The notes below the pieces were generated by a model. That model was given only the letters and a program-made list of their open reading frames with translations. It was not told where the DNA came from and ran no database searches. Of a stretch of DNA of 64,000 nt, positions 1-64,000 are shown in pieces. Source of the stretch: Dechloromonas sp. Its GTDB lineage: Bacteria; Pseudomonadota; Gammaproteobacteria; Burkholderiales; Rhodocyclaceae. Where the stretch lies: the NCBI GenBank assembly GCA_016790815.1, contig JAEUOG010000013.1, positions 18,155 through 82,154 on the forward strand, read 5' to 3'. Position numbers and translations under genes: made by a program. Position 1 is the stretch's first letter, and every line of letters starts with the position of its first letter.

Positions 1-870
1 GGCTGCCTTGAGCTGGGCCTCGGCCGCCTTGAGGTCAGGCCGCCGCACCAGCGCCTCGGCGATCAGTGCATCGATTTCCTTCTGGAAAGCCAGTTCTGGC
101 GGCATTGCCGGCATGGCGGCCAGCACAATCGGCTGTTGTGCGGCAAAACCGAGGGCATTGGCCAGGGCTCCCAAGGCGTTACGCGCCTCACCCTCTGCCC
201 GGATGCGATTCAGCGTCGCCTGCGACAGCGCGGTCTGCGCCTGCAGGCGGTCCGCCGGCGTCGCGACACCAACGCCGTAGCGAGCGTCAGCAGCCTGATA
301 GCTCTCGCGCGCCGAACGCTCGGCCTCCGTTGCCGAAACCACAGCCGCCTGCGTCGCCTGCGCCGAGTAGTAAGTCTGCAACGCGGCGAGAAACAGCGAC
401 TGGACCATCGCGTCCTGCGTCGCCGCAGCCGCATTGAGCAACTGCTGCGCATTCTCGACATTGGCAGAGCGCTGGCCGAAATCGAGCAGCAGCAAGGAGA
501 GCGTGAGTGCGGCGGAGCGCCGATTGAACGAACCGTCGTCATACTGAAAACGTGTGACGTTGGCGCTGCCATCAAGATTCGGCAACCAGCCCGCCTTGGC
601 AACACCGACCAGCGCCGCCTGCACCCGCGCCGAGGCCCACACTTCACGCGTTTGCGGGTGGTTGCACAGCGCCAGGTCCACAGCATCCAGGGCTGTCAGC
701 GCCGTTGCCGGCATCGCGGTGGCACAGGGCGCTTCGCCGACCCGCCCGGCCAGGCTGGGCGACACCTTGAGCGGTGCCATGGCGTCCGTTGAAAATGGAT
801 CATCGAGCCCGCCAGCCCACGCCGGCAGGACTGCTGCGGTCAACAGGAAGAAACCGGGTAAAAATCGCAT
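1..870 (-). CDS. TolC-family outer membrane efflux protein (3' end beyond window)
   Basis: Outer membrane channel component of a tripartite efflux or type I secretion system. The minus-strand frame is open from the ATG at 870 to the window edge (290 codons), so the C-terminal third is missing. The N-terminus MRFLPGFFLLTAAVLPAWAG is a good signal peptide. The mature part has the family's long helices, with DAVDLALCNHPQTREVWA and a stretch rich in A, Q and L with many heptad-like repeats (LLNAAAATQDAMVQSLFLAA). TolC proteins carry two such repeats; only the first and the start of the second are visible. The partner genes (adaptor and pump) would be downstream, outside the window. Family assignment is firm, substrate unknown. 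Confidence 0.85.
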   Translation of the reverse strand, partial: MRFLPGFFLLTAAVLPAWAGGLDDPFSTDAMAPLKVSPSLAGRVGEAPCATAMPATALTALDAVDLALCNHPQTREVWASARVQAALVGVAKAGWLPNLDGSANVTRFQYDDGSFNRRSAALTLSLLLLDFGQRSANVENAQQLLNAAAATQDAMVQSLFLAALQTYYSAQATQAAVVSATEAERSARESYQAADARYGVGVATPADRLQAQTALSQATLNRIRAEGEARNALGALANALGFAAQQPIVLAAMPAMPPELAFQKEIDALIAEALVRRPDLKAAEAQLKAA

Positions 871-1003
871 GACCGCCAGTTTAGCCTTACCGGAAAAAAC
901 AGTCGTTACAGTTTGTTTCCGGAACTGACTCACCCACCCCGGGGGCACACTGCGTTAACACGAGTAAAGCGCTGATATGGCGACCACACCGCCCGCCCCA
1001 TCG

Positions 1004-1498
1004 TCACCCACCGTGCAGCATCGCACGCTGAATGTCCGATTCGAGCACCTGGGTATCGACGCCGCTTAGCCGACCAAGGATGATTTCCTCAACGGCCTGC
1101 TCCAACGACTGGGTGGCGGCCCGCTCATCCAGCGGACTCAAGCCGTCGCGAAACGCGATCCACTGGGCAACCGTAATTTCCTGTGCCGTCAGCCCGGTTG
1201 GGACCCCCTCCGGCAGGTCGAGGCCCAGTTCTATCAACTGGCGCACAATCTCTTTTCGTCCGCCACGAATCGCCATTTTCAACGGCGATGTCGTCACCGT
1301 GTTGTCCGGCAGATTGACGACGAATCCGTGTGCAAATAACGCCCTGACAATATCGGCTTGGCCGAGAAAACAGGCCATGCCCATGGCCAAACCGTCAGGA
1401 CCTGCACGCTCATGCGCAGGGTCGGCAGCGAGCGCAGCATGAACGCTGGACAGGTTTCCGGCTCTGATTGCTTTGATAAGGTCTGGCTGATCGGTCAT
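1004..1498 (-). CDS. Ankyrin-repeat protein
   Basis: 164-residue cytoplasmic protein of unknown role. It starts MTDQPDLIKAIRAGNLSSVHA and shows at least three ankyrin-type repeats in the first 100 residues, seen as the helix pairs around GLAMGMACFLGQADIVRALFA and SPLKMAIRGGRKEIVRQLIE. The last 60 residues are acidic and helical without repeats. Ankyrin proteins bind other proteins, but no partner can be named. There is no signal peptide. It is divergent from pyrD, with about 170 bases between the starts. The frame is clean and codon use resembles its neighbours, so I regard it as a real gene. Confidence 0.8.
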   Translation of the reverse strand: MTDQPDLIKAIRAGNLSSVHAALAADPAHERAGPDGLAMGMACFLGQADIVRALFAHGFVVNLPDNTVTTSPLKMAIRGGRKEIVRQLIELGLDLPEGVPTGLTAQEITVAQWIAFRDGLSPLDERAATQSLEQAVEEIILGRLSGVDTQVLESDIQRAMLHGG

Positions 1499-1668
1499 CG
1501 GATCAAACGAAAAGCACGGTTACAGTGAAAGCATGTTAGCTGACTGTCAGCATTGCGTCTGTGATGCATTCCACTAATCCGCCTTGCCATGGCGAGAAGG
1601 ACCGCCACCCACTTTCTATCGTCGCCAGCCCAAATCGCGGCATGCATTGCGGTAAAATGCCGCCCACT

Positions 1669-2712
1669 ATGCTCTATCCCCTTATCCGCAAGTTCTTTTT
1701 CGCTCTCGACGCCGAAACCGCCCACGGAATCGGCATGAGTGGCATCGATTTCATCAACGCCGCCGGCTTTTCCTGCCTGGTCGCGAAAAAGGTCACCGCC
1801 TGTCCGGTCGATGTGATGGGCCTGAAGTTCCCGAATCCTGTTGGTTTGGCTGCCGGTCTCGACAAGAACGGTGACCACATCGATGCCTTGGCCAAGCTCG
1901 GCTTCGGATTCATCGAAATCGGCACGATCACGCCGCACCCGCAGGATGGCAACCCGAAGCCACGCCTGTTCCGCATCCCCGAGGCGCAGGGCATCATCAA
2001 CCGGATGGGCTTCAACAATGCCGGGGTCGACAAGCTGCTGGAAAACGTCCGCGCAGCCGAATTCCCCAAAAAGGGTGGCATCCTTGGCATCAACATCGGC
2101 AAGAACGCAACGACGCCCATCGAGAAGGCGGCTGACGACTACTTGATCTGCCTCGACAAGGTGTACAACGACGCCAGCTACGTCACGGTCAACATCTCGT
2201 CGCCCAACACCAAGAACCTGCGCGAACTGCAAAAGGACGAGGCGCTCGACGACCTGCTGTCCCAGCTCAAGGCCAGACAGCTGCAACTGGCCGAACAGCA
2301 CGGCAAATACGTGCCGATGGCACTCAAGATCGCCCCCGATCTTGATGACGAGCAGATCACCGCCATCGCCGACGCGCTGCGTCGTCACCGTTTCGACAGC
2401 GTCATCGCCACCAACACCACGCTGTCGCGCGACGGCGTCGAGGGCTTGCCGAATGCTGCCGAAACGGGCGGACTTTCGGGTAAGCCAGTTTTTGAGAAAT
2501 CGACCGCCGTGCTGAAAAAACTGTCTGTTGCGCTGGCTGGCGAACTCCCGATCATCGGCGTCGGCGGCATCATGGGTGGCGAGGACGCTGCCGAGAAAAT
2601 CCGTGCCGGCGCAAGCCTGGTGCAGTTCTACAGCGGTTTCATCTACCGCGGACCTGATCTGGTCAGCGAGGTGGCAGAAACGTTGGCCAATGTCATGCGG
2701 AAGGCCCGCTAA
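1669..2712 (+). CDS. pyrD: Dihydroorotate dehydrogenase (quinone), class 2
   Basis: Fourth step of pyrimidine synthesis: oxidises dihydroorotate to orotate with FMN and passes electrons to the quinone pool at the inner membrane. 347 residues, close to the usual class 2 length. The start [20 protein letters not shown] holds the amphipathic membrane helix of this class. An in-frame ATG at 1561 would add 36 unrelated residues, so I chose 1669. Visible family motifs are [49 protein letters not shown] with the catalytic serine region, and [13 protein letters not shown] near the phosphate-binding site. It is followed 72 bases later by rnfA, so the two may or may not be cotranscribed. Confidence 0.97.
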
Positions 2713-2784
2713 AGCCACAAGCAGCGCGCGGTTGTTTGCACTGCAGCAAAGTCCGATAATACGCGCGTCAGGTTTGCCCAATTT

Positions 2785-3369
2785 ATGAGCCACTACTTAT
2801 TCATCCTCGTCGGCGCGGTGCTGGTCAACAACGTCGTGCTGGTGAAGATCCTCGGTCTTTGCCCCTTCATGGGCGTTTCCAAGAAACTGGAAACCGCCTA
2901 TGGCATGGGCGCCGCCACAACATTTGTGCTGACCATGGCAACCGGCGCCAGCTACATCATCGACCATTACCTGTTGATCCCGTTCGGGCTGGAATACCTG
3001 CGTACGCTGTCCTTCATCGTCACCATCGCAGCCATTGTCCAGCTTACCGAAATGGTCATTGCCAAGACTTCGCCAACGCTGCAGCAGACGCTGGGCATCT
3101 ACCTGCCGCTGATCACCACCAACTGCGCCGTGCTCGGCGTCCCACTGCTCAATATCGCCAACGGCTACAATTTCGTCGAATCGCTGCTGTTCGGAGCCGG
3201 CAGCGCCTTTGGTTTCTCGCTGGTTTTGATCCTTTTCGCCGGTATCCGCGAACGTATCGAAGGGGCCGACGTCCCCATTCATTTCCGTGGCGCAGCCATC
3301 GCAATGGTGACCGCCGGCCTCATGGCACTGGCTTTCATGGGCTTCGCCGGCCTGGACAAGTACCAGTAA
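2785..3369 (+). CDS. rnfA: Rnf complex membrane subunit RnfA (RsxA)
   Basis: Integral membrane subunit of the ion-translocating ferredoxin:NAD+ oxidoreductase (Rnf); in some bacteria the same complex (Rsx) keeps SoxR reduced. 194 residues with six hydrophobic segments. The opening [20 protein letters not shown], then [15 protein letters not shown] and [16 protein letters not shown], are RnfA signatures, including the conserved cysteines thought to hold an iron-sulfur centre between RnfA and RnfE. It is the first gene of a six-gene operon A-B-C-D-G-E and its stop overlaps the rnfB start (TAATG). RnfE at the other end of the operon is its structural twin. Confidence 0.97.
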
Positions 3370-3947
3370 TGGATATTCTTCTCGCCATCGCCATCATGGC
3401 CCTCGGGGCTGTCGTTCTCGGGGCTGCCCTCGGTTTCGCCGCCATCAAGTTCAAGGTCGAGGGCGACCCGCTGGTCGAAAAGATCGAGGCCATCCTGCCA
3501 CAGACCCAGTGCGGCCAGTGCGGCTTTCCAGGCTGCAAACCCTATGCCGAAGCCATCGTCAATGGCGAAGAAATCAACAAGTGCCCGCCAGGCGGGACCG
3601 AAGGCGTGCAGCGCCTCGCCGACCTTCTCGGACGCGAAGTCAAGCCGCTCGATGCCGAGGAAAAACCGAAGTCGGTCGCCATCATCGACGAGAACACCTG
3701 CATCGGCTGCACGCTGTGCATCCAGGCCTGCCCGGTCGATGCCATCGTCGGCGCCGCCAAGCAGATGCACACCATCATCGGCCAGCAATGTACCGGCTGC
3801 GAACTATGCCTGCCGCCCTGCCCGGTCGAATGCATCCACATGGAAGTCATCCAGGAAACCATCGACAACTGGAAGTGGAAGTATCCGGTCGTCGAGATGA
3901 GGGTTGAAACGACTGACAAGGCCGCGCCGATGAAGGAAGCTGCCTGA
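3369..3947 (+). CDS. rnfB: Rnf complex iron-sulfur subunit RnfB
   Basis: Electron entry subunit of Rnf that takes electrons from ferredoxin. 192 residues: an N-terminal membrane helix (about residues 3-25), a four-cysteine cluster domain with CGQCGFPGC and a fourth cysteine in NKCPPGG, then two ferredoxin-type 4Fe-4S motifs, [12 protein letters not shown] and [12 protein letters not shown]. The start ATG at 3369 overlaps the rnfA stop and gives the expected N-terminus [20 protein letters not shown]. The stop overlaps the rnfC start. A larger open frame begins at 2859, but its first 170 residues are rnfA read out of frame. Confidence 0.96.
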
Positions 3948-5704
3948 TGCTGATGAATCTGTTCAAGTTCAAGGGTGGCGTCAAGCCACCGAGCAACAAG
4001 CTGCAATCGAACCATCTGCCCATTGCCCAGGCACCGATGCCATCGCGTCTGGTCGTGCCCTTGCACCAGAGCATCGGCGGCACGCCGCAGCCAATCGTCG
4101 CAGCCGGCGATCATGTTCTCAAGGGCCAGAAAATCGGCGAGGCTGACGGCTGGATTTCCGCCGCCGTTCATGCACCGACCTCGGGCACCGTGCTCGAGGT
4201 AGCGATGCATGTCCGCCCCCATCCGTCCGGCCTCGACTCGCTGTGTGTGGTCATCGAACCCGACGGCAAGGACGAGTGGATCACCCGCACACCCATCGAT
4301 CACAAGGCGGCAGCGCCGGCTGACGTTTTCCATCACCTGCAGCAATGCGGCATCGTCGGCCTCGGCGGCGCCGGCTTCCCGGCCCACGGCAAGCTGACGC
4401 CGTCCAAGGGCGTGGCGATGGATGAGTTGATCATCAACGGCGCCGAGTGCGAACCTTTCATCACCTGCGACGACCTGCTCATGCGCGAACGCGCCGATGA
4501 AGTCGTGCGCGGCATTGCCGTTTTCCGCGACCTGCTGCAACCGAAAAGGGTGCTGATCGGCATCGAGGACAACAAGCCGGAAGCCATCGCCGCCATGCAG
4601 GCTGCGGTCGACGCCCAGAACGAGCCGTTTTCCGTCGTTGCCGTGCCGACGCTTTACCCGGCCGGCGGCGCCAAGCAACTGATCCGCGTGCTGACCGGCA
4701 AGGAAGTTCCCGGCTCGATGCGCTCGACCGCCGACATGGGCGTTCAGGTCTTCAATGTCGGCACGGCCTACAGCGCCTGGCGTGCCGTCGCCCACGGCGA
4801 GCCGCTGATCTCGCGCATCCTGACCATCACCGGCAATGTCCACGCACCGCGCAATTACGAAGTGCTGATCGGCACACCGATGGGCGAACTGCTCGCCCTC
4901 GCCCAGCCGCACCCGGACACCGACGGCATTCTGATGGGTGGCCCGATGATGGGCTTCCTGGTGCCCAACCCGCAGGTACCGGTGGTCAAGACGACCAACT
5001 GCCTGATCGCCCACGACGACCGGCTGTTCCCGCCCAAGGCGCCGGAAATGCCATGCATCCGCTGCGGCTCGTGCGCACAGGTATGTCCGCACGAACTGCA
5101 GCCGTTCGAGATGTACTGGTTCTCGCGCGCCAAGAATTTCGGCAAGACGCAGGAATACAACATCTTCGACTGCATCGAATGCGGTTGCTGCTCCTACGTC
5201 TGCCCGTCGCGCATCCCGCTGGTCCAGTATTTCCGCTTTGCCAAGAGCGAGATATGGGCACGCGAACGTGAAAAAAACGCGGCCGACGCCGCCAAGTCCC
5301 GCTTCGAGTTCAAGCAAGTGCGCGAAGAACGCGAGAAGGCCGAAAAGGCTGAAAAGCTGGCCAAGGCCGCCGCCGCGCAGGCAGCGAAAAAGGCGGCCGA
5401 AGCTGCAGCCGCGGCCAATACAGAAAACGCTACCGCGCCAACTGCCGAGACTGTAACCACACCGGCCGTTGCTGACCCAGCGGCAGCTGCGGTCAACCCG
5501 GAAAAAGAGGCGAAACGCGCCACCATCGAAGCCGCCATGGCCCGTGCCAAGGCGCAGCGCGAAGCCGTTCAGCCCAAGAACACCGAAAGCCTGACGCCCG
5601 AGCAGCAGAAGGCTGCCGCCGAAATCGAGGCACGCCGCGTAGCCGCCCACCTGATAGAGCCCGAGCCGGTCGCCTCCGCACCGGCCAGCGAGAAACCCGA
5701 GTAA
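3947..5704 (+). CDS. rnfC: Rnf complex NADH/flavin and iron-sulfur subunit RnfC
   Basis: Peripheral subunit with the NAD(H) and FMN sites. 585 residues. The N-terminal barrel-sandwich part is followed by the glycine-rich GLGGAGFPAHGKL and the NGAECEPFIT motif, then two 4Fe-4S motifs, CIRCGSCAQVCP and CIECGCCSYVCP. From about residue 440 the protein ends in a low-complexity tail rich in A, E and K, typical of gamma- and betaproteobacterial RnfC and variable in length. The ATG at 3947 overlaps the rnfB stop; an ATG at 3953 is a possible alternative. A short stretch of the tail near 5490 resembles the dispersed repeat core, but this is probably chance. Confidence 0.96.
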   Translation: MLMNLFKFKGGVKPPSNKLQSNHLPIAQAPMPSRLVVPLHQSIGGTPQPIVAAGDHVLKGQKIGEADGWISAAVHAPTSGTVLEVAMHVRPHPSGLDSLCVVIEPDGKDEWITRTPIDHKAAAPADVFHHLQQCGIVGLGGAGFPAHGKLTPSKGVAMDELIINGAECEPFITCDDLLMRERADEVVRGIAVFRDLLQPKRVLIGIEDNKPEAIAAMQAAVDAQNEPFSVVAVPTLYPAGGAKQLIRVLTGKEVPGSMRSTADMGVQVFNVGTAYSAWRAVAHGEPLISRILTITGNVHAPRNYEVLIGTPMGELLALAQPHPDTDGILMGGPMMGFLVPNPQVPVVKTTNCLIAHDDRLFPPKAPEMPCIRCGSCAQVCPHELQPFEMYWFSRAKNFGKTQEYNIFDCIECGCCSYVCPSRIPLVQYFRFAKSEIWAREREKNAADAAKSRFEFKQVREEREKAEKAEKLAKAAAAQAAKKAAEAAAAANTENATAPTAETVTTPAVADPAAAAVNPEKEAKRATIEAAMARAKAQREAVQPKNTESLTPEQQKAAAEIEARRVAAHLIEPEPVASAPASEKPE

Positions 5705-6720
5705 TGTTCGCCCCCGCCCCCTTCCTTCTTAAAGACGTCAGCGTCAGCCAGGTCATGATCCAGGTCTGCGTCGCGCTGATTCCGGGCATCGCCGCCTATG
5801 CCAGCCTCGTCGGCCCGGCGATCCTGGTTCAGATCGTCGTTGCAACGCTCTCCGCATTGCTGGCCGAAGCCGCCATGTTGAAGCTGCGCGGCAAATCCAT
5901 GGCCATGTTCCTGACCGATGGCTCTGCCATCGTCACCGCCTGGCTCATCGCCCTGACTTTCCCGCCGTTGGCACCTTGGTGGCTTGTAGCCACCGGCACC
6001 GTCTTTGCCATCATCGTCGCCAAGCACCTGTATGGCGGACTGGGCCAGAACCCGTTCAACCCGGCGATGGTCGCCTTCGCCGTCTGCATCGTCGCATTTC
6101 CGGCCCTGATGTCGCAGTGGCCCAGCGTCGGGCTGCAACTGGGACTGATCGAGCAGATGAACATCATTCTGGGCTGGGCGCCGCGTGTCGATGCGCTGTC
6201 CGGCGCCACCCCGCTCGATGCCATGAAAACGGCGCTCAAGCTGGGTGAAGGCGGTTTCGATGTCACTGCGCTGCTCGCCAATCAGGACATCTACGGCAAC
6301 TTCGCCGGTCGCGGCTGGGAATGGGTAGCGTCCGGCTACCTGCTCGGCGGCCTCTGGCTGTGGCAGCGCAAACTGATCACCTGGCACGTGCCGGTGTCCT
6401 TCATTGCATCCATGAGCGTGCTCTCCGGCGCCCTGTGGCTCTACAGCCCTAGCCAGTTCGCCAGCCCGCTCTTCCACTTGCTCTCCGGTGGCGCCATGCT
6501 CGGTGCCTTCTTCATCGCCACCGACCCGGTTTCCGGCTGCACGACACCGCGTGGCAAGTTGATCTTCGGTGCCGGCGCCGGCCTGCTTGCCTACATCATT
6601 CGTGTTTTCGGCGGCTATCCCGATGGCGTCGCCTTCGCGGTGCTTCTCATGAACCTCTCGGCCCCGCTCATCGACCTGCTGACGCAGCCGCCGGTTTTCG
6701 GCATGAAGGACAAGGCATGA
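5704..6720 (+). CDS. rnfD: Rnf complex membrane subunit RnfD
   Basis: Membrane subunit that carries a covalently bound FMN and forms part of the ion path. 338 residues, about ten hydrophobic segments. The flavin attachment motif SGATPLD is present, with the modified threonine near residue 169. Other family stretches are GGLGQNPFNPAMVA and FFIATDPVSGCTTPRGKLIFG. The start overlaps the rnfC stop (TAATG) and the stop overlaps the rnfG start (ATGA), so translation is probably coupled through the operon. Confidence 0.97.
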   Translation: MFAPAPFLLKDVSVSQVMIQVCVALIPGIAAYASLVGPAILVQIVVATLSALLAEAAMLKLRGKSMAMFLTDGSAIVTAWLIALTFPPLAPWWLVATGTVFAIIVAKHLYGGLGQNPFNPAMVAFAVCIVAFPALMSQWPSVGLQLGLIEQMNIILGWAPRVDALSGATPLDAMKTALKLGEGGFDVTALLANQDIYGNFAGRGWEWVASGYLLGGLWLWQRKLITWHVPVSFIASMSVLSGALWLYSPSQFASPLFHLLSGGAMLGAFFIATDPVSGCTTPRGKLIFGAGAGLLAYIIRVFGGYPDGVAFAVLLMNLSAPLIDLLTQPPVFGMKDKA

Positions 6721-7382
6721 CCAGCGCGCCAAAGGAATACACAGCGCCCGTCATGGCCGTCCGCACGGCGATCACGCTGTTCGTCTTTGTCTCCATTTTC
6801 ACCGGCCTGCTCTCTGCTGCTTACCTATGGACCAAGCCCGCCATCGACGCCTCGGCCGTTCAAGAGAAGATGAAGCTGGTAGACGAGGTACTGCCGAGCA
6901 GCGAGTACGACAACGCCCTGCTTAGCGACACCTTCGCACTACCGGCAACACCGGAGCTGACGCTGACCGACCCGACCTTGCTCTACCGCGCCCGCAAGAA
7001 CGGCCAGCCCGTCGCGCTGATTTTCGAGGCTGTCGCCCCCGATGGTTATGCCGGCAAGATCCGCCTGATCATGGCGGTCCGCGCCAATGGCGAGGTCGCA
7101 GGCGTACGCGTGACGCAACACAAGGAAACGCCGGGTCTGGGCGATTACGTCGAGGTCAAGAAGGACAAGAACAAGGCCCGACCGTGGATCACCCAATTCA
7201 ATGGCTTGTCGCTGGCCCAGGTGACAGCCAAGGAGTGGAAGGTCAAGAAGGACGGCGGCCGCATCGACTACTACGCTGGTGCGACCGTCACCCCGCGCGC
7301 CGTAGCCAAAGCCGCGCTCAAGGCCGCACAATGGGCCGAGGCCAATCGTGACCGCCTGTTCGCCGAAGGAGCCGCCAAATGA
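6717..7382 (+). CDS. rnfG: Rnf complex FMN-binding subunit RnfG
   Basis: Subunit with one N-terminal membrane helix (residues about 15-38) and a periplasmic FMN-binding domain. 221 residues. The attachment motif reads YYAGATVTPRAV, with the flavinylated threonine near residue 190; the usual S/T at the first position of the S-G-A-T box is alanine here, while the threonine itself is kept. ETPGLGDYVE is another family marker. It overlaps both rnfD and rnfE by four bases. Confidence 0.95.
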   Translation: MTSAPKEYTAPVMAVRTAITLFVFVSIFTGLLSAAYLWTKPAIDASAVQEKMKLVDEVLPSSEYDNALLSDTFALPATPELTLTDPTLLYRARKNGQPVALIFEAVAPDGYAGKIRLIMAVRANGEVAGVRVTQHKETPGLGDYVEVKKDKNKARPWITQFNGLSLAQVTAKEWKVKKDGGRIDYYAGATVTPRAVAKAALKAAQWAEANRDRLFAEGAAK

Positions 7383-8068
7383 TCACGCGTGACGAACTCA
7401 GAACCATCGCCGACAACGGCATCTGGAAGCAGAACACCTCCATCGTCCAGATTCTCGGCCTGTGCCCGCTGCTCGCCGTCACTACCAATGCCGTCAATGG
7501 CATCATGCTGTCGCTGGCCACGATCATCGTCATGGCCATCTCGGGCTTTGCGGTGGCCTCGCTGCGCAACCTGATTCCACATGAAATCCGCATACCGGTC
7601 TTCATCCTGATCGTCGCCGCCCTAGTCACCGTCGTCGACCTGCTGTTCAACGCCAACCTGCACGAGTTGTACCTGGTGCTCGGCATCTTCATTCCGCTCA
7701 TCGTCACCAACTGCATTGTGCTGGCCCGCGTCGAAGCCTTTGCCGCCAAGAATGCGCCCGCCCAGGCCAGTCTTGATGGCGTTTTCATGGGCATCGGCAT
7801 GCTTTGGACGCTGGCCGTGCTTGGCGCCATACGTGAGTTTCTCGGCAACGGCACAATCCTCGGCGGCATCGACATGGTTTTCCCGAGCTTGCAGCCGATC
7901 CAGGTATTGCCGGAGAGCTACCCCGGCTTCCTGCTCGCCCTGCTGCCTCCCGGCGCCTTCATCCTGCTTGGCTGCATGATCGCGTGGAAGAACTGGATAG
8001 AGGCACGCGCCGCCGAGCGCAACAAGCAGAAGCCGCCCGCCCCGGTCGCCACCGTCGGCTGCCACTGA
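7379..8068 (+). CDS. rnfE: Rnf complex membrane subunit RnfE
   Basis: Structural twin of RnfA in the opposite membrane orientation, together forming the membrane iron-sulfur site. 229 residues with six hydrophobic segments. Motifs VQILGLCPLLAVTTNAVNG and PLIVTNCIVLARVEAFA match the family. The C-terminal 25 residues are charged and proline-rich. It closes the rnf operon. A small GC hairpin (8076-8095) lies between it and the next gene. Confidence 0.96.
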   Translation: MITRDELRTIADNGIWKQNTSIVQILGLCPLLAVTTNAVNGIMLSLATIIVMAISGFAVASLRNLIPHEIRIPVFILIVAALVTVVDLLFNANLHELYLVLGIFIPLIVTNCIVLARVEAFAAKNAPAQASLDGVFMGIGMLWTLAVLGAIREFLGNGTILGGIDMVFPSLQPIQVLPESYPGFLLALLPPGAFILLGCMIAWKNWIEARAAERNKQKPPAPVATVGCH

Positions 8069-8075
8069 CCAACAT

Positions 8076-8095
8076 AGGCCGCCCCTTGCGGGCCT
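8076..8095 (+). terminator. Weak hairpin after the rnf operon
   Basis: AGGCC and GGCCT flank a short GC loop directly after rnfE. There is no T tract, so it may only slow transcription or be part of the leader of the following gene. Confidence 0.3.
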
Positions 8096-8109
8096 GATGA
8101 ACCGCCCGC

Positions 8110-9183
8110 ATGCGCATCGAATCCATCCGCCAGTCCCTGGTTGCAACCGGCGCCAAGGATTGCCACGTCGACCGCGTCATGCGCGCCTGGGCGCAGGGCA
8201 AACCGCTCGACGCCGGGCCGCGCAGCCATCCGCCGGAGACCTTCCTGCCCCTGGCCCTGCGCAATGCGCTGCCCGGGCTGAACGATGAACTCTCGGCTCT
8301 GGCCCGCGTCCGCTCCGAACATCCGGGAGAGGATGGGTCATCACGCCTGCTCGTCGAACTGGCTGACGGCCAGACCGTCGAAAGCGTTCTCCTGCCGCGC
8401 GACGGCCTCTGCATTTCAACGCAGATCGGCTGCGCCGTCGGCTGCACCTTCTGCATGACGGGCCGCGACGGCCTGCTCCGCCAGGTCAGCAGTGGTGAGA
8501 TGGTGGCCCAGGTCATTCTCGGTCGCGCCCGGCGCAAGGTGACACGCGTTGTTTTCATGGGCATGGGCGAACCGTCGCACAACATCGACAACGTACTCGA
8601 AGCGATTGACCTGCTCGGCACGGCAGGCGGCATAGGCCACAAGAATCTGGTTTTCTCGACGGTTGGCGATTTGCGCGTTTTCGAGCGTCTACCGCAGGAA
8701 ACCGTCAAACCGGCGCTGGCCATTTCACTGCATTCGACGCGCGCCGAACTGCGCGCCGAGCTGCTGCCCAAGGCTGCCCGGATCGACCCGGCCGAACTGG
8801 TTGAACTGGCCGAGCAATACGCCCGAACGACTAGCTATCCGATCCAGTACCAATGGACGCTGCTTGAGGGCATCAACGACAGCTTCGCGGAAATGGACGG
8901 TATCGTTCGCCTGCTCACTGGCAAGTACGCAATCATGAACCTGATTCCGTACAACGTTACTGCTGCACTGGCCTATCGCCGGCCAGCGGTGGAGCGCATC
9001 ACCGAACTGACCCGTTATCTGCACGCCCAGGGCATCCGGACGACCGTACGCAATTCGGCCGGGCAGGATGTCGATGGTGGTTGCGGCCAATTGCGTGCCC
9101 GCGAGGGCGCCAGCCCGCTTCTACGGTCAACCCGAAAAATTGCCCAAAAACGGAATGCGCCGGAAGCGGATTCAGCCGTCTGA
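8110..9183 (+). CDS. RlmN-like radical SAM RNA methyltransferase, divergent
   Basis: Radical SAM enzyme of the RlmN/Cfr family, which methylates C2 of adenine in 23S rRNA (and tRNA for RlmN). 357 residues. The SAM cluster motif CAVGCTFC gives cysteines at 108, 112 and 115, and the glycine-rich motif reads FMGMGEPSHN. The methyl-carrying cysteine is present in DGGCGQLRARE near the end. It differs from textbook RlmN at many positions around these motifs, and a main rlmN is usually elsewhere (near hisS or ndk), so this is probably a paralog. The last 22 residues after GASPLL come from the dispersed repeat at 9119-9155. The stop lies 12 bases inside the convergent GGDEF gene. Confidence 0.85.
   Translation: MRIESIRQSLVATGAKDCHVDRVMRAWAQGKPLDAGPRSHPPETFLPLALRNALPGLNDELSALARVRSEHPGEDGSSRLLVELADGQTVESVLLPRDGLCISTQIGCAVGCTFCMTGRDGLLRQVSSGEMVAQVILGRARRKVTRVVFMGMGEPSHNIDNVLEAIDLLGTAGGIGHKNLVFSTVGDLRVFERLPQETVKPALAISLHSTRAELRAELLPKAARIDPAELVELAEQYARTTSYPIQYQWTLLEGINDSFAEMDGIVRLLTGKYAIMNLIPYNVTAALAYRRPAVERITELTRYLHAQGIRTTVRNSAGQDVDGGCGQLRAREGASPLLRSTRKIAQKRNAPEADSAV
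9119..9155 (+). repeat. Dispersed repeat copy 1, inside the 3' end of the RlmN-like gene
   Basis: Reads CTACGGTCAACCCGAAAAAT then TGCCCAAAAACGGAAT, a close match to the family. Translated in the gene's frame it gives LRSTRKIAQK. Confidence 0.8.
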
Positions 9184-10581
9184 ATCCTCGAGCACGACAC
9201 AGTTCTTGCCACGCTCCTTGGCCACATAGCAGGCGTTGTCAGCACGACGAATCAGCGTATTTTCCGTGTCAGTGAGTACATGCTGTGAAACACCAATGCT
9301 GATCGTGCAACGAATGATCTCGCCATTCGCCATGAGTGTCTCCTGAGCTTCAAACAGGCTGCGTAGCCGTTCGGCCAGTGCCACGGCAGCAGACGACTCG
9401 GTTTCCGGGAGCAGCACGACAAATTCCTCACCGCCATAACGGAAGGCACTGTCCGAACGACGCAGACACGCCTGAATCACCTGCGCCAGCGTCTGCAAAA
9501 CCTTGTCGCCTTCCAGATGGCCATAACAGTCGTTAACCCGCTTGAAATTGTCGCAGTCGATCACCAGCAGCGACAGCTCCCGGCCATAGCGCGTTGCCCG
9601 CTCCAATTCTCCGGGCAGCCGTTCCCGCAGATAACGCGGGTTATACAAGCCGGTCAATGAATCGGTCTGGCTCAGGCAGCGATAGCGCTCCTCGCTTTCG
9701 CGCAATGCCTGCTCGGCCCGGTGCCGCTCGCTGACATCCTGCAGCGTTTCGATGGCACCGACAACCTCGCCCTTGCTGTTGCGTAAAGGCGCTGCGGTGA
9801 AAAACAACCAGCGACCGCTTTCGCCGAAATGGGGGAAGAAATCCTCCGCTTCATAGCCACCAGGAATCAGCAGCGATGGCCGGAAACGTCCGTGATAAAG
9901 ACGGTCAACCGCATTCTCATTCGCGTCATCAAGGACCAGATCAGCCATGATCGGGCGCTTCGACGGATAAAATGCCTTCCACTGGCCATCAGTGCCGATG
10001 ACATCGCGCGCCAGCGTGCCGGTCATGGCCTCGCAGGCGCGGTTCCAGTGCGTGACGTGATGTCCCGCATCGATTACCAGCGTCGCCACCGACGACCCAT
10101 CGACAATCTGCGCCAGATAGGCCTCGCTCTCCCGCAACGCCGCTTCGGTGCGCCGCCGCTCGGTCACGTCCTGCAGGGTCTCGATGGCGCCGACGATCTT
10201 GCCTTCGGCATTTCGAATGGGTGCGGCTGAAAAAAACAGCCAGCGGCCAACATTTCCGCAAGCTGGGAAAAAATCCTCTGCTTCGTAAACAGCGTCCTCC
10301 GGCACCAGCCGCCGGAACTTCCCCGGGTAATACCGCTCGACCACCTCATCGGGCGCGTTGTCTACGACCAGATCAGCCAGGGTCGGCCGGGCAGCACGGT
10401 AAAAGGCGCGCCACTGCTCCACACTGCCGACGATCTGCTCGGCCTGAATACCGGTCAACGCTGCACATGCCGGATTCCAGTGGGTTACCCGATGCTGCGC
10501 ATCGATGATGAACGTTGCCACCGGATTTCCGGCCAACCACTGGCTAAGCGCATCGAGGCTGCCCTCTGTTGAAAACGGCAT
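9172..10581 (-). CDS. PAS-PAS-GGDEF diguanylate cyclase
   Basis: Makes cyclic di-GMP. 469 residues: two PAS domains with PAC segments (about 8-142 and 150-290) and a GGDEF domain (about 305-465). The active site is GGEEF at 383-387, so the enzyme should be active. The inhibitory site RxxD (RRSD, 374-377) lies five residues upstream, so product inhibition is likely. There are no membrane segments. The two PAS domains are very alike (both contain YEAEDFFP, GRWLFF and VGAIETLQDV), pointing to an internal duplication. It is convergent with and slightly overlaps the RlmN-like gene, and is divergent from nth. Confidence 0.94.
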   Translation of the reverse strand: MPFSTEGSLDALSQWLAGNPVATFIIDAQHRVTHWNPACAALTGIQAEQIVGSVEQWRAFYRAARPTLADLVVDNAPDEVVERYYPGKFRRLVPEDAVYEAEDFFPACGNVGRWLFFSAAPIRNAEGKIVGAIETLQDVTERRRTEAALRESEAYLAQIVDGSSVATLVIDAGHHVTHWNRACEAMTGTLARDVIGTDGQWKAFYPSKRPIMADLVLDDANENAVDRLYHGRFRPSLLIPGGYEAEDFFPHFGESGRWLFFTAAPLRNSKGEVVGAIETLQDVSERHRAEQALRESEERYRCLSQTDSLTGLYNPRYLRERLPGELERATRYGRELSLLVIDCDNFKRVNDCYGHLEGDKVLQTLAQVIQACLRRSDSAFRYGGEEFVVLLPETESSAAVALAERLRSLFEAQETLMANGEIIRCTISIGVSQHVLTDTENTLIRRADNACYVAKERGKNCVVLEDSDG

Positions 10582-10670
10582 CTTTTTCTGCCTTCCCTGT
10601 CAGGTAGAATTGGTTTTTTGACAATATGGCGCATCGCGCAGCGCCTGACAATCCACCTTCGCCCTGTACA

Positions 10671-11303
10671 GTGAAAAAAGCCGACATCGAGCTGTTCTAC
10701 AGCCGCCTGCGCGACGCCAACCCGGCGCCAACTACCGAACTGCAATACGCCACGCCATTCCAATTGCTGATCGCGGTCATCCTGTCGGCACAAGCCACTG
10801 ACGTCGGCGTGAACAAGGCAACGGCCCGGCTCTACCCGATCGCCCCAACGCCGTCCGCCATGCTCGCGCTCGGAGAGGTAGGCCTGACCGATTACATCAA
10901 GACCATCGGCCTGTACAGGACCAAGGCAAAAAACGTCATCGCCACCTGCCGCATGCTGCTCGAACTGCACGACGGCGAGGTGCCTGACGACCGCGCCTCG
11001 CTCGAAGCCCTTCCCGGCGTCGGCCGCAAGACAGCCAATGTCGTTCTCAACACGGCCTTCGGCCAGCCGACCATTGCCGTCGACACGCACATCTTTCGCC
11101 TCGGCAACCGCACCGGTCTGGCACCCGGCAAGACAGTCGAGGACGTCGAAAAGAAACTGATCAAGGTGACACCCGACGAATTCAAGAAAGACGCCCACCA
11201 CTGGCTTATCCTCCACGGCCGCTACGTCTGCAAGGCGCGCAAGCCGGACTGCGGCCATTGCGTCGTGCTCGACCTGTGCGCTTTCAAGAACAAGAGCGTA
11301 TGA
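10671..11303 (+). CDS. nth: Endonuclease III (DNA glycosylase/AP lyase)
   Basis: Base-excision repair enzyme for oxidised pyrimidines. The helix-hairpin-helix LPGVGRKTANVVL carries the catalytic lysine, VDTHIF the catalytic aspartate, and C-x6-C-x2-C-x5-C at the C-terminus binds the 4Fe-4S cluster. I chose the GTG at 10671 because it gives 210 residues and puts the two catalytic residues at 120 and 138, the E. coli numbering. An ATG at 10626 would add 15 residues (MAHRAAPDNPPSPCT) that do not look like the family. The next gene starts inside the stop codon. Confidence 0.95.
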   Translation: MKKADIELFYSRLRDANPAPTTELQYATPFQLLIAVILSAQATDVGVNKATARLYPIAPTPSAMLALGEVGLTDYIKTIGLYRTKAKNVIATCRMLLELHDGEVPDDRASLEALPGVGRKTANVVLNTAFGQPTIAVDTHIFRLGNRTGLAPGKTVEDVEKKLIKVTPDEFKKDAHHWLILHGRYVCKARKPDCGHCVVLDLCAFKNKSV

Positions 11304-12316
11304 AAGCCGGCAGCGCGCTCATTTCGGGCCAGCGGCCTGAACCCGAACTGGCTCAGGCAGCGGTCCGCGCGGCGCTGGCCCAAGCGGGACTGGAGCGCGC
11401 CGACAATGTCATTCTCTTTCTGACGCACGATTTCAGCCACAACCCGCAACCGGCCGTCGTAGCGGCAGCACGCGCTGCCGGCTGCCTGGCAGTCTGCGGC
11501 AGCACGGCCAGCGGGCTATTCACCGAGCGCGGCTGGCAACTTGACCTGCCGGCGGCCGCAGCCCTTGTCTATTCGACGCCGGACAGCATCTCACCCACTG
11601 AATCGCCGATCTTGTCATTCAGCGGCCATGGCCGCTTGCCCTTCGAATGGCAGGCAGGCCGGCAGCGTATCGGCCTGATCGATACCGACGGAACAGCCTG
11701 GGCGCATGGCCGGACCGCGGACAACGGCTGTGCCGAACTCCAACTACTCGGCGTGCACGCCCGCGCTGTCAGATCCTCAGGCCTTCGCCTTCTCGGCACC
11801 TCCGTCACCATCGAGCAATGCAGCGGCTACGAACTTCACCGTGCAGGCGGCCACCGTGCGACAGACAGCCTTCGTCGCGTCCTGCCAGCCGAGCTTCGCG
11901 AACGCCCGCCGCTGCATCATATTGCCGCGCTTCGCCACCCCGATGAACCGGGTATCGCCATCCTCTCGACCAACGCAGATGGCTCGCTGACCCTGGCTGA
12001 ACAGCTGGACGAGGGCGATACGGTCAACTGGGCCATCCGCCAGCCCCTCGGCGCAGAACAGGCCATGCGCGAGACGCTGCGGTCTGAGGTCAACACCGAA
12101 CCCCCCCCCGATTTTGCCTTGATGTTTTCCTGCGTCGGCCGTGGCCCGCTTTTCTACGGCAACGACGACCGCGACATCGTCGCCTTCCGAGATATTTTCC
12201 CCGACACCCCGCTGCTCGGCGCCTACGGCATCGGGCAAATCGCACCGCTGGCCGGACAAAACCAGCTGTTCCACAACACTGCACTCACCATATTGTTCGA
12301 AAGCGCCCATGTTTAA
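11300..12316 (+). CDS. FIST domain sensory protein
   Basis: 338-residue soluble protein with FIST N (about 25-215) and FIST C (about 220-335) domains, a family proposed to sense small ligands such as amino acids and usually linked to signalling proteins. Visible markers are VILFLTHDF and GCLAVCGSTASGLF in the N half, and FALMFSCVGRGPLFYG and PLLGAYGIGQIAPL in the C half. The start ATG at 11300 overlaps the nth stop; an earlier in-frame ATG lies inside nth. No kinase or cyclase is fused to it. The nearest signalling gene is the GGDEF cyclase upstream, on the other strand. Confidence 0.88.
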   Translation: MKAGSALISGQRPEPELAQAAVRAALAQAGLERADNVILFLTHDFSHNPQPAVVAAARAAGCLAVCGSTASGLFTERGWQLDLPAAAALVYSTPDSISPTESPILSFSGHGRLPFEWQAGRQRIGLIDTDGTAWAHGRTADNGCAELQLLGVHARAVRSSGLRLLGTSVTIEQCSGYELHRAGGHRATDSLRRVLPAELRERPPLHHIAALRHPDEPGIAILSTNADGSLTLAEQLDEGDTVNWAIRQPLGAEQAMRETLRSEVNTEPPPDFALMFSCVGRGPLFYGNDDRDIVAFRDIFPDTPLLGAYGIGQIAPLAGQNQLFHNTALTILFESAHV

Positions 12317-12740
12317 TCCTTCCCGCGAGCAGGTCCGCCTCTTCTTTTGCGACGCCTGGAAAAAGCACGTCGAGCGGCTGCCACTGGCGGGCGCCGAAGT
12401 CACCGCCGCCGACATCGCCGCCCGCCACCCGGAATACCACCCGCTGCTGAACGATCCGAAAGCCGCTGTGGACAAGGAATGGACGCCGGAAGGCGGGGCC
12501 ATGAACCCATTCCTCCACCTGTCTCTACACCTCGCCATCCACGAGCAGGTCAGCATCGACCAGCCGCCAGGCATTCGCATGGCTTTCGAGCAACTGCGTG
12601 CCCGCATGGACCCGCACGATGCCGAACACGTGCTGATCGACTGCCTGGGCGAAACGATCTGGCGCGCCCAGAGCCAGGGGCAGCCGATGGATGCGATGGC
12701 CTACGTCGATGCGGTAAAACGCAAGTCCAGCCTGATTTAG
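12309..12740 (+). CDS. DUF1841 family protein
   Basis: 143-residue conserved betaproteobacterial protein of unknown function, recognised by the opening MFNPSREQVRLFFCDAW and by HPEYHPLL and NPFLHLSLHLAIHEQ. The conserved histidines suggest metal or cofactor binding, which is inference. It overlaps the end of the FIST gene by eight bases. A longer in-frame opening from 12141 runs antisense-like through FIST and is not real. Confidence 0.85.
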   Translation: MFNPSREQVRLFFCDAWKKHVERLPLAGAEVTAADIAARHPEYHPLLNDPKAAVDKEWTPEGGAMNPFLHLSLHLAIHEQVSIDQPPGIRMAFEQLRARMDPHDAEHVLIDCLGETIWRAQSQGQPMDAMAYVDAVKRKSSLI

Positions 12741-12773
12741 TGGTTAAGCCTGCCCTCCGTTCCAACTGCACAA

Positions 12774-13190
12774 ATGCTGCGCGCAATTTTTGTCGTTTCG
12801 GTCACCATGATTTCGCTAAACAGCGCTATGGCCGCTACGGAGACGCCAATCATTCTTTCCGGTCGCTACGAATTTCGGACGAATCAAGAGAGTCTGGAAA
12901 TATTGGGAAAACAGGTTTGCTTCTACCCTTCCCTGCCATCCTCTGCCGCCATTCCGCGCCCGACCGAGGACCGAAGGCTCCCGTGGTTTTGTTTCTCAAA
13001 CGCAGCCTTGGCGGCCAGCATGCTTGGCTTCCGCCTCGACGATAACCTGGGGAAATGTGGCATTGGCGGGCACGCAAAAATTGCCGTTGCCAACTACCAA
13101 CGGTATGCAGGTGAAGGTGACGGCAACGATGTTGCCTCGCTAATAAAGGTATTGAGAATATCGCCGCCAAAGCCTTTGTATTGCTTATAA
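12774..13190 (+). CDS. Small exported protein, unknown function
   Basis: 138 residues with a signal peptide (MLRAIFVVSVTMISLNSAMA) and a mature part holding five cysteines, two near the C-terminus. I do not recognise a family. No strong ribosome binding site precedes the ATG. A second ATG at residue 12 would shorten but not remove the signal sequence. Base composition is lower in GC than its neighbours, consistent with recent acquisition or weak constraint. A dispersed repeat follows 16 bases after the stop. Confidence 0.55.
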   Translation: MLRAIFVVSVTMISLNSAMAATETPIILSGRYEFRTNQESLEILGKQVCFYPSLPSSAAIPRPTEDRRLPWFCFSNAALAASMLGFRLDDNLGKCGIGGHAKIAVANYQRYAGEGDGNDVASLIKVLRISPPKPLYCL

Positions 13191-13206
13191 CGAGCGAGGC
13201 ACGGCC

Positions 13207-13243
13207 TTCCACGGTGAACCGGAAAAAACGGCGACAATTGAAA
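13207..13243 (+). repeat. Dispersed repeat copy 2
   Basis: TTCCACGGTGAACCGGAAAA followed by AACGGCGACAATTGAAAG, 16 bases after a stop codon. One base differs from the core (GTGAACC for GTCAACC). Confidence 0.8.
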
Positions 13244-13290
13244 GCCCAGCAAACGGTCAGCTGTAGCAGTCCGCCACTCTGCAGTACAGA

Positions 13291-13659
13291 TTAAGGAGCA
13301 AGGTACTTCCTTTTCAGCAGAACTTTGGCTCGGGACTGCTCAATGTGCTTCAGCACAGGCGCTGAATCTGCCCTGAAATAGAACCAGAAGTACTCTCCGG
13401 AGCTATTTCTGGCAATTCTGGTCAGGGTATAGGCCAGGTATACGCCCTTCATTTGCTCAATCACCTCTTTTTCTTCAACTATCTGGGCCGCTTTTCCTTC
13501 AAATTGAAAGAGTGGATTGTCTGAAGCAAGGGATAGTGCATTGAATGCCTCCAGAGCGGAAGGGCGGTAAGTTTCCTTGTAGCGACGATCCTTTGAGAAC
13601 AGGTAAACCAGCAGTCCACTGGTTATCAGTACCGAAAATACAACTCCTGTAGTATCCAT
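13291..13659 (-). CDS. Membrane-anchored small protein, unknown function
   Basis: 122 residues: an N-terminal membrane helix (MDTTGVVFSVLITSGLLVYL) followed by a charged soluble domain. I recognise no family. GC content is clearly lower than the flanking genes. It ends without overlap before the intergenic repeat and starts 15 bases after the stop of the upstream ATPase gene, so it could be the second gene of that transcript. Confidence 0.6.
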   Translation of the reverse strand: MDTTGVVFSVLITSGLLVYLFSKDRRYKETYRPSALEAFNALSLASDNPLFQFEGKAAQIVEEKEVIEQMKGVYLAYTLTRIARNSSGEYFWFYFRADSAPVLKHIEQSRAKVLLKRKYLAP

Positions 13660-13674
13660 GTTCTCGACAAAAAA

Positions 13675-15459
13675 TTAGCCTTCGTCCGACGGCGGCGCGA
13701 CCTTGATGACCTCTTCGAGCGAAGTTATCCCCTGTGCCACCTTGAGCGCACCGGAAATGCGCAGGGGCCGCATGCCTTCGCGGAAGGCCTGTTCGCGCAG
13801 CTTGGGAATCTCGGTGACCGGCTTGATCAGGCGGCGTATCTCGGGTGAATTGACCAGGATTTCATAGACACCGACCCGGCCGGTATAACCAGTCATCCGG
13901 CATTCCAGGCAACCAACCGGTTGCCAGATCTGGGTTGGCTCGGCTGATTTCCACGGAGCGACGAGCGAGCGCCAGGCGGCTCGCTGCTCTTCGCGCGGCG
14001 TCACCGCCTTCTTGCAATGCGGGCACAGCGTGCGGACGAGGCGCTGCGCCATGACGCCGAGCAAGGTCGAATTGATCAGGTAGGCCGGCACGCCAAGGTC
14101 GAGCAGGCGGGTGATGGCCGACGGGGCGTCATTGGTGTGCAGCGTCGACAATACGAGGTGCCCGGTCAAGGCAGCCTGGATGGCCATTTCGGCCGTTTCC
14201 AGATCGCGAATTTCGCCGATCATGACGATGTCCGGGTCCTGGCGCATGAGGGCGCGCACACCGTCAGCAAAGCCGAGTTCGATGGCGGGGCTGACCTGCA
14301 TCTGATTGAACGAAGCTTCGACCATTTCGATCGGGTCTTCGATGGTGCACACGTTGACCTCGGGCGTCGCCAGCTGCTTGAGCGTCGTGTAAAGCGTCGT
14401 CGTCTTGCCGGAACCCGTCGGGCCGGTAACCAGGATGATGCCATTCGGCGTGGCCGTCATCTGCTTCCAGCGCGCCTGGTCTTCGTCCGAGAAACCCAGC
14501 GAGCGGAAGTCGCGAACGAGCACTTCCGGGTCGAAAATACGCATCACGAGTTTTTCGCCGAAGGCCGTGGGCAGCGTCGACAAACGCAACTCGACCTCCT
14601 GTCCGGCCGGCGTCCGCGTCTTGATCCGGCCATCCTGTGGGCGACGTTTCTCGATGACATCCATGCGCCCGAGCAGCTTGATGCGGCTGGTCATGGCGTT
14701 CATGACCGCCATCGGAATCTGATAGACCTGATGCAACACGCCGTCGATGCGGAAGCGGACGATGCCGAGGTCGCGCCGCGGTTCGATGTGGATATCAGAG
14801 GCGCGCTGATCGAAGGCGTACTGCCACAGCCAGTCCACGATATGGACGATGTGCTGGTCATTGGCATCGAACTGTTTGTTGACCTTGCCCAGCTCGACCA
14901 GCTGCTCGAAGCTCGACAGGCCGGAGGTCACCTCGCCCCGGGCATTGGCTTTCTTGACCGACTTGGCGAGGTTGAAGAATTCGACGAGATAGCGGCTGAT
15001 GTCCTCGGGATTCGCCATCACCCGGCGAATCTGCTTGCGCAGGATCTGCTGCAACTCCTCTACCCATTCGCGCACATAGGGCTCAGCCGTGGCGATGACA
15101 ATCTCGCGCGTCGTCACCTGTACCGGCAGGATGCCGAAGCGCGCCGCATAGGCGCTCGACATGACTTCGGCGACCCCCGTGAAATCGATCTTGAGCGGGT
15201 CGATATGCTGGTAGTCCATGCCCGTACGGCCGGCCAGCCATTCGGTAAGCACTTCCAACGTGAGCTTGCGAACAGGCGGCCCGACCTGGCGCCACTCCTG
15301 GTCGGCAATGACAACCAGCGGATGCGTCTTGCCGCCATGCAGGCGACGCTCGCTCTTGAGCGTGCCAGCCGCCTCCTGGCTGACCAGCCCATCCTCCACC
15401 ATCCAGTCGAGCACTTCGGTCAGTGCCAGGCGGTGTTCGCCGATATTCTTGTCACTCAT
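13675..15459 (-). CDS. GspE/PilB-type secretion or pilus assembly ATPase, orphan
   Basis: Cytoplasmic hexameric ATPase of the type II secretion/type IV pilus family. 594 residues: an N-terminal MshEN-type region (about 1-190) and an ATPase core with Walker A GPTGSGKTTTLY (from about 345), the Asp box, Walker B DIVMIGEIRD and a His box around TGHLVLSTLHTND. A zinc-type CxxC pair (CPHC, CLEC) follows. The start MSDKNIGEHRLALTEVLDW at 15459 is preferred to a frame extension to 15543. No other secretion or pilus gene lies within the window, so its partner machine must be encoded elsewhere. Confidence 0.9.
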   Translation of the reverse strand: MSDKNIGEHRLALTEVLDWMVEDGLVSQEAAGTLKSERRLHGGKTHPLVVIADQEWRQVGPPVRKLTLEVLTEWLAGRTGMDYQHIDPLKIDFTGVAEVMSSAYAARFGILPVQVTTREIVIATAEPYVREWVEELQQILRKQIRRVMANPEDISRYLVEFFNLAKSVKKANARGEVTSGLSSFEQLVELGKVNKQFDANDQHIVHIVDWLWQYAFDQRASDIHIEPRRDLGIVRFRIDGVLHQVYQIPMAVMNAMTSRIKLLGRMDVIEKRRPQDGRIKTRTPAGQEVELRLSTLPTAFGEKLVMRIFDPEVLVRDFRSLGFSDEDQARWKQMTATPNGIILVTGPTGSGKTTTLYTTLKQLATPEVNVCTIEDPIEMVEASFNQMQVSPAIELGFADGVRALMRQDPDIVMIGEIRDLETAEMAIQAALTGHLVLSTLHTNDAPSAITRLLDLGVPAYLINSTLLGVMAQRLVRTLCPHCKKAVTPREEQRAAWRSLVAPWKSAEPTQIWQPVGCLECRMTGYTGRVGVYEILVNSPEIRRLIKPVTEIPKLREQAFREGMRPLRISGALKVAQGITSLEEVIKVAPPSDEG

Positions 15460-15595
15460 GCGCGGCAATATAGCATGCAGCAGGTAACGATTTGTAACCG
15501 GAACGTCCGCTGTTTGCACTCCTTTACAACTTGCCGGGAACAAACGCGCTCATGCACCTAGAATGGAACTGTACCCCACTCGCAAGGAGCAACAA

Positions 15596-16144
15596 ATGAA
15601 AACCCGCCTGATGATGATCGCCAGTGCCCTTCTGGCTTCCCTGATCTGCCTGCCGGCGAACGCCCAACCTGCTCAAGGCTCCGGGAGCATGGGCAGCGGC
15701 ATGAACGGCATGGGCCCCGGTGGCGCCGGGATGATGCAAGGCGGCCCTACGCGCGCCCGTGCCCCGCGTGACTGCACACAGGCCCCGAATCCCGCCGCCT
15801 GCACGGCTCACCGCGAAGCTCGCACCCAGGCGCGAGAAGCCTGCAAGAACGCCGCCGGTCCGCAACGCAAGCAATGTATGCGCGAACAAATGCAGAGTTT
15901 CGATTGCGCTAAAGCCGGCAACCCGCAGCAATGCGAAGCGCGCAAGATGGCCTACAAGGAATGCCAGAGCCAGACCGGCCCTGCCTTCCGCCAGTGCGTG
16001 CAACAAAAGATGCCGCCAGTCGACTGCAGCAAGGCCCCAAACCAGGCACGCTGCGACCTCCACCAGAAAGCCCGCGAAGCCTGCAAGGATAAATTCGGCC
16101 CGGAACACAAAGCCTGCCTGCGTGAGCAGTTCGGCGTGAAATAA
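15596..16144 (+). CDS. Cysteine-patterned periplasmic repeat protein
   Basis: 182 residues. The ribosome site AAGGAG lies before the ATG at 15596. Signal peptide MKTRLMMIASALLASLICLP ending in NAQ, then a Gly/Met-rich linker (MGSGMNGMGPGGAGMMQGG), then about three repeats of roughly 40 residues with the pattern DC-x3-PNPxxC-x6-AxxxC-x5-G-x5-C, for example DCTQAPNPAAC, DCAKAGNPQQC and DCSKAPNQARC. The regular cysteine pairs suggest disulfides or metal/haem binding in the periplasm. Related proteins are common in Rhodocyclales, but I know no assigned function. The 3' end of this gene is duplicated at 31549-31747. Confidence 0.8.
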   Translation: MKTRLMMIASALLASLICLPANAQPAQGSGSMGSGMNGMGPGGAGMMQGGPTRARAPRDCTQAPNPAACTAHREARTQAREACKNAAGPQRKQCMREQMQSFDCAKAGNPQQCEARKMAYKECQSQTGPAFRQCVQQKMPPVDCSKAPNQARCDLHQKAREACKDKFGPEHKACLREQFGVK

Positions 16145-16170
16145 AGCCACGGAGCACCGGGCAGCGGACA

Positions 16171-16206
16171 TTCCATTCCTAGCCGGTTTGCCGGTTGACC
16201 GTGGAA
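16171..16206 (-). repeat. Dispersed repeat copy 3
   Basis: On the minus strand reads TTCCACGGTCAACCGGCAAA then CCGGCTAGGAATGGAA, a somewhat diverged copy 27 bases after the stop of the cysteine-patterned gene. It is part of the segment duplicated at 31549-31747. Confidence 0.75.
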
Positions 16207-16290
16207 ATGCTGCCCGACTATTCCAAGCGCTGAAGGATCGAACACTTGCCCGACGATTGCATCATGGCAAATCGGTGCAACTGGGCATTT

Positions 16291-17085
16291 TCAATGCACC
16301 CATTGCCCGACCAGCGGCACCACCATGACCCCCAACCCGATCAAGGCTGATTGCAGCGCAAAGTTGCTGCGCTGGCGGTGCAGTAGCGGCAGCAGATCGG
16401 CCACCGCAATGTAGATGAAACTGGCGGCAGCGATAGTCAGGACGTAAGGCAGGACGTGCTCGGCACCATCCAGCGCAAAGTAGCCGAGCAGGCCACCAAG
16501 GACCGAGGTCAGGCTGGAGGCGGCATTTGCCAGGAATGCCTTGCTCCGGCTCCAGCCAGCGTTGAGCAGGAGGATGAAATCGCCCAGCTCCTGCGGAATT
16601 TCATGGGCGACGACGGCCAGCGTCGTGGTTACACCCAGCATCGGGTCGGCCAGAAAGGCGGCGGCGATCAGTAGACCATCGACGAAGTTGTGGAAGGCGT
16701 CGCCGATCAGGATCAGCGGGGCGGCGACTTCGCCATGCGGTTTGCCTTCGCTAGCTTCACAGCCAGCGTGTGAATGGCGCCACAGGGCAAGGCGTTCAAG
16801 GGCGAAGAAGCCCAACAGACCAGCCAGTAAGACGGCGAACAAGTTGGTTGCCGGGGTATTGTGGTCATGACCCGCATGCTCAGCCAACTCGACGTGTTGC
16901 GGCAATGAGGCAAATGCCTCGGGCAGGATGTCGAGCAGGGCTGAGGAGAGCATCACGCCCGCCGAAAACGCCACAAGCGTCGCGGTGGCCTGCCGCGAGA
17001 GCCGAAAAGCCAGCCCGGCTGCAGCCACCATGCTCAGTAAGCCGCCGAGCAGGGTAGCCAGAACAATCATCGTCAAAACAGTCAT
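16291..17085 (-). CDS. ZIP-family metal permease
   Basis: Inner-membrane zinc (or related divalent metal) importer of the ZIP family. 264 residues, eight hydrophobic segments with a histidine-bearing loop (EHAGHDHNT) between segments 3 and 4. The metal site motifs of helices 4 and 5 are present as GDAFHNFVDG and HEIPQELGD. It is the last gene of the leftward zinc island and its start overlaps the stop of the DUF3299 gene by four bases. Confidence 0.92.
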   Translation of the reverse strand: MTVLTMIVLATLLGGLLSMVAAAGLAFRLSRQATATLVAFSAGVMLSSALLDILPEAFASLPQHVELAEHAGHDHNTPATNLFAVLLAGLLGFFALERLALWRHSHAGCEASEGKPHGEVAAPLILIGDAFHNFVDGLLIAAAFLADPMLGVTTTLAVVAHEIPQELGDFILLLNAGWSRSKAFLANAASSLTSVLGGLLGYFALDGAEHVLPYVLTIAAASFIYIAVADLLPLLHRQRSNFALQSALIGLGVMVVPLVGQWVH

Positions 17086-17657
17086 TTCATTCCCTTTGGT
17101 AATCCGTAAGCATCGAGCCGTTCTCCAATCATCCGGTAGCCATAAATGCCCAGGCTGCTGTCGCCACGCTGCAGACTGAGCGTGCCGCTGACCCAGAAGG
17201 TATCCATCATTTTCATGCCTTCCGCCGGCTTTTTCAGAATGACATGGATGATCTGGTTGGCTGGCGGTGGTGGCGTGTGAATGCAGGCACCGAAATACGG
17301 CACGAGCAGCAGTTCAAATACAGCATCACCCTTGCGCTCAAGCGGTACGACAAAGCCAGCGAGCTTGACCTTTTTGCCATTCAACGAAGACTCAACAGGC
17401 GCCTCAGCCCAGGCGGCTTTCATTTTTTCCAGCGCTTCGATGGCTTTGGGGTCGCTGTCCTTGAGTCGGTTGAGCTTCAACCCTTTGAAGCCGGCCATCG
17501 GATCCCAGCCTTTCGGGATCAGGTCTTCCCACTCAATTTCTTGGTAGTTGAGCGCCGGACTTGCCTTGCGCGGCGTCAGGCGCTCGCCGACTTGATAGTC
17601 AGCCGCCACTGCGGAGCCGAGCAAGGCAAGTAGCAGGAGGGGAATCAAAAGGCGCAT
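17082..17657 (-). CDS. DUF3299 periplasmic protein of the zinc cluster
   Basis: 191 residues with a signal peptide (MRLLIPLLLLALLGSAVAA). The mature protein has the DUF3299 stretches VKLAGFVVPLE, LLLVPYFGACIHTPPPPANQ and FWVSGTL. The conserved cysteine/histidine pair in ACIHTPPPP could bind metal (inference). DUF3299 proteins recur beside LolDE-like ABC genes and DUF2796 in zinc-regulated clusters, as here. Confidence 0.85.
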   Translation of the reverse strand: MRLLIPLLLLALLGSAVAADYQVGERLTPRKASPALNYQEIEWEDLIPKGWDPMAGFKGLKLNRLKDSDPKAIEALEKMKAAWAEAPVESSLNGKKVKLAGFVVPLERKGDAVFELLLVPYFGACIHTPPPPANQIIHVILKKPAEGMKMMDTFWVSGTLSLQRGDSSLGIYGYRMIGERLDAYGLPKGMK

Positions 17658-17670
17658 CGTGGGTAAACTT

Positions 17671-18933
17671 TCATAAACGGGGAATCAGGCCGTCGGCCAG
17701 CGATAGCCGATAGGCACGCCAGGCCGGCCACAGACTGACCAGCAGGCTGGCGGCGAAAATGCCGGCGAGCAGGCGCAGTTCGCCGGGCGAAACGGCCAAC
17801 GGCAGCGTCGATAGGCCGAACCGGGCGGCGAGCCAGGGGCCGCCAAGCCAGGCGGCAACACTTACCACCGCCAGACTGAGCGCCACGCCGAGCAGCGTGA
17901 CGAACAGGCTTTCGAGCACCAGCAGGAACACGATGTGGCGTGGCCCGGCACCGACCGAGCGCAGCACGGCCAGTTCGCGCCGCCGCTCGTTGAGGCTGGC
18001 CAGCATGACCGCCGCCAGCCCGGCCAGGCCAACGGCAAAAACCAGCCAGGAAATGCCGAGCAAGGCCTTTTCGACAACGCCGACGGTCTGCCACAACTGG
18101 TCGAGGGCGACGCCGGGCAGCACGGCAAGCAGCGGTTCGCCGCGATAGTCGGCTATCTTGCGCTGCAGCCGGAAGACGGCGCTGCGCTGATGCAGGCCGA
18201 GCAGGAAGGCGGTGATGGTCTTTGGCTGCAGGTCGAACTTGCTGACCATATCGGCCGGGATGGCCACACCCGGAATCGGTGCGCCGCCCTGCCAGTCAAG
18301 GTGGATGGCCTCGATGGCGGCGAGGCTGACGTGCACCCGGCGGTCTACCGGCGTGCCGGTCGGCGCCAGGATGCCAACCACGGTGAAAGGCTTGTCGGCA
18401 TGCGCCAGACCCGGCAAGGGGCCGCTGCCGTGGCTGAGGGTGATGGATTCGCCAAGTTGGTAGCCGAGTTTCGCCGCGACCTCGGCACCGATGACGGCGT
18501 CGAACAGGCCGTTGAAGGGCTGGCCGGCCGTGAAGCGCAGCGGCTGGCGCTCGCCGTAGCGATAGTGGTCGAAATAGGCCGGCGTCGTGCCAAGTACCGG
18601 GAAGCCCCGATGCGAGTCGCCGAGCGCCAGCGGCACGCTCCAGGCCACGGCCGGGTCGGCGGCAATGGCCTGGTAGCTCTGCCAGCCGACGTTGTTGCTC
18701 GCCTCGCCGACATTGAAGACGGCATAGAGCACCAGTTGCAGCGGGCTGCCGCGAGCGCCGACGATGAGGTCGGCACCGGAGACCGATTGGGCGAAACCGT
18801 CGCGCGCCGCCTGGCGAATGCGCTCGACCGAGAGCAGCAGCGTCACGGACAGGGTGATGGCGAGCAAGGTCAGGCCGAGCGTCAGGCGGCGGTTCCAGGC
18901 GCTTTTCAGGGCGATGTGGAGCAGCGGTTTCAT
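17671..18933 (-). CDS. FtsX/LolE-like ABC transporter permease of the zinc cluster
   Basis: 420-residue permease of the MacB/LolE fold: one N-terminal membrane helix (about 18-38), a large periplasmic domain (about 40-270), and three C-terminal helices in the FtsX domain (LVFAVGLAGLAAVMLASLNERRRELAVLRSVGA). It pairs with the ATPase encoded immediately upstream (four-base overlap). Members of this fold extract or move lipoproteins or other envelope substrates by mechanotransmission and are not classic solute channels. The zinc setting suggests a role in moving a zinc-linked envelope component; the substrate is unknown. Confidence 0.88.
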   Translation of the reverse strand: MKPLLHIALKSAWNRRLTLGLTLLAITLSVTLLLSVERIRQAARDGFAQSVSGADLIVGARGSPLQLVLYAVFNVGEASNNVGWQSYQAIAADPAVAWSVPLALGDSHRGFPVLGTTPAYFDHYRYGERQPLRFTAGQPFNGLFDAVIGAEVAAKLGYQLGESITLSHGSGPLPGLAHADKPFTVVGILAPTGTPVDRRVHVSLAAIEAIHLDWQGGAPIPGVAIPADMVSKFDLQPKTITAFLLGLHQRSAVFRLQRKIADYRGEPLLAVLPGVALDQLWQTVGVVEKALLGISWLVFAVGLAGLAAVMLASLNERRRELAVLRSVGAGPRHIVFLLVLESLFVTLLGVALSLAVVSVAAWLGGPWLAARFGLSTLPLAVSPGELRLLAGIFAASLLVSLWPAWRAYRLSLADGLIPRL

Positions 18934-19598
18934 GGGGCGAGCGCCAGACTATGGTCGAAGTGCGTCGCCAGCCGCAGATCGTGGCTGACGAAGACGACAG
19001 CGCTGCCGGCCCGTCTGGCCTCGCTCAGCAGCAGTTCGACGAAGGCGGCCTGACGTTCGGCATCGAGGGCCGAGGTCGGCTCGTCGGCGATCAGGATTTC
19101 CGGCTGGCCGATCAGTGCCCGTGCGGCGGCTACGCGCTGCTGCTGGCCCACGGATAATTCCGCCGCCGGTCTGCCGAGCAAGGCCGGGTCGAGGTCGAGT
19201 GCCGCCAGCAGGCGGCGGGCCTCGGCTTCCGGCTCGCCGACGCGCTTGGCCCGCTGGGCGGAAAAGCGGCACGGCAGCAGCACGTTGTCGAGCACCGACA
19301 GGTAGGGGATCAGGTTGAACTGCTGGAAGATGAAGCCGAGGTGATCGGCGCGGAAGGCATCGCGCCGACTGGCCGACAGCTGAGAAAAAGGCTGGTCAAG
19401 TAGTTCGATGTGCCCGGCTTGCGGTACCAGCACGCCACCGATCAAGTTGAGCAGCGTGCTTTTTCCGCAGCCACTCGGGCCATACAAAAACAGGCTGTTT
19501 TTCCGGTTGACCGCAAGATTTGGCAGCCGGAGGCAAAAGCTGTCGTCACCCGGCCAGCGGAATTCGAGATCGCGAACTAGGAGTGCCGGTGTGCTCAT
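18930..19598 (-). CDS. LolD-like ABC transporter ATPase of the zinc cluster
   Basis: 222-residue ATPase with Walker A GPSGCGKST, Q-loop FIFQQFN, signature LSVGQQQRVAAARAL, Walker B ILIADEPTSALD and H-loop VSHD. The ATG at 19598 is chosen; a TTG at 19610 would add four residues and overlap the previous gene. The segment LAVNRKNSLFLYGPSG just before Walker A is encoded by a sequence matching the dispersed repeat core (19496-19515 on this strand). It lies one base after the zrgA-like gene. Confidence 0.9.
   Translation of the reverse strand: MSTPALLVRDLEFRWPGDDSFCLRLPNLAVNRKNSLFLYGPSGCGKSTLLNLIGGVLVPQAGHIELLDQPFSQLSASRRDAFRADHLGFIFQQFNLIPYLSVLDNVLLPCRFSAQRAKRVGEPEAEARRLLAALDLDPALLGRPAAELSVGQQQRVAAARALIGQPEILIADEPTSALDAERQAAFVELLLSEARRAGSAVVFVSHDLRLATHFDHSLALAP
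19496..19515 (-). repeat. Short match to the dispersed repeat core inside the ATPase gene
   Basis: CTTGCGGTCAACCGGAAAAA on the minus strand matches the core exactly apart from the first bases, but the right half is absent. It could be a true fragment or chance. Confidence 0.35.
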
Positions 19599-19599
19599 C

Positions 19600-20097
19600 T
19601 CACCAGGCAAAACGTGGTTGTGCTGCTGTCAGGCGGCCGGATTTCTGGCCGCTCGGGCCAACGAATTCAACAGTGATTCGCTTGAGTCGGGGAAATTCGC
19701 CAAACAGTCGGGTGCTGATATCGCGCAAGGCTGAGGGTTTGGCGCACTGCCAGCGGTACTCGGCATCAAGGTCGAGGTGGCCGTCGCCAGGCTTGGCAGC
19801 CAAAACAGGCGATTCGATCTGCGGCGCCAGGGCAGTGCATTCACCTTCCCGGGTAATCTGGAACAGGCGATCGGGTTGCTCCAGAATGCTCTTCATGGCC
19901 TGGACTGCCTGCTTCTCAGCCGCAGTGCGTGGAACACGTTCAAAACCGAGCAGGCCATCGAGCGGCGATTCAAGATGAATGGCGAGGACATTGCCATCGA
20001 TTGTGATCTCCAGCTTGGCCTCGCCGTGGACGTGGGCGGGGGCAGAAAGCACAGGCAAACTCAGGATCAGACCGAGTAGCAGGACTAATGAGCGCAT
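19600..20097 (-). CDS. ZrgA-type (DUF2796) periplasmic zinc-uptake protein
   Basis: 165 residues with a signal peptide (MRSLVLLLGLILSLPVLSAP) directly followed by AHVHGEAKLEITIDGN, the DUF2796 opening with two histidines at the mature N-terminus. A later histidine/glutamate-poor C half includes RWQCAKPSALRDIS. A DUF2796 protein (ZrgA) is part of the Zur-controlled ZrgABCDE zinc-uptake system described in Vibrio cholerae. The order here (DUF2796, ATPase, permease, DUF3299, ZIP) is compatible with a five-gene system of that kind. I cannot verify the one-to-one match. Confidence 0.85.
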   Translation of the reverse strand: MRSLVLLLGLILSLPVLSAPAHVHGEAKLEITIDGNVLAIHLESPLDGLLGFERVPRTAAEKQAVQAMKSILEQPDRLFQITREGECTALAPQIESPVLAAKPGDGHLDLDAEYRWQCAKPSALRDISTRLFGEFPRLKRITVEFVGPSGQKSGRLTAAQPRFAW

Positions 20098-20171
20098 AAA
20101 AGACTCCTCAAAAACTTTTTCGAACCGGATGATGAATCGGGAAGAAATAGACATCAGCATAATTGGCCACC

Positions 20172-20990
20172 TCACTGATGCTTCGCTTGCCAGCGCGCCT
20201 TCGTTTCGCTGACCAGAAAAAGCAAGGCAGTTGCCAGCACCATGGTCGCGCCGGCTGGCCAGTCCAGTTCGTAAGCGAGCCACAGACCAGCCGTTCCGGA
20301 TGCCGCAGCCCAAAGTACGGCGCGCCGCATCATGCTGCCGACGGACGGAGCGTGCCAGGCCATGGCTGCCGGCAGAGTCAATAACGCGATGACCAGGATC
20401 AGACCGGCAACCTGGATCAGCAGAACGACGGTTAGCGCCACCAGAACGAGTAATAGCAGACGCAGCGCATCGACAGGAATCCCGCGCAGTTGGGCAAACT
20501 CCTCGTCAAAGGCCGCAGCGGTCAGGGCCGGAAACAAAGCGGTGACGACGAGCAGGACGAGAGCATCAAGGCAGAGCATCCAAAGCAGTTGCTCGTGGCC
20601 GACCATCAGGATATTGCCGAACAGGTAAGTCATCAGGTCGGGGTTCTGGCCAGGTGCCTTGGCGATCATGATCAAGCCCGCCGCCATGCCAACGGACCAA
20701 AGCGCCGATATCAGCACCTCTTCGTTATGGCGGCGATGCAAGGTCAGGCGCCACAAGAGGAAGGCCATCGTGACTGCGGCCAGCACGGCGCCCAGCATCG
20801 GCGAAAAGCCAAGCAGGTAGGCGACCCCCATGCCGGCCAAGACGCCATGGGCGATGCCACCGGCAAGAAAGGCGATCCGCTTGAGCACGACAAAGCTGCC
20901 GATGACGCCGCAGGCCAGGGAGGCCAGCAGGGTTGCGGCCAGCGCGTGCTGCAGAAAGACCTGGCTGAGCAGGCTGCTCCAGAAACTCAT
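20172..20990 (-). CDS. znuB: Zinc ABC transporter permease
   Basis: Membrane subunit of the high-affinity zinc importer. 272 residues, about eight hydrophobic helices, opening MSFWSSLLSQVFLQHALAAT. GIAHGVLAGMGVAYLLG and FGNILMVGHEQLLW are family stretches. The start at 20990 gives a four-base overlap with znuC. An in-frame extension to 21107 lies inside znuC and is not used. Confidence 0.93.
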   Translation of the reverse strand: MSFWSSLLSQVFLQHALAATLLASLACGVIGSFVVLKRIAFLAGGIAHGVLAGMGVAYLLGFSPMLGAVLAAVTMAFLLWRLTLHRRHNEEVLISALWSVGMAAGLIMIAKAPGQNPDLMTYLFGNILMVGHEQLLWMLCLDALVLLVVTALFPALTAAAFDEEFAQLRGIPVDALRLLLLVLVALTVVLLIQVAGLILVIALLTLPAAMAWHAPSVGSMMRRAVLWAAASGTAGLWLAYELDWPAGATMVLATALLFLVSETKARWQAKHQ

Positions 20991-21736
20991 GCCAATCTCC
21001 TGTCCGGCCGGTGATCGATGACACGCACCGGGTAACCGTAAAGCGCCGCTAGCGTTTCCGCCGAAACATCGACGGCCTGATGACTGCACAGGCTGCGATT
21101 GAGGCACCAGACGGTGCGGGCGTAGCGGGTAGTCAGGCCGAGATCGTGCGAGACGACCAGTATGGTCATACGCCGGTTGAGTTCGGCGAGTAGATCGAAG
21201 AGTGCTTCCTGGCCGGAGGGATCGATATTGGCTGTCGGCTCATCGAGAATCAGCAGTTGCGGACCGACGGCAAGGGCTCGGGCAATCAGTGCCCGCTGGA
21301 CTTCCCCGCCGGACAGGCTGTCGATGCGCCGTTTGCTTAAATGGGCGATACCGCAAGCTTCAAGTGACTGCGTGATAGCTGCTTCCTGGCTTGCCGTGCG
21401 TCGGCGCCACATCGGCCAGCCATCGGCGAGCGTGCCATGCGCCACCAGTTCGCCGACACAGACTGGAAAGCGCGTATCGAAACGCCCGCTTTGCGGCACG
21501 TAGCCAGCGCGCAAACGTCCGATTCGCGGCGGCTCGCCAAACAGGCTGACTTCGCCGGCATCGGCTTCAAGCAGACCAAGCAGAACCTTGAGCAGCGTTG
21601 TCTTTCCCGCGCCATTCGGACCGACCATGGCAACAAAGTCACCGGCAGACAGCCGGACATTGACATCATCGAGCACCTTGTAGCCGTTACGGTACAAGCT
21701 AATCCCGGTGCACTCCATGACGGGCATGAGGCTCAT
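20987..21736 (-). CDS. znuC: Zinc ABC transporter ATPase
   Basis: ATPase of the zinc importer. 249 residues with Walker [13 protein letters not shown], signature LSGGEVQRALIARAL, Walker B LLILDEPTANID and H-loop VSHDLG. The start ATG overlaps the znuA stop (ATGA). Methionines at residues 4 and 7 are alternative starts. It is most similar in layout to ZnuC/ZurA-type ATPases, and its neighbours make zinc the likely substrate rather than manganese. Confidence 0.93.
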   Translation of the reverse strand: MSLMPVMECTGISLYRNGYKVLDDVNVRLSAGDFVAMVGPNGAGKTTLLKVLLGLLEADAGEVSLFGEPPRIGRLRAGYVPQSGRFDTRFPVCVGELVAHGTLADGWPMWRRRTASQEAAITQSLEACGIAHLSKRRIDSLSGGEVQRALIARALAVGPQLLILDEPTANIDPSGQEALFDLLAELNRRMTILVVSHDLGLTTRYARTVWCLNRSLCSHQAVDVSAETLAALYGYPVRVIDHRPDRRLA

Positions 21737-22596
21737 TGCAGATTGCGGGCGAAGATGTCAGCGACACGGCGCAGATTGTCGATATAGTCCGGCGCCAAAG
21801 GGTCGACGGAAACCACCTCGCCGCCAATTGCTTGAGCGATGGTCTCGGCCTCCTTCTGCGAGAATTGCGGCTGGACGAAAACAACCCGCACGCCACTCTG
21901 GCGAGCGCCTTCAATGACCATTTGCAGGGTTCGCGGGCCGGGCTCTTTCCAGCCGGCTTCAACCGGCATCTGGCGGAGTCCGTAGGCATCGGCAAAGTAG
22001 CCCCAGGTGGGGTGGTAAATCATGAAATTGCGCCCCTTCTTGTCGGCCAGGCGGCTACGAATATCGCCATCCAGCTTCTTGAGATCAGCCATGAAACTGG
22101 CGTGATTGGCTTCAAACTCAGCCTTGGCCTCGGGGCGTAGCGCGATTAGCTCATCACGGATGCGGTCAGCCATACGCATCACTAACGGGGGGGCCAGCCA
22201 GACGTGCGGATCAAGCCCGCCGCCAGCACCCAGCGCCGCACCGGGCGGGAGATCGACCGGACGCAGGGTCAAGCCGTCACGCAGATCAACCACTTTGGCT
22301 GCCGGTGCCAACTGCGCCAGGCGTGGTAACCAGGCATTCTCAAAAGGCACGCCAATGCGCAAGACCAAGCGGCTGGCGGCAACCGCCTCCATCTGCTTCG
22401 GTGATGGTTCGTAGGTGGCCGGACTCTTGCCCGGCGGCACCAGGACAATGGTCTTTACCTGTTGGCCGCCAATCCGTTCAACAAAAAACTGCTGCGGCAA
22501 GAGGCTGACCGTCACCGGTAGCGGCGGCTCTGCGCGGGCAAAGTTGCAGAACCCCAGCAGCACGGACAGCAATAAAGTGCGGGTCAAAATCATCAT
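21733..22596 (-). CDS. znuA: Zinc ABC transporter substrate-binding protein, first ligand histidine absent
   Basis: Periplasmic metal-binding protein of cluster A-I. 287 residues; the ribosome site AAGGAG precedes tandem ATGs at 22596 and 22593. Signal peptide MMILTRTLLLSVLLGFCNFA. Of the four usual metal ligands, the histidine in DPHVWLAP, the one in IYHPTWGYFADAYGL and the aspartate in SVDPLAPDYI are present. The first one, normally in PHxYEPSP, is alanine in SPATYEPSP. The His-rich loop of many ZnuA proteins is also missing. It may use a three-residue site or bind a metal complex. Confidence 0.9.
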   Translation of the reverse strand: MMILTRTLLLSVLLGFCNFARAEPPLPVTVSLLPQQFFVERIGGQQVKTIVLVPPGKSPATYEPSPKQMEAVAASRLVLRIGVPFENAWLPRLAQLAPAAKVVDLRDGLTLRPVDLPPGAALGAGGGLDPHVWLAPPLVMRMADRIRDELIALRPEAKAEFEANHASFMADLKKLDGDIRSRLADKKGRNFMIYHPTWGYFADAYGLRQMPVEAGWKEPGPRTLQMVIEGARQSGVRVVFVQPQFSQKEAETIAQAIGGEVVSVDPLAPDYIDNLRRVADIFARNLQ

Positions 22597-22636
22597 TAGC
22601 TCCTTGAGAAAACAAGCTGATCGTGCGGATGGACTT

Positions 22637-23290
22637 TTATTCCCACCCGGCATCCATCGCCAGCAAGACCCGTGGAGCCTGCTCGGCAGCGATGGCAGGT
22701 GAGCGATGAACGATGCCCCGCCCGTCATTGCCTTGCCACAGGCTGCCCTTGAGTAGGGCGACGGTGAAGGGTGGAATGGTCTCGATCCGGTGCCCGGCCA
22801 GCAACAAGCCAGAAGTCTCATCAGGCTGGCCGCCAGAGGCTGCACCAAGGAAGCGGCGATCGACGCAAGCATCCTCCACCCATTCCGTTCCCGGACCGCG
22901 ATAGGTGCACAAAAGTCGGATGCCGACGCGATCAACATGCAGGCGCGGACACATGGCCTTGCCGAGCACTTCGAGGCGATAGCCAATACTCGTCGCATCA
23001 AGCAATTCACCAAGGATTTCGGCCAACAGGGCGATGTCGGTGGCCAGCGCATCGCGCCCGTCACCTGGCGGCAGGCGGCCAAGGTCAGGCAGTTGCCCCG
23101 TGGCAAGGGTCTGGCGCAGACCACTACCCAAATTGCCGGCGTGGACAGCCAGCCAGTCGGCAATGACCGGATTTGGGGAGCGGTGCCATTGGGCCAACTG
23201 GGTTTCGGGATCAAAGATGCGCGTCAGGCCAAGCGGATCGTCGGCGATAGCGCAACAGCGGGTTGCATTGCGGGGTAACGGGGCGTTCAT
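22637..23290 (-). CDS. DUF1826 family protein
   Basis: 217-residue cytoplasmic protein, recognised by LHVDRVGIRLLCTYRGPGTEWV and by GSLWQGNDGRGIVHRSP. The histidine/aspartate/arginine pattern of this first motif resembles 2OG-Fe(II) oxygenase-type folds, but no function is established. DUF1826 genes are recurrent neighbours of COG0523 GTPases and zinc-uptake genes, which fits here. It starts 89 bases after the TonB receptor gene; the gap holds a dispersed repeat. Confidence 0.82.
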   Translation of the reverse strand: MNAPLPRNATRCCAIADDPLGLTRIFDPETQLAQWHRSPNPVIADWLAVHAGNLGSGLRQTLATGQLPDLGRLPPGDGRDALATDIALLAEILGELLDATSIGYRLEVLGKAMCPRLHVDRVGIRLLCTYRGPGTEWVEDACVDRRFLGAASGGQPDETSGLLLAGHRIETIPPFTVALLKGSLWQGNDGRGIVHRSPAIAAEQAPRVLLAMDAGWE

Positions 23291-23305
23291 TGGAAAATTC
23301 CTTTT

Positions 23306-23342
23306 GCTACGGTCAACCGAAAAAATCGGCCAAAAATGAAAT
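23306..23342 (+). repeat. Dispersed repeat copy 4
   Basis: GCTACGGTCAACCGAAAAAA then TCGGCCAAAAATGAAAT, lying between the TonB receptor stop and the DUF1826 start, in the opposite orientation to the operon. Confidence 0.85.
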
Positions 23343-23379
23343 CGCCTGGTTGCGGCAGTAGCATGGCAGTCGTCTGAAA

Positions 23380-25431
23380 CTACATCTTCACGTTGAGCGA
23401 CAGGTAGCCCGAACGCCCCGGCGCCGGCGAGAACATCGGCTGATCGGCACCGCCCCAGAAGAAGTTGTCATACCAGACGTACTCGTACTTGTGGTCGGTC
23501 AGGTTCTTGACCTGAAAGTCGATGCTGGTCGTCGCCGACAAGGCGTAGCGGACGCTGGCGTCGAGTACGGCAAAGCCGCCGAACTTGCCCTTGGCATTCT
23601 GATCGTCGATGTAGTAATTGCCCTGGGCACGGCCCTGCAGGCCGAAACGCCAATTGGCATCGGCCTGGTATTCAGCGCCCAGGTTGGTGATGGTGCGCGG
23701 CGTCGAAAACACTTCCTTGCCGGCCAGTGAGATACCACCCGAGGTGTAGGCGCTGACCACCTTGGCCTCCTGCTGGGCATGCGAGAACCACAGGGTCAGC
23801 TTGTCGGTGACGCGGCTCGATACCTGGAAGTCAATGCCCTTACGCCGCGTCTGGCCAAGGCCGACCGTCGTTCCCGTGCTCGGCATGTTCGCAACCTCAT
23901 CGGTCGCATCCTGCTGCCAGAGGGCAATTCGGGCTTCGGTGCCGGCCAGGGGCTTGAATTTGACGCCAATCTCCTTGCCGGTATTGATCGATGGGTTATA
24001 GGTGCTCTGGCCGGTGGTCAGGTAGGCCGGCTCGCGGGAGCCGGTCAGCACCTGGAAGGTTTTGCCCCAGTTGGCGTAAACGTTGGTGTTCGCACTCAGG
24101 TTATAGACGGCGCTCAGCTTGGGTTGGCTGATCCAGCCGTAGTCCTGCAAGGCGGCCGTGGCGCCGTTGGTGTTCAGATGGGTGTGGCCGTTAAACCGGT
24201 CCACCCGGAAGGCGGGAATGATTTTCAGGGCGTCGATCGGCTTGATGATGGCCTGAACATAGGCGCCGAAATTGTTGAGCGTGTAGTTGTCATCGTTCCG
24301 CACGCTGGCCGGCGTGGCGGAGAAATCGGTGGGGACGCTGTAGTTGTAGCGATACCGGCGATACTCGTTTTCCTGATGTTCAAAATTGATTCCGCCGTCC
24401 AGGGTCAGCATCGAATTGGCCTGCCAGGTCAGGGTACTGATCAGCCCGGACTGTGTTTCATCCCATTGGCGGCGCTGGCGCGGTGCATTGCCGACGGCGT
24501 AACTGGTGAAGGTGATCTTCCGATCTTCTATGTACTGATTGAAATACAGCTTGTTGCTGAACAGCAGGTCGTCACGAATCTGCCAGTCGGCATGAGCGGC
24601 GACCTGTTTCATGTCGCGTTCGCTACCGTCGTTCGCATTCTTGGCGGGAGACTGCGTCCGGCTGGCGGCCATCTGCGTCGCGGTCAGGTAGCCGGGTTCC
24701 TCGGCGTCGTGTTCATAGACGCGGGCTGTCAGGCCCATTTTCAGGCGCTGGTCGTCGGTGGTGTAGAACCACTTGCCGCCCAGCGAGTATTTCTCTGACT
24801 TCGAATGGTCGCGATGACCGTCCGAATCCTGTTTGGCAACAAAGTAGTTCTGGGCAAAACCGCCGGACTCCCGGCCCAGTGCGGCCTGGAGCTCACGCGT
24901 GTTGAAACTGCCGTAGGTCAGCCGACCTTCGGTGTAATTGCCACCCTGGCGGGTGCCGACATTGAAGTTGCCGCCAATGTTGTGCAGGCCGTAACGCGGA
25001 TCGTTGGTGCCACGGACGACCTCGATGTAGTCGATCTCAAGCGGAAAGATCATGTCAATGAAGCGCTGGTTGCCGCTATTGACGTTGCTCGGGATGCCGT
25101 CGATCAGCACCTTGATGCCGTTGATGTAACCCTCGCCGTTGAAGGCGCGGAAAGTCGCCTTGCCGGATTCGGCCCCCATGCGGGTTTCGGTGAGCTGGAT
25201 GCCCGGCATCTGGCCGAGCAGTTCCCAGCTGTTCATCACCTGCTTGTCTTCGATCTTGTCGCCAGCCATCACGTCGACCGAGGTCAGGATATTCCGGGTC
25301 AGCAGCGGGCCGCCCTGAGCGGTGCGTACCGTCACCTCGCCGAGGGTGATGGTGGATTCTCCCGAGGGCGCGCCCTGCGAGGCGGTGGCGAATGCGGCTG
25401 AGACGGCGAGCGTCAGTACTTTGATTTTCAT
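23380..25431 (-). CDS. TonB-dependent outer membrane receptor of the zinc island
   Basis: 683-residue beta-barrel receptor, start MKIKVLTLAVSAAFATASQG with a signal peptide. A plug domain (about 30-150, with MNSWELLGQMPGIQL and RFIDMIFPLEIDYIEVVRG) is followed by the barrel. A possible TonB box is GEVTVRT. The protein ends YLSLNVKM rather than with phenylalanine. No His-rich loop like that of ZnuD is visible, so the ligand could be free zinc, a zinc-chelate or another metallophore. Position in the zinc island is the basis for assigning it to zinc acquisition. A frame extension to 26010 overlaps the DUF1624 gene and is not real. Confidence 0.92.
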   Translation of the reverse strand: MKIKVLTLAVSAAFATASQGAPSGESTITLGEVTVRTAQGGPLLTRNILTSVDVMAGDKIEDKQVMNSWELLGQMPGIQLTETRMGAESGKATFRAFNGEGYINGIKVLIDGIPSNVNSGNQRFIDMIFPLEIDYIEVVRGTNDPRYGLHNIGGNFNVGTRQGGNYTEGRLTYGSFNTRELQAALGRESGGFAQNYFVAKQDSDGHRDHSKSEKYSLGGKWFYTTDDQRLKMGLTARVYEHDAEEPGYLTATQMAASRTQSPAKNANDGSERDMKQVAAHADWQIRDDLLFSNKLYFNQYIEDRKITFTSYAVGNAPRQRRQWDETQSGLISTLTWQANSMLTLDGGINFEHQENEYRRYRYNYSVPTDFSATPASVRNDDNYTLNNFGAYVQAIIKPIDALKIIPAFRVDRFNGHTHLNTNGATAALQDYGWISQPKLSAVYNLSANTNVYANWGKTFQVLTGSREPAYLTTGQSTYNPSINTGKEIGVKFKPLAGTEARIALWQQDATDEVANMPSTGTTVGLGQTRRKGIDFQVSSRVTDKLTLWFSHAQQEAKVVSAYTSGGISLAGKEVFSTPRTITNLGAEYQADANWRFGLQGRAQGNYYIDDQNAKGKFGGFAVLDASVRYALSATTSIDFQVKNLTDHKYEYVWYDNFFWGGADQPMFSPAPGRSGYLSLNVKM

Positions 25432-25466
25432 GGTTCGTCCGAAACGTCTAAAAGAAATTAAAAAGG

Positions 25467-26597
25467 TCAGAAATAACTCATCCAGCGCTGCCGCCCTTCC
25501 TGCTTGAGCCGGCCAAACCAGAGGCAGGGCCGGTAAAGGCAGGCGAGTACGGGCAAGGCCATGGCCCAGATCATCCAGACCTGGGAAAAGCCGAAGCGCT
25601 CTCCCTGGTTGGGGCCGTAGAACGCGGCAAACAGCAGATAGATCAGGTGCAGCAGATAGATGTGCGCGATGTAGAAAAACATCGGCACGCGCCCGATCAG
25701 GGCCAACCGGCGTCCGCCCTGGGTGCGCTCCAGCCCGGCTAGGGCAAGCAAGCCGATGCCCAGGGTGAGCAGGATGAAATGCAGCGACGGCGGGTACTTG
25801 GTGATGTTGAGGAAGGACATCAGGCTCGCCAGCGCCGTGCTCCCAGCCTGCCAGGCATGGTCGCCATAGACATTGAGCAGGCGGAGCACCACGAAAGCGC
25901 CCAGGGCGGCCAGGCCCATCGCCAGCAGCCGGCGCTGCCGGGTTTCGGCCGATGCGCCACGCGCATACAGCGGCCCGAGCAGGTAACCGAAGAGGATGAC
26001 GCCGATCCACGGCAGGACGGGGTAAGAGGTGCGTACCGCGATGCCGCCGCCCAGTTCGATCACGCGGCGGTCATGCAGGATGGCCCACGGAATGAATCCC
26101 GCCTCGCCGCTGGCGAAATGCACGCCATCAAGCGCGTTGTGGCCGAAAACGAGCATAACCACGAGCAGGATCTGAGCCGCACGCGGCAGCCAGAGCAGCG
26201 CCGAAAGCGCCAGCATGGCCAGGCCGATCGCCCAGATCACCTGCAGATAGATCATCTTCGGCATGAAGCTGAAGGACCAGCCAAAACCGACCACAGTCAG
26301 TTCCAGCACGATCAGCAACAGCCCACGCTTGGCGAGATAGGCGGCGGTCTCCTGCAAGCTGCGCCCGCTGCCGTACAACCAGGCCCCCAGACCGGTCAAC
26401 AGGACAAAAACCGGCGCGCAGACGTGGCTGGTCAGGCGCGTGAAAAACAGTTCCGGTGGCGTTGAGGCAATGCTCATCGGGTCGCCGACCTGCAGATGGA
26501 GATAGAAAAACTCGCGCACGTGATCGACCAGCATCAGCACCATGACGGCGCCGCGCAGTCGGTCGATGCTGCCAAGACGTTGGGAGGTCGAATTCAT
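25467..26597 (-). CDS. DUF1624 / heparan-alpha-glucosaminide acetyltransferase-like membrane protein
   Basis: 376-residue polytopic membrane protein with about ten helices. The first loop RLGSIDRLRGAVMVLMLVDHVREFF has the DUF1624 pattern, with arginine/aspartate/histidine residues that in the human homologue take part in transmembrane acetyl transfer. The substrate in bacteria is unknown. It lies 10 bases after the carbonic anhydrase-like gene and 35 before the TonB receptor, so it belongs to the same transcript. Its link to zinc is unexplained. Confidence 0.85.
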   Translation of the reverse strand: MNSTSQRLGSIDRLRGAVMVLMLVDHVREFFYLHLQVGDPMSIASTPPELFFTRLTSHVCAPVFVLLTGLGAWLYGSGRSLQETAAYLAKRGLLLIVLELTVVGFGWSFSFMPKMIYLQVIWAIGLAMLALSALLWLPRAAQILLVVMLVFGHNALDGVHFASGEAGFIPWAILHDRRVIELGGGIAVRTSYPVLPWIGVILFGYLLGPLYARGASAETRQRRLLAMGLAALGAFVVLRLLNVYGDHAWQAGSTALASLMSFLNITKYPPSLHFILLTLGIGLLALAGLERTQGGRRLALIGRVPMFFYIAHIYLLHLIYLLFAAFYGPNQGERFGFSQVWMIWAMALPVLACLYRPCLWFGRLKQEGRQRWMSYF

Positions 26598-26607
26598 GCG
26601 GCGCGAC

Positions 26608-27168
26608 TCAAAACTCGTTCTGTAGGCGTTTGTAGCCCTGCACCAGTTCGTGATTGGTACGTACGACGTCCTCGGAAAACTCCGTGGCTTGAGCCGTGAC
26701 ACGGGGCATGGCGGCAAGGTCGGTACGCGGGCCGATACGTTCGGTGGATGGGACATAGAAGCCGGCCGGCAACTGGGCGCCATCGACCACTGCGTTGTGG
26801 CGGACAACGCAGCCATCACCGACGGTGCAGTTGAACAGCACACTGTTGAAGCCGATGAAGACATTGTTGCCAACCACGCAGGGGCCATGGACGATGGAGC
26901 GATGGGCGATCGAGGTGTGCTCGCCGATATCGACCAGGGCGCCGGATTTGGAATGGATGACGACGCCGTCCTGAATATTTGAGTGGGCGCGGATGCGGAT
27001 CGGTTCGAGTTCGCCGGTGGCATCGACCTCGTCGGCACGGATTACGGCATAGGGGCCGACGAAGACATTTTCTTCGATGATGACCTTGCCGCAGATGATG
27101 GCAGTCTGGTCAACGTAGGCGGATTCGTGGATTTGCGGCAGGTCGCCGCGCGGGTTTTTGCGGATCAT
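26608..27168 (-). CDS. Gamma-carbonic anhydrase-like hexapeptide protein
   Basis: 186 residues of left-handed beta-helix (hexapeptide) repeats. The three metal-ligand histidines of gamma-carbonic anhydrases are present with the right spacing: one in VVIHSKSG and two, five residues apart, in SIAHRSIVHGP. Activity on CO2 is therefore possible, with zinc or iron in the site. A carbonic anhydrase paralog under Zur control is a known theme in zinc-starvation clusters, where it may replace a zinc-hungry main enzyme. It lies three bases after the QueD paralog. Confidence 0.87.
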   Translation of the reverse strand: MIRKNPRGDLPQIHESAYVDQTAIICGKVIIEENVFVGPYAVIRADEVDATGELEPIRIRAHSNIQDGVVIHSKSGALVDIGEHTSIAHRSIVHGPCVVGNNVFIGFNSVLFNCTVGDGCVVRHNAVVDGAQLPAGFYVPSTERIGPRTDLAAMPRVTAQATEFSEDVVRTNHELVQGYKRLQNEF

Positions 27169-27171
27169 GGA

Positions 27172-27753
27172 TCAGACTCGGAGGGGATTGGCGAATCGCT
27201 CGCCGCGTTTGAGCTTGTCGAACAGCTCTGGATCGGGCCAGTCGTTGCGGATGGCTTCGGAAAATTCGATGTCGTCGAGCGCGATCAGGCCCATGAGTGG
27301 GTTGATCGCATCCTCGCGGAAGCACTGGGCGTAGCCGGTTTCGGTTTCATGGACGATGACCGAATGCAGGCGCACGTCGGCTTCGCCGTTGGTCATTTCG
27401 GTGAGTTCGAGCAGGCGGTCGATCAGCACGAAGAACAGCCGCGAGAACTGCTCGGCGCTGGGCGAGACGGGAATGCGTATCCAGCGCTCGGAAAAGCGCT
27501 GGCAGGCGGCGATGTAGTCCGGGTCGTCGCCAGACCAGATGGCCACGGCGTGGTCGAAGGCGTCGATCAGCGTGCGCGGGCCGTGCTTGAGCAGGCCGAA
27601 GTCGTAAACCATCTGGCCGTGATCCAGCGCATGCGCTTCGAGCAGCAGTTCGACCTTATACGAGTGGCCATGGATCGAGTGCGAGCAGCGCCGCGTGCTG
27701 CAACCGCGCACGATGTGGGCATTCTCGAACTTGAACAGCTTGCGGATCAGCAT
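27172..27753 (-). CDS. QueD/6-pyruvoyl-tetrahydropterin synthase paralog
   Basis: 193-residue member of the zinc-dependent PTPS family, which makes 6-carboxytetrahydropterin for queuosine. Metal ligands are the histidine in ENAHIVRGC and the pair in IHGHSYKVE; the cysteine in RGC or RRC fits the catalytic position, and DFGLLK and FDHA follow. Longer than E. coli QueD (about 120 residues) with a C-terminal extension. Paralogs called QueD2 occur in Zur regulons next to COG0523 genes. The start at 27753 overlaps the end of the GTPase gene by seven bases. Confidence 0.87.
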   Translation of the reverse strand: MLIRKLFKFENAHIVRGCSTRRCSHSIHGHSYKVELLLEAHALDHGQMVYDFGLLKHGPRTLIDAFDHAVAIWSGDDPDYIAACQRFSERWIRIPVSPSAEQFSRLFFVLIDRLLELTEMTNGEADVRLHSVIVHETETGYAQCFREDAINPLMGLIALDDIEFSEAIRNDWPDPELFDKLKRGERFANPLRV

Positions 27754-28832
27754 GCCACTTTCGACTCGCCGACGTCGCGCGCGTCGCAGAACATGACAAA
27801 GGCCTGCTCGATCATCGACTGCGGCAGATCGCGGACGATGAAGACGAGGCGGCTTTTGCGGTCGTTGTAGGGTGCTTCGGCCGGCCAGTCGTCGATGCGC
27901 GCGTAGGGGTACATGACGTGCTGGACGCACTGGATCACCCGCGGTTTGTGGTCGCCAACGACATTGAGCAGGCCCTTGATGCGCAGGATGCGGTCGCCCA
28001 TGGTGTCGAGCAGCGTGGCCACGGCATCGGCGAAGAAGACCCATTGCAGCGGCTGGTCGAAGGTCAGGGCGAAGCTGTAGACGTGCGCGTCGTGGCGGTC
28101 GACATCGTGGTGATGGTGATGGCCATGCGCCTTGCGCCGTTCCTCGCGCACCTTTTCCTCGGCCAGCCAGCCGGCGACGTCCGGCGTCTTGCTGCCCGGG
28201 TCATAGAGGCCGCAGTCAGTCAGCGAGGCGACTGCGACTTCACCGCGCCGGACGTAAATTTGCGCTGCGGAGGGGTTGAGACGGGTCAGGGTTTGGCTAA
28301 GTTCGGCCAGTTGCTCCGCTGTCGCGAGGTCGCACTTGCTGAGCAGCAGGCGGTCGGCCATGGCGATCTGCTTGACTGGCTCGGCATGCGCCGCCAGTTG
28401 CTGCAAGGCATGCGTTGCATCGACAACGGTGACCACGCCATCGATGCGGAAGCGCTCGGCGACGAAGAAGTCTTCCATCAGCGTGTAGATCACCGGCGCC
28501 GGATCGGCCAGCCCGGTCGTTTCGATGATGACGCGGCTGATCGGCTTCAGCTCGCGGCGCATGCAGCGCATGAACAGTTCGGTCAGGCTGCGTGTCAGAT
28601 CGCCGCGTACCGTGCAGCAGATGCAGCCGGAATCGAGCAGGATCAGGTCTTCATCGATTTTGGTCACCAAATGATGGTCGACCGCAACACTGCCGAATTC
28701 ATTGATCAGCACGGCGGCTGTAGCCATTTCCGGCTGGCTGAGGAGATGGTTGAGCAGGGTTGTCTTGCCGGCACCGAGAAAACCGGTGAGCAGGGTGACC
28801 GGGATGCGACGTTCAATATCTTGTGATGGCAT
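27747..28832 (-). CDS. COG0523 (CobW-like) GTPase with His-rich segment
   Basis: Putative zinc metallochaperone GTPase. 361 residues: Walker [14 protein letters not shown], switch with the metal-binding CICCTV (C-x-C-C), Walker B-like IIETTGLADP and SKCD as the guanine motif. A histidine-rich loop (HGHHHHHDVDRHDAH, about 237-251) lies between the GTPase and C-terminal domains and would hold several zinc ions. It is the second COG0523 protein of the island and differs from the first by this loop. It lies eight bases after the DksA paralog. Confidence 0.93.
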   Translation of the reverse strand: MPSQDIERRIPVTLLTGFLGAGKTTLLNHLLSQPEMATAAVLINEFGSVAVDHHLVTKIDEDLILLDSGCICCTVRGDLTRSLTELFMRCMRRELKPISRVIIETTGLADPAPVIYTLMEDFFVAERFRIDGVVTVVDATHALQQLAAHAEPVKQIAMADRLLLSKCDLATAEQLAELSQTLTRLNPSAAQIYVRRGEVAVASLTDCGLYDPGSKTPDVAGWLAEEKVREERRKAHGHHHHHDVDRHDAHVYSFALTFDQPLQWVFFADAVATLLDTMGDRILRIKGLLNVVGDHKPRVIQCVQHVMYPYARIDDWPAEAPYNDRKSRLVFIVRDLPQSMIEQAFVMFCDARDVGESKVAC

Positions 28833-28840
28833 GCAGGGCC

Positions 28841-29263
28841 TTATCCGCCAAACTGGCGCTTGCGTTGTTCATGACGCTCCTGCGCCTCCAGAGTCAGGCT
28901 CGCCGTAGAGCGGGCCAACAGGCGTGCAATGCCGATCGGCTCGCCTGTTTCCTCGCACCAGCCGTAGGTGCCGGCTTCTATACGCTTTAGGGCCTGGGCG
29001 ATTTTCTTGAGCAGCTTGCGCTCGCGGTCACGCACGCGTAGTTCCAGCGTGTGCTCTTCCTCGGCACTGGCCCGATCTGTAGGATCTGGAGCCGCTTCGG
29101 TTTCCTGCAGGTGATGTGAGGTTGACTCCGCCGCATCGCGCAAGGTTTTTTCCTCGTCGAGCAGGCGCTGCTTGAAGGTCAGCAACTGAGCCTCGGACAT
29201 ATACTCTGAGTCCGGCGCGGCCAGCAATTCAGCATCGCTCAACAATTTGATTGCCTTGCTCAC
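28841..29263 (-). CDS. dksA2: DksA paralog lacking the zinc-finger cysteines
   Basis: 140-residue RNA polymerase-binding stringent-response factor. The coiled-coil region (LTFKQRLLDEEKTLRDA, then the acidic tip with DPTDRASAEEE) is intact. In the C-terminal globule only the first of the four zinc cysteines remains (GWCEETGEPIGI); the other three positions are T, T and A (CEET, SLTLEA). It should fold without zinc, as P. aeruginosa DksA2 does, and stand in for DksA when zinc is short. It lies within the Zur-type operon, three bases after the GTPase gene. Confidence 0.92.
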   Translation of the reverse strand: MSKAIKLLSDAELLAAPDSEYMSEAQLLTFKQRLLDEEKTLRDAAESTSHHLQETEAAPDPTDRASAEEEHTLELRVRDRERKLLKKIAQALKRIEAGTYGWCEETGEPIGIARLLARSTASLTLEAQERHEQRKRQFGG

Positions 29264-29266
29264 GAT

Positions 29267-30499
29267 TCAATCCTCCTCGTCTTCTTCAATAGACCAGAGG
29301 GGAAACGGGTCTTCATAACGCACCCAGGCTTCCGGCCCCGCTGCCAGTTCGGCATCGTTCAGCAGGCAGGCATCGAAGGACTGGCGCAACGCAGCTTCGT
29401 CCATCTCGATGCCGATCATCACCAGTTCCTGCTGTGCATCGCCATAAGGCTCCACCCAGCGCTCCAGGATGATCTGGCGGTTTTCCTCGTCCTGCGGCCA
29501 TTCCGCCTCAGGTACGGCAACCCACCACAGGCCGCCCAGCTCGTGCCGGGTCACCGGGCCGGCCTGCGACCAGCTGCCGACCAGACCGGGGCGCGAAGCG
29601 AGCCAGAAATAGCCTTTCGAGCGGATGACGCCCGGCCATTCCTGGTTGATCCACTCGTAAAAGCGCGCGGGATGGAAAGGCCGGCGAGCGTGATAGACGA
29701 AGCTCGAAATGCCGTATTCCTCGGTTTCCGGAATGTGTTCGCCGCGCAGTTCCTGCAACCAGCCCGGCGCATCCGCCGCCTGCTCGAAATCGAAGCGGTT
29801 TGTATTGAGGATGCGTTCGAGCGGCACCTGGCTGAATTGGGCATGAACGATGTCGGCACGTGGATTGAGCGCGCGCAGGATGGCTTCGAGACGGGCGACG
29901 TCTTCCGGCGGCAACAGATCGGTCTTGTTGAGGACGATGACGTCACAGAATTCGACCTGCTCGACCAGCAGATTGACCACGGTGCGCTGGTCGTCTTCGC
30001 CCAGGCTTTCGCCGCGGTCGCCGATGTAATCCTGCGAGCTATAGTCGTGCAGGAAGTTGAAGCCGTCCACCACCGTGACCATGGTATCCAGCCGCGAAAT
30101 GTCCGACAGGCTGGTGCCGTCCTCGTCGCGAAAAGTAAATGTCTCGGCCACCGGCATTGGCTCGGAGATGCCTGTCGATTCAATGAGCAGGTAATCGAAA
30201 CGCTTTTCCTTGGCCAGCCGGGCGATTTCGATCAGCAGGTCTTCGCGCAGCGTGCAACAGATGCAACCGTTGCTCATCTCGACCATCTTCTCCTCGGCGC
30301 GCGACAGCTCGGCTCCCCCCTCGGCGACCAGCCGGGCATCGATGTTGACCTCGGACATGTCATTGACGATGACTGCCACGCGCAAACCCTGGCGATTGTT
30401 CAGGACATGGTTGAGCAGCGTGGTCTTGCCGGCACCGAGAAAGCCGGACAAGACAGTGACCGGGAGGCGGGGATCAGTTTTGTTCAGTTGGTTGGTCAT
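29267..30499 (-). CDS. zigA: COG0523 GTPase of the ZigA/YciC type
   Basis: 410-residue putative zinc chaperone GTPase. Walker [14 protein letters not shown], metal motif [21 protein letters not shown] characteristic of the ZigA/YciC subgroup, and NKTDLL as the guanine motif. The C-terminal domain has [11 protein letters not shown] and a very acidic end (SIEEDEED). There is no His-rich loop, unlike the second COG0523 protein here. The start at 30499 is two bases after the HisI paralog. Members of this subgroup are the classic Zur targets. Confidence 0.95.
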
Positions 30500-30501
30500 T
30501 A

Positions 30502-30924
30502 TTATTTCTGATGGATAGGGGGTTGAATCGGGGCCGAGATCACTTCCACACGTTCGCCCCTGACCGCGTTGTAAAAGCAGCTGGGTCGCCCGGTATGGCA
30601 AGCCCCGCCGAGCTGGTCGACGAGCAGCAGGATTGCGTCGCCATCGCAATCGAAGCGGGTTTCGACTACCCGTTGCCGACAGCCGGAGGTTTCGCCCTTG
30701 CGCCACAAACTCTGGCGCGAACGCGACCAGTAGCAGGCAAAACCGGTTGCCAGTGTTTCTTCGATGGCGGCACGATTCATCCAGGCCAGCATCAACACTT
30801 CGCGGGTATCGAACTGCTGGGCGATGGCCGCGACCAGACCTTGCTGATCGAAGGGTAATTCGGCCAGCACGTCGGAAAGCGGCAAGCTCGCGCCGATGGG
30901 GGCGCCTTCAAGTCGGGGTAACAT
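30502..30924 (-). CDS. hisI2: HisI paralog (phosphoribosyl-AMP cyclohydrolase)
   Basis: Third-step histidine biosynthesis enzyme family, zinc-dependent. About 140 residues. Motifs [27 protein letters not shown] and [11 protein letters not shown] contain the three cysteines and aspartates of the metal sites. The residue after ETSG is cysteine, which is uncommon. The start is placed at 30924 because ATGs at 30942 and 30951 lie at or inside the presumed operator and transcription start. A HisI paralog next to zigA is a known Zur-regulon feature. It is the first gene of the leftward zinc island. Confidence 0.9.
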
Positions 30925-30944
30925 AGGGGCTTCTGGATACATGG

Positions 30945-30968
30945 AATGCAATGTTATAACATTGCATT
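30945..30968. promoter_or_regulatory. Perfect 24-bp palindrome, probable Zur box
   Basis: The half-site AATGCAATGTTA is followed by its exact reverse complement. The centre contains GTTATAAC, which gives a TATAAC -10 box on both strands, so bound Zur would block both hisI2 (left) and zur (right). The sequence resembles known Zur boxes, which are AT-rich dyads with TGTTATANNATAACA-like cores. I see no second copy upstream of znuA, zrgA or the TonB gene. Confidence 0.85.
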
Positions 30969-30989
30969 TGTACCACCAAGGCCGAACTT

Positions 30990-31472
30990 ATGAGACCCGC
31001 TGTTTCCGACGTTGAAAATCCGCTCGCCGATTGTGAAAACACGCAGGCCCTTGACCGGGCAGAAGCCTCTTGCCGGGCCCGGGGAGCCAGTCTGACGGCG
31101 ATCCGCCGCGAGGTTCTGGATCTGCTTTACCGCAGCCCGACCGGCGTCAAGGCCTACGATCTATTGGCCCGGATCAAGGAAGCCCGGCCCGGTGCTTCGC
31201 CGCCCACCGTTTATCGTGCTCTGGATTTTTTGATTGATCAGGGTCTGGCACACAAGATCGGCCGGATGAATCTCTTCGTTGCCTGCCGACATGCTTCCCA
31301 CCAAATCCCAAGCCTGTTTCTGGTCTGCCCGAAATGCAGTGGCGTGACCGAATTGCAGGAGCAATCGGTGATGAGTGCGCTATCGACCAGTCTGGCCGCG
31401 GCTGGACATCGTCTGGAAAGTCCGGAGGTAGAAATCAGCGCAATTTGCCCGAAGTGTGTTGGCGCAGGATAG
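30990..31472 (+). CDS. zur: Zinc uptake regulator, Fur family
   Basis: 160-residue repressor that binds DNA when zinc is bound. A winged helix-turn-helix occupies about residues 30-100 (AIRREVLDLLYRSPTGVKAYD, SPPTVYRALDFLIDQGLAHKI). The dimerisation domain has the two structural-zinc pairs CPKC (in LFLVCPKCSG and ICPKCVG) and a sensory region ACRHASHQ. The missing His-rich HHDH-type Fur motif and the setting among zinc genes favour Zur over Fur. It is divergent from the island it presumably controls and shares its operator, hence is likely autoregulated. Confidence 0.94.
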   Translation: MRPAVSDVENPLADCENTQALDRAEASCRARGASLTAIRREVLDLLYRSPTGVKAYDLLARIKEARPGASPPTVYRALDFLIDQGLAHKIGRMNLFVACRHASHQIPSLFLVCPKCSGVTELQEQSVMSALSTSLAAAGHRLESPEVEISAICPKCVGAG

Positions 31473-31548
31473 ATGTGCAATATTCAAGTGCTCGAAGCTC
31501 GTCGCTGTGCTTCGCCCTTGTCACGGGCTATCGGCGAAGGATCGCTAC

Positions 31549-31747
31549 CGACTGCGGCAAGACTGCCCGACCAGGCACGCGGCGACATCCACCAGAAAGC
31601 CCGCGAAGCCTGCACGGATAAATTCGGCCCGGAACACAAGGCCTGGCTGCGTGAGCAGTTCGGGGTCAAATAGCGCCAAGGAGTGCCGGGAAACCGGCAT
31701 TTCATTTTAGGGCCAGTTTTTCGGTTGACCGTAGTAGCGCTGCCTCC
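31549..31747 (+). pseudogene. Duplicated 3' end of the cysteine-patterned gene plus downstream repeat
   Basis: This stretch is strongly similar to 16021-16217: the codons for QARxDxHQKAREACxDKFGP, a stop at the same place, the bases after the stop and the dispersed repeat all recur. Here two cysteine codons are changed (QARCD to QARGD, KACLRE to KAWLRE) and the upstream two thirds of the gene are missing. An open frame from 31473 joins it to unrelated sequence (MCNIQVLEARR). I read it as a dead fragment, though a short protein is not excluded. Confidence 0.75.
31699..31734 (-). repeat. Dispersed repeat copy 5
   Basis: On the minus strand CTACGGTCAACCGAAAAACT then GGCCCTAAAATGAAAT. It is the tail of the duplicated fragment and corresponds to copy 3. 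Confidence 0.82.
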
Positions 31748-31796
31748 CCGTCTCTCAGGTGTTAGCCTGAAAGATGGGGAGGCAGCAGCCATTTTT
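31739..31796. terminator. Strong stem-loop terminator between convergent units
   Basis: GCTGCCTCCCC (31739-31749) pairs perfectly with GGGGAGGCAGC (31776-31786). A second TCAGG/CCTGA stem lies inside, and a T tract (ATTTTT) follows at 31791-31796. It ends rightward transcription from zur and the gene fragment; leftward transcription from the phosphorelay operon also meets it. Confidence 0.8.
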
Positions 31797-31804
31797 CGAA
31801 TGCT

Positions 31805-33838
31805 TTAACGAGCTGAGGACGCCAACCACTTCAAGAGCTTGGCAAAGAGTGTATTCGGGTCTACGGGCTTGGCGATGAAGTCATTCATCCCGGCGGCAAA
31901 ACAGCGCTCGCTGTCTTCATTGAACGCATTCGCGGTCATGGCGAGAATGGGCACCGATTCCCTGAATTTCCGGATCTCGCGAGTTGCTTCCAGTCCGTTC
32001 AAGAGCGGCATTTGCATGTCCATCAGAATCAACGCGTACTCGTTGGACCTGACGAGGTCCAACGCCTCCATACCATCCCTGGCCGTGTCGATAGCCAGCC
32101 CGGTATTGCCGAGCAGTTCGATCATCACTTCAAGGTTGATTGGCTCATCTTCAACGAGAAGCACCCTGCATCCGTGAAAATCACGTTTCAGCGATGCTTC
32201 TGAAGAGTCCGGGTACGTGGCATCTTGCATCCGGCTTGCCCCTTCGCCTTTTCTGAGTCTTGCGGTAAACCAGAACGCGCTTCCCACGCCCGGCGTACTG
32301 ACCACCCCGGCATCCCCCCCCATGAGTTGCGCCAGTTTCTTGGTGATGGCAAGGCCAAGGCCGGTGCCTCCATATTTTCTGGTCGTTGAGTTATCCGCCT
32401 GCTCGAAGGAGGCAAACAGTTTCTCGATCACTTCCGGTGCTATGCCAATGCCTGTGTCCTGAACTTCAAAACGCACCAGAACACGGCCGTCGGACTCATC
32501 CTGCGTGGTTGTGCGCAAAATGACGCTGCCAGAATCCGTAAACTTGATGGCATTGCTCGCGTAATTGAGCAAGGCCTGCTGCAAACGCGTGGCATCACCC
32601 AGCAGGTGGTAGGAGTCCGTTACAGTGTTAACCTGGAGTTTGATTTTCTTTGCCTGCGCTTTTTCGAAGAGCATCGAGGCGACATTGGCAACAATATTGC
32701 CAATATTGATATCCGACTCTTCCAGCGTGAATTTCCCGGCTTCGATCTTGGACAAATCCAGAACGGCGTTGATGATATCGAGCAAATGCTTGCCGGCAGC
32801 TTCCATTTTATCCAGGCGCTCAGCCTGCTCAGGCGTTACGCCGCCACGGCGCAGCAAATGCACCATGCCGGTTATGGCGTTGAGCGGCGTACGAATTTCA
32901 TGCGATACATTGGCCAGGAACGAACTCTTGATGACGTTGGCCGATTCGGCCAGAAGCTTTGCCCGCGACAACATCTGGTTGGATAGCTCGAGTTCAGCGG
33001 TACGCTCAAGCAGTTTGGCATGCAACCGCCGAGTCGTCTGATCCAGACGAAAACGGTGCAGGGCGTGCTCTATCGCGTGAGGCAACTGCACCAGATAGTT
33101 ATCCCGCTTGACCAGATAATCGCTTGCCCCGAGGCGCAACAAGGCCACTGCGGTGGCTTCATCCCCTTTCCCGGTAATCACGACGAATGGCAGTTCAATC
33201 TGCAGGCGCTTGGCTTCGTGAATGAATTCCAGGGCATTCATGCCCGGGACGCGCAAATCGGTCAGAACCAGGTCGATATCATGAGGCCCGCTCAGAAGTG
33301 CCAGGGCATCCTGACAGCTATTGATCAGCCTCAACTTGAGGCGTGGCGCATAGGTAGCGAAATGATGCTCGGTCAATTCGGCATCCATTTCGTTGGGCTC
33401 GATGTACAACACATGCTGATCGCGCATCACGATGTCATCGACCAGGAAACTCCGTTTTCCATGCCCGAGGATGGTCGACCGCAACAATGCCGGCAGGGTT
33501 TGCAGATATTCGCCATCCTTGCGCACATAGTCCGAAGCCCCTGCCCGTAGCGCACACGCCACGGTCTCGTCGTCACCGACGCCGGTCACCATGACCACTG
33601 GCAGGAGATGACCCTCAGCGCGCAAACCAGTCAGGAGATCCAGCCCGTCCATATCCGGCAGATGATTATCGAGCAACAGGAGAGCATAGGGCTGCATCGA
33701 CAGGTGCTCCCTGCAAGCAGCACCCGTATCGACTACCTCGATCGAGAAATCTTTGGCCTCGTGGGCAAAATGCTCACGCGTCATGTCCGCATCCAGAGGG
33801 TTGTCTTCAGCGTACAGCACGCGGAAAGTTGTTGTCAT
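31805..33838 (-). CDS. Hybrid histidine kinase, REC-REC-HisKA-HATPase-REC
   Basis: 677-residue cytoplasmic signalling protein. Two receiver domains come first (about 5-125 with [13 protein letters not shown], and about 140-260 with [13 protein letters not shown]), then the kinase with the H-box [14 protein letters not shown] (about 335), ATP-binding boxes NAIKFT, DTGIGI and GGTGLGL, and a third receiver (about 550-670, [13 protein letters not shown]). No sensor or membrane domain is present, so input arrives by phosphotransfer to the first receivers. It lies one base after the response regulator gene. The start at 33838 is preferred to an extension to 33961 that runs into that gene. Confidence 0.93.
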
Positions 33839-33839
33839 T

Positions 33840-34313
33840 TCAGCCTCCACCTTGTGGGCCAAAAGGTGCTTCGTTCGACAAAATCCAGTAGACCTTGATG
33901 TGGCTGACCACCTCTGCAAACCTGATGAAATCAACAGGCTTGAGGATGTAGGAGTTGGCACCCTCCTGGTAGGCGGCCTTGATATCGCAGTTGTCGCTGG
34001 ACGTCGTCATCACGATGACCGGCACCAGCTGCCAGTTGGGTTGCTTGCGGGCATGGCGCAAAACATCGATGCCGTCTATTTTCGGCAAGCGCAAGTCAAG
34101 CAGGACAAGAAGTGGGAAGCAAGGGTCACTGGAGTCACCATGTGCATCAATGAAGGCCTTTGCCTCTTCGCCGTCCCGGCAAACCAGCACCGGGTTGGCG
34201 ACAGCATGCTCCTCAAAGGCCTGCAGGCAAAAATCCAGATCCATGTCGCTGTCTTCCACGAGCAAAATGGGGCGCAGAGTGGAACCCGGATTCAGCACAC
34301 ATTCTGAAGTCAA
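33840..34313 (-). CDS. Single-domain response regulator (Rcp1 type)
   Basis: 157 residues, one receiver domain with acidic pocket ED ([13 protein letters not shown]), phospho-acceptor aspartate in [12 protein letters not shown] in VMTTSS and K in ILKPVDF. The loop after alpha-2 ([20 protein letters not shown]) is typical of Rcp1-like regulators that partner phytochrome-type kinases. No output domain. It overlaps the sensor kinase gene by four bases and is the likely shuttle to the hybrid kinase. Confidence 0.93.
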
Positions 34314-35914
34314 GACGTAGCTCCTCTCTTGAAACGGATTGGCAGCTCAAGAAAAAACGTGGCTCCCTGGCCGGGTGCTGATTCTGCGCGAATGCTCGCA
34401 CCAAGTTTCTCAACCAGTTTCTTGACTATCGCCAGCCCCGCACCGGTTCCCTCGTATTCGGCGGGACGCACCAGACGGTTGAACAGGCCGAAGATTCGGT
34501 CGTGATATTGCATGTCGAAGCCGATGCCGTTGTCCGACACGCTAATACGGTAGCAGTCCGGGTGACATTCGGCCGTAATGGTGATGCGCGCTGGGTTTGC
34601 GTGGCGGCTGTACTTGATCGCGTTGTCGATCAGGTTGCACAGAATCTGCTGCAAACCGCGCTCCCAGGTTTCCAGCGTGATTGGGGGCACCTGCACGTCC
34701 AGCACGACACCCAAGTCCTCCAGCGTATGGGCACGATCGCGCAGGATGCCATTGATCAACGCTTCAGGCAGCACCTGCGTGGCGGTGGGCTCCTCGCTAT
34801 CGAGACGGGAATACTTCAGCAGGTCTTCGATGAGATGATCAAGATTCCTGGCGGCACTGATGATCTGGCCAACACAAAACTGACCCCGTTCGCTCAATGC
34901 ATCCTGGTGTTTGCGCACCACTTCCTGCGCGTAGCCGCTGATGCCGCGCAACGGCGCCTTGAGGTCATGCGAGACCGTGTAGGCAAAACCCTTGAGTTCG
35001 GCATTCTTCGCCAACAGGCGATCCCGATTCCGGCGTTGCTCGGTGATGTCCGTCTTGAACAGCAGACAATGGCTGATGGCACCGTTGTCATCCAGGACGG
35101 GCCAGATATCCACGTGGTCCCACAGGGATTGGCCATCTTTTTTGTGGTATTCCAACTGCCCGTGCCAAGGCCTGCCGCTGCGGAGGGTATGCCACAGATC
35201 AGACTGCGGAGTCGCTCCCTCATCCCCCGTCACGCCTGTCGCCTGCATGACCTGCGGTGTCTGGCCGAGCAACTCGGCTTTGGAGTAGCCGGATACGCGC
35301 TCGAAAGTCGGGTTAGCGTAGGTAATGTGGCCCGAGGCATCGGTCATGATGATCTGCACCGGACTCTGTTCGGCGGCGCTGGCCAACAGTCGATTAACAA
35401 CCTGCTCGGCCTCTAGCCTGGCCATAGTCCGATTCAGCTCCAGCACGGCCATCACATGCCTTCCGAGTGTCTTCAAGGCTTCCAGTTGGGAATCGGTAAG
35501 CTGGCGCGGCACGTGGTCAATGACGCACAAGGTGCCAAGTGGAAACTGATCCGGGGTCAGCAGGGAAGTGCCGGCATAGAAGCAAACATGCGGCTCGCTT
35601 GTGACCAGCGCATTGTCGGCAAATCGCGGATCCAGTCGCGCGTCCGGCACCTGAAAGACCTGATCGGGCTGCAAAATGGCATGGGCGCAGAATGCCAGGT
35701 CACGCGGTGTCTGTCTCGCACCCAGCCCCACCTTGGACTTGAACCACTGCCGCTCACCGTCCACCAGCGATACCAACGCAATCGGCGTCTGACAAATTTG
35801 GGAAGCCAACTGGGTCAAATCGTCGAGCAAGGACTCGTCCGGCGTATCTAGTACAGCGTAACTTTGCAGTGCCTGCAAACGTTGCAGTTCATTGGCCGGC
35901 AATGGCGCTCTCAT
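34310..35914 (-). CDS. GAF-PAS sensor histidine kinase
   Basis: 534 residues: GAF domain (about 20-165), PAS with PAC (about 185-305, YANPTFERVSGYSKAELLG), HisKA with H-box FAYTVSHDLKAPLRG (about 320), and HATPase with NAIKYS, DNGIGFD and GTGAGLAI. The GAF has the CAHAI and PLGTLCVID motifs of soluble GAF-PAS kinases. No cysteine in a bilin position stands out, and no PHY domain is present, so the stimulus is unknown. It is the first gene of a three-gene phosphorelay operon. Confidence 0.92.
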   Translation of the reverse strand: MRAPLPANELQRLQALQSYAVLDTPDESLLDDLTQLASQICQTPIALVSLVDGERQWFKSKVGLGARQTPRDLAFCAHAILQPDQVFQVPDARLDPRFADNALVTSEPHVCFYAGTSLLTPDQFPLGTLCVIDHVPRQLTDSQLEALKTLGRHVMAVLELNRTMARLEAEQVVNRLLASAAEQSPVQIIMTDASGHITYANPTFERVSGYSKAELLGQTPQVMQATGVTGDEGATPQSDLWHTLRSGRPWHGQLEYHKKDGQSLWDHVDIWPVLDDNGAISHCLLFKTDITEQRRNRDRLLAKNAELKGFAYTVSHDLKAPLRGISGYAQEVVRKHQDALSERGQFCVGQIISAARNLDHLIEDLLKYSRLDSEEPTATQVLPEALINGILRDRAHTLEDLGVVLDVQVPPITLETWERGLQQILCNLIDNAIKYSRHANPARITITAECHPDCYRISVSDNGIGFDMQYHDRIFGLFNRLVRPAEYEGTGAGLAIVKKLVEKLGASIRAESAPGQGATFFLELPIRFKRGATS

Positions 35915-36169
35915 TGACCCGTCACTCCCACGAAAATTTTAATCAGACCACAATCCTTCTGGATATATTTCCAGGATGCGTCCAACACATCGTCACATAC
36001 AAACACGCTGGGATTGGTTGGTGTGACCGTAGTCAATATTACTCCTGCCCATGTCACTTGGGTTAGCTTCAGCCCCCATGGCAACGAAGCTCGCTTTTGG
36101 GTAGCAAGCCAAACTCCGAATGCGTACCAGAAACCGGGTCGGCGACGGCCGCCCGGAGCCAGCCGACGA
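35915..36169. other. Gene-free stretch before the phosphorelay operon
   Basis: 255 bases of lower GC that probably hold the promoter of the GAF-PAS kinase on the minus strand. I find no clear dyad, repeat or RNA element. Short open frames on both strands look unconvincing. Confidence 0.4.
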
Positions 36170-36382
36170 CTATCGTTTCCGCAAGGGTTTCAGCAGATAT
36201 GACAGCCCGTTGTGGTCGATCTCCTGCATCAGCGCCAGCAGGCGGCCGATTTCGCCGGGCGGGAAGCCTTCGCGGGCGAACCAGTTGAGGTAGTTGCCAG
36301 GGAGGTCGGCGATCAGGGTGCCTTTGTGTTTGCCAAAGGGCATGGTGCGGGTAACGAGGAGGAGCAGGTCTTCGGGGTTCAT
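36170..36382 (-). CDS. DUF3820 family protein
   Basis: 70-residue protein recognised by MPFGKHKGTLIADLPGNYLNW, the DUF3820 core also found fused to exonucleases. The rest is FPPGEIGRLLALMQEIDHNGL. It may bind nucleic acids or assist a nuclease; function is not established. Its ATG (36380-36382) overlaps the stop of the MFS gene by four bases. Confidence 0.88.
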   Translation of the reverse strand: MNPEDLLLLVTRTMPFGKHKGTLIADLPGNYLNWFAREGFPPGEIGRLLALMQEIDHNGLSYLLKPLRKR

Positions 36383-37551
36383 CGGGTTTGAGCGCGGCGC
36401 CAGAGCGGGTAGAGGCCGAGCAAGCCGAGCAGCGGCCCGGGCAGGAGCAGCCAGGCGATGCTCAAGCCGCTGTCGGCGATCCAGGCGGTGCCGAGCTGGA
36501 TGGAGAGCATGGTGATGGCGAAGCCGATGGCGTTTTGAAAGGCCAGTGCGCTGCCGACGATTTCCGGCGGGCAGGCGCGGGCCGACAGGGCTGAAAAATG
36601 GGGCGAGTCGGCGACGACCGTAGCGCCCCAGAGGAGGAGCAAGGCGGTTTTGGCGGCGGCCGGCCAGTTGCCGGTCAGCGGGAAGAGCGCGCAGCAGAGG
36701 GCCGAGCCGGCCAAGGCCGCGGCCGCCACGCGGGGGCTGCCGATGCGCTGGCTCCACCAGCCGCCGAGCAGGCAGCCAAGGGTGCCGATGCCGATGATGG
36801 CGAAGGCCAGCCCGGAGAGTTGGCGGCTGCCAGCCTCGGCCAGACCGCTCAGGATGATGAGCGCCGGGGTCAGTGTCCAGAAGGCATAGAGCTCCCACAT
36901 GTGGCCGAAATAACCGAGGGCGGAGGCACGGAATTCACGGACCGAAAAGGCGTAGAAGACGCGGCCCAGACGCAAGGGCGGCGCACCGTGGCGGCGCTTG
37001 AGGTGCGGCCCGTCGCCGAGGCGGAAGATCATGACTGCGGCGAGCAATGCCAGCCCGGACGAAACAAGAATGGTGGCCTGCCACGACCACCCTGCCCCGG
37101 CCAGCCGGATGCCGTGCGGCAGGGCCGTGCCCAGCGTCAGCATGCCGACCAGCTGAGCCAGCGCGGCACCGGCTCGCTCGGGCACCCAGCTGACGACCAG
37201 TTTCATGCCCAGCGGGTAGACGCCGGCCAGACAGAAGCCGACGGCAAAACGCAGCGGAACGGCCGAGGCCATGCCGTCGGCGAGCAAGGCAAAGGCGGCG
37301 TTGCACAAAGCGCCAAGCACGGCACAGACGGCGAAAATGCGGCTCGCCGCGAAGCGGTCGGCCAGGCCGGAGATGGCGAAGGTCAGCGTGCCGAGGATGA
37401 AGCCGAGTTGCACGGCGTTGGTCAGCGTACCGATGTCGGCCGGCGCGATGCCCCAGGCGCGAATCAGGTCGTCGGCGGCGCTGTTGGCGGAGAACCAGAG
37501 CGAGGTGCCGAAGAGTTGGGCGATGACGATGATGAGGACGGGGTTTTGCAT
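36379..37551 (-). CDS. MFS transporter
   Basis: 390-residue major facilitator with twelve hydrophobic helices. The start MQNPVLIIVIAQLFGTSLWF at 37551 fits the first helix; a longer frame to 37680 adds a basic stretch overlapping the divergent gene. The loop 2-3 motif reads GLADRFAASRIF (a variant of G-x3-D-R-x-G-R). DSPHFSALSARACPPEIVGSA is in the second half. The substrate cannot be told. Confidence 0.88.
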   Translation of the reverse strand: MQNPVLIIVIAQLFGTSLWFSANSAADDLIRAWGIAPADIGTLTNAVQLGFILGTLTFAISGLADRFAASRIFAVCAVLGALCNAAFALLADGMASAVPLRFAVGFCLAGVYPLGMKLVVSWVPERAGAALAQLVGMLTLGTALPHGIRLAGAGWSWQATILVSSGLALLAAVMIFRLGDGPHLKRRHGAPPLRLGRVFYAFSVREFRASALGYFGHMWELYAFWTLTPALIILSGLAEAGSRQLSGLAFAIIGIGTLGCLLGGWWSQRIGSPRVAAAALAGSALCCALFPLTGNWPAAAKTALLLLWGATVVADSPHFSALSARACPPEIVGSALAFQNAIGFAITMLSIQLGTAWIADSGLSIAWLLLPGPLLGLLGLYPLWRRAQTR

Positions 37552-37657
37552 CAAGGCTCGAAAAACGAAAATGTGCGCCAGCTTAGCGCCGATTGCCCCG
37601 CGCTTGCCAGCAAGCCGAGCCGCCTGGCGCGCCCGCTTCCAGTAAAATCGGCAAGCC

Positions 37658-38200
37658 ATGAACAAACCCGCCTCGCCCAACTACCTCGCCGGCTATCCCG
37701 CGCATCTTACGGAATCGGTGCAGCGGCTGATCGAACAGGATCAGCTCGGGAAAGTGCTGCGCCAGAAGTACCCGGAAGTGCACCAGGTACGCACCGACAA
37801 GGCGCTTTACGACTACGTTCAGGAGATCAAGGCCACGTATTTGCGCAATGCGCCGCAGCCGAGCAAGGTGGCCTTCGACGGCAAGTTGCAGACGCTGCAG
37901 AAGGCCCTTGGCATACACGCCCGGATCGCCCTCGTCCAGGGCGGCAAGCTCAAGAGCAAGCGCGAAATCCACGTTGCCAGCATTTTCCGCGAGATGCCGC
38001 CCGAGTTTCTGCGCATGATCGTTGTCCATGAAATTGCGCACCTCAAGGAACCCGAGCACGACAAGGCGTTCTATCAGCTGTGCCAGCACATGGAGGCCAA
38101 TTACTTCCAGCTGGAATTCGACCTGCGTGCCTACCTCTGCCACCTTGCTGCCGGTGGTGAACCGTTGTGGGTGGCTGAGGTTTCGGCAGAAAATTCGTGA
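37658..38200 (+). CDS. YgjP-like zinc metallopeptidase domain protein
   Basis: 180 residues. Contains HEIAHLKEPEHD, with HExxH at 124-128 and a third histidine at 134, the short-spaced YgjP/SprT-like gluzincin-type site. KSKREIHVASIFREMP precedes it. Cytoplasmic (no signal). A few YgjP-type proteins are linked to nucleotide or DNA metabolism, but the natural substrate is unknown. Divergent from the MFS gene. A dispersed repeat follows 20 bases after the stop. Confidence 0.87.
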   Translation: MNKPASPNYLAGYPAHLTESVQRLIEQDQLGKVLRQKYPEVHQVRTDKALYDYVQEIKATYLRNAPQPSKVAFDGKLQTLQKALGIHARIALVQGGKLKSKREIHVASIFREMPPEFLRMIVVHEIAHLKEPEHDKAFYQLCQHMEANYFQLEFDLRAYLCHLAAGGEPLWVAEVSAENS

Positions 38201-38220
38201 GCTCCACGGCCAACCGGGCT

Positions 38221-38258
38221 TGCTACGGTCAACCGGAAATATTGGCCAAAATTGAAAT
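38221..38258 (+). repeat. Dispersed repeat copy 6
   Basis: TGCTACGGTCAACCGGAAAT then ATTGGCCAAAATTGAAAT, between the YgjP-like stop and the next ATG. Confidence 0.85.
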
Positions 38259-38285
38259 GTTCTACCAACCAACGGAGTAGAAAAC

Positions 38286-39158
38286 ATGCGCTCACCCCTG
38301 ACCCTGTTGCTCCCATTTGCCCTCCTCCTGCTGCTCAGCGGCTGCATGTCGCGTGGCATCCCGCTGGCCAGCGGCAATGGCGAACAACCGGCAGCGCGCG
38401 CCGTGCTGCAGAAATCGGCGGAAGCACACGGCCTGGCTGCCTTCCGCCAGATTGAGGACATCAGCGTCGGTTATGCCGGTGAGTGGTACGGGCTGGTCAG
38501 CAAAATGCAACCGACGCTGATCGATGCCGATTTCCGTCAGGGTTCACAGGAGCGGATCATCTTCAAGGGCGGGCCGCTGATCGGACAGCGCCATCTTGGC
38601 CCGAAGGGCAGCAAGCAGGTCATCCGCCGCAGCGGCGAGGTGCAGGTTTTCTACAACGATGTGCCGAGCGCCGACCGCGACGTGCTCGCTGCGGCAGCGC
38701 TGGTCGCCGACGGCTACCGGATGTTCCTGACCGGGCCGTTCTATTTTCTCGTTGGCAACCTGAGTCTGGAAATGGGCGAAGACGAAACCGTCGAAGGTCG
38801 CCCGTGCACGACGCTGGTTGCCGTGCGTCGCCCCGGCCACGGGCTGTCGGCCGAGGATCGTTACCTGCTGTTCATCGACGCCGAAAACCACCTGCTGCGC
38901 CGCGTCCGCTTCACGATGGAAGGGCTGGAATCGACGCAGGGCGCCATCGCGGAGGTCGAGTTCTTCGACCACAAGGAGATCGCCGGCGTTACCTGGCCAA
39001 CCCGTTTTTACGAGCGTCTGCGCAAGCCCATCCCCAGCCTGCCGGTGCATGACTGGCGGCTGATCGGGCTGGATGTGAATCGCGGCCTGAGCGAAGCGGA
39101 CATTGCCGGGCCGAGCTTTTCCCCCAAAGCGGCTGAAGCCGCCCGGCCGATCAAATAA
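38286..39158 (+). CDS. Outer-membrane-type lipoprotein, unknown function
   Basis: 290 residues with a lipoprotein signal: MRSPLTLLLPFALLLLLSGC, lipobox LSGC. The mature part resembles LolA/outer-membrane-sorting-like beta proteins (RRVRFTMEGLEST, AEVEFFDHKEIAGVTWPTRF), but no family is certain. The residue after the lipid cysteine is methionine, not aspartate, so export to the outer membrane is expected. Ribosome site GGAG upstream. It is followed six bases later by the YkgJ-type gene. Confidence 0.8.
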   Translation: MRSPLTLLLPFALLLLLSGCMSRGIPLASGNGEQPAARAVLQKSAEAHGLAAFRQIEDISVGYAGEWYGLVSKMQPTLIDADFRQGSQERIIFKGGPLIGQRHLGPKGSKQVIRRSGEVQVFYNDVPSADRDVLAAAALVADGYRMFLTGPFYFLVGNLSLEMGEDETVEGRPCTTLVAVRRPGHGLSAEDRYLLFIDAENHLLRRVRFTMEGLESTQGAIAEVEFFDHKEIAGVTWPTRFYERLRKPIPSLPVHDWRLIGLDVNRGLSEADIAGPSFSPKAAEAARPIK

Positions 39159-39164
39159 GCAACA

Positions 39165-39680
39165 ATGAGCCAACTGACCGAACTCCACGTCGATATCGAC
39201 GCCCGGGTGGCCAGCATCCGTGAAAACACGGCCGACTGGCTGTGTGGCAAGGGTTGCGATAGCTGCTGCAAGCGGCTGGCCGAGGTGCCGCAACTGACTG
39301 CCGCCGAATGGGACTTGCTGCGCGAAGGCCTGGCCGGGTTGGCGGCTGATCACCTGCAAGCCATCAGCCGCAAGATCGCCGCCGTGGCCAATTCAACGGC
39401 CCGCCCCGTCATCTGCCCGCTGCTCGACCACGCCACCGGCGCCTGCCCGGTCTATCTGCACCGCCCGGTAGCCTGCCGCACCTATGGCTTTTACATGCAG
39501 CGTGACCTCGGGCTGTTCTGCCGCGACATCGAAAAACAGGTGGCCGATGGCGCCCTGCCAAACGTGGTCTGGGGCAATCACGATGCCATCGATCACCGAC
39601 TGGCCGGGTTGGGTGAAAGTCGGCCGCTGACCGAATGGTTTGCCGACTGGGTACGTGACGGCCAGCCCTCGGCGCAGTAA
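39165..39680 (+). CDS. YkgJ-family cysteine cluster protein
   Basis: 171 residues with the cysteine pattern of YkgJ/CxxCxxCC proteins: CGKGCDSCCKRL near residue 27, then CPLLD, ACPVY and ACRTYGF. Such proteins probably bind a metal or iron-sulfur centre. Function unknown. Convergent with the photolyase gene, only nine bases between stops. Confidence 0.87.
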   Translation: MSQLTELHVDIDARVASIRENTADWLCGKGCDSCCKRLAEVPQLTAAEWDLLREGLAGLAADHLQAISRKIAAVANSTARPVICPLLDHATGACPVYLHRPVACRTYGFYMQRDLGLFCRDIEKQVADGALPNVVWGNHDAIDHRLAGLGESRPLTEWFADWVRDGQPSAQ

Positions 39681-39689
39681 GGCAGCCGC

Positions 39690-41219
39690 CTACAAACCCT
39701 CGATCCCGGCCCGAATTTCATCCGCCCTGCCCTGCGCGGCATCCAGGGCTTCCGGGCTCATTTTGGCGAGCTGGAGATAGACCATCCCCAGCCTTGGGTT
39801 GGCCGCCAGACGTTCGCGGTTACGGGCGAAAAAATCCCAGTACAGCGCATTGAACGGACAGGCCCGCTCGCCGAGGCGCGCCTTTTTGTCGTAATGGCAC
39901 CCCTTGCAGTAATCGCTCATGCGGTCGATGTAGGCGGCGCTCGACACATAGGGTTTGGTGGCAAGCCTTCCACCATCGGCGAACTGGCTCATGCCGACGG
40001 TGTTGGGCAGCTCAACCCATTCAAAGGCATCGATATAGACGCCGAGATACCAGCCATGCACCGCCGCCGGATTGAGCCCGGCGAGCAGCGCGAAGTTGCC
40101 GATCACCATCAGTCGCTGAATATGGTGGGCATAAGCGTGTTCAAGCGACTGGCCAATAGCGTGCGACAGGCAGCGCATTTTGGTCTCGCCAGTCCAGAAC
40201 CATGACGGCAGCGGCCGATGATGATCGAAGTAGTTCTGCGCTTCGTAGCCGGGCATGTTGGCCCAATAGACGCCGCGCACGTATTCGCGCCAGCCGAGAA
40301 TCTGCCGGATGAACCCTTCTGCGGCCGCCAGCGGCACGCGGCCGGATTCATGCGCCTCAACTGCCCTGGCAACGACCTCGCGCGGATTGAGCATCTTGGT
40401 GTTCAGGCCAAAGGAAAGTAGCGAGTGGAAGAGTCGCCAGGCGCGATAGGTCAGTGCATCCTGGAAATCGCCGAAATGCGGCAGGGCTTCGGCTATGAAA
40501 TCATCAAGCTGCTGCAAGGCTTCGACCCGGTTCAGCGGCCAGCGAAAGTGCTGCGCGCTCGGCTCGCCAAAGCTGGCGACACCGGCCTGCCGGATGCTTT
40601 GCCACAGCCCCGAATGATCGTGCTCGCCGCGCCAGTCGGCCGGCTCGCGCGGCAGGCCCGGCCAGGGCTTGCGGTTGTCGTGATCGAAATTCCACTGGCC
40701 ACCCAGCGGCTTGGCGGGGCCGGCCATCAGCACGCGGTGACGAATCCGCATCTGACGGTAGAAATGCTCCATGAGCCATTGCTTGCGCTCGGCGAAAAGC
40801 TGGGCTGCTTCGTCGCGGCGGGTGTAGAAATGTTCGCTATCAACCATCCGACCGGGGATGGCGAGCTGCTTGGCGTAGTCGGCAAGTTGCTGATCAAGCC
40901 GCCATTCGTCGGGCGCCTGATACTCGAAGGCGCTGGCCGAATAGTGGGCGATCAGCGCATCCAGATTTGCCGGCAGCGATTGACGGTTGGCCGGGTCGTC
41001 AATCGCCAGGTAATGCACGCGATGCCCCTCTAGCTGCAACTGCCGGGCAAAGTCGCGCATGGCGGCGAAGATGGCGATGATTTTCTGGGCGTGGTGCAGG
41101 ACGTAATCGGTTTCCTGACGCATCTCCATCAGAATGTAAACCGAGTTGTCATCAGGCGCCGAAAACCAGCTGTGTTGCGGATTGAGCTGGTCGCCAAGGA
41201 TCAGGCGGAGTGTGGTCAT
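39690..41219 (-). CDS. phrB: Iron-sulfur photolyase/cryptochrome (PhrB, FeS-BCP class)
   Basis: Light-driven DNA repair enzyme of the bacterial (6-4) photolyase class. 509 residues: N-terminal alpha/beta domain (MTTLRLILGDQLNPQHSWF) and a C-terminal FAD domain (GWREYVRGVYWANMPG, NYFDHHRPLPSWFW). The four cluster cysteines fall at residues 350 (MRCLSHAIG), 438 and 441 (CKGC) and 454 (ERACPFN), the same numbers as in Agrobacterium PhrB. Its start overlaps the stop of the DUF2256 gene by four bases. An operator-like 13-mer lies upstream of DUF2256. Confidence 0.95.
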   Translation of the reverse strand: MTTLRLILGDQLNPQHSWFSAPDDNSVYILMEMRQETDYVLHHAQKIIAIFAAMRDFARQLQLEGHRVHYLAIDDPANRQSLPANLDALIAHYSASAFEYQAPDEWRLDQQLADYAKQLAIPGRMVDSEHFYTRRDEAAQLFAERKQWLMEHFYRQMRIRHRVLMAGPAKPLGGQWNFDHDNRKPWPGLPREPADWRGEHDHSGLWQSIRQAGVASFGEPSAQHFRWPLNRVEALQQLDDFIAEALPHFGDFQDALTYRAWRLFHSLLSFGLNTKMLNPREVVARAVEAHESGRVPLAAAEGFIRQILGWREYVRGVYWANMPGYEAQNYFDHHRPLPSWFWTGETKMRCLSHAIGQSLEHAYAHHIQRLMVIGNFALLAGLNPAAVHGWYLGVYIDAFEWVELPNTVGMSQFADGGRLATKPYVSSAAYIDRMSDYCKGCHYDKKARLGERACPFNALYWDFFARNRERLAANPRLGMVYLQLAKMSPEALDAAQGRADEIRAGIEGL

Positions 41220-41362
41220 GATTTTCCCTGACGATTTCGCCGGCAGCGTTCGGAGCAGTACTTGACCTCAGCCCAAACAGCGGCCCATTTTTTTCGCCAA
41301 AAATACGGTCGACCGCAGCAGATACAAGTCTTGCTCGGCAAATGAATCTTTTTGATGGACAT
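41216..41362 (-). CDS. DUF2256 small zinc-ribbon-like protein
   Basis: 48 residues: MSIKKIHLPSKTCICCGRPY then FWRKKWAAVWAEVKYCSERC and RRNRQGKS. Four cysteines (CICC, CSERC) form a zinc-ribbon-like pattern. DUF2256 genes are regular companions of photolyase-like genes. The frame extends up to 41479, but the extra 39 residues look random; ATG 41362 is supported by the sequence AAAGGA-like site upstream on the minus strand being absent only in part, so the start is probable, not certain. Confidence 0.82.
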   Translation of the reverse strand: MSIKKIHLPSKTCICCGRPYFWRKKWAAVWAEVKYCSERCRRNRQGKS

Positions 41363-41425
41363 TGAAAGGAGGAAGATGAAAAACACAAGCCGTGCAGGTT
41401 GGACAATCTTACTTGAAAATCTATT

Positions 41426-41438
41426 TTGTCCTAGACAA
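41426..41438. promoter_or_regulatory. Operator-like 13-mer TTGTCCTAGACAA, copy A
   Basis: An almost symmetrical dyad (TTGTC-CTA-GACAA) in the AT-rich gap between DUF2256/phrB (left) and the SRPBCC/LOV genes (right). Identical 13-mers occur at 54465 and 55335. A weaker relative, TCGTCCTGGACAA, lies at 41573-41585. Confidence 0.7.
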
Positions 41439-41613
41439 TTAAAACATATCGATGCAAAATTCATCCGACAAGTTTGCACACCATGTTCCAGAAAAATCGC
41501 TTCAAGTTAGAGACAAAAGCGACCATACACCCCGACTCCAGCGAGGAGATCATGATCACCACAGACCACAACTCGTCCTGGACAATTCAGTTTCCTCGCC
41601 CGGAGGCAACTTG

Positions 41614-42066
41614 ATGATCACCGCCAAAGCTGACGCGCTGATCTTCCACGAAATAGAGCCTGTCTTTCGCTTTGTAGCGCTCGACTTTCCGAAGAATTAC
41701 CCGCGTTGGTCGCCCGAGGTCAGCAAGCTTGAACCGCTGACGGCAGGGCCGGTGCAGCCCGGTTTCCAGGCGCGGCAAATTCGCGTCGATCAGGGGCACA
41801 AGACCGATTCCGTTTTTGAGGTCAGCGAAATGATTGCGCTGCGCCGGGTCATTTTTCGCGGGGTCACGGCGCCGTATGTCTCGACGTACGAATTCGATGA
41901 CCTGAAGGCATCGACCCGGCTGACTTTCACGTTTGAGTTGCGTGAAGTTGAGGCGCGTTTGCGGCCCTTTGAAAAGCTGATCCGCATTGCCCTCGAGGAC
42001 GGCGCCAAGCGCACCGTCAAGCGGTTGAAACTGCTGATCGAGAAGGAGATGCTCGATGACTGGTAA
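41614..42066 (+). CDS. SRPBCC-fold protein
   Basis: 150 residues of START/SRPBCC (polyketide cyclase-like) fold: FRFVALDFPKNYPRWSPEV, FRGVTAPYVSTYEFDD and FEKLIRIALEDGAKRTVKRL. This fold binds hydrophobic ligands in a deep pocket. The ATG at 41614 has GGAGG upstream; a TTG at 41611 is possible and the frame runs open from 41452. It sits between the photolyase unit and the LOV gene. Confidence 0.82.
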   Translation: MITAKADALIFHEIEPVFRFVALDFPKNYPRWSPEVSKLEPLTAGPVQPGFQARQIRVDQGHKTDSVFEVSEMIALRRVIFRGVTAPYVSTYEFDDLKASTRLTFTFELREVEARLRPFEKLIRIALEDGAKRTVKRLKLLIEKEMLDDW

Positions 42067-42120
42067 GCGCTTGCAAAATCCCCTTGCCGACTGCTACACC
42101 TCAATTCTGGAGAATCAATC

Positions 42121-42552
42121 ATGTTCATAGCCACCAAGGACGAAGGCGTCATTCCCTACGTTCTGACGCAGATCCTCGACGCCTGCGTCAATGGCGTCAC
42201 GCTCTCCGACCCGGATCAGCCGGACAGCCCGCTGGTGTACGTCAATCGCGTTTTCGAAGAGATGTCGGGCTACACCCAGGATGAAATGATCGGTCGCAAC
42301 TGCCGTTTCTTGCAGGGCGATGACCATGACCAACCCGCCCTGCAAACCCTGCGCGAAGCAATGGCGCAGCACCAGCCCTGCACCGTTACGCTGCGCAACT
42401 ACCGCAAGAATGGCGAGCTCTTTCTCAACAAATTGTCGATCCGTCCACTGGTCGACCGCGACAACCGGGTGATCTATTACCTCGGCATCCAGTACGATCT
42501 GAGCAAGCAGCCCGATTCTGGTCCTGTGCCTGACCTGACCCTGCACCTTTAA
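42121..42552 (+). CDS. Short LOV-domain blue-light receptor
   Basis: 143 residues, essentially one LOV domain with short caps. The flavin-adduct motif GRNCRFLQG is intact (cysteine 61). The other FMN contacts are present too: N in VYVNRVFEEMSGY, two N in LRNYRKNGELFLNKLSIRP, and Q in YYLGIQYDLS. It should therefore form the blue-light cysteinyl-flavin adduct. There is no output domain, as in the Pseudomonas putida SB1/SB2-LOV proteins, so signal passing must be by protein contact. Ribosome site GGAG upstream; 23 bases before the ABC ATPase gene. Confidence 0.92.
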   Translation: MFIATKDEGVIPYVLTQILDACVNGVTLSDPDQPDSPLVYVNRVFEEMSGYTQDEMIGRNCRFLQGDDHDQPALQTLREAMAQHQPCTVTLRNYRKNGELFLNKLSIRPLVDRDNRVIYYLGIQYDLSKQPDSGPVPDLTLHL

Positions 42553-42575
42553 TTTCTGATCTGGTTTGCCCGGAC

Positions 42576-43229
42576 ATGCTTGAGATAACCTCCCTGTCGC
42601 GCAGTTTCAATGGCCGAGTGGCGCTGCACAGCACCTCGCTCAAGCTGAACGACGGTGAATATGTGGCGATTGTCGGCGAATCCGGGGTCGGCAAATCGAC
42701 CCTGCTCAACCTCATCGCCGGCCTCGACCGCGCCGATCAGGGGAGCGTTGTTCTTGATGGCGACAACCTGTCAGAACTCGACGAAGCCGCCTTGACCCGA
42801 TGGCGGCGGAACAAGCTGGGCTTTGTTTTTCAGGCCTTTCACATCCTCCCGCACCTGAACCTGTTGCAGAACGTCGCGCTGCCGCTCTGGTTACAAGGCG
42901 ATTCCGGCGCCGCTGCGGATGACACCGCCCGTCAGATGCTGGAAGCCGTCGGCCTCGGTGAGCGCGCAGCCAGTTGGCCGCATGAGTTGTCCGGCGGCGA
43001 ATTGCAGCGGGTGGCCATCGCCCGCGCGCTGGTTCATCGCCCGCGCCTCGTGCTGGCCGACGAGCCGACCGGCAATCTCGACCCGGCCAATGCGACCCGC
43101 GTCCTCGCCCTGCTCGGCGAACGCATCCGCGCGGTCGGGGCGATCGGCATTCTCGTCACGCACTCCCGCGAAGCAGCAGCCACGGCGGATCGCGTCCTGC
43201 ACCTGACGCCAGACGGCCTGCAGGAATGA
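42576..43229 (+). CDS. LolD/AttE-like ABC transporter ATPase
   Basis: 217 residues with Walker A GESGVGKST, Q-loop FVFQAFH, signature LSGGELQRVAIARAL, Walker B LVLADEPTGNLD and H-loop THSREA. It pairs with the large permease that starts four bases before its stop. Together with the lipocalin-like gene it matches the AttEFGH-type cluster layout known from Agrobacterium. Confidence 0.92.
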   Translation: MLEITSLSRSFNGRVALHSTSLKLNDGEYVAIVGESGVGKSTLLNLIAGLDRADQGSVVLDGDNLSELDEAALTRWRRNKLGFVFQAFHILPHLNLLQNVALPLWLQGDSGAAADDTARQMLEAVGLGERAASWPHELSGGELQRVAIARALVHRPRLVLADEPTGNLDPANATRVLALLGERIRAVGAIGILVTHSREAAATADRVLHLTPDGLQE

Positions 43230-45718
43230 CACTGGCCCCAGTCTTTCTCGGCTCGCTCGGCCGACGGCGCATGGCGACACTTTTCTCTTTGGTCGCCATC
43301 GTCCTCGGCGTGGCCCTGGGCATGGCCGTGCAGGCCATCCACGAAGCGGCGCTCAATGAATTTGGCCGTGGCGTGCGCGTGCTGGCTGGCGAGTCTGATC
43401 TGCGCGTGCTCGGCCCGGCCAGTGGTTTTGATGAAACACTCTACGAGCAAATCCTGCAGCACCCAGGGGTTGCCCATGCCACGCCCATTGTCGAGGTCGA
43501 GGCCAAGCTGGCCGGTCACGAACAGCCGTTGCGCGTCCTCGGCATCGACATTTTCACGCTGGCGCGCGTTGCACCGCGACTGCTACCACAGAGCCAGGAT
43601 AAATCCGACCGCTTTGCGACGCTGGCTGAACAATCACTGTTTCTCAGCCAGGCGGCGCAGCAAGCCTACGGAGTCAAACTTGGCGACGAACTGAGCGTGC
43701 AGGACGGCAGCCGTGCGCTCAAGCTGCGTATTGCCGGCGACCTGCCGGGGCTTGCCGATGGCCAGCGCCTGGCCGTCATGGATATTGCGAGCGCCCAGAC
43801 GGCCTTCGGGCGCATCGGCAAGCTGTCCCGAATCGATTTGGTCGTCGCCAAATCGAGTTCGCCTGAAAGCCTGCGCCGCAGTTTGCAGGGCAGCTTGCCG
43901 GCTGGCGTGCTGCTCGAAGCACCGGAGGCGGCCAGCGAACAATCCGGCAACCTGAGCCGCGCCTATCGCGTCAATCTCAGCATGCTGGCGGCGATTGCGC
44001 TGTTGACCGGCGCCTTTCTGGTGTTTTCGGCGCAGGCGCTATCTGTCGTCAGGCGACGCAGCGAGTTTGCCTTCCTGCGCGCCCTGGGCCTTGACCGTGC
44101 GACCCTGATTCGCTGGCTGCTCGCCGAAGGCGCGCTGGTCGGATTGATCGGCGGCGTGATTGGCGTCGCGCTTGGTTACGGCCTGGCCTGGGCGGCGCTG
44201 CAATTGCTCGGCGGCGATCTAGGCGCCGGCTATTTTTCCGGGTTGCAACCGCAGCTTGAATTCAAGCCGGGGCTAACCGCTTTGTACGTCATGCTCGGGC
44301 TGCTGGCCGGGCTGGCTGGCGCCGCCGTGCCGGCGCGGCAAGCCGCCGACATTGCGCCAGCCCAAGCCCTCAAGTCGGCGGGTGATGCGCTGATGATCCG
44401 CAACCAGCGCCGCCCTTGGGCTGGATTGCTGGCCCTGGCGCTGAGTCTGGCGGCCTGCTTCATCCCTCCGCTGGCCGGCCTGCCGCTAGGCGGCTACGGC
44501 GCAATTGCCTTTTTGCTGGCCGGCAGCATTTTGCTGCTGCCGGCCGCCGCCCATCGCCTGACGCAACCGCTGGCCGAACGCGGCACGTCGGTCGCCTGGC
44601 GGCTGGCGGCCGCCCGACTGGTCAGCGCCCCCGGTTACGCCGTGGTGGCGGCCGCTGGCGTGTTGACCAGCGTTGCACTGGCCGTGGCCATGGCGATCAT
44701 GGTCGCCTCATTCCGTGAATCAGTCGATGAATGGCTGGGCCAATTATTGCCGGCAGACCTTTACCTGCGCGCCGGCCGAGCCCAAAGCAGCGCCTACCTG
44801 GGCGAGGATTTGCAGGCCGCCATCGCCCGCTCGCCCGGCATCAAGCACCTCGAATTCACCCGCCACGACCAGTTGCGCCTGGGCGAAGGTCGCGCCCCGG
44901 TGGCCCTGATTGCCCGCCCGCTCCCGGCTGATGGCAGCAACTTGCCGCTGGTCGGCCAGCCCCAGTTTTCCACCTTGCCGGCACTCTGGATTTCCGAAGC
45001 CATGGCCGACCAGTTCGGCTGGCAGCCGGGAAAAGTGGTCGCGCTGCCGCTGGGTGGCGTCGCGCGTGAATTTCATGTGAACGGTGTGTGGCGCGACTAT
45101 TCCCGGCAAACCGGTGCGCTGATGATCGATCTTGCGGTCTACCGGAAATTGACGGGCGATTTGCGGGTGAACGATGCCGCCATTTCCGTTGATGACCCGG
45201 CTAGCAGCGAGCAGGTAGCCAGCCGGCTGCTGGCGCTGGCTGCTGGCGACACACTGGAAGTTGCCCGCCCCGGCGAGATTCGGCAGATCAGCCTGCGCAT
45301 TTTCGATCGTACTTTTGCCGTCACTTATTTGCTCGAAGCGGTTGCCATCGTGATCGGGCTGGCCGGGGTAGCGGCCAGTTTTGCCTCGCTGGCGGCGACC
45401 CGGCGCAAAGAGTTCGGGATGCTGCGCCACCTCGGCGTCAGCCGCGGCCAGATCGGTGCCATGCTGGCCCTTGAGGGCGGACTGGTGGCGAGCATCGGGG
45501 TGTTTGGCGGCTTGCTGGCCGGGGGTGGTATCGGCCTGATTCTGATCGAGGTGGTCAATCGCCAGAGCTTCCACTGGAGCATGGATTTGCATGTGCCGTG
45601 GGGCGCCCTGCTGCTTTTTGCCGGCAGCCTCGTTACCCTCGCCGGGCTGGCTGCCGTGCTGGCCGGACGGCAGGCGATGCGCCAGGACGCGGTACTCGCC
45701 GTGCGCGAGGACTGGTAA
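43226..45718 (+). CDS. FtsX-type ABC permease, large two-domain form
   Basis: 830 residues with two FtsX domains: an N-terminal helix, a large periplasmic domain, three helices (about 250-380, RRRSEFAFLRALGLDRATLIR), two or more central helices, a second periplasmic domain, and three C-terminal helices (about 700-820, TRRKEFGMLRHLGVSRGQIGAM). Equivalent to a fusion of the AttF and AttG permeases. The next gene starts inside its stop codon (TAATG). It is likely to move a lipidic or lipoprotein cargo, inferred from the fold. Confidence 0.9.
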   Translation: MTLAPVFLGSLGRRRMATLFSLVAIVLGVALGMAVQAIHEAALNEFGRGVRVLAGESDLRVLGPASGFDETLYEQILQHPGVAHATPIVEVEAKLAGHEQPLRVLGIDIFTLARVAPRLLPQSQDKSDRFATLAEQSLFLSQAAQQAYGVKLGDELSVQDGSRALKLRIAGDLPGLADGQRLAVMDIASAQTAFGRIGKLSRIDLVVAKSSSPESLRRSLQGSLPAGVLLEAPEAASEQSGNLSRAYRVNLSMLAAIALLTGAFLVFSAQALSVVRRRSEFAFLRALGLDRATLIRWLLAEGALVGLIGGVIGVALGYGLAWAALQLLGGDLGAGYFSGLQPQLEFKPGLTALYVMLGLLAGLAGAAVPARQAADIAPAQALKSAGDALMIRNQRRPWAGLLALALSLAACFIPPLAGLPLGGYGAIAFLLAGSILLLPAAAHRLTQPLAERGTSVAWRLAAARLVSAPGYAVVAAAGVLTSVALAVAMAIMVASFRESVDEWLGQLLPADLYLRAGRAQSSAYLGEDLQAAIARSPGIKHLEFTRHDQLRLGEGRAPVALIARPLPADGSNLPLVGQPQFSTLPALWISEAMADQFGWQPGKVVALPLGGVAREFHVNGVWRDYSRQTGALMIDLAVYRKLTGDLRVNDAAISVDDPASSEQVASRLLALAAGDTLEVARPGEIRQISLRIFDRTFAVTYLLEAVAIVIGLAGVAASFASLAATRRKEFGMLRHLGVSRGQIGAMLALEGGLVASIGVFGGLLAGGGIGLILIEVVNRQSFHWSMDLHVPWGALLLFAGSLVTLAGLAAVLAGRQAMRQDAVLAVREDW

Positions 45719-46794
45719 TGCAGCGCCGACAGTTTCTGATGGCGCTGGCGGCAGGGTACGGCTTGTTGCCGGGTTCTGCGGCGGCGGTCGACTTTGCCCC
45801 GGTGCTGGCCGGGCGGCGACTGGTCTTCCCGGATGACTTTGGCGCCCACCCTGATTTCAGGACGGAATGGTGGTACGCCACCGGCTGGCTGAAACGTCAG
45901 GATGGCCGGCCGCTCGGGTTTCAGATCACCTTTTTCCGTGTGCGAACAGGAATAGGCGAAAGCAGCGCCAGCCGCTTCGCGCCGCGCCAGATCATGCTCG
46001 CCCACGCCGCCATCGCCGACCCGCAACTGGGCCGCTTGCGACATGGCGAGCGCGCTGCCCGCGTCGGCTTCGGTCACGCCGGTTTTACTCTGGGCCGCAG
46101 TGAAGTCTGGATCGGTGACTGGCGCTTTGCCCAGCAGGGTGATCGCTACCAGGCCAGCGTGCGCGGTGAAGACTTCGCCTACGATCTCGCCTTGCAGGCG
46201 GCAGCGTCGCCGCTGCTCAACGGTCGCGACGGCTTCAGCACCAAGGCGCCCGACCCGCGTCATGCAAGCTATTACTACAGCCGGCCGCAGCTGGCGGTGA
46301 GCGGATCGGTTTCACTCGATGGACGCGCCGAAGCGGTCACCGGGCATGCCTGGCTCGATCACGAATGGTCCAGCGAATTGCTGCCCGATGGCGCCCAAGG
46401 CTGGGACTGGGTTGGCATCAACCTGCGCGATGGCGGCGCCCTGATGGCCTTCCGCCTGCGCGACACCAGCGGCAATAAGCTATGGGCAGCGGCTTCGCTA
46501 CGGTCAACCGGAAAAATCGACCAAATTTACAAACCCGATGCAGTCGATTTTTCGCCGCTGCGCCGCTGGCGCTCGCCGCGCACGGGGATCAATTACCCCG
46601 TCGCCTGGCGGCTGAAAATCGGTGATCGTGAATTCGAGCTGAACCCGCTGTTCGATGATCAGGAACTGGACAGTCGCCGCTCGGTGGGCACGGTGTATTG
46701 GGAGGGCGCCATCGGTGTCAGCGAAAACGCTACGCCAGTTGGTGAGGGCTATCTTGAGCTGGCCGGCTATGGCGAAAAAATCAAGGTCGGCTGA
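45718..46794 (+). CDS. AttH/CrtC-like lipocalin-fold protein
   Basis: 358 residues. Opening MQRRQFLMALAAGYGLLPGS is a twin-arginine-like signal (RRQFL). The body has the AttH/hydroxyneurosporene-hydratase double lipocalin pattern: FRTEWWYATGWL, FQITFFRVRTG, GHAWLDHEWSSELL, GWDWVGINLRDGGALMAFRLRD and VGTVYWEGAI. Such proteins bind or hydrate hydrophobic ligands such as carotenoids. The repeat copy at 46497-46530 lies in frame within the gene and encodes LRSTGKIDQI between two lipocalin domains. Confidence 0.88.
   Translation: MQRRQFLMALAAGYGLLPGSAAAVDFAPVLAGRRLVFPDDFGAHPDFRTEWWYATGWLKRQDGRPLGFQITFFRVRTGIGESSASRFAPRQIMLAHAAIADPQLGRLRHGERAARVGFGHAGFTLGRSEVWIGDWRFAQQGDRYQASVRGEDFAYDLALQAAASPLLNGRDGFSTKAPDPRHASYYYSRPQLAVSGSVSLDGRAEAVTGHAWLDHEWSSELLPDGAQGWDWVGINLRDGGALMAFRLRDTSGNKLWAAASLRSTGKIDQIYKPDAVDFSPLRRWRSPRTGINYPVAWRLKIGDREFELNPLFDDQELDSRRSVGTVYWEGAIGVSENATPVGEGYLELAGYGEKIKVG
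46497..46530 (+). repeat. Dispersed repeat copy 7, inside the AttH-like gene
   Basis: GCTACGGTCAACCGGAAAAA then TCGACCAAATTTAC, in frame. It encodes LRSTGKIDQ, nearly the peptide encoded by copy 1 in the RlmN-like gene. Confidence 0.8.
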
Positions 46795-46856
46795 ATGACA
46801 ACAGGGAAACATTTCTATATCCACGGGTCGAAATGGCACCATCAGGAGCGCAGCAC

Positions 46857-48086
46857 ATGCTGAAAATGACTCTGAAAACCTTTTACATCACTTGTCTATT
46901 GGTCAGTGCGGGCGTTGCAGTCGCTGCGTTGGCGGCGCGCAAGCCCCCGGCAGAGCCGCCTGCGCCGGCCTATTGCAAAGCGGGTGGCAACTGGCTGTCG
47001 CTTGGCACGACGCCCCCGCGGCCGAGCACCATTCAGGAAATCGTTGCCAATGCGGCCAAGCAGGACGTTGTGCTGCTTGGCGAACAACACGACCTTGAAG
47101 ACCATCACCGCTGGCAGTTGCAGATGCTCTCCGCCCTGCACGCACAGCGCCCGAACATGGTGATCGGCTTCGAGATGTTCCCGCGCCGTGTTCAGCCAGT
47201 GCTCGACAAGTGGGTGGCGGGTTCGCTGACCGCCCAGGAGTTTCTGAAGCAAGCCGAATGGGACAAGGTTTGGACTTTCCCGCCGCAGATTTACATGCCT
47301 TTGTTTGAATTTGCCCGGATCAACAAGATTCCCATGCGGGCACTCAATGTCGACAAGAATTTGACGCGACTGGTGGCCGAAAAAGGCTGGGAAGGCGTTC
47401 CGGAGGAAACGCGTGAAGGCATTGGCCGCCCCGCACCGGCATTGCCCGCCTACCTTGAGTTTTTGCGCGACATTTACCAGATGCACGAAAAAGCTTCGGG
47501 GTCGCACGCTGGCAAGAAAGGAGCGCCGGTCGACGCTGGCTTCAAGGGCTTCGTGGACAGCCAGTTGACCTGGGATCGCGCCATGGCGGAGGCACTGAGT
47601 CTAGAAATCTCCCCGGCCGGTAGTAAAAATCCGGCGCTGGTCGTCGGCATCATGGGCAGTGGTCATATTCGTTATGGTCATGGCGTGCCGCACCAGCTCG
47701 GCGCTCTGGGCGCGCCCAAAGTGGCCAGCCTGCTGCCAGTGGCGCTGGAAGGAGAATGCCTGCATCTTGACCGTGGTCTTGCCACAGCCGTTTTCACCCT
47801 GCCCGCCAAACCCTTGCCGCCGAGCGAGCCACCGCGCCTCGGCGTGGTGCTCGAGGATGCAAAGCAGGGCCTGAAAATCAGCACCGTAGCGGCCGGCAGT
47901 CTGGCCGAAAAAACCGGGCTGCGCGCCGGCGACCGGATTGTTGAAATTGCCGGACGCCCGGCCAGCGGCAGCGGCGATGCAGTGGCGATAATCCGCCGCC
48001 AGCCGCCCGGCACCTGGCTTCCGCTACGCATTGCGCGGGGTGACAGCCAGCTCGATCTCGTCGTCCAGTTCCCGCCGCTGCCATGA
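46857..48086 (+). CDS. ChaN-like haem-iron protein with C-terminal PDZ domain
   Basis: 409 residues. N-terminal membrane anchor or signal (MLKMTLKTFYITCLLVSAGV), then a ChaN/Tiki-fold domain (about 45-290: VVLLGEQHDLEDHHRWQLQM, GFEMFPRRVQPVLDKW, ALVVGIMGSGHIRYGHGVP), then a PDZ domain (about 320-405: GLKISTVAAGSLAEKTGLRA). ChaN family proteins bind haem or act as metalloproteases. ATG 46857 has AGGAG upstream. The stop overlaps the peptidase start (ATGA). Confidence 0.88.
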   Translation: MLKMTLKTFYITCLLVSAGVAVAALAARKPPAEPPAPAYCKAGGNWLSLGTTPPRPSTIQEIVANAAKQDVVLLGEQHDLEDHHRWQLQMLSALHAQRPNMVIGFEMFPRRVQPVLDKWVAGSLTAQEFLKQAEWDKVWTFPPQIYMPLFEFARINKIPMRALNVDKNLTRLVAEKGWEGVPEETREGIGRPAPALPAYLEFLRDIYQMHEKASGSHAGKKGAPVDAGFKGFVDSQLTWDRAMAEALSLEISPAGSKNPALVVGIMGSGHIRYGHGVPHQLGALGAPKVASLLPVALEGECLHLDRGLATAVFTLPAKPLPPSEPPRLGVVLEDAKQGLKISTVAAGSLAEKTGLRAGDRIVEIAGRPASGSGDAVAIIRRQPPGTWLPLRIARGDSQLDLVVQFPPLP

Positions 48087-50167
48087 GTTTTGCCTGCTTC
48101 CGTTTCGTCCGCTTTCGTCAGCATGCCGTGACGCTTTTTGGCTTGCTGCTGGTTGCTGCCAGCGCCGTCAGCGCAGCGGCCCCCGAACTGATCCTCGACG
48201 TTGCGCTTGATCCGCAATCCCGGCAATTCAAGGCCGAAGCCGAGTTGCAGGCCCCAACGCGGAACTTCCGTTTCCTGCTGCATGAGTCGCTGCGCGTTAC
48301 CGGCGTCAAGGCCGGCGCGGAAACCCCGGTGGCTGAGCCGAGCAGCGGCCCGGCCGGCTATCGGCAATGGAACATCCGGCTCACCCAGGCCGGGCAAAAA
48401 CTCAGCATCCGCTACGAAGGCCAGTTGCCGCCGCTGGAGCGCAACCGCGACCACCGCAGCGTACTCGGCGGCATGCCACCGATGGCTGCGCCGGAAGGCA
48501 GTTTTCTGTCATCCGGCAGCGGCTGGTATCCGCGCCCGGCTGACTTGTTCTCCTATCGCGTCAAACTCGCCGTTCCCTACGGTCAACGCGCTTTAGTGGC
48601 CGGAAAACGCATCGCCGAAACCTTGCCAACCAGCGCCGGAGAAACTTACCGGGCGAGCTTTGAATTTACCCAGCCGAGCGACGGCATTGACCTCATGGCC
48701 GGGCCTTGGGTCGTCCGCGAAAAAACCGTGTCGCGCAACGCGCAGTCGTCTCCGCAGTCGTCCCTCGTCCTGCGCACCTTTTTCCCGGCTGATCTCGATG
48801 CCACGCCCGGCCTGGCGCAGGCCTATCTCGACGACACCCAGGCCTACATCGAACGTTACAGCAAGGACATCGGCGCCTATCCGTACAGCGAATTTTCAAT
48901 CGTCGCCAGCCCGTTGCCCACCGGCTTTGGCATGCCGACACTGACCTATCTTGGCGCTGAGGTTTTGCGCCTGCCCTTCATTCGCAAAACCTCGCTCGGC
49001 CATGAAATCTTGCACAACTGGTGGGGCAACGGCGTCTATGTCGATTACCAACGCGGCAACTGGTCGGAAGGCCTGACCACCTTCATGGCCGACTACGCCT
49101 ACAAGGAAGACGAATCAGCCAACGCCGCCAGCGAAATGCGCCAAGCCTGGCTGCGCGACGCTGCCGTATTTGCCGGCGAAAACCCCGGCACGCTGCGTAG
49201 CTTCCGCTCACGCGCGAATGCCGCCGGTGCCACGGTCGGCTACGGTAAAGCGGCGATGGTATTAGTCATGCTGCGCGACCGCCTGGGGAAAAAAGTGTTT
49301 GATCAGGGCATCCGCAATTTCTGGGCTGCACAGCAATTCAAAATTGCCGGCTGGGACGACTTGCAGGCCGCTTTCGAGCGGGCCTCGGGTGAAAAACTTG
49401 GCGCCTTTTTCGCCCCCTGGCTCGACCAGCAAGCCCTGCCCGTTGTGGCCATTGCCCGCGCCGAAAGCAGTCGAACCGGCACGCAACACCAACTGAATGT
49501 CAGCTTCAACAAACAGGATGCCCGCCTGCCCTTGCGTCTGCCGCTTGAAATCAGCGCCGCCGGCCGGCGCGAAACGCACTGGGTAGATTTGGGTGCAGAG
49601 CGCAATAGCGCCTCGATCAATCTCGACTTTGCACCACAAACCCTGCGCCTTGACCCCGAAATGCGCGTCTGGCGCCGCCTTGAAGCCAGCCAGCTACCGC
49701 CCATCCTGCGGCAATGGATGGCGGCCAGCGCGCCACAACTAGTCAATGTCGCCCGCCATCCCGAAGCAAATGTTGCGGTCAACCAGCTTTCAGCGCGTTT
49801 TTTTGAGACAAAACCCAAGCCGGGGCAACTGAGTACGGCCCTGAGCAGCAAGAACCCCGTGTTGCTTGCCGGCACCCATGCCGACATTGATCAAGCACTG
49901 GCCAGCGCCGGATTGCCACCCCGCCCGGCCAGCCTGGCTGGACAAGGTTCGGCGCAGGTGTGGACAGTGTCCGGGAAGACATTTCAGCTTGCCGTCATCT
50001 CAGGCCAGGATGCGGCGGCAATCATTGCCCTGCAACGCGGCCTGCCCCACTACGGCGGGCAGAGCTGGCTGATTTTTGAACAAGGACGCGCCATCAACAA
50101 AGGCATCTGGCCGGCCAGTGTGCCGGAAATTATCGTCTCCAGCTCCCCACGCAAGGACAACAAATGA
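48083..50167 (+). CDS. M1-type (gluzincin) peptidase, exported
   Basis: 694 residues with a signal peptide region (FRQHAVTLFGLLLVAASAVSA). The zinc site HEILHNWWGN is at 307-316 and the third ligand in WSEGLTTF is glutamate 329, matching HExxH-x18-E of the M1 family. The substrate glycine motif GxMEN is replaced by TGFGMPTLTY, which is divergent. The N-terminal beta domain and a C-terminal domain are present. A periplasmic peptidase of unknown target, translationally coupled to ChaN-PDZ and SOUL genes. Confidence 0.9.
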   Translation: MSFACFRFVRFRQHAVTLFGLLLVAASAVSAAAPELILDVALDPQSRQFKAEAELQAPTRNFRFLLHESLRVTGVKAGAETPVAEPSSGPAGYRQWNIRLTQAGQKLSIRYEGQLPPLERNRDHRSVLGGMPPMAAPEGSFLSSGSGWYPRPADLFSYRVKLAVPYGQRALVAGKRIAETLPTSAGETYRASFEFTQPSDGIDLMAGPWVVREKTVSRNAQSSPQSSLVLRTFFPADLDATPGLAQAYLDDTQAYIERYSKDIGAYPYSEFSIVASPLPTGFGMPTLTYLGAEVLRLPFIRKTSLGHEILHNWWGNGVYVDYQRGNWSEGLTTFMADYAYKEDESANAASEMRQAWLRDAAVFAGENPGTLRSFRSRANAAGATVGYGKAAMVLVMLRDRLGKKVFDQGIRNFWAAQQFKIAGWDDLQAAFERASGEKLGAFFAPWLDQQALPVVAIARAESSRTGTQHQLNVSFNKQDARLPLRLPLEISAAGRRETHWVDLGAERNSASINLDFAPQTLRLDPEMRVWRRLEASQLPPILRQWMAASAPQLVNVARHPEANVAVNQLSARFFETKPKPGQLSTALSSKNPVLLAGTHADIDQALASAGLPPRPASLAGQGSAQVWTVSGKTFQLAVISGQDAAAIIALQRGLPHYGGQSWLIFEQGRAINKGIWPASVPEIIVSSSPRKDNK

Positions 50168-50820
50168 AATTTCACCGCACCCTCTCCACGCTGTTTTTTG
50201 GCCTGCTGATGGGACCACTCTCGACGGGAAACTTGATGGCTACTGAAGAACCGAAATTTGAATCGCTGCGCAAGGAAGACAACATCGAAATCCGCCGCTA
50301 TGTACCTCTGATCGTTGCTGAAACACACGTCGACGGCGACATGGACACGGCCTCCAGCCGTGGTTTCCAGCTCATTGCCGGCTATATCTTTGGCAACAAT
50401 GAACGGATCGCGATGACAGCCCCCGTGGTTGCCGAACCTCAGGGCAGCTCGGAAAAAATTGCCATGACCGCCCCGGTCAGCATCGAACCGCAAAACGCCG
50501 AGGACAGCAAAATGGCCGGTGCCCAGCGCTGGCGCATCCACTTCGTGATGCCCAGCCAATACACCCTCGCCACCCTGCCCAAACCACTCAACCCGCAGGT
50601 CAAGCTACGCGAGATTCCGGCCAGGACGTTCGCCACGCTGACCTACTCCGGCATCAACACCGAAAGCACGGTTCAGGAAAAGACCAACGAGTTGCTCAAC
50701 TGGCTTTCGACTCAAAAAATCGAAACCATCGGCAACCCCCAACTCGCCCGCTACAACCCGCCGTGGACGCTACCGTTTTTGCGCCGCAACGAAATATTGC
50801 AGGAGATCAGAGCAAAGTAG
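50164..50820 (+). CDS. SOUL-family haem-binding protein
   Basis: 218 residues with a signal peptide (MKFHRTLSTLFFGLLMGPLS). SOUL/HEBP hallmarks: IEIRRYVPLIVAETHV, GFQLIAGYIFGNN and two copies of IAMTAPV. It should bind haem or related tetrapyrroles in the periplasm. Last gene of the ABC-AttH-ChaN-M1-SOUL unit, overlapping the peptidase stop by four bases. Confidence 0.92.
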   Translation: MKFHRTLSTLFFGLLMGPLSTGNLMATEEPKFESLRKEDNIEIRRYVPLIVAETHVDGDMDTASSRGFQLIAGYIFGNNERIAMTAPVVAEPQGSSEKIAMTAPVSIEPQNAEDSKMAGAQRWRIHFVMPSQYTLATLPKPLNPQVKLREIPARTFATLTYSGINTESTVQEKTNELLNWLSTQKIETIGNPQLARYNPPWTLPFLRRNEILQEIRAK

Positions 50821-50846
50821 CTTAGCCATCAAGAATGTGTGCCTAA

Positions 50847-51002
50847 GCAGCCAGGCTTGGAACCGTCAATGCGCCGGGTGAAAATGGCGTTGTGCACGCG
50901 ATAGATAACGTGATTGTTCGTTCGGGTGAAGCCCCCACTGAGTTCTCTCAGCAGTTGGCAAAATTCAACGCAGAATCGCTGGGTCAAGCTAAGCGCTTTT
51001 AG
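50847..51002 (+). pseudogene. Possible remnant of a gene 3' end
   Basis: A 51-codon open stretch after the SOUL gene ends in TAG at 51000. It has no start codon and no ribosome site, but reads like protein: TVNAPGENGVVHAIDNVIVR then SGEAPTEFSQQLAKFNAESL. The piece GVVHAIDNVI is reminiscent of the C-terminus of fasciclin (FAS1) domains. This is a weak match. Confidence 0.35.
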
Positions 51003-51036
51003 GAAGACTTGATTTACCCCCTTGACTCCTCCTTTT

Positions 51037-51064
51037 GCCGGGCACGCGCTGCCCGGCTTTTTTT
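51037..51064. terminator. Rho-independent terminator
   Basis: GCCGGGCA (51037-51044) and TGCCCGGC (51050-51057) form a perfect stem with a 5-base loop, followed by seven T (51058-51064). It ends rightward transcription; the convergent DUF2867 gene stops three bases beyond. Confidence 0.92.
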
Positions 51065-51066
51065 GC

Positions 51067-52539
51067 CTATTTTTCAGCTACCGGATTTTTCTCTGCCTGC
51101 ATAGCAATCGCCTTCGTCATCCCTTCAAACAAAATGACGTGCAGCGGCACCAGCGAGTACCAATAGAGCAGCCCCCAAACCCCCGCCGGATGCCAGTAGG
51201 CTGTTGCGGTCAACTCGGTTTTCCCGTCAATTTCCTTGAGTTCGAACTCCAGTAAGCCAGCCCCGGGTGTTTTCATGTCAAAGCTCAGCGTCAGACGGCG
51301 CTCGGGCTCAATCGCTGTTACTGTCCAGAAATCAAGCTTGTCGCCAAGATGTAATTCGGTCGGATTGGGGCGCCTGCGACATAACCCAGGCCCTGCGATC
51401 AGCCAGTCTAGCGAGCCACGGATTTGCCACAGGATATCGAGGTAGAAGTATCCGCGCTCGCCACCCATCGAGCAAAGTTGTCGCCATACACTGGCCGTTG
51501 ATGCATTGGCTACAGCCTTGCCAGCCGCTTTCTTGGCATAAAAGGAATAATCGGGTTTGAGGTTGCGAACGGCAAGATCGCCCTCCACCCAAGGCCCACC
51601 AAAACCTGCCTCACGGCGCTCGGCGCAAAGTGCAGCGTCAACGGATTCACGAAAACTAAGCAAGCGCTGTGGTACCAAGCGGGCCAGGGTATCTCCCTTC
51701 GCCGGAATGTCGTATTCGAGCCCCTGAATCAGCGCCCGAGCTATATTTGTCGGGACACTTGTCACCAACCCTAGCCAGCGTGATGACAAACTGGGGGTTA
51801 GCACCGGCACCCGAAGAATGAACGGACGCCGACCAGCGGAATCGGCAAATTGCCGCATCATCTCTTCGTAGCTGAGAAAATCCGGGCCGCCCGCATCCAG
51901 TATCTTGCCCTCTGCTTCAGGCAATTCGGCAAGACGCACAAGATAGGTCAGCAAATTTTCCAAAGCAATTGGCGCCGAACGCGATTGCACCCATTTCGGG
52001 GTAACCATGATCGGCAGGTGGTACACCAGGTCGCGAATCACTTCGTAAGCCGCGGAGCCTGTTCCGACAATGACGGCAGCGCGAATTTCGATTATAGGCA
52101 CGGGGCCGGCACGCAATCGCTCACCGGTGTCCCGACGCGAGAGCAAATGTTCGGAACGAGCCCCTTCAGGAATAATCCCGCCGAGATAGACTATGCGCTG
52201 GACGCCCGCTGTGGCTGCTGCTGCGGCAAAATTGCTGGCCGCCTCAAGATCCAATTGGCCGAAATGTCGACCGCTGGCCATGGAGTGAACCAAATAATAA
52301 GCAACGCTAACGCCCGCCAAAGCCTTGCCCAAGGTCTCCGGCTTGAGGGCATCTGCCTCAATAAATTCAACGCCTTCCCAGCCACGGGATTCCAAGGTTG
52401 CACGGCGCCTGGCAACAGCACGCAATGATCGACCTTCGGCCAGCAAACGTGGCACGAGGTGCGTACCAATGTAGCCGCTGGCACCAAAAACAAGGGTTAG
52501 CTGCTTACTTGGTAACTTGTCGTCGTCGAATTTACTCAC
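51067..52539 (-). CDS. NAD(P)-binding epimerase-like protein with DUF2867 domain
   Basis: 490 residues. N-terminal Rossmann domain with FGASGYIGTHLVPRLL (nucleotide binding) and VSVAYYLVHSMASG; the middle part resembles NmrA/atypical SDR proteins. C-terminal DUF2867 domain (about 330-480) of SRPBCC type, with FWTVTAIEPERRLTLSFDM and GLLYWYSLVPLHVILFEGM. Probable oxidoreductase acting on a hydrophobic substrate; reaction unknown. Confidence 0.88.
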   Translation of the reverse strand: MSKFDDDKLPSKQLTLVFGASGYIGTHLVPRLLAEGRSLRAVARRRATLESRGWEGVEFIEADALKPETLGKALAGVSVAYYLVHSMASGRHFGQLDLEAASNFAAAAATAGVQRIVYLGGIIPEGARSEHLLSRRDTGERLRAGPVPIIEIRAAVIVGTGSAAYEVIRDLVYHLPIMVTPKWVQSRSAPIALENLLTYLVRLAELPEAEGKILDAGGPDFLSYEEMMRQFADSAGRRPFILRVPVLTPSLSSRWLGLVTSVPTNIARALIQGLEYDIPAKGDTLARLVPQRLLSFRESVDAALCAERREAGFGGPWVEGDLAVRNLKPDYSFYAKKAAGKAVANASTASVWRQLCSMGGERGYFYLDILWQIRGSLDWLIAGPGLCRRRPNPTELHLGDKLDFWTVTAIEPERRLTLSFDMKTPGAGLLEFELKEIDGKTELTATAYWHPAGVWGLLYWYSLVPLHVILFEGMTKAIAMQAEKNPVAEK

Positions 52540-52576
52540 GTTACCGACCTATGGCAGTTGAAATGCAATAGGCAAA

Positions 52577-52604
52577 TCATTTTTGAAAAAACGGTTAACC
52601 GTAG
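52577..52604 (-). repeat. Degenerate dispersed repeat
   Basis: Minus strand CTACGGTTAACCGTTTTTTC then AAAAATGA. It shares only part of the core (GTTAACC for GTCAACC) and is scored low. Confidence 0.35.
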
Positions 52605-52691
52605 TGGAGTAGAACAAGACGTCTTTAATCACTACGGCAAACAGCAAAATACGCTTTTGATTGAAAAAGATGGAGTACTGCCCAATCTCAA

Positions 52692-53489
52692 TCAGCTTTC
52701 TTTCGCACCAATCAACTCGCGATAGGCGTGCCACGTTGCATGCCCTGCGATGGGCGCTGTATATACCAGCGCAAGGAACCCGGTTGCAAAACCGATCCCG
52801 ATCAAGGCAACCAGTAGCGCCGCCCAGATGAACATGGCCATGGGGTTTCTGGCGACAACCGAAAGACTGATCAACATGGCGCTGATCGCATCTTTGCCCT
52901 GGTCAAACATCAATGGCACGGCAACCACGCTGATGGCGAAGATGAAGCTGGCAAACAGAGCGCCCACAGTCAAATAGCTGACCACGAACTTGATATTTTC
53001 GAATGCCAAGAGTTCATTGACGAAATCATTCGCTGTTGGCAGTCCTGTATCGTACAGAACCGCAAAAACCACCATGGAAGCTCGCGCCCAAATCATCGAG
53101 ACCACGCCGACAACCAGCGCGAAAATCGAAAGATTGGCCATATTACCCCGCCAGCAAGTCAAGGTAGGAGGCAAATGCGGCTCTTCGCCGCGCTCCACTT
53201 GGCGTGAAAGCGCATACAGACCGATCGCCAGCAACGGCCCCACCAACATGAAAGCCCCCGCTGCAGTGATCGTCAGCCAATACGCAGCCCCGTAGAAAAA
53301 TGCGATCGTCCAGCCCATCAAGGCGAAAGCGACGCCATAAAACATGCTGGAAAACTGGCACTTCAACAGATCACGCGCCCCTTTCCTGACCCAGGTAAAA
53401 GGCGCCAGCAATCCAACCTTGTTAACAACTGCAAATCGCTGAAGCAACTCCGGCGTGGCTGGGGTCAGGCTATCCAGTTTATCGTTCAT
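52692..53489 (-). CDS. DUF2189 membrane protein
   Basis: 265 residues, six hydrophobic helices. GWTIAFFYGAAYWLTITAAG, VGPLLAIGLYALSRQVERGE and NPMAMFIWAALLVALIGIGF match DUF2189. In other proteobacteria such proteins lie near cytochrome oxidase genes; here no such gene is present. The start at 53489 has a strong GGAGG upstream; a frame extension to 53723 lacks this. Confidence 0.88.
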   Translation of the reverse strand: MNDKLDSLTPATPELLQRFAVVNKVGLLAPFTWVRKGARDLLKCQFSSMFYGVAFALMGWTIAFFYGAAYWLTITAAGAFMLVGPLLAIGLYALSRQVERGEEPHLPPTLTCWRGNMANLSIFALVVGVVSMIWARASMVVFAVLYDTGLPTANDFVNELLAFENIKFVVSYLTVGALFASFIFAISVVAVPLMFDQGKDAISAMLISLSVVARNPMAMFIWAALLVALIGIGFATGFLALVYTAPIAGHATWHAYRELIGAKES

Positions 53490-53583
53490 AAGACCTCCGT
53501 TTTTTCGTGCGGCTGTGATGCAAACATCGAAACTCAAACAGTTTTGGTGAAACCCGATATTGTTGATTTCGACCCGAAATCGT

Positions 53584-54396
53584 CTAAAACGTTGAAGTTG
53601 ATTTTTCCCCGCTCGACAAGACAACAGGGACCGGCTGGCGCTGGCTTGCCAGCATGGTGAGGTGTTGGCGAAACAAGGTTTTGAGGGTGGCAACGGAGTG
53701 ATTGCCGGGAGCGGAGAAGACACTCGACGCTGGAAGGGCTGTTGCCAACAGGGGAGGACCGGCTCGCGTCACAATGTCGTTTTCACCGTAGGCCAGCCAG
53801 ATTGGCACTTGGGAATTGAAATCCTGCTGACTGATCCAGCTCCAGATCATCCGCTGCCAGTCTTTTGGATCGCTGTGATTGGGCACCCACTCAGTAATTC
53901 CCCCTGCCTGCTGAATTTCACTGTGGATACCGGGCCATCCCAAGAAAGGACTGGTCAGTAGAACGCCGTCGATGTCCTCCGGATGGCTACGCAAATAGAT
54001 CAGCGAACCCAAACCTCCCATCGAAAATCCTGCCAGCCATATTTGCTCGTAACCTTGGCGACGCGCGGGCTCGATCACATCCTCCTTCAAGCGCTGAACA
54101 AAGGTTTCCGCCCGGTAGTAGCCAAAATGTGCATTTGGCGCAATGACGTCAAATGGCAGCCCGAGATCGCGTATTTCATCGACGACGCCTTCCTTGGCGA
54201 ATATGGCGTGGTCAGCACCGAGTCCGCGTATCAGGACCAGCAAATTAGGCTGCCTTTGAACTTCATCGCGCGGGTAGCTCAGTGACTGCATTGGTGCATA
54301 GCCCGTTGAGGCACAACCCGACAAAAGCAGCGAGGCAAGCAGCAGCGTCAAGATTGCACGCAAAACGCTAAATTCATACGAATCCGAATTTTTCAC
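53584..54396 (-). CDS. Lipoprotein alpha/beta hydrolase
   Basis: 270 residues. GTG start at 54396, chosen because GGAGGG stands upstream and the resulting N-terminus is a lipoprotein signal ending LLASLLLSGCAST. The core has the nucleophile elbow GFSMGG, the aspartate in YGENDIVT and the final histidine in PGNHSVATL. An esterase or lipase-like enzyme of the envelope with unknown substrate. The operator-like 13-mer at 54465 is about 70 bases upstream of the start. Confidence 0.87.
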   Translation of the reverse strand: MKNSDSYEFSVLRAILTLLLASLLLSGCASTGYAPMQSLSYPRDEVQRQPNLLVLIRGLGADHAIFAKEGVVDEIRDLGLPFDVIAPNAHFGYYRAETFVQRLKEDVIEPARRQGYEQIWLAGFSMGGLGSLIYLRSHPEDIDGVLLTSPFLGWPGIHSEIQQAGGITEWVPNHSDPKDWQRMIWSWISQQDFNSQVPIWLAYGENDIVTRAGPPLLATALPASSVFSAPGNHSVATLKTLFRQHLTMLASQRQPVPVVLSSGEKSTSTF

Positions 54397-54737
54397 GGCA
54401 GCCCCTCCAATTTGTGTTTCTACGTATGACGCCTCGTTTTGGCGAGCCCAAACGAACTTACTTTTTGTCCTAGACAATTACAGAGACAAACTCAAAACAC
54501 AAGAAGTTCCAATAGAAACCAAAGTTCACTTATCGCGCGGGCAAGCGTGTGGCGCATGTCTGGCCCCCTTGGTCAGCGGAGTGCCAGAATGCGGAAATAT
54601 TGTCCAGCACGCGAATGGCCATCAGGCATCACGCCACGCAAGCTGCATTGGAGCACCCCATCGTTGCCAAGGGCACAGTCATCGACGCAAGCAGGCTGCT
54701 GGGCGAGCCAAAGATGCGACCGGGGCCAATCGAATGG
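54397..54737. other. Gene-poor gap holding the hydrolase promoter
   Basis: The right half (about 54540-54737) shows several open stretches on both strands that look partly protein-like (for example IRHHATQAALEHPIVAKGTV) but have no start, no ribosome site and no family I know. It may be a decayed gene. The left half is AT-rich and carries the operator. Confidence 0.35.
54465..54477. promoter_or_regulatory. Operator-like 13-mer TTGTCCTAGACAA, copy B
   Basis: Identical to copies A and C, flanked by the same AT-rich context (ACTTTT before, TTA after). It stands upstream of the lipoprotein hydrolase on the minus strand. Confidence 0.72.
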
Positions 54738-55280
54738 TCATTGCCCCTCAGAACGTTGATGATTGACCCATATCAGCCTATCGGTGGCAAAGCCGAACTC
54801 TCTGGCCTGGCTGACCAGCTTCGCACGAATGTCGGCGGACAGCGACTTTTCGCGGGCGAGAATCCACAAATATTCGCGATCCGGCCCGGCGACGAGCGAC
54901 CAACGATAGTTCTGATCCAGCGCTATCACATGATAGCCACCATAAAATGGGCCAAAGAACGATACCTTGAGAGAACCAGTTCCAATGTCACCGCTGAAAA
55001 GGGCGCGGCCGATAGCCTCCTTCCATGCCTGCCGTTGCGTGTCGTAACCCCGATTGATGACCTTAACGCTTCCGTCATCCTGCAGCAGGTAGGTGGCATT
55101 GACGTCGCTCATGCCGCGCTCGAACGAATGATCAAGCCGGGCGATTTCATACCATTGTCCGAGATAGCGATTGATGTCGAACGAGGTAACCGGGCGCAGA
55201 CCCTCGGGCGGAACAGTCGAACAAGCACCCAGTGTCAGTGAGAAAACCAGGGCGAGGATGGCAGCGTGAATGGAGGGCAT
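54738..55280 (-). CDS. blc: Bacterial lipocalin (Blc), lipoprotein
   Basis: 180 residues: lipoprotein signal with lipobox LGAC (MPSIHAAILALVFSLTLGAC), the GQWYEIARLDHSFERG lipocalin signature (G-x-W) and FFGPFYGGYHVIALD, GPDREYLWILAREKSLS and WVNHQRSEGQ. Binds lysophospholipids or fatty acids at the outer membrane. Divergent from the SDR gene with the operator-like 13-mer between; TAATAC at 55321-55326 (minus) could be its -10 box. Confidence 0.95.
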   Translation of the reverse strand: MPSIHAAILALVFSLTLGACSTVPPEGLRPVTSFDINRYLGQWYEIARLDHSFERGMSDVNATYLLQDDGSVKVINRGYDTQRQAWKEAIGRALFSGDIGTGSLKVSFFGPFYGGYHVIALDQNYRWSLVAGPDREYLWILAREKSLSADIRAKLVSQAREFGFATDRLIWVNHQRSEGQ

Positions 55281-55334
55281 GTAGGGACTTTCGGAAAAAA
55301 ACTGAAATTGTCATTGAACGGTATTATCTCTATT

Positions 55335-55347
55335 TTGTCCTAGACAA
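55335..55347. promoter_or_regulatory. Operator-like 13-mer TTGTCCTAGACAA, copy C
   Basis: Between the divergent lipocalin and SDR genes. Candidate -10 boxes are TACAAT (55356-55361, plus strand) and TAATAC (55321-55326, minus strand), each 15 bases from the dyad edge hexamer TTGTCC/TTGTCT, so one bound protein could control both directions. Confidence 0.75.
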
Positions 55348-55444
55348 AACTGCAATACAATCACTTCAGCAATCAGAGCAGCAAATATGTCTTTTATTAA
55401 TCGTTGCAGAGCTGGACGAAACACAAACCCGCAAAGGAGCCTAA

Positions 55445-56185
55445 ATGAGCAAAATCGCACTGGTCACAGGCGCCGCCGGCGGTGTCGGGCGTGCCGTGGT
55501 GGCGCGACTCGCCACTCAGGGCTGGCAACTGATTGTCGCTAGCCGCCACGCAGAGCACTTGGCGGAAGCTTTCGGCGACCAGCACCTGCAAGTGGCCGCC
55601 GATTGCTCGACTGTGGCAGGTGCCAGGCAGATTCTGCAAGTAGCCAAAGACCACCAGATGCTGCCCACCGCACTGGCCCATTGCGTCGGCAATATTCGCC
55701 TTGGCGCCATGCATCGGATGAGTGAGGCGGATTTCAACGATTGTCTGAGCGCCAATCTGATCAGTGCCTTCCACACCCTGTCAGCATTCGTCGGCGCCTT
55801 GCGCGAGGCCCGCAGCCCTGGTGCAGCCATATTGGTTTCATCGGCCGCAGCGCGCATCGGCACGCCCAACCACGAAGCAGTCGCCGCCGCCAAGGCAGGG
55901 CTGGAGGGTTTGGTTCGGGGAGCCGCAGCCAGCTACGCCGCCAACGCCATCCGTATCAACGCTGTGGCACCCGGCATTATGGAAACGCCGGCTTCGGCGA
56001 GCGTGATCGCCAACCCGGCCGCCCGCGAAGGTGCCGCCCGGCAGTATCCGCTTCCCGGCATCGGCTCGCCGGATGAACTGGCCGAACTGATGGTTTGGCT
56101 ACTTTCCGATTCGGCCGCCCGCATCACCGGGCAGGTCTGGTCGCTCGACGGCGGATTTTCCAGCATCCGCCCCTTGGTCAAGTGA
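55445..56185 (+). CDS. SDR-family protein without the catalytic tyrosine
   Basis: 246 residues with the Rossmann motif VTGAAGGVGRAVV, the NxxG-like CVGNIR region, VSSAAARIGTPNHEAVAAAK and APGIMETP. The expected YxxxK active site reads VAAAK, so the tyrosine is valine while the lysine and upstream serine stay. This HEAVAAAK form recurs in a subgroup of SDRs and may do different chemistry or bind ligand only. It starts an operon with DUF3429, a membrane protein, an ABC1 kinase and MipA. Confidence 0.9.
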   Translation: MSKIALVTGAAGGVGRAVVARLATQGWQLIVASRHAEHLAEAFGDQHLQVAADCSTVAGARQILQVAKDHQMLPTALAHCVGNIRLGAMHRMSEADFNDCLSANLISAFHTLSAFVGALREARSPGAAILVSSAAARIGTPNHEAVAAAKAGLEGLVRGAAASYAANAIRINAVAPGIMETPASASVIANPAAREGAARQYPLPGIGSPDELAELMVWLLSDSAARITGQVWSLDGGFSSIRPLVK

Positions 56186-56190
56186 GGTCA

Positions 56191-56649
56191 ATGATGAATG
56201 ACGCAAAATCCTCCACCCTGCCGACTAGCGTGGCCTGGCTTGGCTACGGCGGCCTTCTCCCTTTTCTGGTTCTGATGCCGGCCAGCCTTATTGATCATCA
56301 CGGCGCAGTCTGGAGCGATGCTCTCTACGCCTACGGGGCCATCATCCTGAGTTTTATCGGCGCGCTGCATTGGGGCATGGCGATGATCCTGCCTGATCTT
56401 TCAGAACGTCAGCGCTCGGCTTGGTTTGTTTGGAGCGTGGTGCCAGCGCTTATTGCCTGGCCGGCTCTTCTGTTCTCGCCGCTCCTTGCTGCGCCGCTGC
56501 TGGTGTTCGGCTTTGTTGCCCATTACCTGCAGGACCGCCGGCTGGCCGACCAGGTGACACTACCGGGCTGGTATCTGCCGCTTCGCTTGCGCCTGAGTAT
56601 CGTCGCTATTGTGTGTCTGGTTGGTGGCGCTTTCTCAAGTCATTTTTAA
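56191..56649 (+). CDS. DUF3429 membrane protein
   Basis: 152 residues, four or five hydrophobic helices: VAWLGYGGLLPFLVLMPASL, AYGAIILSFIGALHWGMAM and SVVPALIAWPALLF. DUF3429 proteins are commonly found near SDR, lipocalin and photolyase genes in light- or stress-related clusters, as here. Tandem ATGs at 56191 and 56194; five bases after the SDR stop. Confidence 0.9.
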   Translation: MMNDAKSSTLPTSVAWLGYGGLLPFLVLMPASLIDHHGAVWSDALYAYGAIILSFIGALHWGMAMILPDLSERQRSAWFVWSVVPALIAWPALLFSPLLAAPLLVFGFVAHYLQDRRLADQVTLPGWYLPLRLRLSIVAIVCLVGGAFSSHF

Positions 56650-56676
56650 CTTGGCAACAAATTTGAAGGACTTATC

Positions 56677-57036
56677 ATGAACTTGTTCAATCGTTTGCCC
56701 GGTTTCTCCCGCGCACCGGCCGGCAAGGAACGCGTCGTTATCCGTCTGCTCCCCAAGGCATTTTTTCTGGGCACGTTGTCGCTTGCGATCCCCTCACTGA
56801 TGGCGCGCCTCATCGACAGTCCTGAGAATTCACTCACCGTCATGACTACCGACATTTACGTCATCAGCCTGATCATCCTGCACTGGACGGTGGTGTTCAC
56901 CGTCGGCATTGCCGCCTTCATCGTTATGATGATGAAAGGCCCAGCCTATGTCGCCGACGCCTATCCGCTCAACGAAGCTGAGTCGCTGGATGCGCCACCG
57001 AAATGGAAGCCACACGGGAAGCCGCATGGTCGATGA
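56677..57036 (+). CDS. Small membrane protein, unknown function
   Basis: 119 residues with two hydrophobic segments (about 27-45 and 60-86, IYVISLIILHWTVVFTVGIA) and a basic tail ending WKPHGKPHGR. Unknown family. Its 3' end overlaps the kinase start by 11 bases, so it is translated with it. Confidence 0.75.
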   Translation: MNLFNRLPGFSRAPAGKERVVIRLLPKAFFLGTLSLAIPSLMARLIDSPENSLTVMTTDIYVISLIILHWTVVFTVGIAAFIVMMMKGPAYVADAYPLNEAESLDAPPKWKPHGKPHGR

Positions 57037-58411
57037 GCCGGTAAGGAAGTCATCTTCCGTTCCCCATGGCCGCTGGTCGCGCCTGGCCCGGCTCGGTTCA
57101 CTGGTTGGTGGCGTGGCCGGCAACATGCTGGCTGAGGGCGCCCGCCAATTTGCCCAGGGCAAGCGGCCGCAAATGCATCAACTGCTGCTGACGCCGGCCA
57201 ACGCCCGCCGGGTGGCGGATCAACTTGCGCAACTGCGCGGCGCGGCGATGAAAGTTGGGCAACTGCTGTCGATGGATGCCGGCGAACTGTTGCCGCCGGA
57301 ACTGGCCGAGATCCTCTCCCGGTTGCGCGCCGATGCCATCCCGATGCCGATGAGCCAGGTCGTCAGCGCCCTCAATGCCAACTGGGGTGAGGGCTGGGAT
57401 CGCCATTTCGAGCGTTTCTCCTTCACGCCGATGGCCGCGGCCTCGATTGGCCAGGTGCATTTCGGGCAACGCAAGGATGGCAGAAGTATCGCGGTCAAGA
57501 TCCAGTACCCCGGCATCCGCCGCAGCATTGACAGCGATGTCGACAACGTCGCCACCCTGCTCCGGGTTTCTGGCCTGCTGCCGAAGTCGCTGGACATCAA
57601 GCCGCTGCTTGACGAGGCGAAAAAGCAATTGCACGACGAGGCCGACTACCGCCGCGAAGGCGCCTGCATGATGCAGTTTTCCAGCCTGCTCGCTGATGCC
57701 GACGAGTTCATGGTGCCGGAAATGCACGACGACCTGACGACAGAAAACATCCTGGCCATGACGCGCCTCGATGGCGATGCGGTGGAAACCTTGATCCACC
57801 TGCCCCAGGCCGAACGCGACCGTATCGTGAGCCAGCTATTCCGCCTGCTGTTTCGCGAAATCTTCGAATTCCGGCTGATCCAGACCGACCCGAACTTTGC
57901 CAACTATCGTTACGCCGCAGCATCGCAGCAGCTCATCCTGCTCGACTTCGGCGCCACCCGCGCTTATCCGGCGACGATGGTCGACAGCTATCGGCGTCTG
58001 ATGACCAGCGCCCTGCGCAACGACCGCCAGGGCATGAACGCGGCCGCCGTCGCCATCGGTTACTTCCAGCAGGACATCAAGGAAGGCCAGCGCCAGGCCG
58101 TGCTCGACATTTTTGCGCTGGCTTGCGAACCACTCGGCCACATCGGCGAATACGATTTCGGCACATCCGACCTCGGCGTGCGCATCCGCGACGCCGGCAT
58201 GGTGCTCGGCATGGATCGCGATTTCTGGCACACCCCGCCAGCCGACGCGCTCTTTTTACACCGCAAGCTGGGCGGGCTTTATTTGCTGGCAGCTCGATTG
58301 AAAGCCCGCGTCAATATGCACGAAGTGGCCGGGGCGAGTGGTTTGAGCCCGGACGCAATCCAGCCTCAATCCAATTTAACAATCAGTCTTTTCCCAACGG
58401 AGTCCCCATGA
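57026..58411 (+). CDS. ABC1/UbiB-family atypical kinase
   Basis: 461 residues. ABC1 family motifs: KVGQ-type extension MKVGQLLSMDAGELLPPELA, A-rich loop AAASIGQVH, the lysine in VAVKIQYPG, catalytic QTDPNFANY and LDFGATR. Members support quinone or isoprenoid lipid metabolism in the membrane. The set here is shorter than UbiB (about 540) and lacks its C-terminal membrane helices, so it is the cytosolic ABC1 type. The start at 57026 removes 26 upstream residues of no similarity. Confidence 0.92.
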   Translation: MVDEPVRKSSSVPHGRWSRLARLGSLVGGVAGNMLAEGARQFAQGKRPQMHQLLLTPANARRVADQLAQLRGAAMKVGQLLSMDAGELLPPELAEILSRLRADAIPMPMSQVVSALNANWGEGWDRHFERFSFTPMAAASIGQVHFGQRKDGRSIAVKIQYPGIRRSIDSDVDNVATLLRVSGLLPKSLDIKPLLDEAKKQLHDEADYRREGACMMQFSSLLADADEFMVPEMHDDLTTENILAMTRLDGDAVETLIHLPQAERDRIVSQLFRLLFREIFEFRLIQTDPNFANYRYAAASQQLILLDFGATRAYPATMVDSYRRLMTSALRNDRQGMNAAAVAIGYFQQDIKEGQRQAVLDIFALACEPLGHIGEYDFGTSDLGVRIRDAGMVLGMDRDFWHTPPADALFLHRKLGGLYLLAARLKARVNMHEVAGASGLSPDAIQPQSNLTISLFPTESP

Positions 58412-59205
58412 AAAATTCACTAAAAGGCCTCGCCGTGATCGGGCTTCTTTCGCTCGCGGCACCCAATGCATTTGCCCAGGCCTTTGATGCCGTTCGCCTG
58501 GCTGGCGGCGCAGCTGAAAAGGATCGTGGCTCCGTCGGGCTGGCCGTCATTGCCGGTATGGCCTACCAGGGCGCCGACGAACGGCGAACGCTGGTTCTGC
58601 CGGGGCTCGACTACCAGTGGCGAAATGGCTGGTTTGCCGGCACCCGAAATGGCATCGGCTACAATTTTGGTCAGACTCGGGAATTGCAGTATGGCCTGCG
58701 CATCACCGCTGATTTAGGGCGCGACGAGAGCCGTTCGAACGCGCTGCGCGGCATGGGTGATATCGATCCACGCCCGGAGTTCGGCGCCTTCCTTAACTAC
58801 GCGGTCAACAAGGAAGTCACCCTGACCTCGTCGTTGCGTTACGGCTCGGGCAATGACAGCGCGGGGATGCTCATCGATCTCGGTGCCGGCTATTCGACGA
58901 AGTTGTCCGCGCTGTGGCGCCTCGGTTTCGGCGCCAGCATGACGCTGGCCAACGAGGACTACATGCAGTCCTATTTTGGCGTTACCGCAGCCCAGTCGGC
59001 GTCGAGTGGTTACGCGGCTTACCGCCCGGGATTCGGCCTGCGTGACGTTCGCGCCAACGCATCGCTGAGCTATCAAATCACGCCAAGCGTAGCGATCCTG
59101 ACCACCGTTTCGGTCAGCAGCCTGCAAGGCGATGCGAAGGACAGTCCGCTGACGCGCCAGGCGACGTCGGTCACCGGTGTCGCCGCACTATCGTATGAAT
59201 TCTAA
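58408..59205 (+). CDS. MipA/OmpV-family outer membrane protein
   Basis: 265 residues with a signal peptide (MKNSLKGLAVIGLLSLAAPN ending AFAQ). Beta-barrel pattern of the MipA/OmpV family: VIAGMAYQGADERRTLVLPG, NFGQTRELQYGLRI and SYFGVTAAQSASSGYAAYRP, ending in aromatic F (ALSYEF). A scaffold or porin-like protein of the outer membrane. Overlaps the kinase stop by four bases. Confidence 0.9.
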   Translation: MKNSLKGLAVIGLLSLAAPNAFAQAFDAVRLAGGAAEKDRGSVGLAVIAGMAYQGADERRTLVLPGLDYQWRNGWFAGTRNGIGYNFGQTRELQYGLRITADLGRDESRSNALRGMGDIDPRPEFGAFLNYAVNKEVTLTSSLRYGSGNDSAGMLIDLGAGYSTKLSALWRLGFGASMTLANEDYMQSYFGVTAAQSASSGYAAYRPGFGLRDVRANASLSYQITPSVAILTTVSVSSLQGDAKDSPLTRQATSVTGVAALSYEF

Positions 59206-59238
59206 GTAGGAAGCCTGCGGGGAACGACGCCAAGCGAC

Positions 59239-59276
59239 TTCCACGGTCAACCGGAAAAAACGGCCAAAATTGAAAT
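59239..59276 (+). repeat. Dispersed repeat copy 8
   Basis: TTCCACGGTCAACCGGAAAA then AACGGCCAAAATTGAAAT, one of the best copies, 33 bases after the MipA stop. It runs straight into a hairpin. Confidence 0.9.
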
Positions 59277-59301
59277 CACGCCAAAGTCTGGCGTGATTTC
59301 A
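59271..59301. terminator. Convergent hairpin between mipA and dbpA
   Basis: TGAAATCACGCCA and TGGCGTGATTTCA pair perfectly (13 bp) around a 5-base loop. T/A runs at the ends are short, so termination strength is moderate. The left arm overlaps the last bases of repeat copy 8. Confidence 0.65.
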
Positions 59302-59308
59302 AAAGCGA

Positions 59309-60709
59309 TCAGTTGGTCAGAATCCGCACCTTGACGGTCTTGCCCTTGACCTTGCCGGCTGACAGCTTGCGCACCGTTTCCTTGGCGACCGCGCGCGCCA
59401 CGGCCACGTAGGTGCTCTGATCGGTCACCGTGATCTTGCCGACCTGTTCGCGGGTCAGGCCAGCCTCGCCGGCCAGCGCGCCCATGACGTCACCGGGACG
59501 GATCTTGTCCTTGCGCCCGCCGAGCATGAGCAGCGTCGACATCGGCGGCACGAGCGGTGAATCATCGGTGACTTCCACCGTCTTCAAGTCGAGCACGTCG
59601 AGTTTGCATTTCATCATCTCGGCGATGGTCGCCACCCGGCGGCGGTCGCCGGAACTGCACAAACTCAGCGCCCAGCCCTCCTCATCACCACGACCGGTAC
59701 GTCCGATGCGGTGGATGTGAATCTCCGGATCAGGCGTCACATCGACGTTGATCACCGCTTCGAGCTGGTCAATATCGAGTCCGCGCGCCGCAACGTCCGT
59801 CGCCACAAGCACCGAGCAACTGCGGTTGGCGAACTGGATCAGCACCTGATCGCGCTCACGCTGCTCCAGATCGCCATTCAGCGTCAACGCATGAATGCCG
59901 GCATGGCGCAGCACATTTACCAGATCGCGGCACTGCTGCTTGGTGTTGCAGAAGGCCAGCGTGCTGACCGGGCGGTAATGTTTTAGCAGGCGCACGACGG
60001 CGTCGAGGCGCTCGTCGTCCCTGACTTCGTAGAAGCGCTGGCGAATCTTGGTTTCTTCGTGCTGCTCAAGGAGTTTTACCTCCTTCGGCTGACGCAAAAA
60101 CTGCTTGGCCAGCTGGGCAATGCCTTCGGGATAGGTCGCCGAAAACAGCAAGGTCTGGCGCTGCGCAGGGCAACGCTTGGCGACGTAGGCGATGTCGTCA
60201 TGGAAGCCCATGTCGAGCATGCGGTCGGCTTCGTCAAGAACCAGCGTGTTCAATTCGTTGAGCTTGAGATAGCCGCGCTCCATGTGGTCCATGATGCGAC
60301 CGGGCGTGCCGACGACAATATGCACGCCGTTTTCCAGACTTTTCGCCTGGTTGCGCAGCGTCGAGCCGCCGACCAGCGACAGCACCTTGATGTTCTCTTC
60401 GAAACGGGCCAGCCGACGGATTTCCTGCGTCACCTGATCTGCCAGTTCGCGCGTCGGGCAAAGTACCATGGCCTGCACGGCGAAACGGCTGGTGTTCAGA
60501 CGATTGAGCAGCGCCAGACCGAAAGCGGCCGTCTTGCCGCTGCCGGTCTTGGCCTGGGCGATCAGGTCGTTGCCGGCCAGCGCCAGCGGCAGGCTGGCGG
60601 CCTGGATCGGCGTCATGTTCAGGTATTCCAGCTGCGCCAGATTGGCCAGCATGGCCGGCGACAGGGGCAGCGTGTCGAAAGCCTGGCTGGTGGCGGCAGT
60701 CTCGCTCAT
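59309..60709 (-). CDS. dbpA: ATP-dependent RNA helicase DbpA
   Basis: DEAD-box helicase that helps 50S ribosome assembly by acting at helix 92 of 23S rRNA. 466 residues: Q motif MTPIQAASLP, Walker A AQAKTGSGKT, Ia PTRELADQV, DEAD as VLDEADRML, SAT, then VLVATDVAARGLD and HRIGRTGRGDEEG. The C-terminal RNA-binding domain (about 385-466) has GGRKDKIRPGDVMGALAGE, specific to DbpA. It is preceded by an unknown gene seven bases upstream. Confidence 0.95.
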   Translation of the reverse strand: MSETAATSQAFDTLPLSPAMLANLAQLEYLNMTPIQAASLPLALAGNDLIAQAKTGSGKTAAFGLALLNRLNTSRFAVQAMVLCPTRELADQVTQEIRRLARFEENIKVLSLVGGSTLRNQAKSLENGVHIVVGTPGRIMDHMERGYLKLNELNTLVLDEADRMLDMGFHDDIAYVAKRCPAQRQTLLFSATYPEGIAQLAKQFLRQPKEVKLLEQHEETKIRQRFYEVRDDERLDAVVRLLKHYRPVSTLAFCNTKQQCRDLVNVLRHAGIHALTLNGDLEQRERDQVLIQFANRSCSVLVATDVAARGLDIDQLEAVINVDVTPDPEIHIHRIGRTGRGDEEGWALSLCSSGDRRRVATIAEMMKCKLDVLDLKTVEVTDDSPLVPPMSTLLMLGGRKDKIRPGDVMGALAGEAGLTREQVGKITVTDQSTYVAVARAVAKETVRKLSAGKVKGKTVKVRILTN

Positions 60710-60716
60710 GCGCCGC

Positions 60717-61205
60717 TCAAACCCGACGCTTGCGCGCCGGCATCGGCTTGCGCTGGCGCTGGCCCGGCTTATGAACTTCGGCTTCCGGCTTCGGCTTGGG
60801 CACCAGCAGGTTCTTGGCTGTCGTCTTCTCCGCGGCGCGATGGGCCAGAATGGCCTTGGTCACATCGGCAGGATCAACGGTAACGCCGGCGTGCTCGCCC
60901 TTGATGTTGTATTCCGAGAGGCGGTCCTTGATGGCGAACAATCGCTCCGGGTTTTCCGCCTTGCGCGGCAGGCCGGTCACGATCTCCTGCGCCACAGCGG
61001 TCAGCACGAAACCATCGCCCTCCGCCTTGATCAGGCCACTCTTGGCCAGCCGGTCGAAAGCCTCGACCAGCTTGGCCTCGTTGGGAATATTGTTCTGCAG
61101 CAGATCGGCCGCCGCGACGATCTCGACCAGCTCGGCCGGCCGCCGCTTGGAAGAAAGCGCCGTGGCGAGAATGAGAAGGGAGTCAACGTCGTGGACTGGA
61201 TGCAT
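60717..61205 (-). CDS. Winged-helix-like protein of unknown function
   Basis: 162 residues. The first 90 are helical and could form a winged-helix fold (LLILATALSSKRRPAELVEI, VEAFDRLAKSGLIKAEGDGF). The tail is lysine/proline rich and basic (KPKPEAEVHKPGQRQRKPMP), suggesting RNA binding. It shares an operon with dbpA. I know no named family. Confidence 0.65.
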   Translation of the reverse strand: MHPVHDVDSLLILATALSSKRRPAELVEIVAAADLLQNNIPNEAKLVEAFDRLAKSGLIKAEGDGFVLTAVAQEIVTGLPRKAENPERLFAIKDRLSEYNIKGEHAGVTVDPADVTKAILAHRAAEKTTAKNLLVPKPKPEAEVHKPGQRQRKPMPARKRRV

Positions 61206-61254
61206 CGGAGTACCTATGAATATCGGGAAAATGAGAAACGGCGGGGAGTCAGCG

Positions 61255-61288
61255 GGTCAAGGGCCGGAAAAAATCGGCCTGAAATCAG
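61255..61288 (+). repeat. Diverged dispersed repeat copy
   Basis: GGTCAAGGGCCGGAAAAAAT then CGGCCTGAAATCAG, upstream of the winged-helix-like gene. It has an insertion after GGTCAA. Confidence 0.5.
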
Positions 61289-61353
61289 TTTCTCGAAAGG
61301 ACGACAGTGTACCCGGTTTGCCGGCCGAGGCGGCGCGAAACCTGACATCCAAT

Positions 61354-61384
61354 GCCACGGTCAACCGGAAATTCATGCCAATTT
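61354..61384 (+). repeat. Dispersed repeat copy 9, right half diverged
   Basis: GCCACGGTCAACCGGAAATT then CATGCCAATTT, in the gap between htpG and the winged-helix-like gene, about 65 bases from the previous copy. Confidence 0.7.
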
Positions 61385-61392
61385 CCACGCGT

Positions 61393-61419
61393 AAAAAAAG
61401 GGCCACCCAAGGGCAGCCC
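61393..61419 (-). terminator. Rho-independent terminator of htpG
   Basis: On the minus strand GGGC-TG-CCC, two-base loop, GGG-TG-GCCC forms a stem with one internal mismatch, followed by seven T. It lies 28 bases after the htpG stop. Confidence 0.8.
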
Positions 61420-61446
61420 TATTTCGTTGCCGATAAATTCGGCAGA

Positions 61447-63357
61447 TTACTTCGTTGACAGAGCCATCATCAGATCGTTGATGCGCTTGACGAAACCGGC
61501 TGGATCATCGAGCTGGCCACCTTCGGCCAGTGTTGCCTGTTCGAACAGCAGCGCCGCCCAGTCATCGAAACGGCTTTCCTCGTACTTCAAACGCATCACC
61601 GCCGGGTGCTGCGGGTTGATTTCAAGGATCGGCTTCGAATTCGGCATCGGCTGGCCAGCGGCCTTCATCAGGCGAGCCAGATTGCCCGAAGGGTCGTGCT
61701 CGTCAGAGACCAGGCATGACGGTGAATCGGTCAGACGGTAGGTGACGCGAACATCCTTGACCTTGTCACCGAGCGAGGCTTTCACCTTCTCGAGCAGATC
61801 CTTGTACTCGTCGGCCGCCTTTTCGGCTTCCTGCTTCTCGGCTTCATCTTCCAGCTTGCCCAGATCCAGACCGCCCTTGGCGACCGATTGCAGATGCTTT
61901 CCATCGAATTCAGTCAGGTGTCCAACGACCCACTCATCCACGCGATCCGAAAGCAGCAGCACTTCGATGCCCTTCTTGCGGAAGATCTCGAGATGCGGGC
62001 TGTTCTTGGCAGCGTTAAAGGTATCGGCCGTTACGAAGTAAATCTTCTCCTGGCCTTCCTTCATGCGGCCGATGTAATCGGCCAGCGAAACGTTCTGGTC
62101 CGGCGTGTCGTTGTGCGTAGAGGCAAAGCGGATCAGGCCAGCAATCTTTTCCTTGTTGGCGTGGTCCTCGCCAACACCTTCCTTGAGCACGGCTCCGAAA
62201 GCTTCCCAGAATTTGGTGTAGCTTTCCTTGTCGTTCTCGGCCATGTCTTCCAGCATGCCCAGCACCTTGCGCGTGCAGCCGCTGCGGATGCCGTCGATAT
62301 CCTTGCTCTGCTGCAGGATTTCACGCGAGACGTTGAGCGGCAGATCGGCGGAATCGACTACCCCGCGCACGAAGCGCATGTAAAGCGGCATCAGCTGTTC
62401 AGCGTCGTCCATGATGAAAACGCGACGAACGTAGAGCTTGATGCCATGGCGGGCATTGCGGTCCCACAGATCGAACGGGGCACGGGCCGGGATGTAGAGT
62501 AGTTGCGTATATTCCTGCTTGCCTTCGACGCGGGCATGCGTCCACGCCAGCGGATCTTCGAAGTCGTGGGCAACGTGCTTGTAGAACTCCTTGTACTGCT
62601 CATCGGTGATGTCCGACTTGGAACGTACCCACAGCGCGTTGGCCTGATTGACCGTCTCATCTTCATCGGTCGCAACCTGCTCGCCGTCCTTCCAGTCCTC
62701 CTTCTTCATCACGATAGGCAAAGTGATGTGATCAGAGTACTTGCGAATAATCGACTTCAGCTTCCAGCCGCCAAGGAACTCATCTTCGCCCTCGCGCAGG
62801 TGAAGCGTGACATCCGTGCCACGCGTGGCCTTCTCAACCATTTCAACCGTGTAATCGCCCTCGCCACCAGATTCCCAGCAAACAGCCTGATTCGCCTCGA
62901 TACCAGCACGGCGGGAAACCACCGTAACCTTGTCGGCAATGATGAACGACGAGTAGAAACCGACGCCAAACTGCCCGATCAAATGGGCATCCTTGGCCTG
63001 ATCACCGGTCAGTGCAGAGAAAAACTCCTTGGTGCCTGACTTGGCAATGGTACCAAGATGCTCAACCGCTTCGTCGCGCGACAAGCCAATACCATTGTCG
63101 GAAATGGTGATCGTGCGTGCCGCCTTGTCGAAGGCAACGCGAATCTTCAATTCAGAATCGTCGCCGTAAAGTGCGCTGTTGTTCAGCGCCTCGAACCGCA
63201 GCTTGTCGCACGCATCGGAAGCGTTGGAAACCAGCTCGCGCAGAAAGATTTCCTTGTTGCTGTACAAGGAGTGAATCATCAGTTGCAGCAGTTGCTTTAC
63301 TTCAGCCTGGAAGCCCAGGGTTTCGCGATTTGCGTTCGCGGTTGCAGACTCGGACAT
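61447..63357 (-). CDS. htpG: Chaperone HtpG (Hsp90)
   Basis: Cytoplasmic Hsp90 dimer. 636 residues, starting [20 protein letters not shown]. Family signatures [55 protein letters not shown] (ATP-binding lid), then the middle domain and C-terminal dimerisation domain. ATG 63357 is preferred to 63372 because GGAG stands at the right distance. A sigma-32-like promoter lies at about 63400-63426. Confidence 0.97.
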
Positions 63358-63399
63358 GCTTGAAACTCCCAATGAAACAATAAGAACGTGGATTGAGAG

Positions 63400-63426
63400 T
63401 TGGGGGCAGTACGGGCGAATTCAAGG
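63400..63426 (-). promoter_or_regulatory. Sigma-32-like heat-shock promoter of htpG
   Basis: On the minus strand CTTGAA, 14 bases, then CCCCCAA, close to the CTTGAAA-N12-15-CCCCAT pattern of sigma-32 promoters, about 40 bases upstream of the htpG ATG. Confidence 0.65.
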
Positions 63427-63469
63427 GGCGGGACAAGGCGAAAACCAAAATTCCGGGCGCTACAAAGTC

Positions 63470-63503
63470 AAAAGCCCCGTTAGCGTGGGCTAACGGGGCT
63501 TTT
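63470..63503 (-). terminator. Terminator of the rRNA operon
   Basis: AAAAGCCCCGTTAGC (63470-63484) and its exact reverse complement (63489-63503) form a perfect 15-bp stem with a 4-base loop and T/A tracts on both sides. It follows the 5S gene. Confidence 0.92.
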
Positions 63504-63512
63504 GTAATGGGT

Positions 63513-63627
63513 GTCTGGCGTTGACCTACTTTCGCGAGCGGAAGCTCACTATCATTGGCGCTCATCTGTTTCACGGTCCTGTTCGGGAAGGGAAGGGGTG
63601 GTACCAGAAGGCTATTGACGCCAGACG
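63513..63627 (-). rRNA. rrf: 5S ribosomal RNA
   Basis: About 115 nt on the minus strand, ends approximate. The terminal stem pairs GTCTGGCGT at the 5' end with ACGCCAGAC at the 3' end. Internal 5S landmarks CCACCCCTTCCC, CCGAACAGGACCGTGAAAC and GAAAGTAGGTC are present. Confidence 0.93.
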
Positions 63628-63724
63628 TAACTTGTATGCTTCTCGTCCTGGGGACGCGAAGCGCAAAATGGGTAGAAGGTTGTTTGTTGTGACTGCGAAT
63701 ATGAGTTACTGCAGGGTATTACAA

Positions 63725-64000
63725 GGTTATAGGATCAAGCCGTACGGGCAATTAGTATCAGTTAGCTTAACGCATTACTGCGCTTCCACACCTGACCTAT
63801 CAACGTCGTGGTCTTCGACGACCCTTCAAGGAGCTCAAGGCTCCGGGAAATCTTATCTTAAGGCGAGTTTCACGCTTAGATGCTTTCAGCGTTTATCTCT
63901 TCCGAACATAGCTACCCGGCGATACGACTGGCGTCATAACCGGTACACCAGAGGTTCGTCCACTCCGGTCCTCTCGTACTAGGAGCAGCCCCCTTCAAAT
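63725..64000 (-). rRNA. rrl: 23S ribosomal RNA, 3' end (rest beyond window)
   Basis: Minus-strand 23S 3' region. The sarcin-ricin loop AGTACGAGAGGACC lies near 63975, followed by GGTGTACCGGTTATGACGCC and the 3' terminal region GATACTAATTGCCCGTACGG. The 3' end is placed at about 63725; the spacer to 5S is about 97 bases and holds no tRNA. Confidence 0.92.

What the first reader, a model, noticed from the sequence alone, without database searches (positions are those of the whole stretch)
16291..31472. A 14-kb zinc-starvation island that looks like one long Zur operon
Fifteen to sixteen leftward genes from hisI2 to a ZIP permease have gaps of 0-90 bases or overlaps, and only one Zur-type dyad is visible, at its head. 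It joins uptake (znuABC, ZrgA-like set, TonB receptor, ZIP), allocation (two COG0523 GTPases) and sparing paralogs (HisI, QueD, DksA, gamma-carbonic anhydrase). Such paralogs are known individually from Zur regulons (COG0523 literature). Having nearly all of them in one contiguous unit is unusual.
Basis: partly seen in the sequence, partly recalled or inferred. Interest (0 to 1): 0.8.

Follow-up and report, generated by a model that had tools for sequence, protein, structure and literature searches.

The report
Portable zinc-starvation operon with its repressor
A bacterium carries seventeen zinc-shortage genes in one tight row behind a single switch and beside the gene for the repressor that should work it, and relatives that carry or lack the same row in different places suggest that it is inherited sideways as a ready-made package.

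Summary
Seventeen leftward genes (hisI2 to ZIP, 30924-16291) follow one another with gaps of -7 to 89 bases, divergent from a real zur (30990-31472). The 65-base gap between them holds a perfect 24-base palindrome (30945-30968), shared by several relatives and the only convincing site of its kind in the held genome (76% complete). Best reading: one Zur-repressed, autoregulated zinc-starvation operon; co-transcription is untested. Parts and clustering are known (Haas 2009; Cupriavidus cobW1 operon), but 17 families in one run compare with at most 11 in 108 other loci examined.

New points. (1) The unit looks horizontally acquired: none of the 20 congeners listed in one survey has ZigA; another congener has a shorter version at another locus, and each genome shows the other's site without it. 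Shared DNA ends at the zip stop and within 13 bases of the zur stop. (2) The window copy lies between 88% direct repeats of a neighbouring gene's 3' end. (3) DUF1826, a frequent ZigA neighbour of unknown function, is predicted to be an Fe(II)/2-oxoglutarate oxygenase. Correction: HisI2, QueD2 and the carbonic anhydrase keep their metal ligands; of the four paralogs only DksA2 has lost them. New variant of a known kind.

The parts
30945..30968 (.). Zur operator, perfect 24-base palindrome; 20 bases from the chosen hisI2 start, 21 from the zur start
30990..31472 (+). zur, divergent repressor gene
   Evidence: Pfam FUR; best PDB matches a Fur-family regulator 7dh7 E 6.8e-29 and the zinc uptake regulator 4mtd E 1.6e-24, PerR and Fur entries 1e-4 or weaker
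30502..30924 (-). hisI2, phosphoribosyl-AMP cyclohydrolase paralog (start chosen by conservation; an upstream ATG at 30942 is possible)
29267..30499 (-). zigA, COG0523 zinc metallochaperone GTPase
   Evidence: NF038288, 693.2 bits, cut-off 600
28841..29263 (-). dksA2, DksA paralog with 1 of 4 zinc cysteines
27747..28832 (-). second COG0523 GTPase with a His-rich stretch
   Evidence: cobW and CobW_C domains; stretch seen in the translation
27172..27753 (-). queD2, 6-carboxytetrahydropterin synthase paralog
   Evidence: PTPS; PDB 7v0f E 4.3e-80
26608..27168 (-). gamma-class carbonic anhydrase-like protein, three His aligned with those of Cam
25467..26597 (-). HGSNAT-type membrane protein, role unknown
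   Evidence: PF07786; homolog, 46%, in the Undibacterium locus L020
23380..25431 (-). TonB-dependent outer-membrane receptor
   Evidence: Plug and barrel domains
22637..23290 (-). DUF1826 protein, predicted Fe(II)/2-oxoglutarate oxygenase fold
   Evidence: PF08856; alignment A1; model pLDDT 91.3; fold hits
21733..22596 (-). znuA, zinc-binding protein
   Evidence: PF01297
20987..21736 (-). znuC, ATPase
   Evidence: ABC_tran
20172..20990 (-). znuB, permease
   Evidence: ABC-3
19600..20097 (-). zrgA, periplasmic zinc protein
   Evidence: Pfam ZrgA 3.5e-43
18930..19598 (-). zrgC-like ABC ATPase
   Evidence: ABC_tran
17671..18933 (-). zrgB-like FtsX/MacB permease
   Evidence: FtsX and MacB_PCD
17082..17657 (-). 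zrgE-like DUF3299 protein
   Evidence: PF11736; PDB 4hsp E 7.7e-26
16291..17085 (-). ZIP-family zinc permease, last gene
   Evidence: PF02535
16041..16177 (+). left copy of the flanking direct repeat (3' end of the psiF-like gene 15563-16144 and bases after it; 'psiF-like' is my reading, no Pfam match)
31570..31706 (+). right copy of the flanking direct repeat (fragment of the same gene), 88% identical

Best explanation
This is a broad zinc-starvation programme built as one autoregulated, divergent Zur unit that entered this genome as a block. With zinc plentiful, zinc-loaded Zur binds the single palindrome between zur and hisI2 and blocks both promoters. When zinc falls Zur lets go and a transcript of about 14.6 kb is made. 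The products work in three layers: uptake (TonB receptor across the outer membrane; ZrgA with its ABC proteins, ZnuABC and ZIP across the inner membrane), allocation (two COG0523 GTPases) and replacement or back-up (DksA2 without its zinc finger; extra copies of HisI, QueD and a gamma carbonic anhydrase; a DUF1826 protein predicted to use iron). Shown by sequence: gene content, spacing, a palindrome shared with relatives, no second site in the held genome, a fragmentary copy of the neighbouring gene at the right edge, and reciprocal sites without the unit in two congeners. Inferred: co-transcription, zinc response, transfer as a block, and every function.
For: zur is nearest to Zur proteins of known structure. 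Of 10 relative loci printed, the 20-base box TGCAATGTTATAACATTGCA is exact in 5 and the 12-base core in 9; six of these loci had been found by the pattern itself, but four (L142, L143, L144, L202) were found by protein searches. The held genome has one convincing site. 14 of 16 junctions are 40 bases or less. Promoter-like sites 2 (expected 3.5) and terminator-like 17 (expected 14.1) over 15500-31900, none in the two larger gaps. Acquisition: ZigA in 27 of 395 family genomes, this one being the only carrier of its genus among them; 20 other congeners are listed without it, and the list is cut, so there may be more. In 16 loci of the psiF-like gene from 16 congeners the pilB-like gene adjoins it and no zinc gene follows within the fetched stretches, but for one weak TonB-receptor hit in L200. 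G405, same genus, has an 11-gene version plus zur on another contig, while the flanks of that version lie directly side by side in this genome at C35. Shared DNA runs only from 16291 to 31459.
Against: No expression data exist for this organism. The gaps of 74 and 89 bases could hold promoters that a sigma-70 consensus scan misses. The genome is a 76%-complete MAG, so other Zur sites may be missing. Not every related cluster has this box: of 13 loci fetched by ZigA or DUF1826 (L139-L151), 3 have the exact core at the head, 3 a version with 2 mismatches, 1 a version with 1 mismatch about 5 kb away, and 6 none. The island's G+C is like its surroundings (61.4% against 61.4% and 59.6%); no mobile-element gene was recognised beside it and no inverted ends above shuffles were found on it. 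ZrgA is only 51% identical between the two congeners, so parts were exchanged as well. A different sample of the genus did contain another carrier, G405, and a genome (G406) with a second HisI.
Confidence: 0.72

Rival explanations
1. A zinc gene cluster made of several transcription units: Zur controls hisI2-zigA and its near neighbours, while znuABC, zrg and zip have promoters of their own, perhaps in the 89- and 74-base gaps.
For: The two larger gaps lie at or near places where gene content differs between the window and G405. Relatives assemble the same genes in other orders. An interspersed element lies in the 89-base gap.
Against: No second Zur site above background inside the operon (best -3.2) and no promoter-like site in the gaps. 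In G405 the same distal genes follow behind one box of the same sequence, with no other box within 2 mismatches in the stretch scanned (L009, same contig; gene order).
Confidence: 0.2
2. The operon is ancestral in the genus; most members lost it, and its different places in two members reflect chromosomal rearrangement rather than transfer.
For: Copies in the two congeners are similar: 9 of the 12 proteins compared, zur included, are 87-99% identical, the others 83, 82 and 51%. The G+C is normal.
Against: None of the 20 congeners listed has ZigA; each of the two carriers lacks the unit where the other has it (the G405 contig reaches only about 2.8 kb beyond the psiF-like gene); the right edge in the window is a patchwork of host gene fragments; ZigA is 92% identical to that of another genus, G018.
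Confidence: 0.15
3. The operon in G405 moves as a transposon-like cassette with inverted ends and an 8-base target duplication, carrying no transposase.
For: ATTATAAT is present once at the site in this genome and at both edges of the G405 insert; both insert ends start with CTAGAG.
Against: The end similarity is only at the 99th percentile of shuffles (score 21; 46 of 4896 random pairs reach it). Similar margins recur in G201 around a different gene, so they may simply be the edges of a hotspot. The window copy shows no such ends.
Confidence: 0.12

Closest known systems
Zur-regulated COG0523 (yciC/zigA) gene clusters of Haas et al. 2009 (PMC2770081, passages read)
   Same: zur, znuABC, COG0523 genes and HisI, QueD, Cam and DksA paralogs were reported from such clusters, and DUF1826 is named in the legend of their cluster figure; HisI and QueD were noted to keep zinc ligands
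   Different: Here 17 genes follow one operator in one run, with Zrg, ZIP, TonB receptor and an HGSNAT-type protein; transfer as a unit was not mentioned in the passages read, apart from one cluster on a Klebsiella plasmid
cobW1 operon of Cupriavidus metallidurans (PMC11340326, passages read)
   Same: Zur-repressed operon with a COG0523 GTPase and paralogs of QueD and carbonic anhydrase
   Different: That promoter has two Zur sites and the operon holds CysS, AllB and FolE_IB2 genes; ZupT, CobW2 and CobW3 are further products of that regulon
ZrgABCDE of Vibrio (PMC9817125, passages read) and PA4063-PA4066 of Pseudomonas (PMC10393844, passages read; that PA4066 is a DUF3299 protein is recalled)
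   Same: ZrgA, ABC ATPase, ABC permease and DUF3299 in a row
   Different: No DUF2607 (ZrgD) gene is in this operon, and the set is embedded in a longer one
zigA clusters on plasmids
   Same: ZigA homologs in 919 of 72,556 plasmid records at E<=1e-100, 556 of them Klebsiella
   Different: Only one such plasmid cluster was looked at (L241): a Fur-family gene, zigA, a GTP-binding protein, a metal ABC transporter and a TonB receptor, with no sparing paralogs annotated

Membership tests
Zur | Fur family, nearest to Zur rather than Fur/PerR, with two CxxC pairs | tested here: met
Zur regulon | Zur box at the promoter, shared with relatives | tested here: met
   6 of 13 protein-fetched loci lack it
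Zur regulon | zinc-dependent binding and repression | not testable with these tools
   needs binding and expression data
Single operon | tight same-strand spacing, no terminator- or promoter-like site in the larger gaps | tested here: met
Single operon | one transcript | not testable with these tools
   needs RNA
ZigA | score over the NF038288 cut-off | tested here: met
   693.2 against 600
ZrgABCDE transporter | ZrgA, ATPase, permease and DUF3299 in a row | tested here: met
ZrgABCDE transporter | ZrgD (DUF2607) in the operon | tested here: not met
   none of the 17 proteins matches it in Pfam; not sought elsewhere in the genome
Zinc-free DksA2 | loss of the C4 zinc finger | tested here: met
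   1 of 4 cysteines kept
Zinc-free HisI, QueD or carbonic anhydrase | loss of the zinc ligands | tested here: not met
   candidate ligands kept
Fe(II)/2OG oxygenase superfamily (DUF1826) | HxD...H...R pattern and matching fold | tested here: met
   H118, D120, H195, R207 invariant in 19 sequences; 50 listed fold hits belong to this superfamily by title or recall, TM-scores moderate
Fe(II)/2OG oxygenase superfamily (DUF1826) | metal and 2OG binding, turnover | not testable with these tools
   needs protein
Genomic island | missing from most congeners, different sites in carriers | tested here: met
Genomic island | integrase or transposase | tested here: inconclusive
   the immediate neighbours are a pilB-like gene, a psiF-like gene (no Pfam match) and a histidine kinase; no ORF of 90 aa or more was listed in the G405 margins; the wider neighbourhood was not scanned for such genes

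The most novel reading that the evidence does not exclude
A portable regulon: the host's entire Zur regulon (repressor, its only operator and all 17 targets) packed into one 15-kb unit that spreads sideways as a block, lands at unrelated sites in close relatives with edges at its first and last stop codons, and swaps transport or sparing modules behind a fixed zur-operator-hisI2-zigA head. One module, DUF1826, is an unrecognised iron- and 2-oxoglutarate-dependent oxygenase serving the zinc-starved cell.
Probability: 0.4. Interest if true: 0.65.

Novelty: new variant of a known kind. Interest (0 to 1): 0.5.

Why it matters
If the unit is really one transcript and moves as a block, a cell can gain a whole zinc-starvation response with its own switch in a single event. 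That makes it a natural test of how regulons are assembled and transferred, and a handy system in which each layer (uptake, allocation, replacement) can be removed separately. The DUF1826 prediction turns a protein of unknown function, found near ZigA in 21 of 80 named loci, into a testable enzyme.

Tried and rejected
Internal Zur sites: none above background. Internal promoters and terminators: chance level. Inverted ends on the window copy: not above shuffles (score 24; mean of 300 shuffles 18, maximum 30). Transposon-like ends in G405: kept only as a weak rival, because the end similarity is modest and similar margins recur in G201 around another gene. A first shuffle test gave an odd maximum (56 against 38 observed) and was replaced. 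Plasmid search with the G405 margins: one 36-base match for the left, no match for the right. Family search with the left margin: 2 of 395 genomes. DUF1826 profile against PDB sequences: no match up to E 1. Foldseek TM-scores for DUF1826 are moderate (0.35-0.52 by query length) and rmsd high (about 6-11) in the 50 rows listed, so the fold class rests on those hits together with the conserved residues. A second aligner could not be used. Defence role for DUF1826 or the HGSNAT-type protein: no PADLOC match. Literature: a search for any 2 of DUF1624, zinc and Zur listed 10 papers, none holding DUF1624. DUF1826 occurs in 3 papers held; I saw passages of two and no biochemical function. A housekeeping DksA with a C4 finger was not found in the held genome, so that comparison is inconclusive; a housekeeping HisI is present (G000:C28).

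Dropped or limited: one search counted 108 loci with at least one hit, from loci L001-L097, L132-L151 and L190-L209, after leaving out seven of the window's own region; they include loci fetched for other reasons (psiF-like gene, boxes) and this genome's housekeeping HisI. L009 and L202 are the same contig and both counted. Hits under 35% of query length were dropped. Most loci reach about 10 kb beyond ZigA at best and some contigs are short, so their counts are lower bounds. The window itself was not rescored there; its 17 is the gene list. One search examined 101 and 395 genomes of the family; G405 and G406 were not. Of 18 other genomes with a match to the psiF-like protein among 40, 16 were fetched. 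Of 21 DUF1826 sequences found in named loci, 18 went into alignment A1 with the window's own.

Names without a call: pilB-like, psiF-like, PIN-like and dusA-like are my reading of the translations; so is the statement that HxD...H...R marks 2OG oxygenases.
Full report
What is there. The window lies in a metagenome-assembled genome (G000, 2.54 Mb, 76% complete). Seventeen genes run leftward from 30924 to 16291 and zur runs rightward from 30990. Junctions are -7 to 89 bases, 14 of 16 being 40 or less.

The switch. The 65-base gap between hisI2 and zur holds a perfect 24-base palindrome at 30945-30968, 20 and 21 bases from the two start codons. The HisI2 start at 30924 was chosen because relatives share it. 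A matrix scores the site 40.5, against 4.4 for the next site in 64 kb and 10.6 for the best of 20 shuffled windows. In the held genome the core occurs once exactly and never with one mismatch. Of 10 relative loci printed, 5 have the 20-base box exactly and 9 the 12-base core. Six of the 10 had been found by the pattern itself, so the independent cases are L142, L143, L144 and L202. Of 13 loci fetched by ZigA or DUF1826, 3 have the exact core at the head, 3 a two-mismatch version, 1 a one-mismatch version about 5 kb off, and 6 none. Nine of 101 family genomes have the 14-base core with at most one mismatch. The protein beside it is closest to Zur proteins. The likeliest mechanism is that zinc-loaded Zur blocks both promoters; this is inferred from the anatomy and known Zur biology.

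One operon? Promoter-like and terminator-like patterns are at chance level and none lies in the two larger gaps. No second Zur site rises above background. This supports one transcript but does not prove it.

What the genes do. Uptake: TonB receptor, ZnuABC, ZrgA with ABC ATPase, ABC permease and DUF3299, and ZIP. The Zrg set matches Vibrio ZrgA, ZrgC, ZrgB and ZrgE, which are induced under zinc limitation there (PMC9817125, passages). Allocation: ZigA (over the NCBIfam cut-off) and a second COG0523 protein. Paralogs: DksA2 keeps one of four zinc cysteines. HisI2 keeps the three cysteines shared with solved HisI and with this genome's other HisI, and has one more where that HisI has a histidine. 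QueD2 matches PDB 7v0f (E 4.3e-80) and keeps its His and Cys residues. The carbonic anhydrase keeps three His. So among these four only DksA2 is zinc-sparing by loss of ligands. Haas 2009 reported the same split and offered extra copies or another metal as explanations (PMC2770081, passages). From recall, not from a call, 7v0f is the Acinetobacter QueD2 and has been studied for metal retention.

DUF1826. Nineteen sequences share invariant H118, D120, H195 and R207, the pattern of Fe(II)/2-oxoglutarate oxygenases (recalled). AlphaFold gives mean pLDDT 91.3. Foldseek finds 252 solved chains at E<=0.001; the 50 listed belong to that superfamily by title or by what I recall of the names, ACC oxidase (which does not use 2-oxoglutarate) included. 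TM-scores are moderate, 0.35-0.52. DUF1826 was found near ZigA in 21 of 80 named loci. Three papers held mention it. One suggests succinylglutamate desuccinylase kinship and possible zinc dependence, which this model does not support; it also reports a Zur-regulated DUF1826 gene in Francisella (PMC5786701, passages).

How unusual. In 108 other loci the largest number of these families in one same-strand run (3-kb gaps allowed) was 11, in G405, then 9, 8 and 8; nine loci had 6 or more, of which two are the same contig. Many of those loci are short, so these are lower bounds. Several related clusters keep a zur-operator-hisI2-zigA head and vary behind it: G018 has a threonyl-tRNA synthetase gene, G037 a CobN-like gene and another TonB receptor.

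Acquisition. ZigA occurs in 27 of 395 family genomes; this genome is the only one of its genus among them, and 20 other congeners are listed without it (the list is cut). In another sample of 26, G405 and G406 also had a second HisI. G405 has the unit; G406's copy lies on a 5.5-kb contig with COG0523-like hits and no ZigA hit. The window unit sits between a pilB-like and psiF-like pair and a histidine kinase. In 16 loci of the psiF-like gene from 16 congeners the pilB-like gene adjoins it and the zinc genes are absent from the fetched stretches, but for one weak TonB-receptor hit in L200. In G396 the psiF-like gene is followed after about 155 bases by a kinase-like match. G405 has the unit on another contig, without dksA2, znuABC, the HGSNAT-type protein and the TonB receptor, and with a carbonic anhydrase cut to 108 residues; its own psiF-like locus lacks zinc genes for the 2.8 kb that the contig reaches. 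The cut fits a deletion of 23360-26847 in G405, so I infer that the window order is the older one there. The flanks of the G405 unit (L202 2747-3160 and 12543-13491) are side by side in this genome at C35: reciprocal empty sites. DNA similarity between the two copies starts at 16291 and ends at 31459, at the zip stop and 13 bases before the zur stop.

Edges. The window unit lies between two 137-base direct repeats, 88% identical, of the psiF-like 3' end. The sequence beyond the right copy resembles the empty site of G396 more than that beyond the left copy (alignment, judged by eye). A 62-base fragment 79% like part of the gene at 38286-39158 lies between zur and the right copy. How the unit entered is not settled; recombination with related DNA is my guess. 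In G405 the site shows an 8-base repeat and weakly similar inverted ends, but another congener, G201, has similar margins around an unrelated ATPase-like gene, so this is better called a hotspot for now.

Verdict. I did not see transfer of such a unit described in the passages I read; the searches were made, of which I saw listings and the passages named above, so this is not a claim that it is absent from print. ZigA homologs on plasmids are common (919 records), and Zur-regulated genes on a Vibrio island are in print (PMC8248653, listing and abstract start only).

Noticed in passing
window 23307-23342, 31712-31744, weaker copy 16182-16214: A short interspersed element (about GGCCATTTTTCCGGTTGACCG) occurs at 18 places with at most 3 mismatches in this genome, control 0; matches to the operon's copy also lie in congeners. 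One copy is inside the operon, in the gap before DUF1826.
   Followed up: partly
L202 3161-12543, L240 8380-11146, L235 1880-1900: The stretch between a PIN-like and a dusA-like gene (names by eye) is a hotspot: zinc operon in G405, a 651-residue HATPase protein in G201, empty here.
   Followed up: partly
window 31488-31549: A 62-base fragment 79% like part of the gene at 38286-39158 lies between zur and the psiF-like fragment.
   Followed up: partly
L202 8015-8341: In G405 the carbonic anhydrase is cut to 108 residues, next to an apparent deletion that took two further genes.
   Followed up: partly
G000: The Fur-family search found only this zur in the held genome, and no C4-type DksA was found; the genome is incomplete.
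   Followed up: no
L134 4957-11178: In G037 the same operator heads a cluster with a CobN-like chelatase, a TonB receptor and YidD.
   Followed up: no
L199, L207, L209: The psiF-like gene is present in two neighbouring copies in several congeners.
   Followed up: no
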